Shown one piece after another: positions 1 to 64,000 of a stretch of DNA of 64,000 bases; the first letter of the stretch is position 1, and the number at the start of each line of letters is the position of its first letter. Origin of the DNA: Amphiura filiformis (taxonomy: Eukaryota; Echinodermata; Ophiuroidea; Amphilepidida; Amphiuridae). Location: assembly GCF_039555335.1 (NCBI RefSeq), contig NC_092628.1, positions 76,014,713 to 76,078,712 of the forward strand, given 5' to 3'. Below the pieces are notes generated by a model. The model did no database searches. It worked only from the letters and a program-made list of their open reading frames with translations, and was not told the origin of the DNA. Position numbers and translations under genes: made by a program.

Positions 1-619
1 AAAACGTTTTCGACATCATTCGCAAAAGGTTATAAAAGGTTGTCAGAAAACGTTTAAATGTCGGGTTATATAAAGGGTATATTAAGGGTATAAAACGTTT
101 TCATAACATTAAAAACATTTTTGATAATCAACTGCTCAGCAAACACAAAATGTTTTACAGAAAACATTTAAATGTTGGGTTATATAAAGGGTATACAAAT
201 GTTTTTATAACATTCCAAAAACATTTTTGAAAACTTGATACAAAACATTCTAAACAGAATGTTATTTTGGGGTTGAACAAATATTTTGCTAAAAATGTTT
301 GCCCAAAATATTTGCAATAACGTTTTAAAAACGTTTGCATGACTTTTATATAACCCGACATTTAAATGTTATTCAAACGTTTTGAAAAATACATTTTAAG
401 AACATTTGGAAAAAACGTTTGCAAAAATAGTTTACATTAACATTTTGAAAACATTTTAAAAATATTGTTGTAGTGTGTTTTCATACCAAACGTTTTAAAA
501 CGTTTTGATGACCTTTATATAACCCGACATTTTAATGTTATTAAAACGTTTTTATCTAAACCAAAAGCCAAAATATAACTTATTTAAAACGTTTTTAAAA
601 CGTTTTTGTGTTTGCTGGG
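1..619. repeat. AACGTTT-rich TIR repeat, left end cut by the window
   Basis: The stretch is built from many AACGTTTT-type blocks and from the sub-motif AAATGTCGGGTTATATAAAG, present in both orientations (about 57, 171, 343 and 511). It ends at 605-618 with TGTGTTTGCTGGG. This is the reverse complement of the CCCAGCAAACACA start seen in the full copy at 27323-28001. It looks like a non-autonomous inverted-repeat element whose first bases lie outside the window. No coding capacity is seen. Confidence 0.75.
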
Positions 620-824
620 AAGTATAAAATATTATTTGACTCAATGACCATTTTTGATTGGACTGCTTGATTGGATGAAGACATTATACATTATGATTTA
701 TGCAAAAGCAGCCAAGACAACAAAAAAGGGTTAACAAAACATGTACTCTGGTAAAAATTACTTCTTAAGTCGGAAAGCTCTTTTTTGTCACAAAGGGTTA
801 AGATTGAAATATCTTATCATTACA

Positions 825-1174
825 TTAAGGGGTACTACACCCCTGCCCAATTTTGTGCCTATTTTTGCATTTTTTCTCAAAATTATAGCGCATTGGGGAC
901 AAGTAAGATATGTATATTATAGGGCAAGGACTACAACTACTGCACTTGAAATTTTATTTCAGCACAGACAACAGTTGTGGAGTTACAGTCAAAAATGAGG
1001 GAAAACCAATATTTGATCAATAAATCAATAACTACTTGCTTTGAGTTGCTGAAATTTCAGTACAGTAGTTGTAGTCCTTGCCCCTATGTCTTACTTGTCA
1101 CCAATGTGCTATAATTTTGAGAAAAAAAAAAAAAAATAGGCACAAAATTGGCCATGGGTGTAGTACCCCCTTAA
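825..1174. mobile_element. MITE with TTAA-flanked inverted repeats (family C)
   Basis: The left end TTAAGGGGTACTACACCC and the right end GGGTGTAGTACCCCCTTAA are inverted copies. The similarity continues inward (a poly-T/poly-A stretch, and the tract around AAGGACTACAACTACTG and its reverse complement). The whole unit is an approximate 350-bp palindrome. The TTAA at both edges fits piggyBac-type targeting. The partial match at 35755-35820 supports a dispersed family. Confidence 0.75.
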
Positions 1175-1376
1175 AGGGGTATTTCGGTATTTTAGCACCA
1201 TCTTTCCAGTGTAAGGTTCAATAGATATCTACGACAAATCCTTATATATTTCAAAAATATTAATTTGTGATTTGCAGTGCCTCATATGCCAGCCACTGTG
1301 TCCGCTTGTTTGAGTAGGTTGGGGGTATGAGGCTATGGATCAAGAAGTGCCCCTTTTCTGAGAAGTGTCACGTACG

Positions 1377-2044
1377 TTAAGGGCTGGGGTATGAACGTTT
1401 GGACAGTATTTATTTTGGGACATTAGAGCACATCAGACATATCGAATTGCATTCTGAATACGAAGAATGTCATTCTGATATCAAATAATTTAGATTTTTG
1501 AAATTCGCAATTTAATACACATTTTATGGCAAATCATTAAAATTGATATTTTTGATATTTAACAGTACTTGAAGTAAACTTTATAAATCTGATGATTTAT
1601 ACTTAAAGTGTATGTAGGTGGGATGAAAATCCGACGATCAATTGAAAATTGTGACCTTTCGTATTGAAGATATGGATTTTTTTCCCCAAAACACACAAAA
1701 AAAATTAGGTCTTTTTGGGAAAAAATCCATATCTTCAATATGAAAGGTCAAAATTTTCAATTGACCGTCGGCTTTTCCTTCCTGCTACATACACTTTAAG
1801 AATATATCATTAGATTTATATAATTTACTTCGAGGACTGTTATATATCAAAATTTGAAAAATATCAAATTTTTATAATTTGTCATAAAATTTGTATTATA
1901 TTGTAATTTTCAAAAAATGAAAATTATTTGATATCAGAAAGACATGCTTCGTATTCAGAATGCAATTCGATAGGTCTGAGGTGCTCTCATGTCCTACAAA
2001 AAATACTGTCGAAACACAATAAACGCTCATTTTAGATCCCTTAA
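1377..2044. mobile_element. MITE with long inverted repeats, TTAA at both ends (family B)
   Basis: It begins TTAAGGGCTGGGGTATGAAC and ends in ATCCCTTAA. The two halves are near reverse complements over more than 250 bp each (for example the ATTGCATTCTGAATACG block and its inverse). A second copy is at 2906-3506, and degraded copies are at about 4330-4812 and 44350-44846. It is a non-autonomous DNA element. The terminal TTAA suggests piggyBac-like mobilisation, which is inference. Confidence 0.8.
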
Positions 2045-2236
2045 GTACGTTATCATCCCCTTAAAGAATAACTGATAAAATCCATGTATAAATGCATACG
2101 AATATTGTTTTAAATTCCTAACCTTTTTTACGTTATGCCAATCATAAGGATGAATACAAGTCAATGTAATAGTATATACAAATATTACATGCCTATGAGT
2201 GTGATAGTATACAAATATTAACTGTCTATGAGTGTG

Positions 2237-2331
2237 ATGGTCGAAATATAATCACGAGGTGAAAGATGGATTGTTCCATTAGAATAGAATAGAACAATAC
2301 ATCTTTCACCGAGTTATTTTATTTCGACCAT
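2237..2331. repeat. 95-bp hairpin-forming inverted repeat
   Basis: The arms ATGGTCGAAATATAATC and its near reverse complement ending ATTTCGACCAT enclose a second pair, GGTGAAAGATGGATTGTTC and GAACAATACATCTTTCACC. It has the size of a short foldback element. Related ATGAAAGATG-containing sequence occurs in the paralogous introns near 18640 and 48660. Confidence 0.7.
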
Positions 2332-2905
2332 TACACGAATTTAAGACAGTTAATATTTTGTTTTACATCACTCATACATAAATTATATTACTTAAAAATA
2401 ATATTTAAGATAGGCATCTGAATCCCGCTCGTTAGCTCAAGTTTACAGCACCTTTTATAATGTACACGCGACGTCGACCGGGAAAAACAATCTGATTGGC
2501 TACATACACCCACTCGTACCGAATTCATACCTGCAGTACACTCATGGGCCAGTTCTCGAAGCTTGTCTAGAGACAAAGCCTCTCAGACTTCAAACGGGGC
2601 TACGGGGGGGGGGCACCTCAATGGATAGTATTTTTATGGATTTCCCCCTTAATGTATACATAATAAATATAACTAACACTAAATGTGTGAAATTAAATAT
2701 ATGACTTTCTTTTAAAAGTTCAACAAATTTAAGAAGAAAAAGTAAAGTTACTAAACTGATTGGCACATGACTGATCATACGCCCAATGGGCTGAGTGGCC
2801 TATAACCAAGAAACCGGCCCTTTATCGTATTTGCTAGGTGGGCATACCAGTTTTGAAGGCCACGCCTAGTATCACGGAAAATTACCCCGGAAAATTACAC
2901 GCAAT

Positions 2906-3506
2906 TTAAGGGCTGGGGTATGAACGTTTGGACAGTATTTATCGTGGGACATTAGAGCACATCAGACATATCGAATAGCATTTTCAATACGAAGAATGTC
3001 CTTCTGATATCAAATAATTTTGATTTTTTGAAATTCGGAATGTAATGCACATTTTATGGCAAATGATTAAAAATTGATATTTTTGATATTTAACAGTACT
3101 CGAAGTAAACTTTATAAATCTGATGATTTATACTTAAAGTGTATGTAGGTGGGATGAAAAACACCAAAAAAAAATTAGGTCTTTTTGGGAAAAAAATCCA
3201 TATCTTCAATATGAAATGTCAAAATTTTCAATTGATTTTCCTCCCAGCTACATACACTTTAAGACTATATCATTAAATTTATCAAATTTACTTCGAGGAC
3301 TGTTATATATCAAAATGTGAAAAATATCAAATTTTAATAATTTGTCATAAAATTTGTATTATATCGTGAATTTCAAAAATGAAAATTATTTGATATCAGA
3401 AAGACATTCTTCGTATTCAGAATGCAATTCGATATGTCTGATGTGCTCTCATGTCCCACAAAAAATACTGTCGAAACGCTCAAAACGCTCATTCTAGATC
3501 CCTTAA
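2906..3506. mobile_element. MITE family B, second copy
   Basis: It is highly similar to 1377-2044 and also bounded by TTAA. It starts TTAAGGGCTGGGGTATGAAC and ends GATCCCTTAA. Internal deletions make it slightly shorter than the first copy. Confidence 0.8.
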
Positions 3507-4329
3507 GATGATATGATGGCAAATGAAGTTGCTGCATTGCCTGACCTGTACATGCTCTACTATCTTACAGTCTTATAGTTATTCAGTCATGTTAGTATTT
3601 TTGAGCTGTGTATACGTGGAAAAGGGTATATACATGGAATAATTATTTGGTTCAAATTATATGAATAGGCCTCAGCTTGCAGCACCCGGTAATTTTATCC
3701 ATCCATGTGTTGCACTCGATGTGTCTATATAATTTTAAAATAACAATATCCAATTAATAAAGTAACAGTATTTAGAAATTTAGTTCTGCGATGCCTTTTA
3801 TAATACAATACAATACAATACAATAATAATAATACAAATAATACAAATAGCATACAATGGGTAATCACGCAAATATATTCCAAATATATATTTATTTATT
3901 GCTGTAGAGTTGTGAATACCCTTGTAAACATATAGCGTGGCTATTACGGGTTATATCAGATAGCCAACAAAATTATCATGCTCTTTCCACGTGGCTCTTT
4001 CACAACCTCCACACTCTGTGGGCGGGTCAAAAGTCCGGTCGCATGGAAATTCACCGAGTTGATAATCGTGGCCGAATGGAAAACAGTAAGACCGAGTGGA
4101 CTCATAGCGTGATTAGTTAAGATGCTCGGTCGTGTGGATTTAGCCCGGTCGACCAAGCAAAATCCCACTTGACCGGGCCCACTCGAAATCTGATAGACAT
4201 GGCCAACGATACGGCCCGCGATACGGGCGAATGAACGGGTGCAAGCGGGCGGGAGAACATTGCCGTTTTGATCCCCTCAGTGAAAATTCATGTTTTCATC
4301 ACGAAAAGTAGAGATTTAATTCCATCCTT

Positions 4330-4812
4330 TTAAAGGGATTGGATAGCAACGTTTGAACAGTATGTTTGTGGGACATGAGAGGGCATCAGGCACATGACAT
4401 TGCATTCTGAATACGAGGAATATCCTTCTGATATCAAATAATTTTGATTTTTTGAAATTCGTGATATAATACAAATTTGATACCAAATTATTAAAAATTG
4501 ATATTTTTGACATTTTTTATTGAAGATATACATTTTATTCCTAAAAAGACCTAATAATTTTAAGTCTTTTGGGGGAAATATATATATATATATCTTCAAA
4601 ACGAAAGGTCAAAAGTTTCAAATGATGGGAAGCCATATATAAATTAGTTTACTTCGAGGAGTGTTAAATATCAAAAATATAATTAGCCATAAAATTTGTA
4701 TGATATCGCAAATTTCAAAACAATCTAAATTATTTGATATCAGAAGGATATTCCTTATATCAAATAATTCTCGTATTCAGAATGCAATTCGGTGTGTCTG
4801 ATATGCTGTCAG
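4330..4812. mobile_element. MITE family B, degraded copy
   Basis: It shares the core blocks of family B: GGGACATGAGAG, ATTGCATTCTGAATACG, the TATCAAATAATTTTGATTTT tract and their inverses. The ends are poorly preserved. The region between family B copies and up to about 5.5 kb shows no convincing exon. Confidence 0.65.
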
Positions 4813-5527
4813 AACCCACCGTCATGTGACATGTCTGTTAGTCTTTGTTATTTATGTTTGGCGGTTTCATAACATCTTTTTTCGTCAGGGAAAGGCAATT
4901 CTCATGCCATATTGACCTTCCTACCTTTTCCGCCATACGTACTTTTTTGTCTTTTGTATTTTATTTTAATTGTTATATTCCTTGATATTGTTAAATATTT
5001 GTTTATATGGAATTAAATAAATGAATTAACTTTAAAGCTTATTGAATCAGTCCTATCAGCATGACGGCGAAGACCAATTATCCTTTATTCGGGATGACTC
5101 CATCTCCTTCTATCAGTGGTCGAATATACATAGAACCCCTTCACTATTACTCCAAGTTGTCCGATTCCAATTATTCAACTTTGCAAACACATTGCTGCCC
5201 TAAATTCATAAAGTCTGCACAAAAAGTAACGCAGCTGCTATAAATACCCCTATAGCTTTATTAACTAGCAATTGTTTCCACAATATTTCTACATAGAAAG
5301 AAGGATCATTGTTTACGCACATTTAGATACCCAATTTGTCAAATTTCGTTCAGTATTAACAACACAGTAGTGCTTTTAAAGAAAAACACCAGAACTTGAT
5401 TTAAAAGTTGCAGTTTACAGCGATCAATGGTTATTACGCAAACATTGTGGCACATAAAACCCTCCATTATCTTCGCGCTGACTTCAAATCAAGACAGATA
5501 GCTGCAACTTTTAAATTCGGGTATTTT

Positions 5528-5785
5528 TTCACAAACGCTTGTTAGGGGGAGGGCTGATGCAAAAAAGGGGGCCCTTAAAAGTTTTGACCCTCCTAAGGGG
5601 GGCTCTGAAAAATGTGTCCACTGGGAAAATTGAGTTTATATGCTTTTCTATGGGGTTGACCCATAATTTTCATGTCATAAAAAGGGGTGGCTGAAATATT
5701 TAAGATCTGAAAAGGGGGCCCTAATGAAATTTTTCGCGATGATTTTTTTTGCATCAGCCCCCCCCCCCCAACAAGTGTTTGTGAA
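5528..5785. repeat. Short TIR element with GC-rich interior
   Basis: The left end TTCACAAACGCTTGTTAGGG and the right end (C-run, AACAAGTGTTTGTGAA) are inverted copies. The GGGCTGATGCAAAAAA block is also repeated in inverse orientation near the right end. This is the structure of a MITE. Small open frames across it have no exon-like support. Confidence 0.65.
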
Positions 5786-5833
5786 CGGTCCCCAATATCT
5801 TCAGGATTTAATATCTAAGCCGACAGTGTGTTT

Positions 5834-8800
5834 CTACTGGAAACCCTTTTTTGGGAAAGGATGTACAGCTGATTGGATGGTGCACTCTACTCCAACACGG
5901 GCGGTGATCTCATTCTTCTCGGTAAGGGCGGCGATATTGATGATTTTATGTCCCTGTTGGTTTAAATACGAAACGAGATGCTTTTTGTAAAATATTGTAT
6001 CTGTAGCGAACTCAATTTTCAAATTAATTCCAAGGCACACTTATGGTTGGATTTGTCATCCGGTGTGCTACAACGCTCAAGTAAAGCACCAAATGACTTG
6101 TACTAATTGTGGGACTATTCTATGCCATTCCTTCATGATCTTCCAATTTCATGCAGGCATACAACGTCGTCATATAGGGACTGTTAGTGCGTATTATGAA
6201 GCCAATACATTACTGTAACAACACCTCAACCCGAGCCTTAACCCTCTCTAAATATAAAATTATATTCATATTCGAAATGTATTTCCTTTATCATACAATT
6301 ACTTGTACCCGCTTTTATTTGAAGCTATTTGAGGCGGGTGTTTAAATGAATATTCAAGAGTTGCACACGTGAACTTTACTATTTCTTTCAACGCACAATT
6401 TTTCTACTCACCGGTGTTACAAAATACGAATAGAAGAACTTATCAAAAGGAAGTGAGATTTCAACTATAATAAGGAAAAATAAGATTAAAGCAAAAAAAA
6501 ATTAGCAAATCAAGTTATTGTTCGTAGTGCAGTGTGTTACAATTTAGAAGATGATGAAATGATACTCTACATAATGATCAAAAGTTCAAAACAAGATCCG
6601 AGTATTGGTATTTTACATAAGGCCCACACTCAGTACGCCAGTGACCATCCTCTATGCATAGTCGTGTAAAGGTCAATCGATACATGTGGAAATCAGCATA
6701 ATTCAGAAATACACCTTTTTGCTTTGAAATTAATTTCTAGGCCAAATAAAAAACAATTTAATTTTTTTTGGTAATGCCGGATAAAAACATGACACTTGGA
6801 TATACCTTTTAAAAAAATCCTGGTGTTAAAGTTAGGCATGAACTTGTGTCTTTTAGTGCAAGATTGTTTTATAGGCCTCAACTTCTCTTTTCATCTTTTG
6901 TATTCTACATAATACCCTCATTTACTGTTTGCTTGCTCAAGCTGTTTCGTGTATACATACAGCATCCTCCGTTGTAGCAAGTTGAAGCCTGTCAAAATCG
7001 AAAATCTTAAACTAGAAACCTAAATATCAGACCTAAGTTTAACAAAAGGTTTGAAAAAACATTTACTGAAAAAATGAAAATTATTGCTTTCCATTTAGCC
7101 GAAAAAATTAATTTTACAGTGAAAAGGTGGAACTCAAAATTGGTTTTCCCGCCTTGCCACTTTTAACACTGTAATAAGAATTCTCAAAATCTCCTGATAA
7201 TGTATAATATATACTTACCACCTTTCTTGATCGGACAAACTTCCTCCGTGTGACTGAGATCACAATATGGAAATCGAAGCTCATAAGGCCAGAAGTTCAT
7301 GTCTAGCGTAATCATCCCACCAAAAACATCCATTGCTGCAGTAGTAAATAAATATATTTATATTGAGGTATTTGTACCGTTGCTTGCCTCACTCTTCCAA
7401 GTTGCAGTGGCGTACCGTGGCCGCCCCAACCCCAAGAAAATCCAATTTTGCCGCCCCTTCCTCAAAAGCCCGAAAAGGTTGACCCAATTTTTTTTTCTCG
7501 GTCGTTTGAAAAAGTGAGAGCAAAAAAAAAAAAAAAACCGTTTCAGGCGCTAGCGCCCTAAAGCATTTTTTATGCTTTATCAAATTTTTCCGCCCTTTTT
7601 TATTTACTAATTCTTTTTGCCGCCCCTCCTTCATGTTTGCCCCCCTGTTTTTGCCGCCCCTTCTTCTTCCGCCGCCCCTTTATTTTGGCCGCCCCTTGCT
7701 TTTACCCCGGGCGGCTGGCGCCCAAAAGCCCCCCCCCCCAAAAAAAAATACGCGCATGATTAGGTGCGTACTGTATCTGGAAGCTATGAGGGGTTTATTA
7801 AACTAACAATTACAAATGAAGACTACGAATATTGTTGAAACGATCTTTTTAATTAAAAATGAATTTGGTGATTTTTTTTCAACCCCCTAATTTTTTGGCA
7901 TATTTGTAATCTTTTGTAATGTTTATACACGTCCCAAATGACACCTAATTGCATTCAGCCAATGGAGCAAATTTGGAAGAAAGCCATAGTATGACCTACA
8001 ATCACCCATAGAACAGCACAGTCAAGCGGCTAAAATAGTAAATTAGTTTTACCTCATTAGTTTGGCTTAAACTACCAAAAAACTTTCCTGACAGTTGTTA
8101 CTAATAATATTTTATAATATTGACGAAGAATAACCAAGTTAACATTTGACCGAAATTATATAAGGCTTTAATCAACAAATCAGCCGATTGACCATGAGCG
8201 TGTAAACCAACGAACCGATCCTGATTAACAGATTGAAACATGCTCATGCATATTATTCAGCTTTCCTAATGGCAGAAAAAAAACCCCAACTGCACATCAT
8301 ACCCTGGACTCACTAGAGACTGATCTAACTTCTTACTTGGTGTGATTTTGATTGTTCCGTTCACCCACTGGTCTACACTAACAGGCTTCAACACCGTATC
8401 AAATTCTATTTCAAATCGGCCAGGACCTGTAACGTAAGGTATAACATAAAATTAGTTAACTATGCATTTGGGAACTTGGTGTTCCAAAACTAGTCTTTCT
8501 TATCATTTAAATGAAACACATGAGGAAAACTTGATACAGAGCAGCTCTGAAGTGACAAGAAATTATGGCATCGCAATTATGCTATACGAACATGATAATG
8601 ATAAATACAACGTACATACTCAGAAGAAGTAAAAATCACACATGCCTAATCTATTTCAGCTGAAATAAATAATAATGACACTTCGTTGATAAGTACATGA
8701 CAAGTTTTTCCTCCTTCATTTATAACTTCCCTTCCGTATGTTTTTAGCGGGAACTTTTGTTCTCTGTAGACAAGGGGCAGTCTTCAGTGAACAGCTCTTT

Positions 8801-10175
8801 TCAGAGCCACCAAACCACTTACATCAGCAGATAGGCGAGATCTAGCTTGTTCTCTGTTTACAAGAGACAGTCTTCAACGAACGGCTCTTTTCAGAACCAC
8901 CAGTAAGCAAGGGGCGACCTACATGTCTCATTCTTAGGTACTTTGTCCTGAAGAAGTCAGAACTTGACAGTTCTAAACTTATCCGACTGCGAACCCGCTA
9001 AAAAACTTACCAATAGACCTTTTTCCCTCTTTCCCATCATGCACTATTCCAGGGGGTATGAGTGTCGCAAAATACATCATCTCCCCGGGGGAGTACAAAG
9101 TTATGTTCATCACATTCTGGAATACGGACATTTCGGCTGGTGCCTTCATCACAAAAAAAGAATCCCCGATCATCACGATAATGGCGACCCGGGAATGGCG
9201 AGCGATCACTAATACCTTTCGGGGGCAAAAAACAACATTTCTATGCCTTATGGACATGGTGTCCTCACCAAAAAAAGTTTCCTGCTTTTGAAACCTAACT
9301 TTGTATACATTTTATAGACATAAATTAATGATGAAAAACTAATGACGGGACACGCAGTGATATTTTGTCGGCGTCCGTTTCACTTTTTTTTCGGATATGA
9401 AAATAAGACGTAAACAAAATCTCTTACACAGATGTTCTGCATCGCTCCGTAACTGCATCACTCGTGTATTCAATAATTGCATAATTAGTAACATCGATGG
9501 CCTTTACGATAATCCGCATAAATGAAATCAGTATGCCCATATTAAGACAAAATAATTGCAAAGGCCTGGCAAAGACCATCGGATGCACACGATCTATGAG
9601 GTTGATGAACTACGTCATACCCCCCTGGAATAGTGCATTTTGGGATAGAGGAAAAAAGGTCAATTGTTAAGAGCTCTCGTCGTAAAAGCCTATCCCACAA
9701 TTCCCTTCCATTCTTACCAAATGATTGATAGCCACACTTGTCAGCACTTCCATCTGGTACTATACTGATGAATTCACCGCCATCGCCACTCACAGGCGCG
9801 CCTTCAATCAACAACAAACTTGCAGCCAGTAGCGAGAACAAAAGGTAAATATGCAACATCCTGTCAAAAAAGAGCAAGTTCGATAATGATATTTTATGCC
9901 CGATTATGTACACTAATATCAAGCCTGGTTTCCGTTAAAATTGAACGTACATCAAAACGGTATTCTGAAGTTGAGTAGGGCAGCTTTTTTTTCTGTTCAA
10001 AATATATTCTTATTTGAATGCAAGGTAAAAGACAATTTAAAGTTTCAAATTTTCTTGAATTCGGTGAATTTGGTGTTAAAATTGTAGATTCCTATTCATT
10101 ATTTCGAAAGGTCAATATTAGGAAGGGTCGTTAATCCAAATAATTCATTTTTGTACTGACCGATGGCAACCTAAT

Positions 10176-10257
<82 letters not shown>

Positions 10258-10268
10258 GTGTTATTATC

Positions 10269-10313
<45 letters not shown>

Positions 10314-10541
10314 TTAATTATTATTATTATTATTTTAAGAGATCAAAAAGATTGTTACTATCTCTGAGTGCAAATACAATCATTGTCTGAGAAGTCAATA
10401 TCATTTAAGAGCTCTTACATCGTTTCGTCACCCATTACCTTTTTAATGTGTCTCGTTCAACGTTTCAGTGATTAAAAATTACACTATTGAGTCAGTTTTC
10501 TTTCCTGTTATTATATATTCAATACAAGGTCATACTTACAT
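5834..10541 (-). CDS. Secreted ML-domain (GM2-activator-like) lipid-binding protein, copy 1
   Basis: The coding exons on the minus strand are 10541-10540, 9860-9718, 8426-8337, 7335-7219, 6464-6412 and 5953-5834. All have AG/GT borders and compatible phases, and together they encode 174 residues. Residues 1-21 form a signal peptide (MMLHIYLLFSLLAAS and on). The ML fold is supported by C43, the pair C103/C112 followed by CPIKKG, a GHK start of the last strand (136) and GVEC with C159. This order matches NPC2/MD-2/GM2A proteins, and the last exon resembles the GM2A C-terminus most. There is one N-glycosylation site (NGT, N71). ML proteins bind lipids or glycolipids outside the cell or in lysosomes; this one's ligand is unknown. 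The start codon is split AT|G by an intron, so a second ATG follows at 9859. The gene is divergent from the LRR receptor at 11487. It is not in the LTP or lipocalin families, because the CPIKKG motif is diagnostic for ML. Confidence 0.85.
7405..7755. repeat. GCCGCCCC-rich repeat in ML gene 1 intron 3-4 flank
   Basis: It begins CAGTGGCGTACCGTGGCCGC and contains repeated GCCGCCCCTT blocks and homopolymer runs. The corresponding unit 2 intron lacks it, so it is a private insertion. The CAGTGGCGTA start resembles many non-autonomous DNA-transposon ends, but I could not fix the right terminus. The overlapping small open frames are not exons. Confidence 0.5.
8793..8812 (+). promoter_or_regulatory. 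Histone-mRNA-type 3' stem-loop, copy 1
   Basis: GCTCTTTTCAGAGC forms a 5-bp stem with a TTTC loop and is followed by CACCA. This matches the consensus recognised by SLBP at the 3' end of replication-dependent histone mRNAs. No histone coding sequence lies upstream. The element sits in intron 1-2 of ML gene 1, on the opposite strand. It may be a retroposed or SINE-borne histone tail. Confidence 0.5.
8883..8902 (+). promoter_or_regulatory. Histone-mRNA-type 3' stem-loop, copy 2
   Basis: GGCTCTTTTCAGAACC followed by ACCA is a second stem-loop with one mispair. It lies 90 bp after the first, inside a tandemly repeated block (TTCTCTGT...ACAAG...CAGTCTTCA...GAAC). Confidence 0.45.
9011..9665. mobile_element. 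TIR element in ML gene 1 intron 1
   Basis: About 50 bp at 9011-9061 (core ATGCACTATTCCAGGGGGTA) is repeated in inverse orientation at 9614-9665. Unit 2 lacks it in the matching intron. An internal block near 9230-9300 is similar to the inverse of a block inside the MITE at 25815-26224, so the two families share ancestry or an acquired segment. No intact transposase is seen. Confidence 0.7.
10177..10336. repeat. (ATT)n microsatellite
   Basis: About 160 bp of near-perfect ATT/TTA repeat with a few interruptions, in ML gene 1's 5' intron between the split-ATG exon and exon 1. Confidence 0.95.
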
Positions 10542-11486
10542 GATCGCACCCGGTACCCGTCACCCCGCCCGTCACTTAAAAGCTCAGCATCTACACAATT
10601 CTCAGTTCTTCCAATTCGTTTGTTGGTTACTTGTTAAACCAATCGCGACTGAAATGTGAATATGCTTTATCATATAAGACCATTTTAGACCAGTTAATAT
10701 AAGCAGGTGATAAGCGCACTTAATGTAAATAAATGATTACATATCGTATTATTAATGATTAAATATATCTGTCAACAATTGATTTCGTCATTTGTGTGGA
10801 TTGTTATATATATCATTGGATCAAAGTGATCCGCATCTGCAATTGGGCTTCAGCAAATCATTACAGGCTATAAAGTAAATGGGAAAGTACGTGCAGACTA
10901 CCACTCTCAACATACATTGCATTTTATGATCTCTTATTACATATGATCGCACAATTTATAAAATCACTTTTTAACTTAAGAAACAATGTATTCACTCCAT
11001 AACATTTGAACTATCAGCTATGAATGTTACTTCCTACAAAAAAATGTAGTTCAAGTTGCGTTTTAATCTTTCTAGAACTTACACAAATATAATACATTCC
11101 GCATATATTAAGCAATGGATCATAATGATATTAGAACGAACACGGATGTTAGTTTGATGACGGCATAATAAACACGAGCCACTCCCGGAACCACTTCATG
11201 TAGCCTGACACGTTAAACTTTGCATAAAATCAACTTGTCACGCCTTATTCTGTGTATTTCAACTCACCAATACTTCCGTATGGCAGCCAATCAAATATTT
11301 GACCGATAAAATCATTGTTCATATATATATTCATATTGTTGAGCTCCCAAAATATTTTATATTAATAGATTTTTTATTACGCTGATACTGTATCACTTCA
11401 TTAATTAATTAGTTGTGAAACTTGTTAATTAAATATCAAACCTGTTGTTAATACCGATATGCGATGTTTCAAAAATTTACCGTAAA
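10542..11486. promoter_or_regulatory. Putative divergent promoter of ML gene 1 and LRR receptor gene 1
   Basis: It holds the 5' UTRs and probably both promoters of the head-to-head genes. The stretch is alignable with 41779-42722, and the spacing between start codons is almost identical (945 versus 944 bp). Conserved blocks include AAAAGCTCAGCATCTAC and CCAATTCGTTTGTTGG on the ML side. TTAATTAAATATCAAACCTG lies just before the LRR start. I do not assign a TATA box. Confidence 0.6.
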
Positions 11487-14400
11487 ATGAAGAAAAGTGT
11501 TCATCTTAGCCGTGGCTTTGCCGCATATTTTCTCGTGATATTGTGGGGTGGATGTTTTGTGGGGTTTTCTCAAAGCAGTCGTCTGCAAGCCTGTGATATA
11601 TGTCGATGTGATTCTTCAGTAAGACTTGTCGATTGTAGTGGTGCTAATCTTACCACTTTACCAGATGGAATACCAACAAATGTATCTAAATTGTAAGTAC
11701 GAATTACACGATATCATTCATGGAGTCAAATACCTTTTTCATATAATTCATCAATATATTGTATGCTTGAAACAGATTAAACGTAATAAAACTTTTCTCC
11801 CTCCAAGCATGAATCAACTGAACATTTAGGATTAGGAATGCATTCTGTTGGCAAGTCCGGTTTTCAGCAAGAAAACAGGTTCCATAGTGGCGATGGTCTT
11901 ATACTTTCTTTTACAATTAAAGAGTGGTTTATAATTTTCGCCAAAAGCAAATTCATTGCATAAATGCTGATAAATATCTCATTTTACTAATAGCTTGTCA
12001 TGTCATGTATAAGGAACACACTATTTGACTTCTGGGGGATGGGGATGGAAATTTAGGCACAGGGGCAAGTGGCGAAAGGCAACAATATTATTTATTTTTA
12101 CACTAGGTATTTCCGAGGTGCTTTTTTTAAAAAGATTTTCATGCATTATTGTATACACAGTAAGGTGCGGAATTAGGTTTTTTTCAGTGTTGGTGCATGG
12201 TGGGCATGGTGGGGAAAGTAATTTTTTTGCTCACAGTGTAAACTATGTAAAAACTCCATAAAAGAAATTGTCCTGATTTCTTTGAATAGGGATTTGTCTC
12301 AAAACAATCTTACTAGTATGGATGGCGATTTTGCAGAGAGGTTTCCTGACCTAATGAAACTGTAAGTAAAACACTTTCTGTTTTCTTCTAAATTCCATTT
12401 ACCTGCTGACAATATTATGTTACTTTTATTATATTTGAAGTTCTGTGCATTAATACTAGAACTACTCCTTTCACAAATAAAGTTCTCATTCCCCGCGTTT
12501 TTAAGTATAAAAATATAAAAAATATTAATATACGAGTGCTGTTTATTATTTAAGAAATAAGGGGTAATGTCGAATCCTTTACACCCAAATAATGTGTCCA
12601 AGGCAGTAAAAACGTAAATATTGGGTGATGCGCAACCGAACCCATTATTCAATGTTTTTACTGCAGAGGACACATTATTTGGGTGTAAAGAATAAGGCAG
12701 CAACCTTTATTTATATTTTTTACACCCAAAAGAGTGCGATTTTAAAAGAAAATATGAATTTTGCCCAAATATTTGAAGTTGTTTACATGAAGGTAAATAG
12801 AGAAGTTTTATTCACAGCGCAAGTGACAGCGCATATCACTGGTTATTTCAAACATAGGACTTTCACGTGACGCGTTTTGACAAATCACAGAACGTGATTT
12901 TCAATATTGGGTCGTGAGGGCAATAGAGTATTGTATACATTTACAGGGTACACTTATTCGCCGTAGAAGTGACGTAATAATCGGATTAACTACCATAGCA
13001 ATAGATGAATACAATTTTTGAATAGATCGCCCTGCACTACAAGCAGAGTGCACTCATCACCTGTGTATGTCAGCAAACATAGATTGAATACAATACCACT
13101 CTTTTCAAAGATACTAATCTTACAGGTGCGAGTGATCAGCCTTTCTTTGACATCTATGGTTCAATGCATAGGTACCGCGATATATTCAAGATTGTATTTG
13201 TCTATTGTTAAGTTAGTTAATCCGATTAATTACGTCACCTCTACGGCGAATAGATATATTACTCATGATGTTTAATCTTTTGTTAAGTAGTACTGATCCT
13301 ATAATAGTTTGTTTTGTTGCGAGTTCGAACCCTGGTGGTGCCTAATATGCTCTCGTGGAAAAATTGAGTTAGCTTGAAATTCCCTTGGACAAGGAACTCA
13401 CTGCTAATTTGTCTCGTTGTAACCCTACGAAACTCGGGGAGCTGATCCTGGTTGCGATGGTTATTTGTGGAATGTCTAGGGTGTGCGCTCTTGAAGCAGC
13501 AATGTCCCTGAATTGTTGTTTAATGGTTTATGGAATGATGTGGGGCCATAGTGATCAGCGACAACCTGTAAAGTGTGCTGAGGCTTGTGGATCAACGTCT
13601 AGGCGTTGTGCCTGTGCGTAGCGCACTATAAATCACTGCGCCTTTTTTTTTTTTTTTTTTTGTACTTGTGCTTTTGTGTGCTTTGTGTATCAGTTTGTTT
13701 TGTGAATATTAATAGAATATTGGTTTATTGATTGATTAATTGATTATATACTATCCACAAAATGTTAGGAATATGTTTTCCGTGTTGTCCTTGTTGTGGG
13801 TGTTATTCATGCTCAGGATGGGAATTATAAGTTGTGTTCTATTTTGAGCTATAATAGTTTTCATACAGAATATTTTCGAAATACTTTGATCCAGTAATTA
13901 ATATCGTTGCAAAGTTATAGCAGCCTTGTTGTTTGTTTGTTTGTTTGTTTGTTTGATTATTTGCTTGTTTGTTAAAACGGTTGCTCCGTGTGGAGACACT
14001 TGGGTCCTGATGAAACCAGGCTTAAGCTAAATGCTGAAGCCAGGTAAAAATGCTGGCCGACTAATGGAAATAACAGAAAACAGAACTGAAGATAAAGAAG
14101 GCCACTCCCAACAAATCATGTCAAAATTTTACCGTTAACAAAGGCGCAAGAGCAGGGCGCGATTTACCTTTTTGTGGCCCTGGGCCAGGCCAAAATTTGG
14201 AGGCCCCAAATGCACCGTGGCCAAGGTTTTTTTTTTATTTTACTAAGACATTGAAAATTTCAATTATAGACTTACTTAGGCCAAATTAAAGCTGTTTTGC
14301 TATTCGCGCGCGCAAAATTGTGCAATTTTTGTAGGCTATTTTGGCCCAAAACATAGCGTTTTCGGCTAAAATGGAAGATGCACATTGCACAGGGCAAATT

Positions 14401-17400
14401 TTGGGGCCCCCAAAATTTGGGGGCCCTGGGCCCGGGTCCATCTGGCCCTATGGCAAATCCGGCCCTGCGCAAGAGAGAGGAAATCAACTGCTAGAGACAT
14501 AAACATGAATAGCATCAAGCGAGACCAGCGTTTTAATTTAAGATGTTTTCAAATAAATAACATATTGTAATAACTGATGCACTCTTTAAGTGTATGATGA
14601 ATAATCAAACTAGTGCTCATTTTGCCTGACCATATAGTTATTGCATTTACGGGTTTTTGACCTAAATGCCAAAATTCAACGACGGCCATGTTTGATTATC
14701 TTTAATTTTGATACCAATCTCCCTATACTGTTCTAAATGATATCAAATGATAATGAGGTGGTAGGTACAAAAGGTTCCCTAAAATGAGCGCAAATGATGA
14801 ACATAATGATTATATTGGTTCTTTTGTCACATTTAACAGATTTAACAGATTTTATAAAAAAAAATTGGGATTTGAAGCAAATTTGACCATGAACAGGCGA
14901 TAAACTCTGACACAAGTAACAAATAGAAAAACGTATCTTCCATCTTGGATTTTGGAACACCTAGAGGAAACAAACGTGTTATTTTTTAGCCTAACCCTTG
15001 TACTTGTACAAAGATGTCTTGTGCAAATAATAAATGTGTTTCTTTGTTTTCTTCCTTCCAATAGGAGTGTCGACAATAATTTTCTTTCAAAGGGATTTTC
15101 GTTACCGAAATCTCTCGTAACTCTGCAAGTATTTCTATCATTATCAAGTTATTTGTACAAATAGGAATGTGGACGTGTCTCAAAATCCGTAATATTATGT
15201 AACAATCGTATACACGGGTTATGTTCAATTTGAACCGGCTATCGTAGCTGATAATAATCTATTAGTAGCTGGGAAAGGTAGCGGACAGCTGAAAAGACAA
15301 GTACCGGGGTGCCGGGTTTTGTAGTTCGGGCACCAGCTCAGCACGGTTGGTTGATGTGATCATTTAACAAAACATTTTTTTTTTCAAAAATGGACTTTTC
15401 AAATCTATATCTTTACAATACCAACAGCTAGCTACAACTATCACACTAATATACACATATATTCTTTTAACTATTTTTAACTTTTCTTTATCACAATTTT
15501 CATCTTTTTCTGTCTTTTTGTGGCAATTTTTATTCTATAAACTGTATATATGTGTGTGCAAAGTGAGGGCGCTATTTACATATATTATGAATTTAATTTA
15601 GACCAATAATATGACTTATTCCGTTCATTTTATGCTGAAAAGTAGTTTGAAAATTTCCTTGCTATATGTTACTCATTTTATGATGTTTTAATGCCTTTAT
15701 ACAAATGTCTACCCCTTGTAAAGATGCAAACAAGATTTAAGATAAATCGCGCCATCAGTGCTCAACTTTGCTTTAAAATGAATACAGTTTTACATGCCAT
15801 CAAACAACCGTGATCAAAAAGGGTGCCCATTTACATTTTGCTTCTAGTACTCATGAGAAACATACCACCATGACCACAGGGTCTTACGAAGTTCCAAGAG
15901 GGGAGAATGATATACCCAAATGGAAGGATCAAAATAACTAAAAGAAACGACTTCCACCTCGATCTGGCATCTTTCTGAGTGTCCCATTTGCTGGTGTGTT
16001 AGTTTCAGCAGTAGCAGAAGAGAGTTCCACATATTGACCAATTTGTCAATCATAGTCACTTGCGTTAGTTGTCAATTGATAAGTGGCGCTTGTTTATCAT
16101 TTCAGGTCTGCACAATACAATAGTTTGGAATCATTGGAGGCTTTTTTCACTAACTGTGATAATATGAAAGAAGCGTAAGTAGTAATTAAAACTAATTCTT
16201 GAAATCGATAATAATATTGTGATATTTTAATAACTTTCAACTTAAAAGTTGCGGCGTTAGTAATGATTACCTGATTACGGGTACGATCCAGAAACAGTTT
16301 CATTCACGTGCAGTCGTGCACGTACTGCTTTCCACACTTTTCGCGATATGAGTTTCGCAGTTAAACTTAGTTATAATATGAACAATCTGCAATAAGCAGT
16401 TATGAAAACATACGATGACGAAAACCTTCTTTATTTCAGATACTTGAGCTACAACAGAATTAATTCAATCACAAATGGAACTTTTCTCAAATGTACGAAA
16501 TTGATGCTCTTGTAAGTACTAGTATGTCTTAATGTATAATTACATAAGTATGTATAATATTTATAAGCTAGTAAAAGTAGGCTGCTTATTGTATTCAAAC
16601 AGAATAAGCCAACCTCCATCACATACCAATGTTATACCCTCGTCCTTTCACGCCAAAGCGACTTTCGCTAATCGTAGATCCTCCCTTTTACGCCCAAGCG
16701 ACTTTCGCTAATCGTAGATCCTCCCTTTGCGCCCAAATGACTTTCGCTAATCGTAGATCCTCCCTTTGCGCCCAAATGACTTTCGCTAATCGTAGATCCT
16801 CCCTTTTACGGTCAAGCGACTTTCACTAATCGTAGATCCTCCCTTTGCGCCCAAATGACTTTCGCTAATCGTAGATCCTCCCTTTGCGCCCAAATGACTT
16901 TCGCTAATCGTAGATCCTCCCTTTGCACCCAAATGACTTTCGCTAATCGTAGATCCTCCCTTTTACGGTCAAGCGACTTTCACTAATCGTAGATCCTCCC
17001 TTTGCGCCCAAATGACTTTCACTAATCGTAGATCCTCCCTTTGCGCCCAAATGACTTTCGCTAATCGTAGATCCTCCCTTTGCGCCCAAATAACTTTCGC
17101 TAATCGTAGATCCTCCCTTTGCGCCCAAATGACTTTCGCTAATCGTAGATCCTCCCTTTGCACCCAAATGACTTTCGCTAATCGTAGATCCTCCCTTTGC
17201 GCCCAAATGACTTTCGCTAATCGTAGATCCTCCCTTTGCGCCCAAATGACTTTCGCTAATCGTAGATCCTCCCTTTGCGCCCAAATAACTTTCGCTAATC
17301 GTAGATCCTCCCTTTGCGCCCAAATGACTTTCGCTAATCGTAGATCCTCCCTTTGCACCCAAATGACTTTCGCTAATCGTAGATCCTCCCTTTGCACCCA

Positions 17401-20126
17401 AATGACTTTCGCTAATCGTAGATCCTCCCTTTGCGCCCAAATAACTTTCGCTAATCGTAGATCCTCCCTTTGCGCCCAAATGACTTTCGCTAATCGTAGA
17501 TCCTCCCTTTGCACCCAAATGACTTTCGCTAATCGTAGATCCTCCCTTTGTGCCCAAATGACTTTCGCTAATCGTAGATCCTCCCTTTGCACCCAAATGA
17601 CTTTCGCTAATCGTAGATCCTCCCTTTGCACCCAAATGACTTTCACTAATCGAATACCTTCCTCTTGCATTTCTTCTGGAGGACGATTTGAACTATTTTT
17701 ACTCCACCTTCGGAAGCAATTTTAATTTTAATTGCAATTTTAATGTTTGCCTTTATACAGATTTGGGTGGGGGATTTTTATTTACTCATCAGTGAGGTGG
17801 GTTTTTTTCTTCGCCCTCACCAATATGAGCTAATATGGCGGCCAAGTGGTTTCACTTTTTGGTCGCCGCCCGTTATCCATGTATAGAGGTCAGTGAATAC
17901 AATGAAGGCTGACAGCAATTGAGCACAAGTAACCATGACGTCATTACACTAGACAATTTCGGCGCGGGCTTTTTGAATATATCGCGTGTTGAGAGCCGGC
18001 TGTTTTTATTCGTTTTTATGGTCAATATGAGTTTGATTTATATAAAACCATGTGATTCGTGCCTGATAATTATTTTTCTAACATATAAGGCATAATTGTG
18101 ATTGCCGGAGACATCCTTTAAGGAGGCGCATTATAGGTGTACATCGGTATCAAATAAAACAGTACATTACATTTAATATAGAAAATGGGTTGCAACCTCG
18201 TTCGGTACAAAAAACAAAAAAGTAGGGGGTTAAAACAAGGACATTCAACAAATTCATTTGACCTTGATCATCCCTACTACTCTCCCCTTCTAATATCGAA
18301 GGTGGACGAGAAAAAGAAGGAGGATTCTTCTTTATAGATAACAGAATGAATAATACCAAACAAGACTGATCAACTGTTTTACATTCCAGGGATGTAAGGA
18401 GTAATGCATTTAAAACGATTTCACCTGGTGCCTTTACTGGTCTTGAGTCCATATGCTATTGGTAAGTTGAAAGTTTTTGTGCGTGTGGGGTGGGGGTGGC
18501 GTGGGTATGTGTGGGGGTATGGGGTGTGTATTTGTGTATTTGTGTATGTCTATATATCACAGTCAAACTTATGTTTAGTCTGTAGTGTTGTGATGACATA
18601 ATGAGTGATATATAACAAAATACAAACTGTCTCTTGTGATAATAGAAATATAATTATTTACTGAAAGATGTATTGTCAGATTCTAATCGATCAGAGACTC
18701 AATGATCAATCCATCGTTTAACTCGTGGAATAATTATTTCAACATTGCAACCTTATATATGTATAGTGTGTAGCAATTATTTAATAGCTTCTTTATCATA
18801 AAAGAAATTGTTTATCATTTTAATCAATGTTACATTCTTCCGTTTATTTTCACCAACACCAGCTACATCCGAGATATTGACAGAAATACCGACCCTATGA
18901 ATTTAACAGAAGACACTCTGAAAGGACTTGGAGATAGTTTACAGAAAATGTAAATGTAATATCATGTATATTAAATGTTCAAAAATGTAATATGTGATTT
19001 GGTATGGTGAGTGTCGTCGTTGTTAAAAATCATAACATTATGCCTTATATGTTAGAAAAATAATTATCAAGCATGAATCACGTGTTTTATTTAAAACAAA
19101 CTCATATTGATCATGAAAAGGAATAAAAACAGTCGCCTCTCAACACACGATGTTCAAAATTCCCGCGCCCAAATTGTCTAAGTGTAATGAAGTAATTGTC
19201 GTCAGCCTTCATTGTATTACTGGGACGTCATTACACTCGACAATTTCGGCGCCCGGGAATTTTGAATATTGAGAGACGGATGTTTTTATTCGTTTTTATG
19301 GCGACTATGAGGTTTTTTTAAAAATAAAACCACGTGATTCATGCTTGATAATTATTTTTCTTACATATAAGGCATAATGTTGTGATTGCCGAAGACCCCC
19401 CTTTAAAGCTGTTTAATGCTCAAAGAATACACCATGTGATTTGGTATACGGAGGCGTATTTGACAGGTGTTCTCAACACAAAATTAAGACGTACCTCAAA
19501 TTTTCGGTCACAACTTTGACCTTCATCTGGAAACTGGCAACCCAAGTTTGGGATCAGTGACCTTTTGGACACTTGACCCCAAAACCCGGTCGTACACTCT
19601 GGGTAACTTGTATCGGCCCCCGTCGCGGTACTTTTTTTTTTATAGAAAAATGGTCAGATAATTTACAACTTTATACAAATCTGTCTTATAAAATGTTGCT
19701 TCGAATCAAATCACTTTAACATAATTTTTCATTTATAAACTTATTAACAGATCTTTCCATGGCGACCAGTTCCTTAACATTGGATCCAAAACGTTTGGTT
19801 CATTCATGAAGTTGCATACTTTGTAAGTACCTTTCCTATGTAAGTTTCTAAATGTTCAAATCGACGGGGCACGTTCCCTCATGCCCCTTATGAAGGTATG
19901 CCACTGGCAAATAGTAGCTTCTTTTTAAAATGTCGTTTTTATTACTTGCAATTGACTGCAACATAATTGCAATTGGCCGGGAAAAAGGTGTTCGTAGAAC
20001 ATATTTTGTTTAGAAGATTTGTGTCCAATTTACATGATTTGTGTATATTTGACACATGCTTCGTGTACACTCACATTGTTTTAATATATGATTTATGTAA
20101 AGATTTTGTCCTGTGATAAAGCGCTA

Positions 20127-20207
<81 letters not shown>

Positions 20208-23200
20208 TTATTATTATTATTATCATCGTCGTCGTCGTCGTCGTCATCAGGGACTTAGCGAGAGTGAACGTGAAAGGCACAATGCAAGGAGCATTCCTTC
20301 CTGCAGATAATGGACAGATTATCAGAAGATTGTAAGTAAATAAATGGCCAATCTAATGTAATGGTTATGGTAATGTAACATTATAAATCTAGAGCCATAA
20401 CGAAATGGACTTGTAGACGTCACTCTAAAGGATTCCAAAGTTTAGGAGTTATTCAGAAGTGATGTCACTTTCCTGCTTCCTCTACTTGAAGTTGGTCTGA
20501 AACATGTGACACCTAATATGACAATGACCACAACATTTGACATTTTCGCTTATAACTGATGAGAATGGTGCCTCACAGATGGGTCAAATTACTAAACACA
20601 ATTTGAGCAATGTGGACAATAGGCCCCTGCATAAAGTTTAATGACCTTTTTCTCATACTGGGCATCAATTGATTTTTCTCTTTATGTTTTCATGTGGAAA
20701 CCTTTTCGGCGCCCGGGAATTTTGAATATCACGTGTTGAGACGGCTGTATTAATTCGTTTTTATGGTTAATATGAGTTTGTTTCAAATAAAACCACGTGA
20801 TTCGTGCTTGATAATTAATTTTCTATCATATAAGGCATAATGTTGTGGTTGCCGGAGTTATCCTTTAGAGATTTAACATAATAACATGATAATGAAACGT
20901 TTTGTTTACTTGTCCAGGTTTTGACATTTTCTTGGACTACAGCTGTTTATATTGTGATTAAAATTACAAACCAAACAAAATTAAATATTTCCATTTCGCA
21001 GGATCTTAAGCATGGCACACATACCAAATCTTTCTACATGTAAGGACATATTCAAAGGACTCGATGTTGTATATTTACTGTAAGTAATAATCATTATATA
21101 AAACCTATTCATTTACCAAAACAATTATTATAATTTATTTCATTAAGGTTTATTGTTCTTTATATAAGAGACAGATGTCTGTGAATTGTATTATCCTCTA
21201 TTTCCACCGCCCCGCGCCGTCACTCCTTGGATCCGAAGGAACTCTCATCCAAATCAGAATGTTAGCATACCATTTGGACTCCAAATTTTGGAGTGACGGA
21301 GTGTGTCTGTATCAAAACACAACAACTAGGCAACCAATCATATTAAGATGAAGATGAGTCTTTAAGTTCGGTTTGAGGAGCAGAAGCGTTAAGAGATGAT
21401 CGCTGAAACTCATTCAGTGTAAAAGGGTTTAACATTATGATCTTATAATTCATAGCCCTGCTGTTCGGTAATATTATATTGTACTAAATACATTTATATC
21501 GTTTGAAACTTGTCTTTTTCAGGCATATGAATAGGATGAACCTTAAGTCTCTTCCACGAGGTATATTTGCTAATCTCTCCATCAACTACATGTTGTAAGT
21601 AAACAATAAAGAACTTAATTTTAAAAGAAATAATTCATACTTATACATGGTGGCAGGGTGCACTACCATATACGATATTGGTACGTGTCATGTGTCTGTC
21701 TATAAACTGCCTTTCTTGAGGCAAACTTTTACCAAATGACACCTCTTTTCATTAGACATTTGTGCCCTGAAAGTTATTTTCACCGTAAGTGACACCCAAT
21801 TTTAGCGGTCACACACTCAATGACCCAATTTTCTTGGAAGCCCACACTAAATGATCCCTTTCTTTTCTTAAAAATATACATTGTCGTACTCCGGTATAAG
21901 TACATCACTTTCATATTCGAATGTAATCCCATCCCCCCTCCGGACATGGTGCGACGTAATAAACACACATTCCTGATAACTTTTAAACCACGAATTTAAG
22001 GAAAGCATGTACGAAACTCTGTCATTGCTGTACAATAATGGTTAGGGATGTAATAATGGTATAGGGGAAACTAAAGTCATAAGACGGAATGACGGCTAGG
22101 ATTTGGCAGGCGAAATGTAAACTTAAATACGAGCGTACCTGAATTATACTTACATGTGGTCTTAAAATTGTTTGGGACGCTAAAAGAAAATAATCATTTT
22201 GTGTCAATTTCTAAGGAAGGATTGACCTTTGTTTAATTGTATACTTGAATGTGCGGACCGTTTTCCTTACGGTCTTCCTACTCTATTTCCAGAGATTTAT
22301 CTTTTAACACCTTAGGAAGTCTACCAGATTTTTTCTTATCCTCATCACCAGACCTATCTAAACTTTACCTGGGACACAACAAACTCCGTGTTATTAACAA
22401 TAATACATTTGCAGGATTGTATTCGCTACAAGAGCTGTAAGTATCACAATCTATGATGTGCAAAAATGAATACTTAGACAATGGCCGCAATGTGGCAATT
22501 ATTACTTTTGGTATTGATTGGTAAATATTTAGGCTTTGCCTTTGTTGTCGCATTTTATTTCTTTTCCAGAAAGAGTCCAGCTTCTTTTTGAACGCTAAAA
22601 CGGTCTTTGCATTAAAAACTTCTTGATAGGTCTGTCACACTACGACGGACTGGATCAACGTACATCACCGAATACAAAAATATTTTATTCGGTGGAAAAA
22701 TCACCAGTCCGGCAGAAGGTTCGGTGGGATTTTGGGTCCGATTCCCGTTCGTCTCTCTGTGCGTTGTGGCCGCTAATAATCCTGCAGGCGTCTTATATCC
22801 GATCGTTCAACGTCCGACAATTGACCGGATTTGGGGGTCCGATTCCCGTTCGTTTCTATATGCGTTGTGGCCGCTAATAATCCTGCAGGCGTCTTATATT
22901 CGATCGTCAACGTCCGACAAATGACCGGATTTGGGGTCAACGTCCGACAAATGTCCGGATTTGGGGTCCGGTTCCCGTTCGTCTCTCTATGCGTTGTGGC
23001 CGCTAATAATCCTGCAGGCGTTTTATATTCAATCGTTTAACGTCCGACAAATGACCGGCGAATCCGTGGCATGTGGCACCAACAGGCACATCCGCCCTAT
23101 CAGAAAAGTGGGGGAGGAGAGGGTGTTTGAGAGGGTTTTTGACCCCTTAGAGGCAGTGACGTAGCAAGCACTTTTTCAGAGGGTGAACAAAGTGGGGAAA

Positions 23201-26200
23201 GACAACTTTTAAGGGGGAAAAACTTTGACGAAATGGTCAAATATTGGCTAATAAGTACAAAAGGGTTACAAAATCTGATATATCAGGGCAACCAGCGTCC
23301 GGGGGCAATAGAGGTGATCAAAAATGAGAAACCTTTGGACAATGAAGGCCCAATTGAAGCCATTTGTCATTTTTGGATCAATTTTAGCACTATTATTGGA
23401 TACTATTTTAGTTTGAAACAGTCGCAAATTGGTGAAACGAAAGCCTAATTGAAGCCATTGAAAAGTTTTCATAACACGTGGATGTCCATAGCAGAAGCAA
23501 AAAGGAAGACTTGTCCATTTTTCAAAATGAAGGTCCAATTGAAGCCATTTGCATGGGGACTGTAGGGCCTATTTACATTATTAGGCCTAGGCCTATTGTG
23601 TAAAAATATAGTTTTAAAAATGTAAAATTTGGAAAATTGTTTTTGGTGCATCATTTTTACACTATTATTGCCTTAAACAAAAAAACAAAGAAGGCCCGAA
23701 CTGAATTTGCAAAATTTAAAATGTTACACTGATCCACTGACTAAGTGTCAGATATAAGACTTCAGACTCGTAATTTCAGGTAAAGCATGCATGGATTGAT
23801 ATGTTAAAGTCAGTAATAGACCTAAGTCCGTCTTAAATACTGACTTTGGTGACAAAATGTCACGGGCCCTACATACATGACATATCGACGGGCCGGCAGT
23901 AATTTTTACAGGCTTTTGGGCCAAGGAACCACATTTAAGCACTGCCTATAATAATCACAGGCCTATACTTAGGCTTACTATATAGGCCTACTATCCTGGG
24001 TCTACTCAATAACGTACAATTTAACCTTTTCCATGTTTTCTCTTCTTTTTTCTTTCTTGTCAATCACTAAAACTGGTAGAAATTTGATATTGCGTCCTCT
24101 ACCCTTCAGAAAGTGCCCCTCCCTCAATACTACTTACATGCATAGGCCTACTAAATTACATGCAATTTAACCATGTTAACTTTTTCTCTTCTCTTCTCTT
24201 CTCTCTTCAATTTTTCTCACTTTCTTTTCTTTTTTCTCTCCTTTCCCCCTTTTTTCTACTTGTCAGTCACTAAAGTACTGGGGGAAATATGATATTGCGT
24301 CACACACCCTTCAGAAAGCCCCCCCCCCCATGATCGATGCACATGTTCGCCATAGGCCTACATCCGGCACAAGCGCCTGCGAAACCTTGCAAACACCTGC
24401 GGTATATAAACGAAAGAATAACGAACAAACCCAGGGTATATATACAGAACAGTACGAACACACATCGGACAACTTCCGAACATGTGTATTCGGCACACTC
24501 CGTTTCAAGTTTTGTGCATGCACAAAACTTGAAACGTATTGTCGACGGACTAAACAAACATCACCTAACACGAAACGCATTTGGCGGATAATAGCAGGAC
24601 ATATGAAGAACATAAAACGAACATTTACGAACACAAACGGATTTGCTAAAATACCATCCGTTTCTTATACGGAAGACCGATCCGGTGTAGTGTGACACTA
24701 ACACGGTCTGGGTCAACGTACATCACCGAATGCAAAAATATGCTATCCGGTGGTGAAGGCCTCACAGGAACGTATTTGCAACGAACACGGGCCGAGTGCA
24801 ACGAACAAAGAACGTACATGAACGAAAGGAGAGCGAACAAACTCCGGCAATATGCAGCACCATACGAACACACATCGGATAAATACCGAACATGTGTATT
24901 CGGTACACTCCGTTTCAAGTTTTGTGCATGCACAAAACTTGCCGACGGACTTAACGAACATCACCTAACACGAAACGCATTTGGCGGATGATAGCAGGAC
25001 ATAAAAAGAACATAAAACGATCATTGACGAACAACAACGGATTTACTAAAATACCATCCGTTTCTTGTACGGAAGACCTATTCGGTGTAGTGTGACAGTA
25101 ACTTGAGGTAGAGCATTTCAGACATTTAACCAATGTTCTTGCTTAGTGTTAACCTGAAGAGTCTCAACGAATGATCTCTAGCAACTTCTTAAAAATGATA
25201 TTCAGGGGAGTTGCTAGCTGAACAGAACACCTGCGGATGCAACTGGTCAGGGCAACTATCAGGTTTCAGGGCATCTAATTTATATTTCACATATCCTATA
25301 TTAAAACTACAACTGACTTGCTCAGTTCAGGATATCAGCTACTTAGATGCATCACCAATGTTACTATTACATAAAATTGGTACTTTGTCTATACTCGCGC
25401 ATCAGTCGCTGCCAATCAGGGTGGAAACTGGTATAAATACTTATCATGTGTCAAAAGCTCACATACCGTAGATAGCTGTACAACTAGCAGCGGGAAGAAA
25501 TTTTAAAATATATACATATGCCTTATATATTATTTGCAGTTATCTCTACCAAAATGACATTCATGTTATCAGTGGACAACCTTTTATGTATACCAACTTA
25601 GCGCGCTTGTAAGTATGGACAACCTTTTATGTATACCAACTTAGCGCGCTTGTAAGTATGGACAACCTTTTATGTATACCAACTTAGCGCGCTTGTAAGT
25701 ATGGACAACATTTTATGTATACCAACTTAGTGCCCGGGCTTATTGCGCTTGTAAGTATGGACAACCTTTAAAGTATACCAACTTATCGTGCTTGTAAGTA
25801 TGGACAACCTTTTATAATGAGAGACAGAGATAAAAAGATTTTATCGCGTCTGACGTCATCTGTCAATCAAACTCGAGCACGGTTTGTTTACAAGTGTCGT
25901 GATGATGACTTGCGGCGGTATAACCGGGCGCCTTATTGTTAATTTTGCACCATCAAACATACAAACCATCTCAAAAGTTAGGTCTTTATAGTAGGAAACT
26001 TTCTTTCGCGAAGGCACCATGCCAACAATGCCTAGAAAAGTTGCTTTTTGTCTTGTAAAAGTACGTAATTTTTCGCCATTTTCTGCTATTCCTTTTCTCC
26101 GATCGGCACCAGATAAATCGGCATTCCTTTTACGCGCTATTAACCTGTGTAAACCAATCAAGGATCGTAATTGACAGTGACATCAGACGCGATAAAATCT

Positions 26201-29200
26201 TTTTATCTCTGTCTTTCATTATAAGTATACCAACTTAGCGCGCTTGTAAGTATGGACAACCTTTTATGGTATACCAACTTATACCAACTTAGTGCAGTTG
26301 TAAGTATGGGCAACCTTCCATGTATACCAACTTACTGCGCTTGTAAGTATGGGTTCCATGTATACCAACTTAGAACTTAGTGCGCTTGTAAGTATGGGCA
26401 ATCTTTCATGTATACCATCCTAGTGCATTGTAAATACGAATAACCTTTTATGTATACCAACTTCGTGCGCTTGTAAGTATGACAAACCTTTACGTATACT
26501 AGTACAATCGTAAGTACGGGCCGCACCTTAGTGTTAATATGCGGTCTACCTGTACTATATGGTGTCGAGTCAGTTACCAAGTTAATGGCGGCACCCGTTT
26601 TGTTCGAATCAATGGTAGCACTTTTATGAATAACCTGCCAGCACTGAATCAAATCCAGGTGGTGTATGACGTGCAGTCCCTAAATTCAGTAAATTTTCAT
26701 CGTCAACCGTGCAATTGAATGGGATTATTTTGAAATTTTAAAACGCTTGAAATATCACAAACAAATAGGCCTATGTTGATAAATAATATAATTACAAGCT
26801 AAAACCGTTGGGGTTCGATAATGAACCCCACAAAACTAGCCGAGTACATGGAAAATGCCATACGGCCGGGCGGTTTCACGAGTTGCCGGCTCGATCATGT
26901 CATCCGCCGCCTGATCAAATCCACATCAATGGAGTCAGGCAAAGGAGCAAAGCGTTACGTAATCTATTGTGTCTCCATATTTATGTAACCATGGTAACCT
27001 CCTTGGTTGCGCCTACCTGTTATCATGTTTTAAATTCTTCGTTTAAATGATCAATATAATCACTATATTTAAATACATTCAAATATTTCTTTATTTTTAA
27101 ACAGGTTTCTGTACGACAACAATCTTACGTCACTCGACCATGCCTATTTTGCCACGTATTATCGTACACTGGATAAACTGTAAGCATGAAAACTGTTATT
27201 TGAATCCATTCCATTCAGTGTCAAGGCGTTTTGATTTCTTTGTCATCAGAATACCCACAGATTTCAGATTCCTGGTGATTCATAATACAATTTAACGTCA
27301 TTTTCTGGTATTTTGATAGTAACCCAGCAAACACAAAACGTTTTCGACATCATTCGCAAAAAATTATAAAATGTTGCCAAAAACGTTTAAATGTCGGGTT
27401 ACATAAAGGGTACATTAATGGTATAAAAAGTTTTCATAACATTAAAAAACATTTGTTGGTAATTTACTGCACAGCAAACACAAATGTTTTACAGAAAACA
27501 TTTAAATGTCGGGTTATATAAAGGGTATAAAAACGTTCCAAAAACATTTTTGAAAACTTGGTACAAACCATTCTAAACAGAATGTTATTTTGGGGTTGAA
27601 AAATATTTTGCAAAAATGTTTGCCCAAAATATTTACAATAACGTTTTTAAAATATTTTCACGACCTTTATATAACCCGACATTTAAATGTTATTAAAACG
27701 TTTTGTAAAAAACATTTTAAGAACTGTGTTTGCTGGGTGCAAATATTTCAACATAATGTTATTTAAGTGTTGACAAAATATTTGGCCAAAAGTGTTTGCA
27801 AAAATAGTTTACAATGACATTTCGAAAACATTTTAAAAATATTGTTGTAGTGTGTTTTCATACAAAACGTTTTTAAAACGATTTCATGACCTTTAGTTAC
27901 ATAACCCGACATTTTAATGTTATTAAAACGTTTTTACCTAAACCAAAACCCAAAATATAACTTATTTAAAACGTTTTAAAAACGTTTTTGTGTTTGCTGG
28001 GAATATGTATTATCATTTTCTCTACCAAGAACTGGAAATAAGTTTATTCATTAGGGGTTGTGCCTTTTTGGCCCGTCTTGTCCCCCCCCCCCCTTGGATA
28101 TTGGCTCTCCTAAAATTCAATTTGTATATTGCCCGATATCTTGAAACCTACAAATGGACATGTGCAACTCAAGTCAATTATCTTTATTTTTTAGATTGAT
28201 TAACTGTACTATTATTATCTATTTACTATGATTGTTTTGCTCCCTCTCATTTTCTAGTCACCTGTATTACAACGATATAGCGTCAATTTCTAACGACGCT
28301 TTCAATCTAATTGCACCGAATGCTAAAGTGTAAGTATTAAGTATACTTAACCCGCTTTACATGCTGAAGAAAAGTATTGTGTTTTACAAGGAGATCGTGC
28401 ACCTGTTATCAGCATTCTTGTGAGGAATCATGTGCGAACCACATACCCCTTGTGGGTACTTTTATTTTGTGGAGGTATATTAAAATGTATGATCCCACAA
28501 GTTGGTGCTTTACCGGACCCTATATGACACGCAACCCTCAAAATGGTATTTTTAGAGATATCACATACGGGGTGTATTATGGTCCCTGTATAAACACAAA
28601 ATGTGTTTCCCACAAGGCAAACGCCGGTGCTTGTTTGCATATACCCCACAAGGACACTCATATACTCACAAGGACACTTATATTCCCCACAAAGACACTA
28701 TAGCAATATTATTAGGACCCCCACAAAGATATGGTCCACAAGGGGATGCTTCCACTAATTATTTAGGTACTTGGTACTTGGTACTTGGTTGGTTTTCCTC
28801 CGTAGAATACCGCAGGGGCATTTTGACAGGAGGTGGGTGGTCACAGAAAATTAAGGGGGGGTGATGCTCTGTTTAAATGTGGTCTTGGAAGGATGGTTGA
28901 TGGAGTCTTGTTGAAGGTCGTTCCACTGCCTGATGGTCCTAGGGAAGAATGCGTTGGTGCAGGGGTCCAGTTTGGTAGAGTAGATTGGAACTGTTGGTCA
29001 TGTCCTCTTCTCGTCCTGTCGGTCTTGGGAGTGGTATATGTCTTGGAGATGTCCAGGTCGCCGTGATGAATCTTGAATAAGCATGTCAGACGCTCCTGAA
29101 GGCTATGCCAACCGAGGGTTTCTAACATCTGGGATACACTAGCTTCATAAGAGTAGTTCCCCGTTGTGAAGCGAGCAGCTCTGCGTTGGACCTTTTCAAG

Positions 29201-32200
29201 GATTTTGATATTTTTTGCGTAGTATGGATCCCAAGCAGCAATGCTATATTCGAGATGAGGTCTCACCAATGTCTGGTAAAGCTTTTCCTTGATGTTGGTA
29301 GAAGCATGAGGAAAATTTCTTTGAATAAAAACCAATGTCCTAGTTAAGGTCTGGTGTAGGATTCCGCGTATCAAGTCCCAAAATTAACTTACACCATGTA
29401 AAACAGCAATGTCCAATAACATTGCAGCTACTTATATCATTTGGGGCCAGCTTCTTTGATAGAACTATACATTATAGTTAAAAAGATTTTGTTTAATCGT
29501 TTGTTTGTTTTGTTGTATTTATAGGTATATCAGCAGTGGCAAACTTAACAAACTACCGCACATCGGTCAAGATGACGTTGAAATGTGTGTATTTTTATCC
29601 AGCTCATTTGCGATTATGATTTATTATTGATTTGAACGAGGCCCTAAATACCTTTATAAATTTGTGTTACTTTTTGATCTATACAAGTTGTATAATTGAA
29701 CATGTTGAATTGACGTAACTGAAGTCATGCAGCAACTATGTTCATAGATGAAAGTGTTCAAATATTTTGCTGGGCCAGATGTATAATATGCTTCAATTGC
29801 CAGCTTCACTCCCGCACTCACGTGTTCCTTTCCAGCATATGCCGGTATTCAGTTATACACTTGAGTAAAAAGTGTCTAACATAAGTGTATAACACGACGA
29901 TACTGTCTAGACTCGAACCCCTAACCTGGCGACTGTGACTCGAAGCCCGTAGCAGGTAACTAATATGTAATATAGAAGTATAGTAGTGTCCATTTAATTC
30001 AAAACAAACTTTCATGTTTTATATCCAAATCAACAACTCCAGTTTCTTTATCAAGGACACATTTAACACTTCCTTCGAAGTTACGGATGTAGAAATGCTG
30101 AGGAATTTTGAGACCTCTGGCTTCGACTGCTATCCTGCCAGTGATCAACGTCCACATAAATCAACGTGTATACCATGTAGTAAAGGATATTATGGCGACG
30201 GGGCATCTAAAGGATGTAAAGTTTGTCCTCCAGGTAACTTTGAGAGCATAGAAAGTTGTCTGTAAATAAACATCCATCCACCGCCAAATCCTGCAATTGA
30301 TTGATTAAAATTCTGCTTTAACCTGGGACAAACAATCAGTAACCAATACTGTCCTCCCTTGCTGCCAAGAATACAGTGCAGTAAAACAACAAGGCATAAA
30401 ATTATTATTGTTATTATTAGAGCGAATACGACATGGGTTATGCTTTAGTGGAAAAGACCGCAAGATCCAATCTCTAAACACACAAGGCTAGTTTTCACTA
30501 CCACTTTATTCAAATCGGATAGAAGCCTAGTGTACTTTTTTCGCTTGTAATTATGGATTTTTTTTACATTTTACTCAAATGACACACTAAGTTTAGCAAT
30601 TATTGCTCTTTTTAGCAGGGTCAATATACAGAAATAAATCGGGAAGTTCGGATGTGGGACGAACATTCGGAAGTATTGTCCTGGGGTATTGTGCAACCAG
30701 AGGCGGTCATGTCCTAGATGTCCGCATGGACCTTTTGTGAAGTTGCCCGCAAAAGCTGGACGATGTGTGATGCAAGATCGAGTCTTGCATCCACAGCCAT
30801 ACACGCAACCGATGTGGACTATCTGTTCACATGTACTGGCCATGTTTGAGGGCTACAGAACAACTATTTAGAATACAGGATAGAGTTTCTACGTTATTAA
30901 AACGGGCATCAGGCATTACTCCGTTAACTCCAAAATCTCGAGTTGAGAAAAAGAATATATATTCCATTCAATATTTGTGCTTATAATTCACCAGCAGAAT
31001 GCAAAAATAATTATTTAACACGATGCTCGTGTCGTTATTAAACAGGTGGATTTTTCCAAAATGAAACGGGTCAGATGTCGGCCTTAACTGGCGAAATGAA
31101 GTGCAAGCACTGTAACGATGGGACGTATGTCACCGAACACAATTACCCTGGAAAGCACGCATCAGATTGTAAAATATGTCCAACAGGAACATACAAAGAC
31201 CGGCATGCGGGATACCGTGCTTGCCATTGTCTCAATGATTACTTCAGACGAAACCGATTTGGAGCGTGTGAACCGTGTCCCACGAAGGGGATCAATTGTA
31301 CACAGGAGCATCAGCGTTTACTTCCCGGATTTTGGTGGACTTGGGATTGGGGTTGTAATAAATCTGAAACTGAGAGAAATATACGCATGTACGAAGGATT
31401 TGTAACAAATCTGAAGGTTTCCAATTTCTCATATCATTTGCAAACTACTAGATTTGCCGAAAAGTTACCAAAAGCTTTCCCATGCCCTTTGGAGAGCTCA
31501 TGTACGAATGATCAGTCTGATGTCCAAGCTACTTGTGATGTTGGCTATGATGGGTGGCTGTGTACAGAATGCTCCACCAATTACTACTCGTGGTTTCAGT
31601 ACTGCTTTCAATGTCCACAGCTGTGGAAATTCGTACTTGAAGTTTTTGTAATACTTCTAGTTTTTAGCGTGATTCTAATACTAGCATTCTGGCACAATCG
31701 AAGAAGACAAGAACAAAATCGATCGCTCATTGATGTAATTTTCGCCAGATTTAAAATTATCCTCGGTTTTTATCAAGTAAGTGGTGCCATCTTTTCTTCA
31801 CTTCATGATGTTTCATGGCCTAGTCACTTATCAGGTCTTGGAGACATTCTCCAAGTCCTTGAACTGAACATCCTCCAATTGGTCGCAAAGCCTCACTGTT
31901 TTATACCAAAACTCAAATTCAACGCGTATGATGAATTCATAATTAGTATTTCTTTCATTATCCTTGTGCTGTTTTCTGCATTAATTGGATACCTTTGTAT
32001 GTTGTGCTACTTGACATTTAAGCAAGTTGGACAGATCCATTTACGGCATCGAATGATGGAATGTAAAAAGAAATGTTACATGTACATTTTATTGTTGCTG
32101 TTTATAACGTATCCCAGTATGTGCAATGTAACATTGTCACTGCTACCAACTGGATGCGACGACTTCTGTCTAGATGAAGAGGAAGTTTATTGCGTCCGTA

Positions 32201-34006
32201 AACTTCGTACAGACTACTCTATTGATTGCAGCACCAAAGAACACCACTTCTTTACTTGCGCTGCTTACATCGCTTTAGCCTATGTCATTGGTTTCCCTAT
32301 GCTACTTTTAGTGTTATTGTATATTCATTCAAAAGGAAAGTACACTTCTGGTAAAGAAAATGCGATACAGGTCAGCAGAAAGAATATAAAAGAAAGAAAT
32401 CTGGTCGATCTTTCCCGAAAGCCTGATGATGACGAATGTTTAAATATCAATGGAAATATAAGCGACTTGGACGTATCCGAAGACGATGACACGCTGCTCG
32501 ACATCAGTACCAGTAGACATGGTAGAGATAAAGATCTATGTTCCAATAATGACGAACAATCATTTCCCCTCTGGTTGCGATTTTTGTGCGAGAATTATCG
32601 CGATGAATTTTGGTTTTGGGAGATCTTGGAGCTTTTGCGTAAAATATTACAAACAGCATTGGTGGTCTTGTATGGTTCAGACGATCCTTGGTATCTGACT
32701 GTCACCATTGCTATCTCAGTGGCATTTTTGACCAGTCATGCGTATTTTAAACCCATGAAAGACAATTTTGAGCATCGGTTACAAATGTCATCATTGGCAG
32801 CCGTTTTCCTGAATCTTTTGGTTGCCATGGCTTTGATGATGCCGAATGAACAACAGTCATCACCAGCTGAAGCAATGGCTACTACCATCCTTGTGATTTT
32901 GCTCAACTTTGTTGTGGTCATCTTAGTTACAGGTATAGTTTCTTTTGCATTCACTCAGAGCCGTACAATAGATACATATGCAATAATACTGTAGCGAATT
33001 TAATTACATTATTATCTAGTTCAACGGTATATTTCTTGATTTTAATTTACAATGTCTCGTAGTAGAAATGTCGCGTGTCGCATCGAGATAAAAATTTTTA
33101 TCTCGATGGTTTGTGTTTGTTATTGGTATCGTATATTATGAGTATAAACCATAGACAAATCAGTGAGAATGATCTATTTTGTTACGCAAAAACAGTTAGA
33201 AGTGACTAGGGTTGCACGGAAACTTGCATTACACTTAAATCGTAAAAAGGCGAAGTCGCGACTTTTAACGGTAGTCGCGACTTTCGACTATGTCGATTAA
33301 TGTCTATCTATATGTCCTCACGATAATAAGAAGTTATTTGAATAAGATATAAAGTTAAGCCAAATTTCCGGATTTAATTTGCACGAACTGATTGTTTGAC
33401 ATCCATATAAATGTTGCTGACGTTTAAAATGGAAGCTCAAAGAAGACGGTTATAGTACGGTTAGGTTCAGACGTTACAACTTTTGCATACTCGCATTAAC
33501 TGTTCGTATAGAGTAAATATTTTAGATACCAGAAATAGTAAAAGCACATCTGTTTCAATACTTTATGTTTTTGTATAATATATTGCCTATCATTCATTCT
33601 TAAACATACCTTTCATATGTTTATTTGTGCATGTTGGGCAATGGGCATGATAATTACCTCGAGTTTTTACTCAAATTTTGAAAGTCGTACTAATTAGCTC
33701 AGCTTTTAAACCCCAAATGTTGTTTTGATTTATCGTTGCTTCGAATTGGCACAAATTTGACCACGAAATGTTTATCTCTTTCTTTCAGTCAATATCATCG
33801 TGCGAGTTTTGAAATCAGTTCGGCGTTCCAAAAAGAAATCTAATTCCATTGTTGAAGGAACATTGGAGTGTTTGTCTATCACAGCAGGTGTATTTAGCTA
33901 TATGTCGACTATATGTAGCCGACTCGGTCCTGTACATGCAAGAGTGTCGGAAGAAGACGAAGGTCAACTGATGGTTAACAACGACAGCGATATGAACGAG
34001 CTGTAA
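11487..34006 (+). CDS. LRR receptor with cysteine-rich repeats and multi-pass membrane domain, copy 1
   Basis: Exons: 11487-11692, 12290-12361, 15065-15124, 16106-16174, 16440-16511, 18390-18461, 18863-18949, 19751-19822, 20251-20331, 21002-21079, 21523-21594, 22293-22436, 25540-25608, 27105-27179, 28258-28329, 29525-29584, 30043-30233, then 31046-32994 (1166 residues), or 31046-32932 spliced to 33789-34006 (1218 residues). Both totals are exact multiples of three. A signal peptide spans about 1-28, then an LRR N-cap with Cys 36, 39, 41 and 50. LRRs run from 70 to about 450, mostly one per exon, with phase-2 introns. From 454 to 709 are ephrin-receptor/GCC2-like cysteine repeats (CIPCSKGYYG, CKVCPPG, CKICPTGTY). 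About eight to nine membrane segments follow from 710. The first in-frame ATG is used; its match in unit 2 is also the start. The GC donor after exon 3 and the weak donor GTGTGT after exon 16 are unusual. It is probably a cell-surface receptor or channel-like protein; its function is unknown. Confidence 0.88.
12577..12690. repeat. Hairpin-forming inverted repeat
   Basis: Arms of about 37 bp (CTTTACACCCAAATAATGTG and on) are repeated inversely at the right end. They enclose a roughly 40-bp loop in intron 2 of receptor gene 1. Unit 2 lacks it. Confidence 0.8.
12957..13252. mobile_element. MITE with about 35-bp inverted termini
   Basis: The left arm TATTCGCCGTAGAAGTGACG and following bases (GTAATAATCGGATTAACTA) return inversely as TAGTTAATCCGATTAATTAC and GTCACCTCTACGGCGAATA. 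It is a private insertion in intron 2. There is no transposase. Confidence 0.75.
13310..13750 (+). mobile_element. Candidate tRNA-derived SINE fragment
   Basis: GCGAGTTCGAACCCTGGTGG resembles a tRNA B-box (GTTCGAANCC). It is followed by a non-tRNA body and a long T-run. The tail ends in ATTGATTGATTAATTGATT-like short repeats. No clear A-box could be placed upstream, so the copy is probably 5' truncated. The open frame inside is not supported as a gene. Confidence 0.45.
14153..14467. mobile_element. Non-autonomous hAT-type element with 8-bp target duplication
   Basis: The element starts CAGGGCGCGATTTACC and its inverted end reads CAGGGCCGGATTTGCC. It is flanked by the direct repeat CGCAAGAG at 14145-14152 and 14468-14475. 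An 8-bp duplication with CAGGG termini is the hAT signature. The subterminal GGCCC-rich arms (CCAAAATTTGG-type palindromes) could form a strong hairpin. There is no transposase. It lies in intron 2 of receptor gene 1. Confidence 0.75.
16648..17660. repeat. 39-bp minisatellite, about 26 units
   Basis: The unit has the core GACTTTCGCTAATCGTAGAT followed by CCTCCCTTTGCGCCCAAAT, repeated head to tail with few variants (TTTTACGGTCAAGC, CACCC for CGCCC, TAACTT for TGACTT). Because 39 is a multiple of three and the unit lacks stops in several frames, it creates long repetitive open frames on both strands. It lies in intron 5 of receptor gene 1, and the unit 2 intron has no trace of it. Confidence 0.97.
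17935..18123. mobile_element. Foldback element family D, half copy
   Basis: It matches the right half of the palindromic element at 19025-19403: the GACGTCATTACACT start, TTCGGCGC, TTTTTATTCGTTTTTATGG and ACATATAAGGCATAAT. It is in intron 5 of receptor gene 1. Confidence 0.7.
19025..19403. mobile_element. Foldback element family D, full palindrome
   Basis: Two near-reverse-complement halves meet near 19205. They begin CATAACATTATGCCTTATAT and end in its inverse, ATATAAGGCATAATGTTGTG. It is in intron 7 of receptor gene 1. Half copies of the family sit at 17935-18123 and 20700-20872. All three are private to unit 1. Confidence 0.75.
20128..20222. repeat. (ATT)n microsatellite after AAAGCGCTA
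   Basis: A perfect ATT array preceded by GATAAAGCGCTAATT. A GCGCT sequence followed by ATT repeats is the look of a SINE tail. It ends in a short (CGT)n run directly before the acceptor of receptor exon 9 at 20251. Confidence 0.9.
20700..20872. mobile_element. Foldback element family D, half copy
   Basis: It shares TTCGGCGCCCGGGAATTTTG, the TTCGTTTTTATGG tract and CATATAAGGCATAATGTTGT with 19025-19403. It is in intron 9 of receptor gene 1. Confidence 0.7.
22630..25099. mobile_element. 2.5-kb TIR element with tandem modules and palindromes
   Basis: The ends CTGTCACACTAC and GTAGTGTGACAG are inverted copies. The paralogous intron (59325-61072) is uninterrupted at the matching ACTTCTTGA point, which gives an empty site. 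Inside are about three units of a roughly 105-bp tandem repeat (22736-23060, core TGCGTTGTGGCCGCTAATAA). Two related blocks of about 420 bp lie at 24290-24690 and 24700-25095, each with a perfect palindrome around TTTTGTGCATGCACAAAA and a near copy of the terminus. No transposase is seen, so it is probably a composite non-autonomous element in intron 12 of receptor gene 1. Confidence 0.75.
25609..26530 (+). repeat. 43-bp tandem array duplicating the 3' end and donor of receptor exon 13
   Basis: The unit starts GTAAGTATGGACAACC and ends CTTAGCGCGCTT. It copies the last 35 bases of exon 13 plus its 5' splice site. About 11 GTAAGTA donors follow the authentic one at 25609, interrupted by a MITE at 25815-26224. 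The first three units are identical and later ones drift. Reading through the true donor meets TAA at once in frame, so downstream donors cannot give a longer open product. A decayed version of the array lies in unit 2 at 61142-61560, so it predates the duplication. Confidence 0.9.
25815..26224. mobile_element. MITE with TA/TATA target duplication inside the splice-site array
   Basis: The termini TAATGAGAGACAGAGATAAA and its inverse (ATCTCTGTCTTTCATTA) are flanked by TA on both sides. The insertion cleanly splits one 43-bp unit. The long TIR continues through AAGATTTTATCGCGTCTGA. The same termini bound 62944-63112. A Tc1/mariner-type mechanism is suggested by the TA target. An internal block is related to 9230-9300. 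Confidence 0.8.
27323..28001. mobile_element. AACGTTT-rich TIR element, complete copy (family A)
   Basis: It begins CCCAGCAAACACAAAACG and ends TTTTTGTGTTTGCTGGG. Extra internal copies of the terminus occur near 27473 and 27726, so it looks composite or nested. It is in intron 14 of receptor gene 1 and absent at the matching place in unit 2. Other copies are at 1-619 and 58817-58994. Confidence 0.8.
28841..29374 (-). mobile_element. LINE fragment: C-terminal part of a reverse transcriptase ORF
   Basis: An open minus-strand frame of 177 residues contains LVRPHLEYSIAAWDPY, ILEKVQRRAARF and LGWHSLQERLTCLFKIHHG. These are the conserved region after the RT domain of CR1/Jockey-type LINEs. The upstream RT core is missing, so this is a 5'-truncated copy. 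It is in intron 15 of receptor gene 1, antisense to the gene. Confidence 0.85.
31046..32994 (+). CDS. Large 3' exon of LRR receptor copy 1 (cysteine repeats plus membrane domain)
   Basis: This single exon of about 650 codons begins with G|GT after the acceptor AACAG. It carries the second half of the cysteine-rich repeats and the juxtamembrane segment (CEPCPTKGINC, LLPGFWWTW, CDVGYDGWLCTEC). The membrane domain starts with the segment LWKFVLEVFVILLVFSVIL at residue 710. A hydrophilic acidic loop (DLDVSEDDDTLLD) separates two groups of membrane segments. The EFWFWEILELLRKILQ region resembles the C-terminal TRP-like domain of many invertebrate and protist cysteine-rich membrane proteins; that resemblance is from memory. 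The frame ends in TAG at 32992. An internal donor at 32933 (ACAG|GTATAG) allows splicing to 33789. Confidence 0.88.
33081..33108. other. Perfect 28-bp palindrome downstream of the first receptor stop
   Basis: The half-site CATCGAGATAAAAA is followed directly by its exact reverse complement. It lies 87 bp after the TAG at 32994, within the optional last intron or alternative 3' UTR. In RNA it would form a long hairpin. Confidence 0.9.
33789..34006 (+). CDS. Alternative last exon of LRR receptor copy 1
   Basis: The acceptor CTCTTTCTTTCAG precedes a frame that continues the last membrane segment when joined to the donor at 32933 (phase 1, G|TC). The tail reads VNIIVRVLKSVRRSKKKSNS and ends NNDSDMNEL, a basic then acidic cytoplasmic tail. 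The alternative ending from the unspliced message is GIVSFAFTQSRTIDTYAIIL. The good acceptor and preserved phase argue that this is the main form. Confidence 0.7.
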
Positions 34007-34544
34007 ATTTACTACAGACATTGACAGAGATAGTTTGGTATCAGGACAACCAGTTTCGTTTTCTGATCTCCTATTGTATGTAACTTCCAATATGCTTGGT
34101 TGCCTATGGTCCCATTGATTAGCCCTAGAAGATGGAGATTTTGTGGATTCGTTTCTGTTTGCTGGAGACAATTGCGTTCTTTCGTGATCCAACCGAATAT
34201 AGAAACATAAATTAATTCATTATATACAAACGAGATGCTCAAGGACAAAGGTTTTAATGAAGTTATAATCTGAGACAGAATTAGCAAGACACGTCACTCT
34301 TTGTATGTTTGAAAGTGAAAAAATCACTATAGGGCACGCTGTGACAGTGTTGCGTTTAGAAATTGATAGTCACGACAGAGTCGTAAACAACCCGTTTCTA
34401 AGTTTGATTGACAGAAGACGTCAGAAGCAAATCGACTCGGAGGGTTCAGAACCAGAAAGCCATAGCTCTCACAAAATGAGCACAAAGTTGGCTCCTTGCT
34501 TGGGGCTTCAAAAATCAATATTTCCTTCACAATGATTATTTAGA

Positions 34545-34885
34545 GGTTATTAAAATAACTGCGCATCGGTTATTTGGAGGGCATTGTGAAAAATCTAAAC
34601 ATTTTGCGTTTGGAACCGAGGAATATCCCGAGGGGCGCAGCCCCGAGGGATATTCGAGGTCCAAAGCAAAATGTTTAGATTTTTCACAATGCCCGACATA
34701 TAACCGATGCAAAGTTATTAACCTCATTCATAACCGTTCATTCATAACCTCATTCATAATTCATTGGACCTCGGAATATCCTCAGGGCTACGCCCTCAGG
34801 ATATTCCTCGGTTCCAAAGGCAAAATGTTTAGATTTTTCACAATGCCCTCCAAATAACCGATGCGCAGTTATTAACCTCTAACTA
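34545..34885. mobile_element. Foldback element with nested GC-rich palindromes
   Basis: Outer arms (GAGGTTATTA...ACTGCGCATCGGTTATTTGG) return inversely at 34850-34885. The AAAATGTTTAGATTTTTCAC block occurs three times in two orientations. Two inner palindromes, near 34620 (CCCGAGGGGCGCAGCCCCGAG) and 34780 (CTCAGGGCTACGCCCTGAG-like), are flanked by GGAATATCC. Confidence 0.8.
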
Positions 34886-35754
34886 TTGAATTTTGTGGAC
34901 TGTATCTTTTAGTGCCCTGGCGACTTTATGCTCATTTTGTAAGAGCAGGTGGGCTGTGAGTTGAGGCCCTTTGGCTCTCAACCCTCGAAATTAGTCTTTT
35001 CGCCAGCCCATCGGGCTGGTACCTATTTCTGGGATGGTGTTTGTATGCTCAAGAGATTAATTTTTATTGGTATTGGAATGACTTTTGTTTAAAACTTTTT
35101 GTGGTTGAATTTTTTTAAAAATATTTTAATTCGATTTGTAAGGAAAAGTAAGTATGTTTTGCCGTTTCAACGAACGAAAACGAGTGAGTATTACCAAAGT
35201 TATGTTTGAACTAATTATGACTTTAAAAGTTCTAGGTATAGGCCTAAATGTAACAATAATAGTTAATATATAGCATCATATGGTCAGCAGAAGAAAATCT
35301 GACATCACCTATGATGTCATATCAGTGTCCTTGACCGGGGGTCCTTACTCCTTGACCACTGAACAGCGTGATATCATGTTGATAACAGATCTATAGAATC
35401 AAAATCTTCATCATATCCCGGATCATATCACAGATTCTCAACAATCTGTGATCATATGGACCATATTGATGTGAAAGTAGTTATCTATCATATCCTGTGT
35501 CGTTTTATGGATAAAATGACTCAAAATGTTATTGATGAAATGGTTGCTATCATAAACATCAGTTTTGTCTTTTCAACGGGAAAAATCCGATGCAAAATAA
35601 AGTTTTTAGGGCCTAGCTATAATATGGGCATAATTTATGCATGTAGGCCTATAGTATTGAACAATGTACCCCATTTGACATGCACTTATAGATAAATAAA
35701 TTGTCTTACTTTATTAATTTAATAACTTCTTTATTATAAATAAAATGACACATA

Positions 35755-35820
35755 GCTATAATTTTTGAGAAAAATGCAAAAATAGGCACAAAATTGGGCA
35801 GGGGTGTAGTACCCCCTTAA
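35755..35820. mobile_element. MITE family C, terminal fragment
   Basis: It matches the right end of 825-1174: AAAAATAGGCACAAAATTGG followed by GGGGTGTAGTACCCCCTTAA. Confidence 0.75.
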
Positions 35821-36074
35821 AAGAGTTGACATGAGATTAGGAATTAATGTTTTCTGCTGTTTCAGTGTGCATGTTCTCATCGTTGATGGTTTGGTGGACT
35901 GTCATGTAGATGTAAGCGTGATCCTAAAATGCCTTTCACATTGACCAAAACTAATTACAAGACCTCTTCTACATTGAGGCTGGCTTCTTTCCTTTTAAAG
36001 GGCATTTTTATTGATTCTATCTTCGATTATAGAAACGATAACAAAAAAGTTACAATGTCTTCTTATCGTTTATT

Positions 36075-36082
36075 ATTATCGT

Positions 36083-36121
<39 letters not shown>

Positions 36122-36126
36122 TATAT

Positions 36127-36181
<55 letters not shown>
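36075..36181. repeat. (TTTA)n microsatellite
   Basis: A near-perfect TTTA array of about 107 bp. It is followed at once by a hairpin (36192-36286) whose arms are AGTATAGACCTCTGAAAA and its inverse. Confidence 0.95.
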
Positions 36182-36368
36182 CAAATTTCAAAGTATAGAC
36201 CTCTGAAAAGGCAACCGTTGATGTACCCAATGATCGAAAGTGAGGGTATGCCGTAAAACTCTGAGTTTTTCCAGAGGTCTATACTTAAACATTAGTTTTT
36301 ACGCTCTCCTGTAATGGGATTGAGCTCTCTTAAAGGTGGCAAAGTTAGTCTACCTGAAAATAATACTA

Positions 36369-36370
36369 TT

Positions 36371-36441
<71 letters not shown>

Positions 36442-36444
36442 TTT
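36369..36444. repeat. (TTTA)n microsatellite, second array
   Basis: A perfect TTTA array of about 75 bp, 190 bp beyond the first. The stretch from here to 37.9 kb shows no gene. Confidence 0.95.
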
Positions 36445-37931
36445 TGTTTTATTATTCGGCAGAATTGACAACATTACAAATAAATAGCAAGAACAAGTAA
36501 GCAATCAAGATATAATACAAAAGAAACAAACAACAAAATAAATGAGCAAGGATAACCAATAAAGTTGGATAAATTTATGCCAACTTATTTCCAATTGGTT
36601 CCACAAAGGTTAAAAGTTAAGAGGAACAGTTGAAACTTACCGATTATATGAAACGCCTTACGTCTGTGTATTAAATGTTAAAAATCTTACCAAAGTCTTG
36701 TCAGAGAAAATTGCCTTTGATGAAATCTAAGTTGGATCGAAAACTCGGGCCACTAATGACATTATTTCAAAGTCAAAACAATTCGTATTCGTTTTGTCTA
36801 TAAAATTACATTTGTGTACTTTTTTGGAACTAAAATGTATTTCTTAAAAGGAATGTCCCTTTGAACAAAGGGCAAAGAAAAAAATCTAATGCATGTTTCA
36901 TTTTTAAAATTTATGTGGGCGAATGTTCTTGTAAGCTTTAAAGTATAGGTTAAATACCACTAATTATGTATTACACGGACGGGTTTCAGGAAAATGGCTA
37001 ATGGTGAAACTATATGATTTAGATGCCAAATGATCAAAAAACTCAACATAGGTTGACCTGAGACTTTTCTTGTTTTAACGCACTGAACCGTAAACACCTT
37101 AAAATGGCAATGCGCCCTCGAAGCTGAAAGGTACAATATGGTAGGGCGAATATTTTCTAAAAACCGAAGCCGTGCGTATGAATTTTGGAACTATTACAAC
37201 AAGAATGTCATATAATGAGAGAAAATATACCATTTTGAAGCACCAAATCCTAAAAAGTACTTTTTGGCTATATAACTTGATCAATATCAGCGATTTTAAT
37301 GCAGTCTTCCATGTATCGCCCAGGCCTATTAGTGGTATTAGTGGCCAATTTTAACGAGCTCTGCTCTCTTTTGATTTTCCTACCAATGAACTGTTTTGTA
37401 TATTTATCATGTTATGTATTTTCGGTGAAATAAATTGAACATTGCATATTGTATGTAGCCTATAGTGTTGTATAGCATATGGGCATACCGATGTAGGAAG
37501 TGGAAATTTACAGCTACAGTCTTTGGAATTAATTAATTGACAGACGATACTTCAAATTACGCGTCCAAAAGATGAATCCAAATTTATCCATTACGTTTCA
37601 CTACCTGAAGAGAATTGATCAACAATTGAATTCCCTCCTGAGGTTAGTATCTATCAATGAATTGACCAGATCACCAGGGTTTCATTATAGCTAGAGGCAG
37701 TATATGACACACATGGGTCAATGAGTTACATAAAAATGACCTTGTGTGGTATTTAGTTCCCAGGAAGTGAGTTTTGCCTGAGGTAATTTGTTGTTAAATG
37801 TTGATCCCTCACTATAAGAGTTATTACCGTCGATTTGGTTGCAAAAGGAGGTGAGACATGATCAATTCTGTTAAGGCAGTGAAACCCAATGCGTATATTC
37901 AGGTGTTTATATCTAAGCATGCAGTGTGCTT

Positions 37932-40900
37932 CTATTGGAAACCTTTTTTGAAAAAACGATGTAAAGCTGGTTGAATGGTGCACTCTACTCCAAGCTGGGC
38001 CGAGATCACGTTTTGCTCTGTAAGGGCGGTGACATTGACGACTTTATGTCCCTGTTGGTGTTAAGAAGAAAATGAAAAATAAACGTTTTTCGTAAAATAT
38101 GATATTGGTAATGAATTCGAGACTCAAATTAATTTCAGGACGAGTGGTTGGATTTGTCATCCAGTGTGCTAAAAATGCTAAAGTAAAGCGCCAAATGACT
38201 TGTACTAATTGTGAGACTATTCTTTTTTTACGAGCTGCTGCTGCTAAGCTGCTGACGAGGAAGCACCCAGAAAGCGATTAACCTCCCTGCTGATACTGGC
38301 CCTCGATCTAATGGCTGGAATTTGGGCAGGAAGAGATTTCCATAATTGGGCTGTAGATGGAAGAAATGATCTTTCGTATAGCCGACAAGGTTTGATCTTG
38401 GGACTTCCACTGCTAGGTCCTTCCCCCATGATTTTCCAATTTCTTGGGGGTATGCTCAGTTACAGACGTCGTCATATAGGTACTGTTAGCACTTATTAAT
38501 TGTGATTTCAATTTTACATAACAACAACAAAAATCATGAAAATTTGTCGATTAGACAAGGGCTAATGCAAAAATTGTCTTCACATAGGACATATTCGAAA
38601 TGTTACAAAATAATGAATACTATTGCATTTAGTTCTTTTTTAATAAAAACTGGTCCTGGTCTTTTATTTGAGGTGCTTAAAGGCCCTTTCAGTGATTTCA
38701 CAGGAACATTAAAAAAAATGGAAATTTGTCAGAGTTGCTTAGAAATAAAGAATAAGTCTACAGAATTTCATTAAACCACTTTTCCCCTGAATACATCGAC
38801 AAATTAGTCAAAAAACAGAAGTTTTAGAAAGGTTTTCTACTTCAACTCAGATCGACTCGAGAAAATCGAGATTTTCGTACAGTGCGCCACCAATCGACTG
38901 GAAAAACTTCCTAGTCCAGTGTTTCTAACACGGGGAAGTAGAGTCTAAATTGATTTAAAACAGACGCTTAATTTTTGTAGTAGAAAACAAAATAAGCAAT
39001 TAAAGGTCACCGAGGCAAACTAACGGTCAATTCAAATATGAAAAACAGTTAAAATTGTGTATTTTGTTTAAAATAGTAGCTACTGATGTAATAAGTAGTA
39101 GAAACAATACGCAACGCGTGTTGGTACGTGGAGAGTGAACTTCTTTCGATCTCGAGTCGGACTTTTTGTACTGTCAGTATCAAAAGTCCAGAATCATGCA
39201 AATGCTTTATTTTGTCTAAAATACACGGCTTTCGACCGAACCACTAGCAGGCTATGTTAGCACATCTATGCCAATTACAAAGGTACCAAAATCTGAATTT
39301 TGATGATTTTTACGATCGTCCGGATGAGCAAATCACTGAATGGGCCTTTAATTGAATATTAATCAAGATTTGCAAACAAAAATTGTCTAGTACTCACCGG
39401 TATTAAGTAATACGAATAGAAGAACTTCTCGAAAGGAAGTGTGATTTCAACTAGGAAAGGATAAATAAGATTAAAGCTGTATATAACTTTAAGCATATCA
39501 AGATTGTTTTTTCAAAATATGTTAAATTTTAGAAGATGATTAAACGATTCTCCACATATAAATGACCAAAACACAAGATACGAGTGTTATAGTGCATGGG
39601 CTTATAATCGAAACCCTGCCCCCCTTAGGGATTTTCATCAACCGTGTTTTTTGTCAGCCAGGGTCCTTGGCTATTATAATTTGCTTGTGTGCCATTAATC
39701 TGGTGGCGGGTATGTGCTTAGGGGTCAATCAAAGGTTAACGCAGGGGTTAAATTTCAAACTTGCTCAACTTTGATTAAAAACCACACCTAAGTATTCCTG
39801 AGTTCTTGCGTTATAAACAAAAAGATCAAAGCCGGAACATATTTTGGCCACAAAAGGGTCAAAACCTAAAACGTGCTCTGATTTTAATGAAAATGGTCTC
39901 AAATTGTTCGTCTACTGATTAATGGCAAACAAGCAGATTATGACCGCCGAGGGTCCTGGCTAACTAACCCCTGTGTTAACTTTTGATTGACCCCTATACG
40001 CTCATGCCCACTACGGCACCACAAGCAGATTATGATATCCGAGGGTCCTACTCCTGGTTAACCATGTTTAACTGAGAAACATGCTGGAGGAAAATCCCTC
40101 CCTAAGTGGGGACGGGGTCTTTTCGGGTCCACTTTCTATTACTATATGCCTTTTTCTATTTGATATATTCCAGGTTTTTCACTTTGCCACCTTTAACACT
40201 ATAATTACATTTGACAAAATCTTGTGATAATGTACGGTATAACGCTTACCATCTTTCTTGATCGGACAAATTTCCTCCGTGTGACCGAGATCACAATATG
40301 GAAATCGAAGCTCATAAGGCCAGAAGTTCATGTCTAGCTTAATCATCCCACCAAAAACATCCATAGCTGCAGTAGTAAAGAAGTAATGTTTAGGAAGATT
40401 TTACTGTTACTTGCCTTGCTCCGCTGAGTATATTTTGAAGCTGTGAGGAGTTTATTAAACCAACTATAAAAATTTAAAAAATTTAAAACATTGACCAAGC
40501 GTGTGAGACAGAGGAGTGATCTTGATTAACCGATTGAAACAGGTTCATATAAGTCGGCTTGCATTGGCTGCAAAACTAAACAGACTGCACATCATACTCG
40601 CACTCATCAGATACTGATATCTAAGGAAATGCTTACTTGGTGTCATTTTGATTGTTCCGTTCACCCACTGGTCTACACTAACAGGCTTCAACACCGTATC
40701 AAATTCCATTTCAAATCGGGCGGGACCTGTAACATAAAGTAATACAAGTATTTGTGTTTCAAACGTTCGTACCCAATAAGCATATCAAATAAAAGTAACT
40801 ACCCTTCTTAATGAATCAATGTAAAAATCATTGGAAGCACAGCTGATTTCTGCGCATTATGACACCTCATTTGTTGCACAGTTGCAGTGGTTTCAATATT

Positions 40901-41778
40901 GATGTCGCAGCATACATTTAAATGAAAGTAACTCAAGTTTGAATTTGATCAAAATCCTATTGCCTTCCATTCAGTATCCATGGAAGGAATTGTGTTCGAC
41001 GCTCATTGGATTATTCTTTTTGTTTCGTAAAATTTGAAAGTCAAAACATGTGATAATCTATAAAAAAAATTGTCATTATTCACATCAGTTGTAATAGTTT
41101 ACTTAATGCCGTAATTTCAATATCTTCTGTGACCAACAAGGTCATAAGAAGTGGAAACCCAAGGATTACATCTGTTGGCAACACCCGCCAATCTATCAGG
41201 AGATTTGGTATCTAAATTTACCACTAAAAGGACAACTTGTTGCAATTTAGGACTTTGTTGGTCTGGTCAGAAACAGTATGAGTATTGAAATCTTCAAGCT
41301 CATGTTTCATGTTTCATTCTTACCAAATGATTGAAAGCCACACTTATCAGCACTTCCCTCTGGTACTATACTGATGAATTCACCTCCATCGCCACTCATA
41401 GGCGCACCCCGAATTAACAGCAAACTTGAAGTCAGCAGCGAAAACAAAAGATAAATATGCAACTTCCTGCAAGGAATGAAAGTCGGAATATGTCAAAGTG
41501 GTCAGGATCCTGGGTTTACCAAGATAAAGAGCTAGGGATTGGTTGAATACATTTTGAATGTGTTTCCTTCTGAGCTTTTTCTTTTCAATGTTTGTAGAAA
41601 GAAATGATTAAATCATCATTTTCAGCCTGTTGATGTAGGTACACAGAGTTGGATATAATAATTTTTACTTTTACTCCACCTGTAATAAGTAATACCGAGA
41701 GCGTTTTACTTACCTGATTGTCTAGATGTCGTTATATAAAAGTTCTATATTGCAACATATTTAAGGTCATACTTACAT
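37932..41778 (-). CDS. Secreted ML-domain (GM2-activator-like) lipid-binding protein, copy 2
   Basis: The minus-strand exons are 41778-41777, 41466-41324, 40726-40637, 40366-40250, 39450-39398 and 38051-37932, giving 174 residues. They correspond one to one with copy 1. The signal peptide is MKLHIYLLFSLLTSS and on. The ML landmarks DKCGFQSFG, NGT, FPYCDLGHTEEICPIKKD, GHK and GVEC are all kept. Here the start codon exists only after splicing (AT|G), because copy 1's second Met is Lys. An in-frame TAG lies a few codons upstream in the 5' exon. Substitutions relative to copy 1 are many but leave the fold motifs intact, which suggests selection. The gene is divergent from the LRR receptor at 42723. 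Confidence 0.85.
39590..40110. repeat. Imperfect foldback repeat in ML gene 2 intron 3-4
   Basis: GGGGTCAATCAAAGGTTAAC near 39721 and GTTAACTTTTGATTGACCCC near 39978 are inverted copies. Further inverse similarity exists around CAGCCAGGGTCC and GAGGGTCCTGGCT. It lies between ML exons 4 and 3 of unit 2 and is absent from unit 1. The ends are not well defined. Confidence 0.5.
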
Positions 41779-42722
41779 TTTCGTACCCTAGCACGTAAAA
41801 GCTCAGCATCTACTCAATTGTTTCCAATTCGTTTGTTGGCCAACTTCTTGACCCAACTCAAAAGTTACAATATAAATGGAAATGCTTTATCATTCAAGAC
41901 ATTCAAGGTAGTCAACACCAGCGTGCAATCAATGTATCTTCCAACAATTATCTTTCATATCTTTCAACACTTAATCTCGTTATCTATATGTCTGTGTCAA
42001 TAATATCATTGGATTAATGAGCCATCATCAAATCATTATAGGTTATAAAATTATAAATGGGGAATACCTACAGACGTTTACACCATTTTATCACCATATT
42101 ATTACCAATGATTATCGTATAGCTCTCCCTCTCTTTCTGATTCTCTCCACAGACTCTATATCCATCTATCTTTTCAATCACCACGCTGCTTTTTGGAAAG
42201 AAACCAACGCCGTTACACAATAACATTTGAGCTATGGATACTAAATAATCATGTTACAAATTGTGTTTTATTTTTTCAGAAACTTAGAACAAATAAATAA
42301 AAATCCCCATATCTTAAGTAATGGATATCATAGATAGTCTCCTTCACTATCTATGTGGGTATGGACATACTCTAAGTATGGAGATAACAAGGATTTTGAA
42401 TTGATAAAGTCTGCAAACAAAGTAAACATTATAAAGTAATCTTTATGTAACTTGACGCATAGAAAAATATGCCTTGTATTCATGGTATTTCAGCTCATCG
42501 ATACACTCAATGTGACATGGCTACACCCAATCTATAGCTATCTATGAGCGATAAATCACTGTTCTTGTTGATGTGCTCTTATTGAGACCTTATTGATAGT
42601 GTTTTTATAACACTAATACTATATTTATCACGTTATCAATAAATTAACTAGTTCTGAAAAGTGTTAATTAAATATCAAACCTGTTATTACCGATATGCAA
42701 CGTGTTAGTATTTTGCCTTAAA
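41779..42722. promoter_or_regulatory. Putative divergent promoter of ML gene 2 and LRR receptor gene 2
   Basis: It aligns with 10542-11486 over most of its length. Shared blocks include AAAAGCTCAGCATCTAC, CCAATTCGTTTGTTGG, CAAATCATTA and the 5' UTR block TTAATTAAATATCAAACCTG. Confidence 0.6.
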
Positions 42723-45700
42723 ATGAAGAGAAGTGTTCATCTTAGCCGTGGCTTTGCCGTATTTTTTCTCGTCATATTTGGTTTTGTGGGGTTTTCTCAA
42801 AGCAGTCGTCTGCAAGCCTGTGATATCTGTCGATGTGATTCTTCAGCAAGACTTGTCGATTGTAGTGGTGCTAATCTTACCACTTTACCAGATGGAATAC
42901 CAACAAATGTATCTAAATTGTAAGTACGAATTACACGATATCATTAATCATTCAGCAAAATATTGTAGTCTAAAAAGTAACCCCTAAATATCGCCCTAAG
43001 AGTACTCTTTTATATGACCCGGAAAATCATAATTTGTGTTATTGAACTTTCTAATATCAGTAATGTAAATGATCTAGACTGGCTGATACTAGTATTGCTA
43101 ACGAATATCTCATTCAAAAGTCTCAATAAATGAAGTTATCATGATTGTCTTTTAACAGAGATTTGTCTCATAACAATCTTACCAGCATGCCAGATGATTT
43201 TGCAGAGAGGTTTCCTGAACTAATGAAACTGTAAGTAATAGGTATACCGTTTTAATGACGATACTGTAACTGCTAGAGTTTAAGCACAGATAGGGCATCA
43301 GTTTATCTTGCTTTTGATTCGTAGCCGGGTTGATGTACAACGTTCTTACGAAGGAATCCCATCAACCAGTCTTTCTTCTTCGGTATCAAAATTTTACCTA
43401 TGTTACGCAATAAGGAATGAAAACAATCGAATTCTACAAATCCGATCATCAGATTGAAATGAATAAATTGAGCCCTTATTATGAGTCAAATGGTCGAGGG
43501 AAATATTTATAATGTGCCTATGTTCACCATCTCTTTCTCATTGGAGTTAGTTGACAAGAGAGATGAAATCAATAACACATATTGAAATTCAATCTAAAAA
43601 AGTTCTTTTTGACATTTTAACATATACTTTGCATTTGATTTGCCATGAAAATATTTTTTTTTTGGTATTTGAAGCATGTTTTACCATATCGAGGGTTGCG
43701 AACCAGAAAGCCCCTAACTTACAATCACCTGCCACAAAATAAGCATAAAGTTGCCAGGGCACTATTTTAGAAGATACAATCCATTAATCATGACAAATTG
43801 CAATAGAAAACAAAATATTGATTTTTGAAGACCAAAGCAAGAACTTTAATTTTATGCTCATTTTCTGAGAGTTGGTCACAGTATTACGCCTTTCTGCTTC
43901 TGAACCATCGATATATCCTGTACAATAATGTAAAAATGGTATGTTGGTTTCTGTAACACTAAACTTTGGAAACAATATTGTGTTATTTGTTTTATAGCGT
44001 AACAACGATCCCATGAATAACATATTTTGGTAAATGTTAAGTGTGTTCATCTTGTATGGTTTTTTTTTCAAAAGGAATGTCGGCTACAATTCCCTCTCAA
44101 CGGGGTTTTCACTACCAAAATCACTTGTATCTCTGTAAGTAGTTTTTATATAACATTTTATTGTTTATGAGAAATATTTAAACGTTTATTTTAATCACTA
44201 CAAGCCTGTTATAACAACGTATACAAGTACTATTATATTATCTCCATTTGTATAATAATTGAGCGAAATCAGAGTATTATGACGCTCATGACGCCATTCG
44301 TAAGTAACAATTGTTTTTCAGATTATTATTTAGGAATGACCTGATCTTCGTGTATTTTTTCCCAAAAAAAAAGCTTTTTGGGAAAATCTAAATTTTCAAT
44401 TGATCGTCGGCTTTTCATCCTAGCTACATAGACTTAAAGTACATATCATTAGATTTATACAATTTATTTCGAGTACTGTTAAATTTTTAAAATATCAATG
44501 TTTAATGATTTGCCATAAAATGTGTATTATATCGCGAATTTCAAGAAATCAAAATCTAAATTTTCAATTGATCGTCGGCTTTTCATCCTAGCTACATAGA
44601 CTTAAAGTACATATCATTAGATTTATACAATTTATTTCGAGTACTGTTAAATTTTAAAAATATCAATGTTTAATGATTTGCCATAAAATGTGTATTATTT
44701 CGCGAATTTCAAGAAATCAAAATTATTTGATATAAAAAGGACATTCCTCGTTTTAAAAATACAATTCGATATGTCTGATGTGCTCTCTCATGTCCCACAA
44801 AAAATACGTGAAAACGTTGCTATCCGAGCCCTTAAGGGCTCGGATAACTTTTTTAGTTAAAACTCCGCGAATAATGATCAATTTCAAATTGATGAGTGAA
44901 GCTTTTATATCCATTTCAGGTCTGCAGAATATAATATTTTGGAATCAATGGATGCTTTCTTTTCTAACTGTGGGAATATGGAAGAAGCGTAAGTAAGAAA
45001 ACTACTTTAAAACTGTGTTTAATTTTATTTAAATATGACTTCATCATACGAGATCCAGAGTAAGTGTGGAAACATGAAAGAATATTTTGGAAGTTACAAG
45101 TGAGACGATTTGTAGGTATTGTGGGGAAGCATGGACATTTCTGAGGGACGACTATGAGAAAGCAACCAAGGAAATCTTCATAACAGAAGAACTTAAAAAT
45201 TAGAAGCATAAGCCACAGTGGGTGAGATCAAGAGTCACGAAGGTAAAAACATATGGTATACCAGAAATACATGAGAACTCAGAGTTACTGTGATTATGTA
45301 TATAGAATACAAAAAAAGCAAAACAAATAAAAATTCCTTTAAAAGGAATAGGGTGGGCAAATGAAAAATTGTCAAGAGAAATGAAAGAATGAGTAAGTCA
45401 AGTTCACAATTAAAAACAGGGAAAATATGACACAACATCGATTTCCAATAGGGGAATAACACAAAACGTATAAATAAAGTTAAAAGAGTTTTTAACTTTA
45501 TACGTTTATACGTTTGTTATTCCCCCATTGGAGGTTGTGTCATATTTTCCCTGATTTTAATCTGATCTATTGCTTATCCTTTGTTCTCTGCTGGTCAGTT
45601 GGAACAGATTTTCCCTGTTTTTATATTAACCCTTCACATCATAACACAAGACGTTTTATGTTAACATTTTATATAAAACATGGTTATAAAACTTTTGTAG

Positions 45701-48700
45701 ATAATAGTTATTTAAAACATTTTCGTAATCATACCTAGAGGGTTTTTTTCTTTATCATCAGATAGAAAGACTTCTGCTCATCTTCTCTGGTGAGACAACA
45801 GGGCTGAGGTATCTTTCCATATCAAAGTTTAAAAATCTGTCATATCAATTTCCTCAATATGTTGTATTGCAACTTATGAGGGGAAATGTGTGATTTTACA
45901 ATATTTCGATCTTATTTTTTAACTTTGTAACTTTATTATGATTAACATAACTGTATTTCAAAGCGTCAAACTATATCATTATTTTGTCCCAACAAAAATA
46001 ATCCAGGGAATAAAATATTCATTCATATGTTTATTTATTTTATTCAACCTGGGCCATTTCTACTGGTGCACATGCATTCTAATAATTTGTCTATAATACC
46101 TTATACAAGCATCAAAGATTTGAAAAGTAAATAGCCTATGTACACACTGAACACAATGCACATACAAGCTGTATTTAAGTACATGCCGAAGCTGTCAGTA
46201 TAAAATGATATATATGACCTTCACGATGCTATTAATTTAGCCCAAAGATTAGGAAAACTAGCAAAACTGGTGAACTGGTACTGTTCAAATAAAAACATCT
46301 GCAAATCTTGCTGCAATTTCCAAATAGTATTTCTATTACTTAAATAATTATTTTTGTTATTTCTTTTAATACAAACACATTACTGCCTATGACGACTTTA
46401 TCGTATTACTTACATATCAAAATCAAGTAATAATTACAAAACTCGCCGTAAACTATCACCTCTGTGGGTGTTTGGGATATAACCGGCACGAATATTTTCT
46501 CAACACTGCGGCATGTGAAAAAGTAGGTCAATAGTCAGAGAATACAGGGTGGGTGCGGCACGCCGCACCCGCACCCACCCAACAGGGTGGGTGCGGCACG
46601 CCGCACCCACCCAAAAATAGAACAAGACAGGTGAGGAAAGCCGAGGCAGATTTTGAGTAGCATTTTGTGATATTTAATATAGTTATACACTGTAACTTTT
46701 GTGTTGTGAGTGAGTCTCAAAAATAAAAACTCCACTTGTACCGACTAAAATTATGGCAAAATACGTTTACAGTATCAAATTGCCACCAAATTACTACACA
46801 AGGTAGGTGCAGGTGTGCAACACTAACATAACACTTATTCAATTTGGATGAGACATAGACTTTTTGTGAAAAAAAGAAAGAAAAGTATTCGACCTTCTTT
46901 CAACATCAACACTATCGACTGTCAAAAAATAACAAAAACTCTTACTTCATCACCTATACGCGCACACTATTTTTTGTATTTGTCGGAAATTTATTGTTAT
47001 ACAAGAATGATGCTCAATGAAATTCTCAATATTGATAACCAAACTTGTAATTGAAAAGGTCCAAGAAGCCCGCACAGTTACTTCATTATTTATAAGCCTT
47101 CATGTTTAAAGCCATAATGTTTGATTTGCACCATGTGAAAAACTAAGCCTGAAGTGCTTTAATTACTGTAAAAATTCAGTTTTTGTAATACATGTAAATC
47201 TCCGGTTTTATTCCGAGTTCACCGATCAAGTGATGACTGAATACGTCTCATGCACGTGCGGTACCATTGGATCAGTGACGTATAAACTGTGTGTATAGCG
47301 CTATTCGTCTTACGTTTTATATATACGTTCCAGTTGCGCGAAGCTCAATATACACAAAATATGAGGCGCTGGAAGGAAATAGCAATTTTCTTTGTTTTAC
47401 CTCATACCTCAGTGAAAACTAACATTTTGTGGAAAACAAATAAGAATCTATTCTTTATTGAAATCGCACAAAATTGCTTTAACAAGAGGGTTTCTCGCTG
47501 TCGTTTTAAGCGCTTAGGCCATTACAAAAATTTAAAAAAGAAAACATAACAATGACAATAACCTTCTTATTTCAGATACTTGAGATACAACATGATTAAT
47601 GCGATCACAAATGGAACTTTTCTCAAATGTACCAAATTGATGCTCTTGTAAGTATTATGTCAATTTATGCATTAAATGACGGGTGTAAACTAGATCATTA
47701 TCAGAATTAATGGGCGTGTTGTTCTGGTCTACCTCAAGATACCATTTGTTATACTCTGTGGCTCTGATTTAGTAACATATTGAAAAAATGGCCATGCAAC
47801 TCAAGAAAAAGACAGCTACAATCAGCTTTATCGCTGAAGAATACAAACGTTCTACTATTTGTTTTAAATAATAATAATAAGATAATCATCTGTTATGTTT
47901 TTGTTTTGTTTTGTTTTGTTTTGTTTTGTTTTGTTTTTGTTTGTTTTGTTTGTTTTGTTTGTTTGTTTGTTTGTTTGTGGGTTTTTTTTGGGGGGGGGGG
48001 TTTGTTGTTGTTTTTATTTTGTTGTTGTTGGGTTTTGTGTGTGTGGGGGTGGGGGGGTGGGGGTGGGGGTGTGTGTGTGTGTGTTTGTTTTATTTTTTGT
48101 TTGTTTGCATTTCAGGGATGCAAGGGGTAATGCGTTTACAACAATTCCACCTGGTGCCTTTATTGGTCTTGATTCTATTGGCGTCTTGTAAGTTACAATT
48201 GTTGTGCCTGTAATTATGATTAATTTTAGTTTTCTTCAATCAATCAATTGGTCGTATCTGATCACTCGTAATTATGCATAAATTCTAGATAATAATATTC
48301 TTTGGTTTGTTTGATTGTTTTATTTCTTCTTTTGTCTGGGTTACTCATTCAGTGGATGTTTTTAGGTATCCTCAGTTCTTCAATGAGGCCCAGGGGTCAC
48401 ATTAAAATACTGTATACACAAATAACATCAAAAAAATTTAACAAATATTTAAATACATAAAATCACCATGAGTCAAAATGAGTCAAAAGTGGTCAATGGT
48501 TGGAAACAATTTCGATTTTGAATATTGTTCCATTGTATGCGTCATTTATATCACGGTGAAATTTGGTGTTATGATGACTATGAGCTACTTTGGAGCATGT
48601 TTGGAGTAGGCATTCTGATGAAAGAAAATTTATGTATAACAAAATATAAAAATGTTATTTGTGATGGTAGAAATACAATCACTTGATGAAAGATGTAACT

Positions 48701-51700
48701 GCTCTTGACATGGAACAATCCATCATTCGCCTCTTGATTATAATAACTACATTTACACTCGTCAATATTTGTGACGTGCCATGTCAAAAGGAGACACTTT
48801 TTTGGCAGGATCATAAATGGAGAAATAGCCAAAAATCTGCCCGGGGTGATTTTTTCACAATTGGGGTTTGTTGCGAATTTGTGATGTTATTAATGTTTAA
48901 AATATTGTCTGATAGTTTCAGACCGGAATATTACTGGCATTTTGTATTTTTTTGAGACATTTTCAAGGTAATTCCTACTCCCAACATTGTCAATAATATT
49001 TTTAAAGGCCGATATCTCAATTTCCAAATTTATAATACCATAACTTACGAACTCAATATCTTCGCTTAGGAATGTCCGATTTCATTGGGGAAAACGGCGT
49101 TGTGGAGCTAAATATCTCTAAAATCTGTAAAACCTCAAAATTGATAACCTGCCCAAAAGTGTCACCTTTTGACATGGCACGTCATTATGATTTATGTGTT
49201 ATCATTTGATTAATTTTGTACTTCTTTGCATACAAATTATCCTCATGGATATTGAAAAGAGATATCACACTTTAACATATTTAGTTATGCTAAATGTATA
49301 ACAATGATTAAATTGCTTATTTATTACAAAAATTATTTGTCATGATTTGAAAATGATATATTATTCCATATATTTTCACCAATGTTTACATCAGGTACAT
49401 TGGCAACAATCCTAACTGTATGAATTTAACAGAAGATGCTGTGAATGGACTTGGAGATGCTTTGCAGGAACTGTAAGTGTATAGTGTATTAAATACCGTA
49501 TTCAACATATCCAGTGGGCACCGTCCTAACCTTTGCCCACTGTGATGATTATCGCCTTGACGTTTAAACCAGTCATTTTAGGGGCGCTTATTAAAACGAT
49601 GAAATGATATTTGAATACACACAGTCACAAGATGTAAATGGTAGATTTTATTAAGGCACATCTATGGAATAAGGGGCGCTTAAACAATTGTCACCTCAAA
49701 AATGTCGAAGGCGCTTATTAGGAGAGTGACACTTCAAAATATTTCGAATACGTCAAGAAATGCAATATGATGCTCTCTAGCTCAAAATGTATTCCCATTT
49801 AGACCCAAGAGCTATATTCAAAACTACTTTTTATCTTTTTAAATTAGATAACTGGAGAGTTTTAAAATTAGTCATACTAGGTGATCTCCCGTCTTTCGGT
49901 CGTAAATCAAAGAGTTTAGATTTGATTGTTGTTGAGTTTTACATGAACAGTGAGGAAAAATCGTTGTCAGAGTGCGGGAAAGAGGCAGGAAAGTATGAAA
50001 CCAGCATAACTTATCTATCTAAATGTTCTTTAATTTGAATTGAATCAATAATAATCAAATTTAACTTTATTTTACAATAAACTTAACAGGAGTTTCCAAG
50101 AAAGCCAGTTTATTGATGTTGGACCTAAAACGTTTGGTTCGTTCATGCACTTGCATAAGTTGTAAGTATCTGTAGACCACTTCCCAACGTCAAAATCTTT
50201 ACAGGAGGCATATTCGGTTCTCGCATGCGCTAGTGACCCTAGAATTTTTCAATCTTAATATCGTATATAGCATTTTACAGAAGATTCGTGCAAAATTTAC
50301 ACGATCTGTGTATATCTTCTACGTGTTAATGTACATAAAGTTTTACATGATCATGCTTAAGGAGTTTATATTACGTATGATCTATCTTTCTTGAAATGTT
50401 GTTTTTCCACTTCTTGGTTTCTCCTTTACTAATAGTTGGAGTCATTTTGATGTGAACGTGGAATTGGAGAATAGTTTCAATAGAATAGAATCCGGCGAAT
50501 GGCACTTTGTTATCATTAAAATTGAAATAATATGACAGAAAACGTATGACAAAAAATTAAGCCTAATTTGAGCAAATGGTAACGAAATTGTATGAAGTAC
50601 AGATAATTTCTGAAATTTGAGTCAGACATCTACTCCAAGCCGATATTAGGCATCAAAAAATTATTTTATGACCAAATATTGCGGGCAAAGTCCTGAAAAT
50701 ATTAAATTATTAATAAAAAGAAATTGATACAATGTGATCTCTCACTCACTCTAGTATAGCTGCAATGTTTTCTGACTCTGAATCAAAAATTTGAAAGACA
50801 ATAAAAATAACTTGGTTGTCCCTGCTGACAAGACTTACATGAAAATCAAATCACTAATCCCATCTCCAAATACAAGAGCAAACGTATCAAAATTTGTAAG
50901 GTGTCAGTGGAGTTGTGTGTAGCATCCATTGATCGGTCTGACCAATACAGCAAAACGCATTCAACAAAGGCCTTGAAGAGTCTGATTTTCATTCATCTTT
51001 CAAGATCAGAAATCCAGATCTTATGCAATCTATTGCTGGCGTTCCATGCCTGGGCATCTGAAGTCATGAAAAGAATCTGAAACATATGCCCCCAGTTGTT
51101 TAGATTTTAGTGTGACAAATCCAATAAATATACTCACTGACTTGAGCTTTCGCCATCCAGGCTGATGGCTTGATCACAAGTGATCTGGTCCACTGCATTT
51201 CCCGCGGTGTTTGGATGCACTCTCACTCCTCGGGATCAAAGTTTGTTTTAGCAGTGGATCATATACGTGACTCAGAGAGAAAGAGCCGTCATTGCGGTTG
51301 ATTGCATTAGCCCCCTTCTTGCGGATCTGAATTGATTCTCTGATTCTTCTTGATACAGCATTTGAGTCTTTGTCTAATATGCTGGCCCCTCCCAATTGAT
51401 TACATGATTTTCTTGGGCGACGTGATCTGTGATCGCCGACTTATGTTGTTCAGATGCTTCTCTATTTGCTCTGGTGAACTTCGTGTCTTGCGGAAGACAT
51501 TATCTTTGCTCAGGTGTTTTGGTCACTGAGCATCTCGTTAACCTTCTGTTCATAATTATCTTTGGTCTGAACTACAGTGCACTTCCCTTTATCAGCACCC
51601 ATTAACATCAGGGCCATCAGCCTGGATGGCGAAAGCTCAAGTCAGTGAGTATATTTATTGGATTTGTCACACTAAAATCTAAACAATTTGATATACAATC

Positions 51701-54245
51701 CTACCGATGCATCTGTTTACGGATATGCACCCAGGCATTTGAATTCGGAGGCATTTTCCAGTGCCACTCCATTGATGGTCTTAACATTTGAAGTGTTGGA
51801 CAAGTTGAGGAGGAGTGTCTTCGTTTTTCCTTCGTTGAGATTCAGGCCCACTGCCTTGCATGCTGCTGCAACAGTGATTCGGCTTTGCTGTTGCTGATTG
51901 ATGTTGCAAGGAAAGTGATGTCATCGGCAAAATCGAGATTTTGGTGGCGGTTCGCTGGATAGCGTCTGCTTTTCCTAGGCTCTATTAAAATCCCTGTTTC
52001 TCCATGTATATTTTGCAATGCGTGGCACATAACATACTTCAGAACTGTGATGAAGATGAATGGTGCCAAAGTGCCACCTTGAAGGACTCCGTAGAGATGA
52101 TAATAGCTGAAGAATTGTCATAAATTACCTATATAGCCCAGGTATATAGCACTACCCGGCACAATGATGTCAGAAATACCATATGCACGAAGAATGTCGA
52201 ACATGCGTTTACTATGAACCGAGTCAAAAGTCTGAAAACCATTGCCATTGGGAGATTCATTTCCCTCATTCCCTCAATTATTCTCCTCAATGCAAGGATC
52301 TTACTAGAATAATAAGCATGCTGTATCTGTGAAATCTTATCCAGGAGGTTTCTTTCTTCTGTGAGATATGATTCCTTAAGCTCTTGACGGAGTTTGATAT
52401 TGTTAGTTGCAGTTTGAAGTTTCATACTGCAGTTACTGTCCGTTTTCCTATACACAATACACAGTGCTCTCACCATTGACGCGCGACCTTTACAAATAGT
52501 CTATGTTAGAAGTATATTGCATTTGCCTAGTTAATATCACTGTGTGAAAAATAACCGGCCAATATTTAAACTATTCTCCAAACTTCTAGCAAATATATTT
52601 CTCTAACATGACCTAAAATTACAGCTAGGTTAGATGTTCAGAAGGGGTCGCACTTTCGTAGAATATGAGTGAGGGCAAAGCATAGCTAGCTCATAGCTAG
52701 CCAACTCCCCGTGTTAATTGAATGGAGATTTGACCGAAAATATTGAGCTATATTGGTAACGGACCGCTCCGTTCTGAAGGATGCAACAAAAAACGGTACA
52801 AGCTACATTTAAACTATTCTATGAAATTCTAGAAAATATAGTTTTGTAACATGTCCTAAATTTTTAGCTAATTTAGGTGTTTGGAGAGGGTCGCACTTTT
52901 GTGTTTTAGGAAGGATATGTAAACGACAGATAACACCAAAAATATGAAGAAATTATTTCCAAACCGTGTTAAGTCAACAATCATTATGTTGCTCATTTTC
53001 AAGAATGCTGGTTAACAAAAAGCAGGCCATTGTCTCATTTCGTGAACAAAGGTCCACATACAATTGTTTCCTTTCGTTTCCTTTATAATCGGTTACCCAA
53101 CTGAAGCTATAATACCAGCTTTATTGCGATATCGCACATGTAAAACAGACACATGTGCACAACCAGAGAAGATCCGATTTAATCAGTTGAGCTGTTTCAA
53201 TGAGTGTTATCTTGGTTTAATAGCTTTTAATGGGGTTTAAGTCCTGCAAAGGTCGAGATGAATTCTACTGTAGACATGACTGCATCATGTAGCCTACTTC
53301 TTGCTGATCACTGACAGTGTGCGCTATCAGAACTAGTCCTGTGACACGGTTACATTTAATCTAAATTTTAGCAATTTTATTAGATTGCCTAATGATGATA
53401 AAGTGTCATCAGCTGAATCCGTTGTTATTGCATGTCATGGAATCAAGAATAGCAAAATAGTTGCTAATACATTCTAATCATGCTAATAGTATAGTATTTT
53501 TTTATTGTTATTAAGTATTATTTTATATTACAGACACTTAGATGGCGTGAATGTGACAGGCACAATGCAAGGGGCGTTCCTCCCTGTAAATGGTCAGGTT
53601 ATGATAAGGCTGTAAGTAAATAAATGACATTTGAGTTGAGTTGACATTTGATTGGTACATCACATGTAGGTCAAACAATTCTTATTCCTTATGACTATTA
53701 TATGCAAGATTTGAACAACGTAGTATTCCATTAATCACAATACAAGTCCAATTGAAACACTTACTGTATGGGACATTTCAAGAGCTAAGGTCTGCTCTTT
53801 TCATCAGCCAGATTATGCACTGATCTGCTTGAGTTGTTGCTAGCTGACAATAACTTCTGAAAATGACAAGTATACGAGATGGGTCAAGGAATCCATCTGG
53901 ATCCGGAGGCGGGGCACCCAATCTATGAACAGAGTTGATATAATTTAGTTAAATGTAATAAAAAATTACATTACGAAATACCAAAGAAAACTAATTTACA
54001 TTTCACAGGATGTTAACCAAGGCACACATATCAAATCTTTCTAACGACATATTCAAGGGACTCGATGCTGTTTATATGCTGTAAGTAATAACCATTATTA
54101 GTTATGCCGCCAATTTCTGTCTATGGTCATTGAGCTATTATAATATGAAACCGATGTTTATGAATGATATTAGCCTCCATTCTACCAGATCTCCGAAATC
54201 AAGTTTTGTTTTGTTTTTCAGTTGAAATGGGTTATTAACAAATTC

Positions 54246-54303
<58 letters not shown>

Positions 54304-55453
54304 TATTATTATTATTATTATTATTATTAGTGTTATTATTATTATTTTTATTGTTACTAGCAAAATACAAGCGCTTCGCGCGGGTAAACACTAGATGAGT
54401 AAATGGGAGCGTTCACTATAACAGGAAGAATTACTGGACAGGTAGAATCATCAAAAAGATACATTTTGATTTGTTATTTATTTATTTAAACCCGTTCCCA
54501 TTTTTTTTCTAAATCTTTTATTTGTTACATTTCCTTTTAGCTTCATTTTTTATTTGCTGCTTGTGATTTCCCGTTTCCATGTTTTTTATTTAATTCTGTT
54601 ATCATTATTATAGCTTCTTTTTTTCTTACATTTCCTGATTAGTTTCTTTCCTTCTTTGTTTCGTTCCCGTTTCATTTAGTTAATTTAACCCGTTGGCCTA
54701 ATTACTCGTACCTCTTTTGTCATTTTAATTTCATTTTTTTTTATAGTATAGGTCTACCGCTTCATTTTGTTTATACAACACACATATTTTTCCGTATACG
54801 TCCTCTCAGAGCGTGTATGCGGACGTGTTCATCTTTATCATAATCCCGTGACCCGTCCATGTACCTTTTTGTCCTTTAATTTTTATTTATTTTTCCTTCT
54901 TTCTGTATTATCATGTCCACTGGTTTCTGGCTCGCAAGTCGCGTGGCTCTGCGCCGTTTACGCGAGCATTGGCGTAGTGCGCATTACGCTCGCGCGCCGA
55001 CGCGCTGCCTGCCAGCTGCAGTGACGCGCAGGCTGGTAACTGATTTTCATAACAAAAACCCCGTCCGTTTTACCCATATTTTCACTGTTTTTGCAGCCAA
55101 TTCTTGACCGATTTCAACCAAATAAAGTCGAGGCAATGTCCCGTATATTCCTCGATCTCCCGTATGAATTTGGCGACATGTGGATCGAAACTGACGGAGC
55201 CTTTTACATAAACCACATACATACATACATACACACATAACACAAGAGTTATATCAGTTGCAGCAAAAAGTGCTCGATGCATTATTGCAGAGCTTATAAT
55301 AATATAAAAATTAGGTATTTATTGCAACCATTGTCATTTTTTGCCTGATGATCGCCGTGCAAACGTGCGTGAAACCAATGGTTGCAATAAATACCTAATT
55401 TTTATATTACATACACACATACATACATACAACATTCCCCTATTTATAGTAAG

Positions 55454-55540
<87 letters not shown>

Positions 55541-58500
55541 TGTAACTCTACTCCAGTTCATGGAGGGAAATTCTGTCTCCTTCGGTGTGATCTCTGTTTT
55601 TCTGTGTTGTTTTGTTACTTGTTACTCTTGGCTACTCCTGCCAATGACACTATATGTCTTGTTTCTTTAAGTTTTTGCACACCGAGGGAGGCTTTCGAAT
55701 TCCTCATAATGGACTGGAGTCAATTCTCCACCATGAACAGTTTTTTAATGTTTTTAAATAATAATATTGTACAATATTTGTATGAGCTTTTGTTGTATGT
55801 TAATGTTTTTATCTTGCAAATAAAATGAAACAAATGAAACAAAACATTATATTTGAATCATACTAGCTTATTCGTATCGTTTGAACATTGTTCTATTACA
55901 GGCATATGAATTGGATGAACCTTAAGTCTCTTCCATGTGGTATCTTTTCTAATCTCTCCATCACCTACATGTTGTAAGTAAAAAAAATTTGATTCAAAAG
56001 AAATATTCATAATTATATGCTACAATGTAACATACATTTCTGAATCTCCTTTAAACTTTTTAAGTTAAGTATCATTTTGCTGTTAAGACTAGGAGCAGCA
56101 GGCATTGTCGTAAAACGGTCTTTCCAATGATTCTTTATGTGGAATATCGCGCGAACATGTTTCCTTGGGGCGCAGAATCGATTTAGGGGCAATTGGTCGA
56201 TTCGGCACCCCCCCCCCCCACACACACACACCCCCACACCACCCAGAGTACGCAACCCGGCTTGCCTCCCCTAGCTACGCCATCGATAGCAGGGCATATG
56301 GTCGAATCCAACGAAAAGTGTACACGGCATGTTCAGGGCCATAACTTAAAAGTATTAATCAATTGACATTCATTTTTGTATTGTGTTTATTCGCCTTGAT
56401 CATACGCTTCGCGCCATATATAATAAGACCCCTTCTGTGAAAAACTTAGACACAGAGACCCCAAAACATGCTATTTTTACCAATTTTTTCAAAATATTTC
56501 TTAAAGTATTTTTAAAAACGTCTAAATCAGTTATGAAAAGAAGTCATTGGATTGAATCTAAATTGATTTCCTGAAAGGCGTGTATTCAAAGATTGCCTGT
56601 TCAATTTTTCACATATTTGTACACAATTATTAATTTTTTGTGATCATTTTTTGAGTGGTATTTTTTACATTACCTACGAATACAATTTTTCATAGCACTA
56701 GATATATCTTTAAAAATGGAAATCACTAATAAATGCGCAATTGATACAAGCTTTGATATGTCCAATACTGAAATGCATTGCATTCGGGCATCTTTATTAT
56801 TGTGTTTAGCTGCCAGAAATTCTAAATGGCACAAAGGTAGGTTTGGTAAAAAATATGCATTACCTCCGAATACATGTTAAAAGCTGTGTCATTTCCACAA
56901 AGTGAGAGAATAGTAAACAATAGTTAAGCAATAGGTGCAGGGTAATACACTCTTTATTTCTACCAAGTTTCAATAGCCTGCGTTTAAATATTTCTGAGAT
57001 GTCAACAATAAAAGCAAGTATTCGTAGGTAAATTTCGGTAACCGAATGTTACCTACGAATACAATTTGACATCATGACAGTATTGTGAAACACCGCCATT
57101 CATGCCAATGCCCATATTGGTACATAACGAAGGCCTGTATGTTTGCTATCAAATCATATGTCAATGAAAGTTGCGAATTCACATACATGCCCACCATGCA
57201 AAACTGAATACGGCTTAATTGTTGAAAAATATGTACTGAAATAGACGATGGTCTGCTCATTTGAAAGAAAAATCAGATTCAAAGAAGATTAGAAGGGATA
57301 AATACTTGGATTTGTCAACTGTCATGTGTGCTTCATTTTAAATGTTTACCGACCTTATGGTGTCTGAGTAATTTGTGTCCAAATTGATTTATTCGAAGGT
57401 AACTTTTGACGTTTTCGCTAAGGTTACCTACGAATACCATGGAAAAAACGACTGTTCTCATTGTCTCATGATCTAGACAACATAATGATGGACCCTGGTA
57501 TAAAGCTAATTGTAGTTGCCCTCAAACGAAAGGCCACAAGACGTAACTGACTCCAAGATGGACTTCACAAGTCTGCAATAACGGTTTTAAGCAAGTTGTG
57601 TGCAATTAAGCAAATTAAAGTCACTTTAGTGCCTTCGTTGCTTACTTCAATACTCTTTCAACCGCTTTGAACCGACATTATTAATACATGATAGGGTCTA
57701 AAGTATCAATAAACGCACATAAAGAAAATGATACATTCAAAGTGCTTTATAAAATGAAGTTTTGATTGGGATATCCACCAAAAGTCTAATTCTTACCTAC
57801 AAATACTGAAATGTTACTTACGAATACAGCATAATACATGACATGTGTAATGAAGTGTCGCTACCAATGGAAATTAATTGTCAAAAACTTTAAGCGGTAC
57901 CCCAGGACACTATTATTACCCATATACGGATTCATTTAACAATTATTTATTATGTAAAATTGCTGATTAACTACTTGTATATCAAAATGAAGTGGTCAAA
58001 ATCTTGCTAAAAGCATCAAAAAATTTTGATCTAAGGTAATAGCATTTATTCATTTGGACGTACCATCTGAAAGAGATCTAAAACTACCATTTTATTAATT
58101 CATTACCATAATAGCAAACTTTAAACCTCTAAACTCAATATAGATATTGTTAAATCGCTCATGTTACCTACGAATACCCGGGTTTGTTCACCTTTTCATT
58201 GTATAAAGCGTTAGGTGTATGCTTATAATTCCTAATATTCTTGAAAACATATATCCTACTCGTTCTTATACAATGTGTAAATTGATTCATACTCATTTGA
58301 TAAATAAAATACAGAAACTGACCTAAACTTCATTTTCAAAAATAAACTAGCATAAATTGACTAAGATCATATTGATCGCGTTATAAAAATAAAACAAATA
58401 TTTTCTGGTTGAGCTAGCATTTTCCTCACACCCTGTGGTCTACATTACACGAAAAAAGCGTTAATGGGAATATTCCATTTGTTTTAGGTTTATTAGTATT

Positions 58501-61500
58501 GCGATAGTGAAAGCATCCTAGTGGTATTCGTAGGTAACATTGGGTTTTGATATCACATTTACTATCACACGTCCTGGATTTATTTTTCAAGATTAGTAAT
58601 GGCACTTTTGGTTCCTATAAGGCCAATATGTCATCAATCAATGGGCAAAAGGAAAAAATTGTGGAGACATTTTTATTTCGGACTTTTATTTTTGGCCCGT
58701 GGACACTTTTGGTTGGATTCGACCATATACATGTAGTGGGTAACTAAGTCAAAAGATGGAATTATGGCTAGGGTTAGAGGGGAATAGTTAAAGAAGAGGT
58801 AAGCGTATACATGTCAAAATATTTAAAAACAACATGTTGACAACATTTTAAAAATGCTGTTGTAGTGCATTTTCAAACAAAACGTTTTAAAACGTTTTTA
58901 TGGGTTTTATAAAACCCGATGTTTATTGTTATTAAAACGTTGTCATGAAAACTAAAAATATAACCCGTTTAAATCGTTTTGTGTTTGATGGGATGCCACA
59001 TATTTGATATCCAATAGCACCCTTGACACAAATATAATTATGCCAAGCCAATAGGTATAAAATAATATATTCATGATGAAGGTGAACACGTTTACTTTAA
59101 TGCACGGTTCTGGAAATACCCTTTCATCAATCAAAATTAAATCTGTTTTCCTTATCATAATCTTCCTATTCTATTTCCAGAGATTTATCATTTAACAGCT
59201 TAAGCAGTCTACCAGATTTTTTCTTATCCTCGTCACCAGACCTATCTAAACTTTACCTGGGACACAACAAACTCCGTGTTATTAGCAACAATACGTTTGC
59301 AGGATTGTATTCGCTACAAGAACTGTAAGTTTTATTCTGTCGTTTGCAATAAATTAATACTTTGCGCAATATACTATTTATTACTTACGGTTAGTGGGTA
59401 AATATTTATAGCCTTTGTTACCCCATATCCTATTTCCAGAATGAATCTAGCTTCTACACCATGGACACGGTCTTTGCATTTACAACTTCTTGAAGAAGAG
59501 CATTCCCAGCACTATTTCAGTCATTAATGACTCGTATTGAAAAGGTTATTGTTCCTACTTAGTGTAGGCTTGAAGAGTCTCAAAGAATGGCCTCTAGCCG
59601 GTAGATATCTGAAACAGTTTGCTACTATACATCCTTAAGAATGTTTTCAGGAGCTTAAACGCCTCAATTATGTCTCCCTGTGCTCTTTTCAATTTCAGTG
59701 AATAGAAGTCCAGGGCTTGAAGTCGTTCTTCTCAGTGTATAGTAGCTGCATTAGTTCATGTACTAACTTCAACTTGGTTGCTCGTCCCTGTACTCTTGTC
59801 TTTCTCAAGCCAAGGTTTCCAGGTAGTATTCAAGATGTGGTTGAATATGGGTCTTGTAAAGGATCATTTTAACACTTTCAGCATCAATATAGTTGACGGA
59901 TCTTCACCCAGGTCCACGTTCCCCAAATGTGCCTAATGTGATACGTGTTTGAAGAGGTGTTAAAATGATACAAGTCCCGTGTTCCATTGCCCACCAACGT
60001 GCCTATGCTATGCACATGGTGTAACAAACCCCATACTCTGTTTTCCCACCAACGTGACTCTCGTACAGTTAAATCGTGTTGCAATGGTTACTGCTGCTTT
60101 CTTACATTGCGTACCTGATTATAATCTGTAATAATCATGGTTATGTAGAATAAGGTCATTTTCCTCCACTATAGATTCCAGCACTCTGTTTTACATTTCA
60201 GTCCCGCATTGCTACTTGTTAGATCACTTTTTGGAACTCTTCCTGATGTTCTTACCATCTTCCTCTTCCTTGTCTAAGCTGCAAATTTTGACATTATCCT
60301 CAAATATCTGTATGCTGCATTCTACGTAAAGGAGGTCGTTAATATTGAGGATGAAGACATTGGCTGACCTTCATGTTACTCCTTTAACTGAAATCTATTT
60401 GTGTCTGTCAGAAAATAATTATATCATTCTACTTAAAAACCTGAAAATTGATATCAACTGCTTCACTATCATCAAGGCAACTTGTAATACCTTCCAATGT
60501 CATCAATTAGTTAAACATAATCGTCCTTGCATTAAACCTTGCTGAATAACTGCACAATACTATAGTCATAAATCACTTGTTCGTTTATTCATACCAATAA
60601 TTTATTCCAATACTTTACAGGATATACAGGATAGACTTACAGGACTGTAGTTTCGAGACTTGATTCTTGCACCTTGTTTTTAATATTGATATAACACTCG
60701 CACTCTTCCAGTCTATGGGAAGTTAAAACCTCTACGGATGCAGTTGATCAGGGGCGCTTGTTAGGTTTCAGGGCATCTAATTTCTCTTTTCAGGTCTTCT
60801 TCTGAAAACACTATGTCTGATTGTGATTGTGTTTCCATCAACTTGCCTCTCCAAATGTGGAACCCTGCCAATGCGTCCATCACATTTTGTGAAAATGGAC
60901 TGGAAAATGCTAGCTACTTCTACATCGCTTTCTGTTAAGTCACTATTACAGAGGATGTGTACTTTGTCTAGATACTTGCGTCAAAAGCTCACGTAAATTA
61001 CCAAGTTTAGGCTTAGCTGTTGGAAGAAATTTAATTAATATCCATATCGAAATTGTGTTGTTTACTTGCAGTTATCTCTACGAAAATGACATTCATGTTA
61101 TAAATGGACAACCTTTTATGTATACCAACTTAGCGAGCTTGTAAGTATGGTCATCCATTTATATATACCAACTTTGTGCGTTTGTAGTGTAGAGAACCTT
61201 AATAATTATGTATTCCAACTTAGTTTTTTGCTCAAAACCTCGAAAGAGGTCGTACCGTTAAGTATGGACAACCTTCCATGTGTATCAACTTATCGCGCTT
61301 GGAAGTATGATCAACCTTTAGCGTGCTTGTTAGTATGGACAACCTTTTATGTTGTTACGCTTATAGTAAGTATGGTCAACCTTTTATTTATACCAACTTA
61401 GCGCGCTTGTAAATATGGACAACCTTTCCCTTTCATGTATACCAACTTACCGCGCTTGTATGGATAACCTTTTCAGTATTAGTGCGCTTGTAAGTACGAG

Positions 61501-62778
61501 GTACCGTCCATGTATACAAACTTAGCGCGCTTCAAGTATTCAATGCTATTATAGGATACTTTGTAGCGGATCACTCTGGTTTTATGTAAAAATAATAGTG
61601 AAAGACTAGAAGTTATTGAAATATTCCTTTCCGATATGGATATTCGATTATTCAAGCACAGGTATTTTTTTTTTACTTTTTTCTACCATAAACTGATCTT
61701 ACAAATACATTAAGACACACTACATACATACATACATAAAGGTATTTATATAGCGCCTTTAAAATTTATCAAGGCGCTGAACAAGGAGAGAAAGGATGGG
61801 GAAAAAAGAAACACAGTGGAACAAGAAAGAAGCTAACTGAAAAGGCACACTGCACGTAAGCAATTCTCTTTTTGTTTTAACTGCGCGTTCGCTGCCTACT
61901 ATGTCTTTTTAAAACTCGACTCAATCCCTCGTTTAAGTGATGAATAATAATACTGTGTATTAAACTTAGAGTTTCTTTTTCACTGTAAAGTCATGTCCAC
62001 ACGTTCGGACTTAAGTCACTTATTACCGGTAAATAAGTGACTTATGTTCGACCGTGTGGACACGACTTTAGATATAAACCTTTCCATTACTACATCATAA
62101 TAAACTCAAGTATCTCTTTTTTTTTTTCAAACAGGTTTCTGTATTACAACAATCTCACATCACTCGACCATGCTTATTTTGCCACGTATTACCGCACACT
62201 GAATAAACTGTAAGCAGAAAAAATGAAAATAATTTATCTGAATTTCATTGCAATTCATTTCTTTGTCATTAAATCGATAATCGATAGGTTAAAATATCAG
62301 AAAGTTCAGCTGTTGTGGCGATTGTTGATGATTTATAATACAATTTAACACAATTTTATGGTTCCAGGCCTGTTTGACAGTACTATTACCATATTCTTTT
62401 CAAGCAAAACGTTCAACAAAATATTGCCTATGTGTTTCATAGAAAGAATAATTGGAAGTGTTTCATAGAAAGAATAATTGGAAAAACTAAAATTTGGTTT
62501 GTTCATCAGGTTTTGTGCATTTCGAGCTATAATTGAACACGCACCAGTATCTGTCTTTTTATAATATTGCCCGGTATCTTGAAAACGGCAAAACCTACAA
62601 GTGGACATGGATAGCTAAAGTCAATGATCTTTATATTTCTAGATTTATTAACTATTAATGCTATTTTTATCTATTTACTTCAATTGTTTCCCCGTGTCTT
62701 TTCTAGTCACCTGTATTACAACGATATAGTGTCAATTTCTAATGACGCTTTCAATCTAATTGCACCGAATGCTAAAGT
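42723..62778 (+). CDS. LRR multi-pass receptor, copy 2 (exons 1-15; 3' part beyond the window)
   Basis: Exons: 42723-42919, 43159-43230, 44075-44134, 44920-44988, 47576-47647, 48116-48187, 49395-49472, 50090-50161, 53534-53611, 54009-54080, 55902-55973, 59181-59324, 61073-61141, 62135-62209 and 62707-62778. All have AG/GT borders in phase 2. They encode a signal peptide, the LRR N-cap (CDICRCDSSARLVDCSG) and the LRRs equivalent to copy 1, ending at the APNAKV exon. Exons 7, 9 and 10 are 9, 3 and 6 bases shorter than in copy 1, always whole codons. Exon 3 uses a normal GT donor where copy 1 has GC. No stop interrupts the exons. Exons for the cysteine repeats and membrane domain should lie to the right of the window. 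Together with ML copy 2 it forms a second head-to-head pair. Confidence 0.85.
44350..44846. mobile_element. MITE family B, copy with internal duplication
   Basis: It shares CAATTGATCGTCGGCTTTTC, GCTACATA and AATTCGATATGTCTGATGTG with the copies at 1377 and 2906. A block of about 165 bp (44384-44548) is repeated directly at 44549-44713. The end lies in a perfect 26-bp palindrome centred on CTTAAG (44821-44846, half-site TATCCGAGCCCTT). It is in intron 3 of receptor gene 2. Confidence 0.75.
45415..45560. repeat. Foldback repeat in receptor gene 2 intron 4
   Basis: Arms CAGGGAAAATATGACACAAC and inward (AATAGGGGAATAACA, AACGTATAAA) return inversely as TTTATACGTTTGTTATTCCC and GTTGTGTCATATTTTCCCTG. 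A palindromic TTAAAAGAGTTTTTAA-like centre separates them. Confidence 0.8.
46546..46614. repeat. GC-rich palindromic duplicate
   Basis: GGGTGGGTGCGGCACGCC with its inverse GGCGTGCCGCACCC-type arm occurs twice in a row. It is a sharp GC island in AT-rich intron 4 of receptor gene 2 and can form stacked hairpins. Confidence 0.85.
47897..48110. repeat. Low-complexity GTTTT/GTTT/G-run tract before receptor exon 6
   Basis: GTTTT and GTTT arrays pass into G-runs and (GT)n, ending at the acceptor of exon 6 at 48116. The open frames across it are low-complexity artefacts. Confidence 0.9.
48771..49184. mobile_element. MITE with about 40-bp inverted termini
   Basis: The left end TGACGTGCCATGTCAAAAGG, then AGACACTTTT and GGCAGG, returns inversely at 49145-49184. 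It is in intron 6 of receptor gene 2 and absent from unit 1. It has no coding capacity. Confidence 0.8.
50800..52480 (-). mobile_element. LINE reverse-transcriptase fragment, broken and split by another element
   Basis: Read on minus, the right part (51690-52480) holds LRRIIEGMREMNLPMAM, TFDSVHSKRMFDILRAYGIS, GVLQGGTLAPFIF and the catalytic LDFADDITFLA box. The left part (50830-51090) holds the post-RT region (RLHKIWISDLER, KIRLFKAFVECVLLY). Between them sits the insertion at 51096-51686. Several frame changes show it is dead. It is in intron 8 of receptor gene 2, antisense. The clade is not assigned. Confidence 0.75.
51096..51686 (-). mobile_element. Penelope-like remnant bounded by 74-bp perfect inverted repeats
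   Basis: 51096-51169 and 51613-51686 are exact reverse complements. The interior on minus shows a start region like Penelope RTs (MGADKGKCTVVQTKDNYEQK) followed closely by a GIY-YIG-end-like region (AITDHVAQENHVINW, RRIRESIQIRKKG, SLSHVYDPLLK). The middle is missing, so it is a broken fossil. It splits the surrounding LINE. The family call is by remembered motifs. Confidence 0.6.
52555..52920. repeat. Diverged direct repeat, period about 240 bp
   Basis: TTTAAACTATTCT, ACTTCTAGCAAATATA, AACATGACCTAAA and GGGTCGCACTTT near 52565-52655 recur in the same order near 52806-52900 with changes. It is in intron 8 of receptor gene 2. The remaining 600 bp before exon 9 shows nothing recognisable. Confidence 0.65.
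54247..54356. repeat. (ATT)n microsatellite
   Basis: A near-perfect ATT array in intron 10 of receptor gene 2, followed by CAAGCGCTTCGCGCGG. The stretch 54360-55290 that follows is T-rich with a GC-rich, CGCG-bearing patch near 54940-55040. I cannot assign it. Confidence 0.95.
55300..55409. repeat. Hairpin with perfect 34-bp arms
   Basis: 55300-55333 (core AAATTAGGTATTTATTGCAA) is the exact reverse complement of 55376-55409, with a 42-base loop. CATACATACA-type repeats lie on both sides. Perfect identity suggests it is recent. Confidence 0.9.
55452..55542. repeat. (ATT)n microsatellite
   Basis: A perfect TTA/ATT array of about 90 bp in intron 10 of receptor gene 2. The sequence after it, to about 55850, ends AAATAAAATGAAACAAATGA, which looks like a LINE or SINE 3' tail of unknown family. 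Confidence 0.95.
56672..58535. repeat. Intronic region with recurrent ACCTACGAATAC motif
   Basis: The motif occurs at 56672, 57051, 57426 and 58166, and inverted (GTATTCGTAGGT) at 57018 and 58524. One-base variants are at 56862, 57795 and 57816, and a looser one is near 57390. It opens and closes the region in opposite orientations, like terminal repeats. The sequence between copies is not repeated. The matching unit 1 intron 11 is only 698 bp and lacks all of this, so it is probably a private insertion. No coding region is seen. Confidence 0.7.
58817..58994. mobile_element. Family A element, right-end fragment
   Basis: It matches the right third of 27323-28001: ATTTTAAAAATGCTGTTGTA, AACGTTTTTATGGGTTTTAT, AACCCGATGTTTATTGTTA and the end TTTTGTGTTTGATGGG. 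It is in intron 11 of receptor gene 2. Confidence 0.7.
59440..60300 (-). mobile_element. LINE 3' fragment in receptor gene 2 intron 12
   Basis: On minus, 59650-59735 reads ERLQALDFYSLKLKRAQGD then IIEAFKL. This is the conserved post-RT region of CR1-type LINEs. Flanking sequence (ILYKTHIQPH near 59830-59860) continues the match. A related stub (GAAGAGTCTCAACGAATG) is present in unit 1 at about 25150, next to the 2.5-kb insertion, so the LINE predates the duplication. Confidence 0.65.
61142..61560 (+). repeat. Decayed 43-bp splice-site array after receptor exon 13, copy 2
   Basis: It holds repeated but diverged copies of ATGGACAACCTTTTATGTAT followed by ACCAACTTAGCGCGCTTGTA. Many former donors are altered (GGAAGTA, GTTAGTA, GTAAATA). 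The authentic donor at 61142 is intact. Confidence 0.85.
61984..62073. repeat. 90-bp near-perfect foldback
   Basis: AAAGTCATGTCCACACGTTC, then GGACTTAAGTCACTTATT, returns inversely as AATAAGTGACTTATGTTCG and GTGTGGACACGACTTT. ACCGGT is at the centre. It lies 60 bp before the acceptor of exon 14 of receptor gene 2. Confidence 0.9.
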
Positions 62779-62943
62779 GTAAGTATTGACACACTTTTAT
62801 CCTACCCGGTAAAGAGGATTCATTTATTGAAAAACATGCAAAATGTGTAGTTTTCTTCTCATTGTCTTTCCATTGTAAAAATATTATGTATTTAGCACGT
62901 AAATCTTTTTGTAGTTTTATCATTAAGATATCATCGCATGCTA

Positions 62944-63112
62944 TAATGAAAGACAGAGATAAAAAAAAAAAAAAGACTAAATCGCGTCTGACATCAGGGG
63001 AAAGGCGCGCCGTGATTGGTTGCCGGCCTGCGCAGTACGGCATTTTCTATCTGCTAGTTGTCAGAATTTTAGACGTGAGCTAGTATTTTTTTTTTATCTC
63101 TGTCTTTCATTA
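62944..63112. mobile_element. MITE with the same termini as 25815-26224
   Basis: The ends TAATGAAAGACAGAGATAAA and TTATCTCTGTCTTTCATTA are flanked by TA. It is shorter inside than the 25.8-kb copy but keeps AATCGCGTCTGACATCA. It is in intron 15 of receptor gene 2, directly adjoining the Tc1-type element. Confidence 0.8.
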
Positions 63113-63114
63113 TA

Positions 63115-64000
63115 CAGTCATGGACAAAAGTTTGGAATATTTTTTTTCATAGCCCTGTTTTAATTGCGAATTTCTTACCATCAATGACCCGACAGCTATG
63201 CAAAATGGATAACGGGTGTCTGGCAAGGTCTTAGGTACCATTCCATACCACACAATATATGTAATGTAGGACAATAGCTTCTTATATGCCTGACCAATGA
63301 TCCATCGGGCATCCTTTTCGCAGTTATTTAAGCGATATGATTCATAAGGTCACATTGGCTTTTGCATTAAAGTGTGAAGAAACCAGCTTTACTTTGTTGC
63401 ATCTGTCTGTTTTATACCATATTTCTGATCATGGGGTGCGAGTTGAGCGCAGATTTATACGCCCTCGTCCCTCGTCATTGACTTACGTAATCTCGGCTAC
63501 AAACAGAAGGATATTGGTGCCGCTTTAGGAATTACATACGGTGCCGTTTCTAAAATTATGAAGAGACGTCTAGAGACCGGAACTACCACACCTAGACCAA
63601 GGTCAGGTCGGCCCCGAAAGACAACCGCCAGGGAAGACCGATCTCTCCTGAGGCTTTTGTCGCAATGGCCGCACGAAGCCTGCATCGCGGCTACGAATAG
63701 AATGGCTGAGATCCATAAACTCGCCTGTTACCATGGTTACCAGGAAACTTGTGAAAAATAGACTGGTTAGTGCAGCGCGCTTGCTTTGGTCACAGAGATA
63801 TAGGAATTTGACAGTAGGCCACTGGCGTAATGTGATCTTCAGTGACGAGGCCCGGTTCCTCCTCTACAGACAAGATGGCCGATATTCAAGGTCCGAAGAC
63901 AGGTTGGTCAAGCCCTGCTTGAGGATTATATCCTGCCTAGAGTCCAGGGAGATGGTGGTGGAATCACAGTATGGAGAGCATTTCACAGTGGATCGAAATC
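63115..64000 (+). mobile_element. Tc1/mariner-type DNA transposon, cut by the window end
   Basis: It starts CAGTCATGGACAAAAGTTTG after a TA, the usual Tc1-type terminus. From about 63490 the frame shows a helix-turn-helix (GYKQKDIGAALGITYGAVSK) and then TPRPRSGRPRKTTAREDR, the paired-like DNA-binding part of Tc1 transposases. Further on are HWRNVIFSDEARFLLYR and GGGITVWRAFHSGSKS, from the catalytic DDE domain. These pieces lie in different frames with stops between them, so the copy is inactive. It is inserted in intron 15 of receptor gene 2, sense to the gene. Confidence 0.85.

What the first reader, a model, noticed from the sequence alone, without database searches (positions are those of the whole stretch)
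5834..62778. Tandemly duplicated head-to-head module: LRR multi-pass receptor plus secreted ML-domain protein
Seen: two units with an ML gene on minus and an LRR receptor gene on plus, start codons 945 and 944 bp apart, exons open in both. Known: vertebrate MD-2 is an ML protein that binds the LRR ectodomain of TLR4 to present lipid A. Inference: the divergent, co-duplicated pair may be a co-regulated lipid-sensing receptor and co-receptor built on a different membrane domain (multi-pass, no TIR). I know of no described system with this pairing.
Basis: partly seen in the sequence, partly recalled or inferred. Interest (0 to 1): 0.82.

Follow-up and report, generated by a model that had tools for sequence, protein, structure and literature searches.

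The report
Duplicated LRR-receptor and ML-like gene pair
An animal-like genome carries two neighbouring copies of a back-to-back gene pair, one gene for a small secreted protein that distantly resembles lipid carriers and one for a membrane receptor with a leucine-rich-repeat head; they may work together to sense a lipid, but nothing here proves that they touch.

Summary
The geometry is real. Two units, with proteins 81-82% identical, arose by tandem duplication. Each has a minus-strand six-exon gene for a 174-aa secreted-type protein and a plus-strand LRR receptor gene; start codons lie 945 and 944 bp apart, as reported, if the small gene's start codon is split by an intron (AT|G). Both copies are open; dS is alike for the two genes (0.23, 0.26) with omega about 0.4, so the pair was copied together and kept. 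Receptor A is 1126 aa: 14 LRRs, TNFR/ephrin-receptor-like Cys-rich stretch, at least 7 hydropathy peaks, no TIR match. Receptor B leaves the window before its membrane part. The 'ML' label is weaker than claimed: Pfam and phmmer give nothing at E<=10; support is the cysteine pattern and alignment to NPC2-type ML proteins, with no signal to MD-2 itself. The twin units are one event, not two independent linkages. No animal genome collection was on hand, so conserved linkage is untested. Best reading: an ML-like lipid carrier serving a TIR-less multi-pass LRR receptor (0.35); linkage without joint function is about as likely.

The parts
5834..10551 (-). ML-like gene, copy A: leader exon ending at 10540 (AT of the split start codon) and coding exons 9718-9860, 8337-8426, 7219-7335, 6412-6464, 5834-5953; 174 aa
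   Evidence: spliced model; paired with copy B by tblastx
37932..41789 (-). ML-like gene, copy B: leader exon ending at 41777 (AT of split start codon) and coding exons 41324-41466, 40637-40726, 40250-40366, 39398-39450, 37932-38051; 174 aa
   Evidence: 142 of 174 residues identical to copy A
10542..11486 (.). 945-bp interval between the two start codons, copy A (candidate shared promoter region; includes the leader exon of the ML-like gene)
41779..42722 (.). 944-bp interval between the two start codons, copy B
11487..11692 (+). receptor A exon 1: hydrophobic N-terminus, LRRNT-like Cys cluster, start of first LRR
   Evidence: LRRNT below Pfam cut-off
12290..28329 (+). receptor A exons 2-14 (14 LRR units): 12290-12361, 16106-16174, 16440-16511, 18390-18461, 18863-18949, 19751-19822, 20251-20331, 21002-21079, 21523-21594, 22293-22436 (two LRRs), 25540-25608, 27105-27179, 28258-28329
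   Evidence: LRR_8 above Pfam cut-off
30043..30233 (+). receptor A exon 15: Cys-rich, TNFR_ELAPOR1/Ephrin_rec_like similarity (below Pfam cut-offs)
31046..32994 (+). receptor A exon 16: Cys-rich stretch and multi-pass membrane domain, stop codon
42723..62778 (+). receptor B exons 1-14: 42723-42919, 43159-43230, 44920-44988, 47576-47647, 48116-48187, 49395-49472, 50090-50161, 53534-53611, 54009-54080, 55902-55973, 59181-59324, 61072-61140, 62135-62209, 62707-62778; the rest lies beyond the window
   Evidence: 327 of 404 residues identical to copy A

Best explanation
Two copies of a divergent gene pair, made by one tandem duplication in an animal-like genome. Shown from sequence: each pair has a gene for a secreted-type 174-aa protein and a gene for an LRR receptor; both genes are kept open in both copies; in the complete copy the receptor carries an LRR ectodomain, a TNFR/ephrin-receptor-like Cys-rich stalk and a multi-pass membrane domain with no TIR. 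Inferred: the small protein is a remote member of the ML superfamily of lipid carriers, nearer to NPC2-type members than to MD-2, and binds a lipid in a beta-sandwich pocket. Inferred and unproven: it is secreted by the same or nearby cells from a shared regulatory region, and the lipid-loaded protein is read by the LRR ectodomain of the neighbouring receptor, which signals through its membrane domain (channel-like or GPCR-like), as MD-2 serves TLR4 but with a different output. The duplication gave two such pairs whose receptors differ most in the middle LRRs, which would suit two ligand specificities.
For: Head-to-head order, exon structure and open frames in both units. dS alike for the two genes (ML 0.230, 95% 0.14-0.34; receptor 0.258, 0.19-0.33) and omega 0.39 and 0.40. 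ML-like features: four cysteines in both copies with spacing 60/9/47, comparable with the first-to-hairpin, hairpin and hairpin-to-last spacing in NPC2 (66/6/41) and GM2A (60 from first to second Cys, 45 before the last); global alignment to ant NPC2 (3wea) reached by 0 of 500 shuffles for A and for B (z 6.8, 5.4), and the sum over seven ML proteins by 0 of 500 for each copy, also with cysteines held fixed; NPC2-group hmmsearch --max reached by 6 (A) and 1 (B) of 2000 shuffles. LRR ectodomain matches IGFALS (2e-31), TLR3 and LGR4 chains. Receptor copies differ most in exons 5-9: pN 0.191 against 0.055, and at surface rather than scaffold LRR positions: 15 of 39 concave-strand and 16 of 52 other exposed against 4 of 52 scaffold. 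Precedent for ML with LRR receptor outside vertebrates: PMC9832027 (passages).
Against: No Pfam hit for the small protein at E<=10, no PDB hit by phmmer at E<=10, and a two-sequence profile finds only unrelated chains. Alignments to MD-2 and mouse GM2A are no better than shuffles; of 14 single comparisons only the two with ant NPC2 were beyond all shuffles, and with cysteines fixed one of 500 reached B's score; hhalign gives 7-9% probability for the NPC2 and pooled sets and no excess for GM2A or MD-2; the GM2A HMM shows no signal. Concave-face positions are not more variable than other exposed ones (p 0.51), and the synonymous rate is also raised in the middle exons (pS 0.348 against 0.159), so patchy gene conversion may explain the pattern without selection on ligand binding. 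One duplication only; no interaction, expression or other-species data.
Confidence: 0.35

Rival explanations
1. Linkage without joint function: an ML-like lipid carrier and an LRR receptor happen to be neighbours, perhaps sharing a bidirectional promoter, and were copied together once; each works with other partners.
For: A single segmental duplication explains the repeated arrangement (equal dS). The core of the interval is barely above shuffles. The small protein aligns with NPC2-type carriers, which work without an LRR receptor (recalled), and not with MD-2.
Against: Both genes are retained in both copies, and the start-to-start length is kept (945/944) although none of 18 introns is within 5%; weak.
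Confidence: 0.4
2. A linked ligand-receptor recognition pair for gamete or self/non-self recognition, in which tight divergent linkage keeps matched alleles together, as in the Ciona Themis pairs.
For: [quoted passage not shown] Here too: secreted protein plus multi-pass receptor, opposite strands, duplicated pair, fast-changing block in the receptor ectodomain.
Against: No polymorphism data; the ML-like protein is no faster than the receptor (dN 0.090 and 0.104); different protein families and head-to-head rather than nested.
Confidence: 0.1
3. The small protein is not an ML protein but another secreted family with a similar cysteine arrangement, and the lipid-sensing idea falls.
For: No Pfam, phmmer or profile match; only four cysteines; the shuffle tests rest mainly on one ML sequence.
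Against: Cysteine spacing and the sum over seven ML proteins, 0 of 500 shuffles in each copy.
Confidence: 0.2

Closest known systems
Vertebrate TLR4-MD-2 and RP105-MD-1 (recalled; MD-2 and MD-1 chains seen as PDB entries)
   Same: secreted small protein of ML type (here remote) and an LRR receptor
   Different: no TIR match, multi-pass membrane domain with Cys-rich stalk; small protein shows no sequence signal to MD-2; TLR4 and MD-2 genes are not a head-to-head pair (recalled)
Shrimp PvML1 with PvToll2 (PMC9832027, passages)
   Same: invertebrate ML protein said to bind LPS and to act through an LRR receptor of the Toll family
   Different: six-cysteine ML domain found by SMART, Toll receptor; no gene pairing noted in the passages seen
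NPC2 (PDB 1nep, 5kwy, 3wea) and GM2 activator (1g13, 2agc)
   Same: secreted lipid carriers; cysteine spacing alike; ant NPC2 is the best single alignment
   Different: NPC2 has a third disulfide pair of cysteines that is absent here; no receptor partner of LRR type (recalled)
LGR-type receptors (LGR4/5, relaxin receptor; PDB chains)
   Same: LRR ectodomain joined to a multi-pass domain; one LRR per exon with phase-2 introns (for LGRs recalled)
   Different: no 7tm family match in Pfam at E<=1; Cys-rich stalk; membrane domain weakly like fungal-type TRP family PF06011
Ciona s-Themis/v-Themis pairs (PMC7018956, passages)
   Same: secreted protein and multi-pass receptor on opposite strands, more than one pair
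   Different: nested in an intron, polycystin-1-like and fibrinogen-like proteins

Membership tests
ML (MD-2-related lipid-recognition) family, Pfam PF02221 | match to the family profile | tested here: not met
   no Pfam family at E<=10 for trimmed A, B and two sub-regions, nor for the full proteins at E<=1
ML (MD-2-related lipid-recognition) family, Pfam PF02221 | about 130-160 residues behind a signal peptide | tested here: met
   174 aa with hydrophobic N-terminus read by eye, no signal-peptide program run
ML (MD-2-related lipid-recognition) family, Pfam PF02221 | conserved disulfides: first with last cysteine, and a hairpin pair | tested here: inconclusive
   four cysteines at 43, 103, 112, 159 in both copies fit these positions; pairing itself not tested
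ML (MD-2-related lipid-recognition) family, Pfam PF02221 | sequence relation to known members | tested here: inconclusive
   beyond 500 of 500 shuffles to ant NPC2 and on the sum of seven members; not to MD-2 or mouse GM2A; hhalign probability 7-9%
ML (MD-2-related lipid-recognition) family, Pfam PF02221 | beta-sandwich fold with lipid pocket | not testable with these tools
Toll-like receptors | LRR ectodomain | tested here: met
   LRR_8 1e-32; TLR3 chains among the best PDB hits
Toll-like receptors | single membrane helix and cytosolic TIR domain | tested here: not met
   no TIR among the 9 families listed at E<=1 for the 1126-aa protein; 7 separate hydropathy peaks in the last exon; copy A only
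LGR / rhodopsin-type LRR GPCR | 7tm_1 domain | tested here: not met
   no 7tm family at E<=1
TRP/Flc-like family PF06011 | profile match above the curated cut-off | tested here: not met
   16.0 bits against 28.5, E 0.0056, residues 514-637 of the last exon
TLR4-MD-2-like receptor/co-receptor pair | physical binding of the secreted protein to the LRR ectodomain | not testable with these tools
   needs binding assay or complex model
TLR4-MD-2-like receptor/co-receptor pair | conserved association of the two families across species | not tested
   no animal genome collection on hand; own genome not held; membrane exon and ML-like pair searched only in viral and prokaryotic collections, nothing found

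The most novel reading that the evidence does not exclude
A lipid-sensing system in which an ML-type carrier loads a TIR-less, multi-pass LRR receptor, encoded as a co-regulated divergent pair that is duplicated as a unit so that carrier and receptor diverge together; that is, an independent use of the MD-2/LRR principle with channel-like or GPCR-like output.
Probability: 0.2. Interest if true: 0.85.

Novelty: new variant of a known kind. Interest (0 to 1): 0.5.

Why it matters
If the two proteins bind each other, the MD-2 principle (a soluble lipid carrier read by an LRR ectodomain) would exist on a receptor without TIR and with several membrane passes, so lipid sensing by LRR receptors would not be tied to Toll signalling. 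The tight divergent pairing would then be a handle for finding such systems in animal genomes. If they do not, this is an ordinary tandem duplication of two neighbouring genes.

Tried and rejected
A first ML-like model without exon 5 gave a phase clash between exons 4 and 6 and no Pfam hit; the missing 53-bp exon (6412-6464, 39398-39450) resolves the phases. The Pfam also used a receptor string with two residues wrong at exon joins; it was repeated with the final model.

MD-2 as closest relative: rejected, no signal. GM2A: looks alike by eye but the tests do not bear it out (human GM2A 18 and 71 of 500 shuffles reach, mouse 53 and 173 of 500).

Relatives elsewhere: membrane exon in viral contigs (2 pattern matches, 0 confirmed) and genome contigs (8, 0 confirmed); ML-like pair in viral contigs (93, 0 confirmed). 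The LRR part was not used as a query. Membrane exon against PDB sequences: best E 0.55. AlphaFold model of the membrane exon alone, without relatives: mean pLDDT 42.1, pTM 0.28, so no fold search was made. Rfam and tRNA scans: nothing. Taxon not determined.

Positive selection on the receptor: not claimed; the middle block has omega 0.47 and also a raised synonymous rate. Concave-face enrichment against other exposed positions: not found (p 0.51; exon 6 was dropped there because of its length difference).

Literature: ten searches, each with a fixed set of terms in an open-licence library; I saw listings and starts of abstracts, and passages of two papers only. In those listings I saw no paper on this pairing; one search listed 12 of 60.

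Full report
What is there. The window is a eukaryotic sequence (spliced genes, 31-40% GC in 4-kb steps); no genome is held for it. A comparison of bases 1-37000 with 37001-64000 pairs a series of short segments in the same order and strand. Read with splice sites they give two genes per unit. On the minus strand is a gene with a leader exon and five coding exons for a 174-aa protein with a hydrophobic N-terminus, in both copies. On the plus strand is a receptor gene: 16 exons and 1126 aa in copy A; in copy B 14 exons lie in the window, and the rest would lie beyond base 64000 (in A the next exon starts 1714 bp after exon 14; B has 1222 bp left).

The start codon of the minus-strand gene is split AT|G by the first intron. 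In copy A a second ATG follows at once; in copy B it reads AAG, so the split codon is the only start before the hydrophobic stretch.

One duplication. Proteins of A and B are 142 of 174 (ML-like) and 327 of 404 (receptor part shared) identical. dS is 0.230 (bootstrap 95% 0.14-0.34) and 0.258 (0.19-0.33), omega 0.39 (0.23-0.68) and 0.40 (0.29-0.56). Both genes were copied together and purifying selection dominated since. This also means that the second unit is no independent evidence for a functional link.

The small protein. Pfam lists nothing at E<=10 for the trimmed proteins or at E<=1 for the full ones; phmmer against PDB finds nothing at E<=10, and a profile of both copies finds three unrelated chains at E 0.3-0.5. 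Against seven ML chains (three NPC2, Der f 2, two GM2A, one MD-2): hhalign scores 22.97 for the NPC2/Der f 2 set and 22.37 for all seven, above the best of 100 column shuffles (20.3, 19.5), but with only 7-9% probability, and no excess for GM2A (15.60, shuffle maximum 20.8) or MD-2 (13.49, 19.3). hmmsearch without filters: pooled HMM 7.0 and 6.9 bits, each reached by 3 of 2000 shuffles and 7 of 2000 with cysteines fixed; NPC2 set 5.8 and 7.4 bits, reached by 6 and 1 of 2000; GM2A set no signal. Global alignment: ant NPC2 beyond all 500 shuffles for both copies (with cysteines fixed 0 and 1 of 500), bovine NPC2 with B 7 of 500, the other comparisons weaker, MD-2 none; the sum over the seven beyond 500 of 500 for both copies. 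The four cysteines sit 60, 9 and 47 residues apart; in NPC2 the matching distances are 66, 6-9 and 41, in GM2A 60 and 45 at the two ends. I conclude that it is probably a remote ML-superfamily member of NPC2 type, and that the MD-2 comparison rests on function, not on sequence.

The receptor. LRR_8 is well above its Pfam cut-off; LRRNT, TNFR_ELAPOR1_6th, Ephrin_rec_like, DUF7630 and TRP (PF06011) are listed below their cut-offs. No TIR or 7tm family is listed at E<=1. The LRR part matches 266 PDB sequences at E<=0.001 (60 shown), best IGFALS 2e-31, then TLR3 and LGR4. Thirteen exons carry 14 LRRs, most of them one repeat per exon with phase-2 introns. The last exon has seven separate hydropathy peaks; a model without relatives is too poor to use (mean pLDDT 42). 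The C-terminal tail is short; the largest loop between peaks is acidic.

Where the copies differ. Receptor exons 5-9 differ more than the rest: pN 0.191 against 0.055 (Fisher 3e-10; 0 of 2000 permutations reach the best five-exon block) and pS 0.348 against 0.159 (p 0.001; 9 of 2000). The raised pS suggests that the flanks were partly homogenised by gene conversion or that the centre diverged earlier; omega is 0.47 against 0.32, so no positive selection is shown. Within the repeats, differences fall on surface positions (15 of 39 concave strand, 16 of 52 other exposed) rather than scaffold (4 of 52), without preference for the concave face (exon 6 left out).

The interval between the genes. 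It aligns at 525 of 843 positions (62%), with 211 gap columns, against 44% mean and 47% maximum in 20 shuffles. Over all columns it keeps 0.49, more than any of the 11 of 18 introns compared (0.15-0.44; 7 long ones skipped). Most of this lies at the two transcript starts; the middle is only just above shuffles (z 1.5). The equal length (945/944) stands out against the introns (closest ratio 1.06 of 18). This is mild support for a shared control region.

How it most likely works. Shown: gene structure, co-duplication, retention. Inferred: the small protein carries a lipid. Inferred, unproven: it is made together with the receptor and presented to the LRR ectodomain, which signals through the multi-pass domain. 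I give this 0.35. Linkage without joint function gets 0.4, a recognition pair of the Themis kind 0.1, and a wrong ML assignment 0.2 (these overlap and need not sum to one).

Known relatives. ML with an LRR receptor: TLR4-MD-2 (recalled) and shrimp PvML1-PvToll2 (PMC9832027, passages). Opposite-strand secreted protein and multi-pass receptor pairs: Ciona Themis (PMC7018956, passages). I saw neither a receptor of this make nor its pairing with an ML gene in the listings; the library lacks most subscription papers. Linkage in other species could not be tested: the collections on hand are prokaryotic, viral and plasmid (searches found no relative).

Noticed in passing
16660-17652: Array of about 25 copies of a 39-bp unit at 94% matches, in a receptor intron of copy A; it makes long open frames on both strands that are not genes.
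   Followed up: no
25573-25730, 26226-26499, 61104-61539: The end of receptor exon 12 with its splice donor is repeated as a 43-bp minisatellite in the following intron in both copies, so several identical candidate donors stand in a row.
   Followed up: partly
1377-2006, 2906-3478, 4333-4515, 44383-44835: A dispersed repeat family, partly in inverted order, also in a receptor B intron with a 168-bp tandem duplication.
   Followed up: no
51842-52117 (-), 28841-29383 (-): Reverse-transcriptase remnant (RVT_1 E 5e-4, below cut-off); the second frame looks like a LINE fragment by eye but has no such Pfam match.
   Followed up: partly
63447-63761 (+): Frame with helix-turn-helix similarity (HTH_32 E 1e-4, PAX 5e-4, both below cut-off), by eye like a Tc1-type transposase start.
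   Followed up: partly
exons of both units: Divergence is patchy: ML-like exon 7219-7335 has no synonymous difference, while the last ML-like exon has pS 0.35, which suggests gene conversion between the copies.
   Followed up: partly
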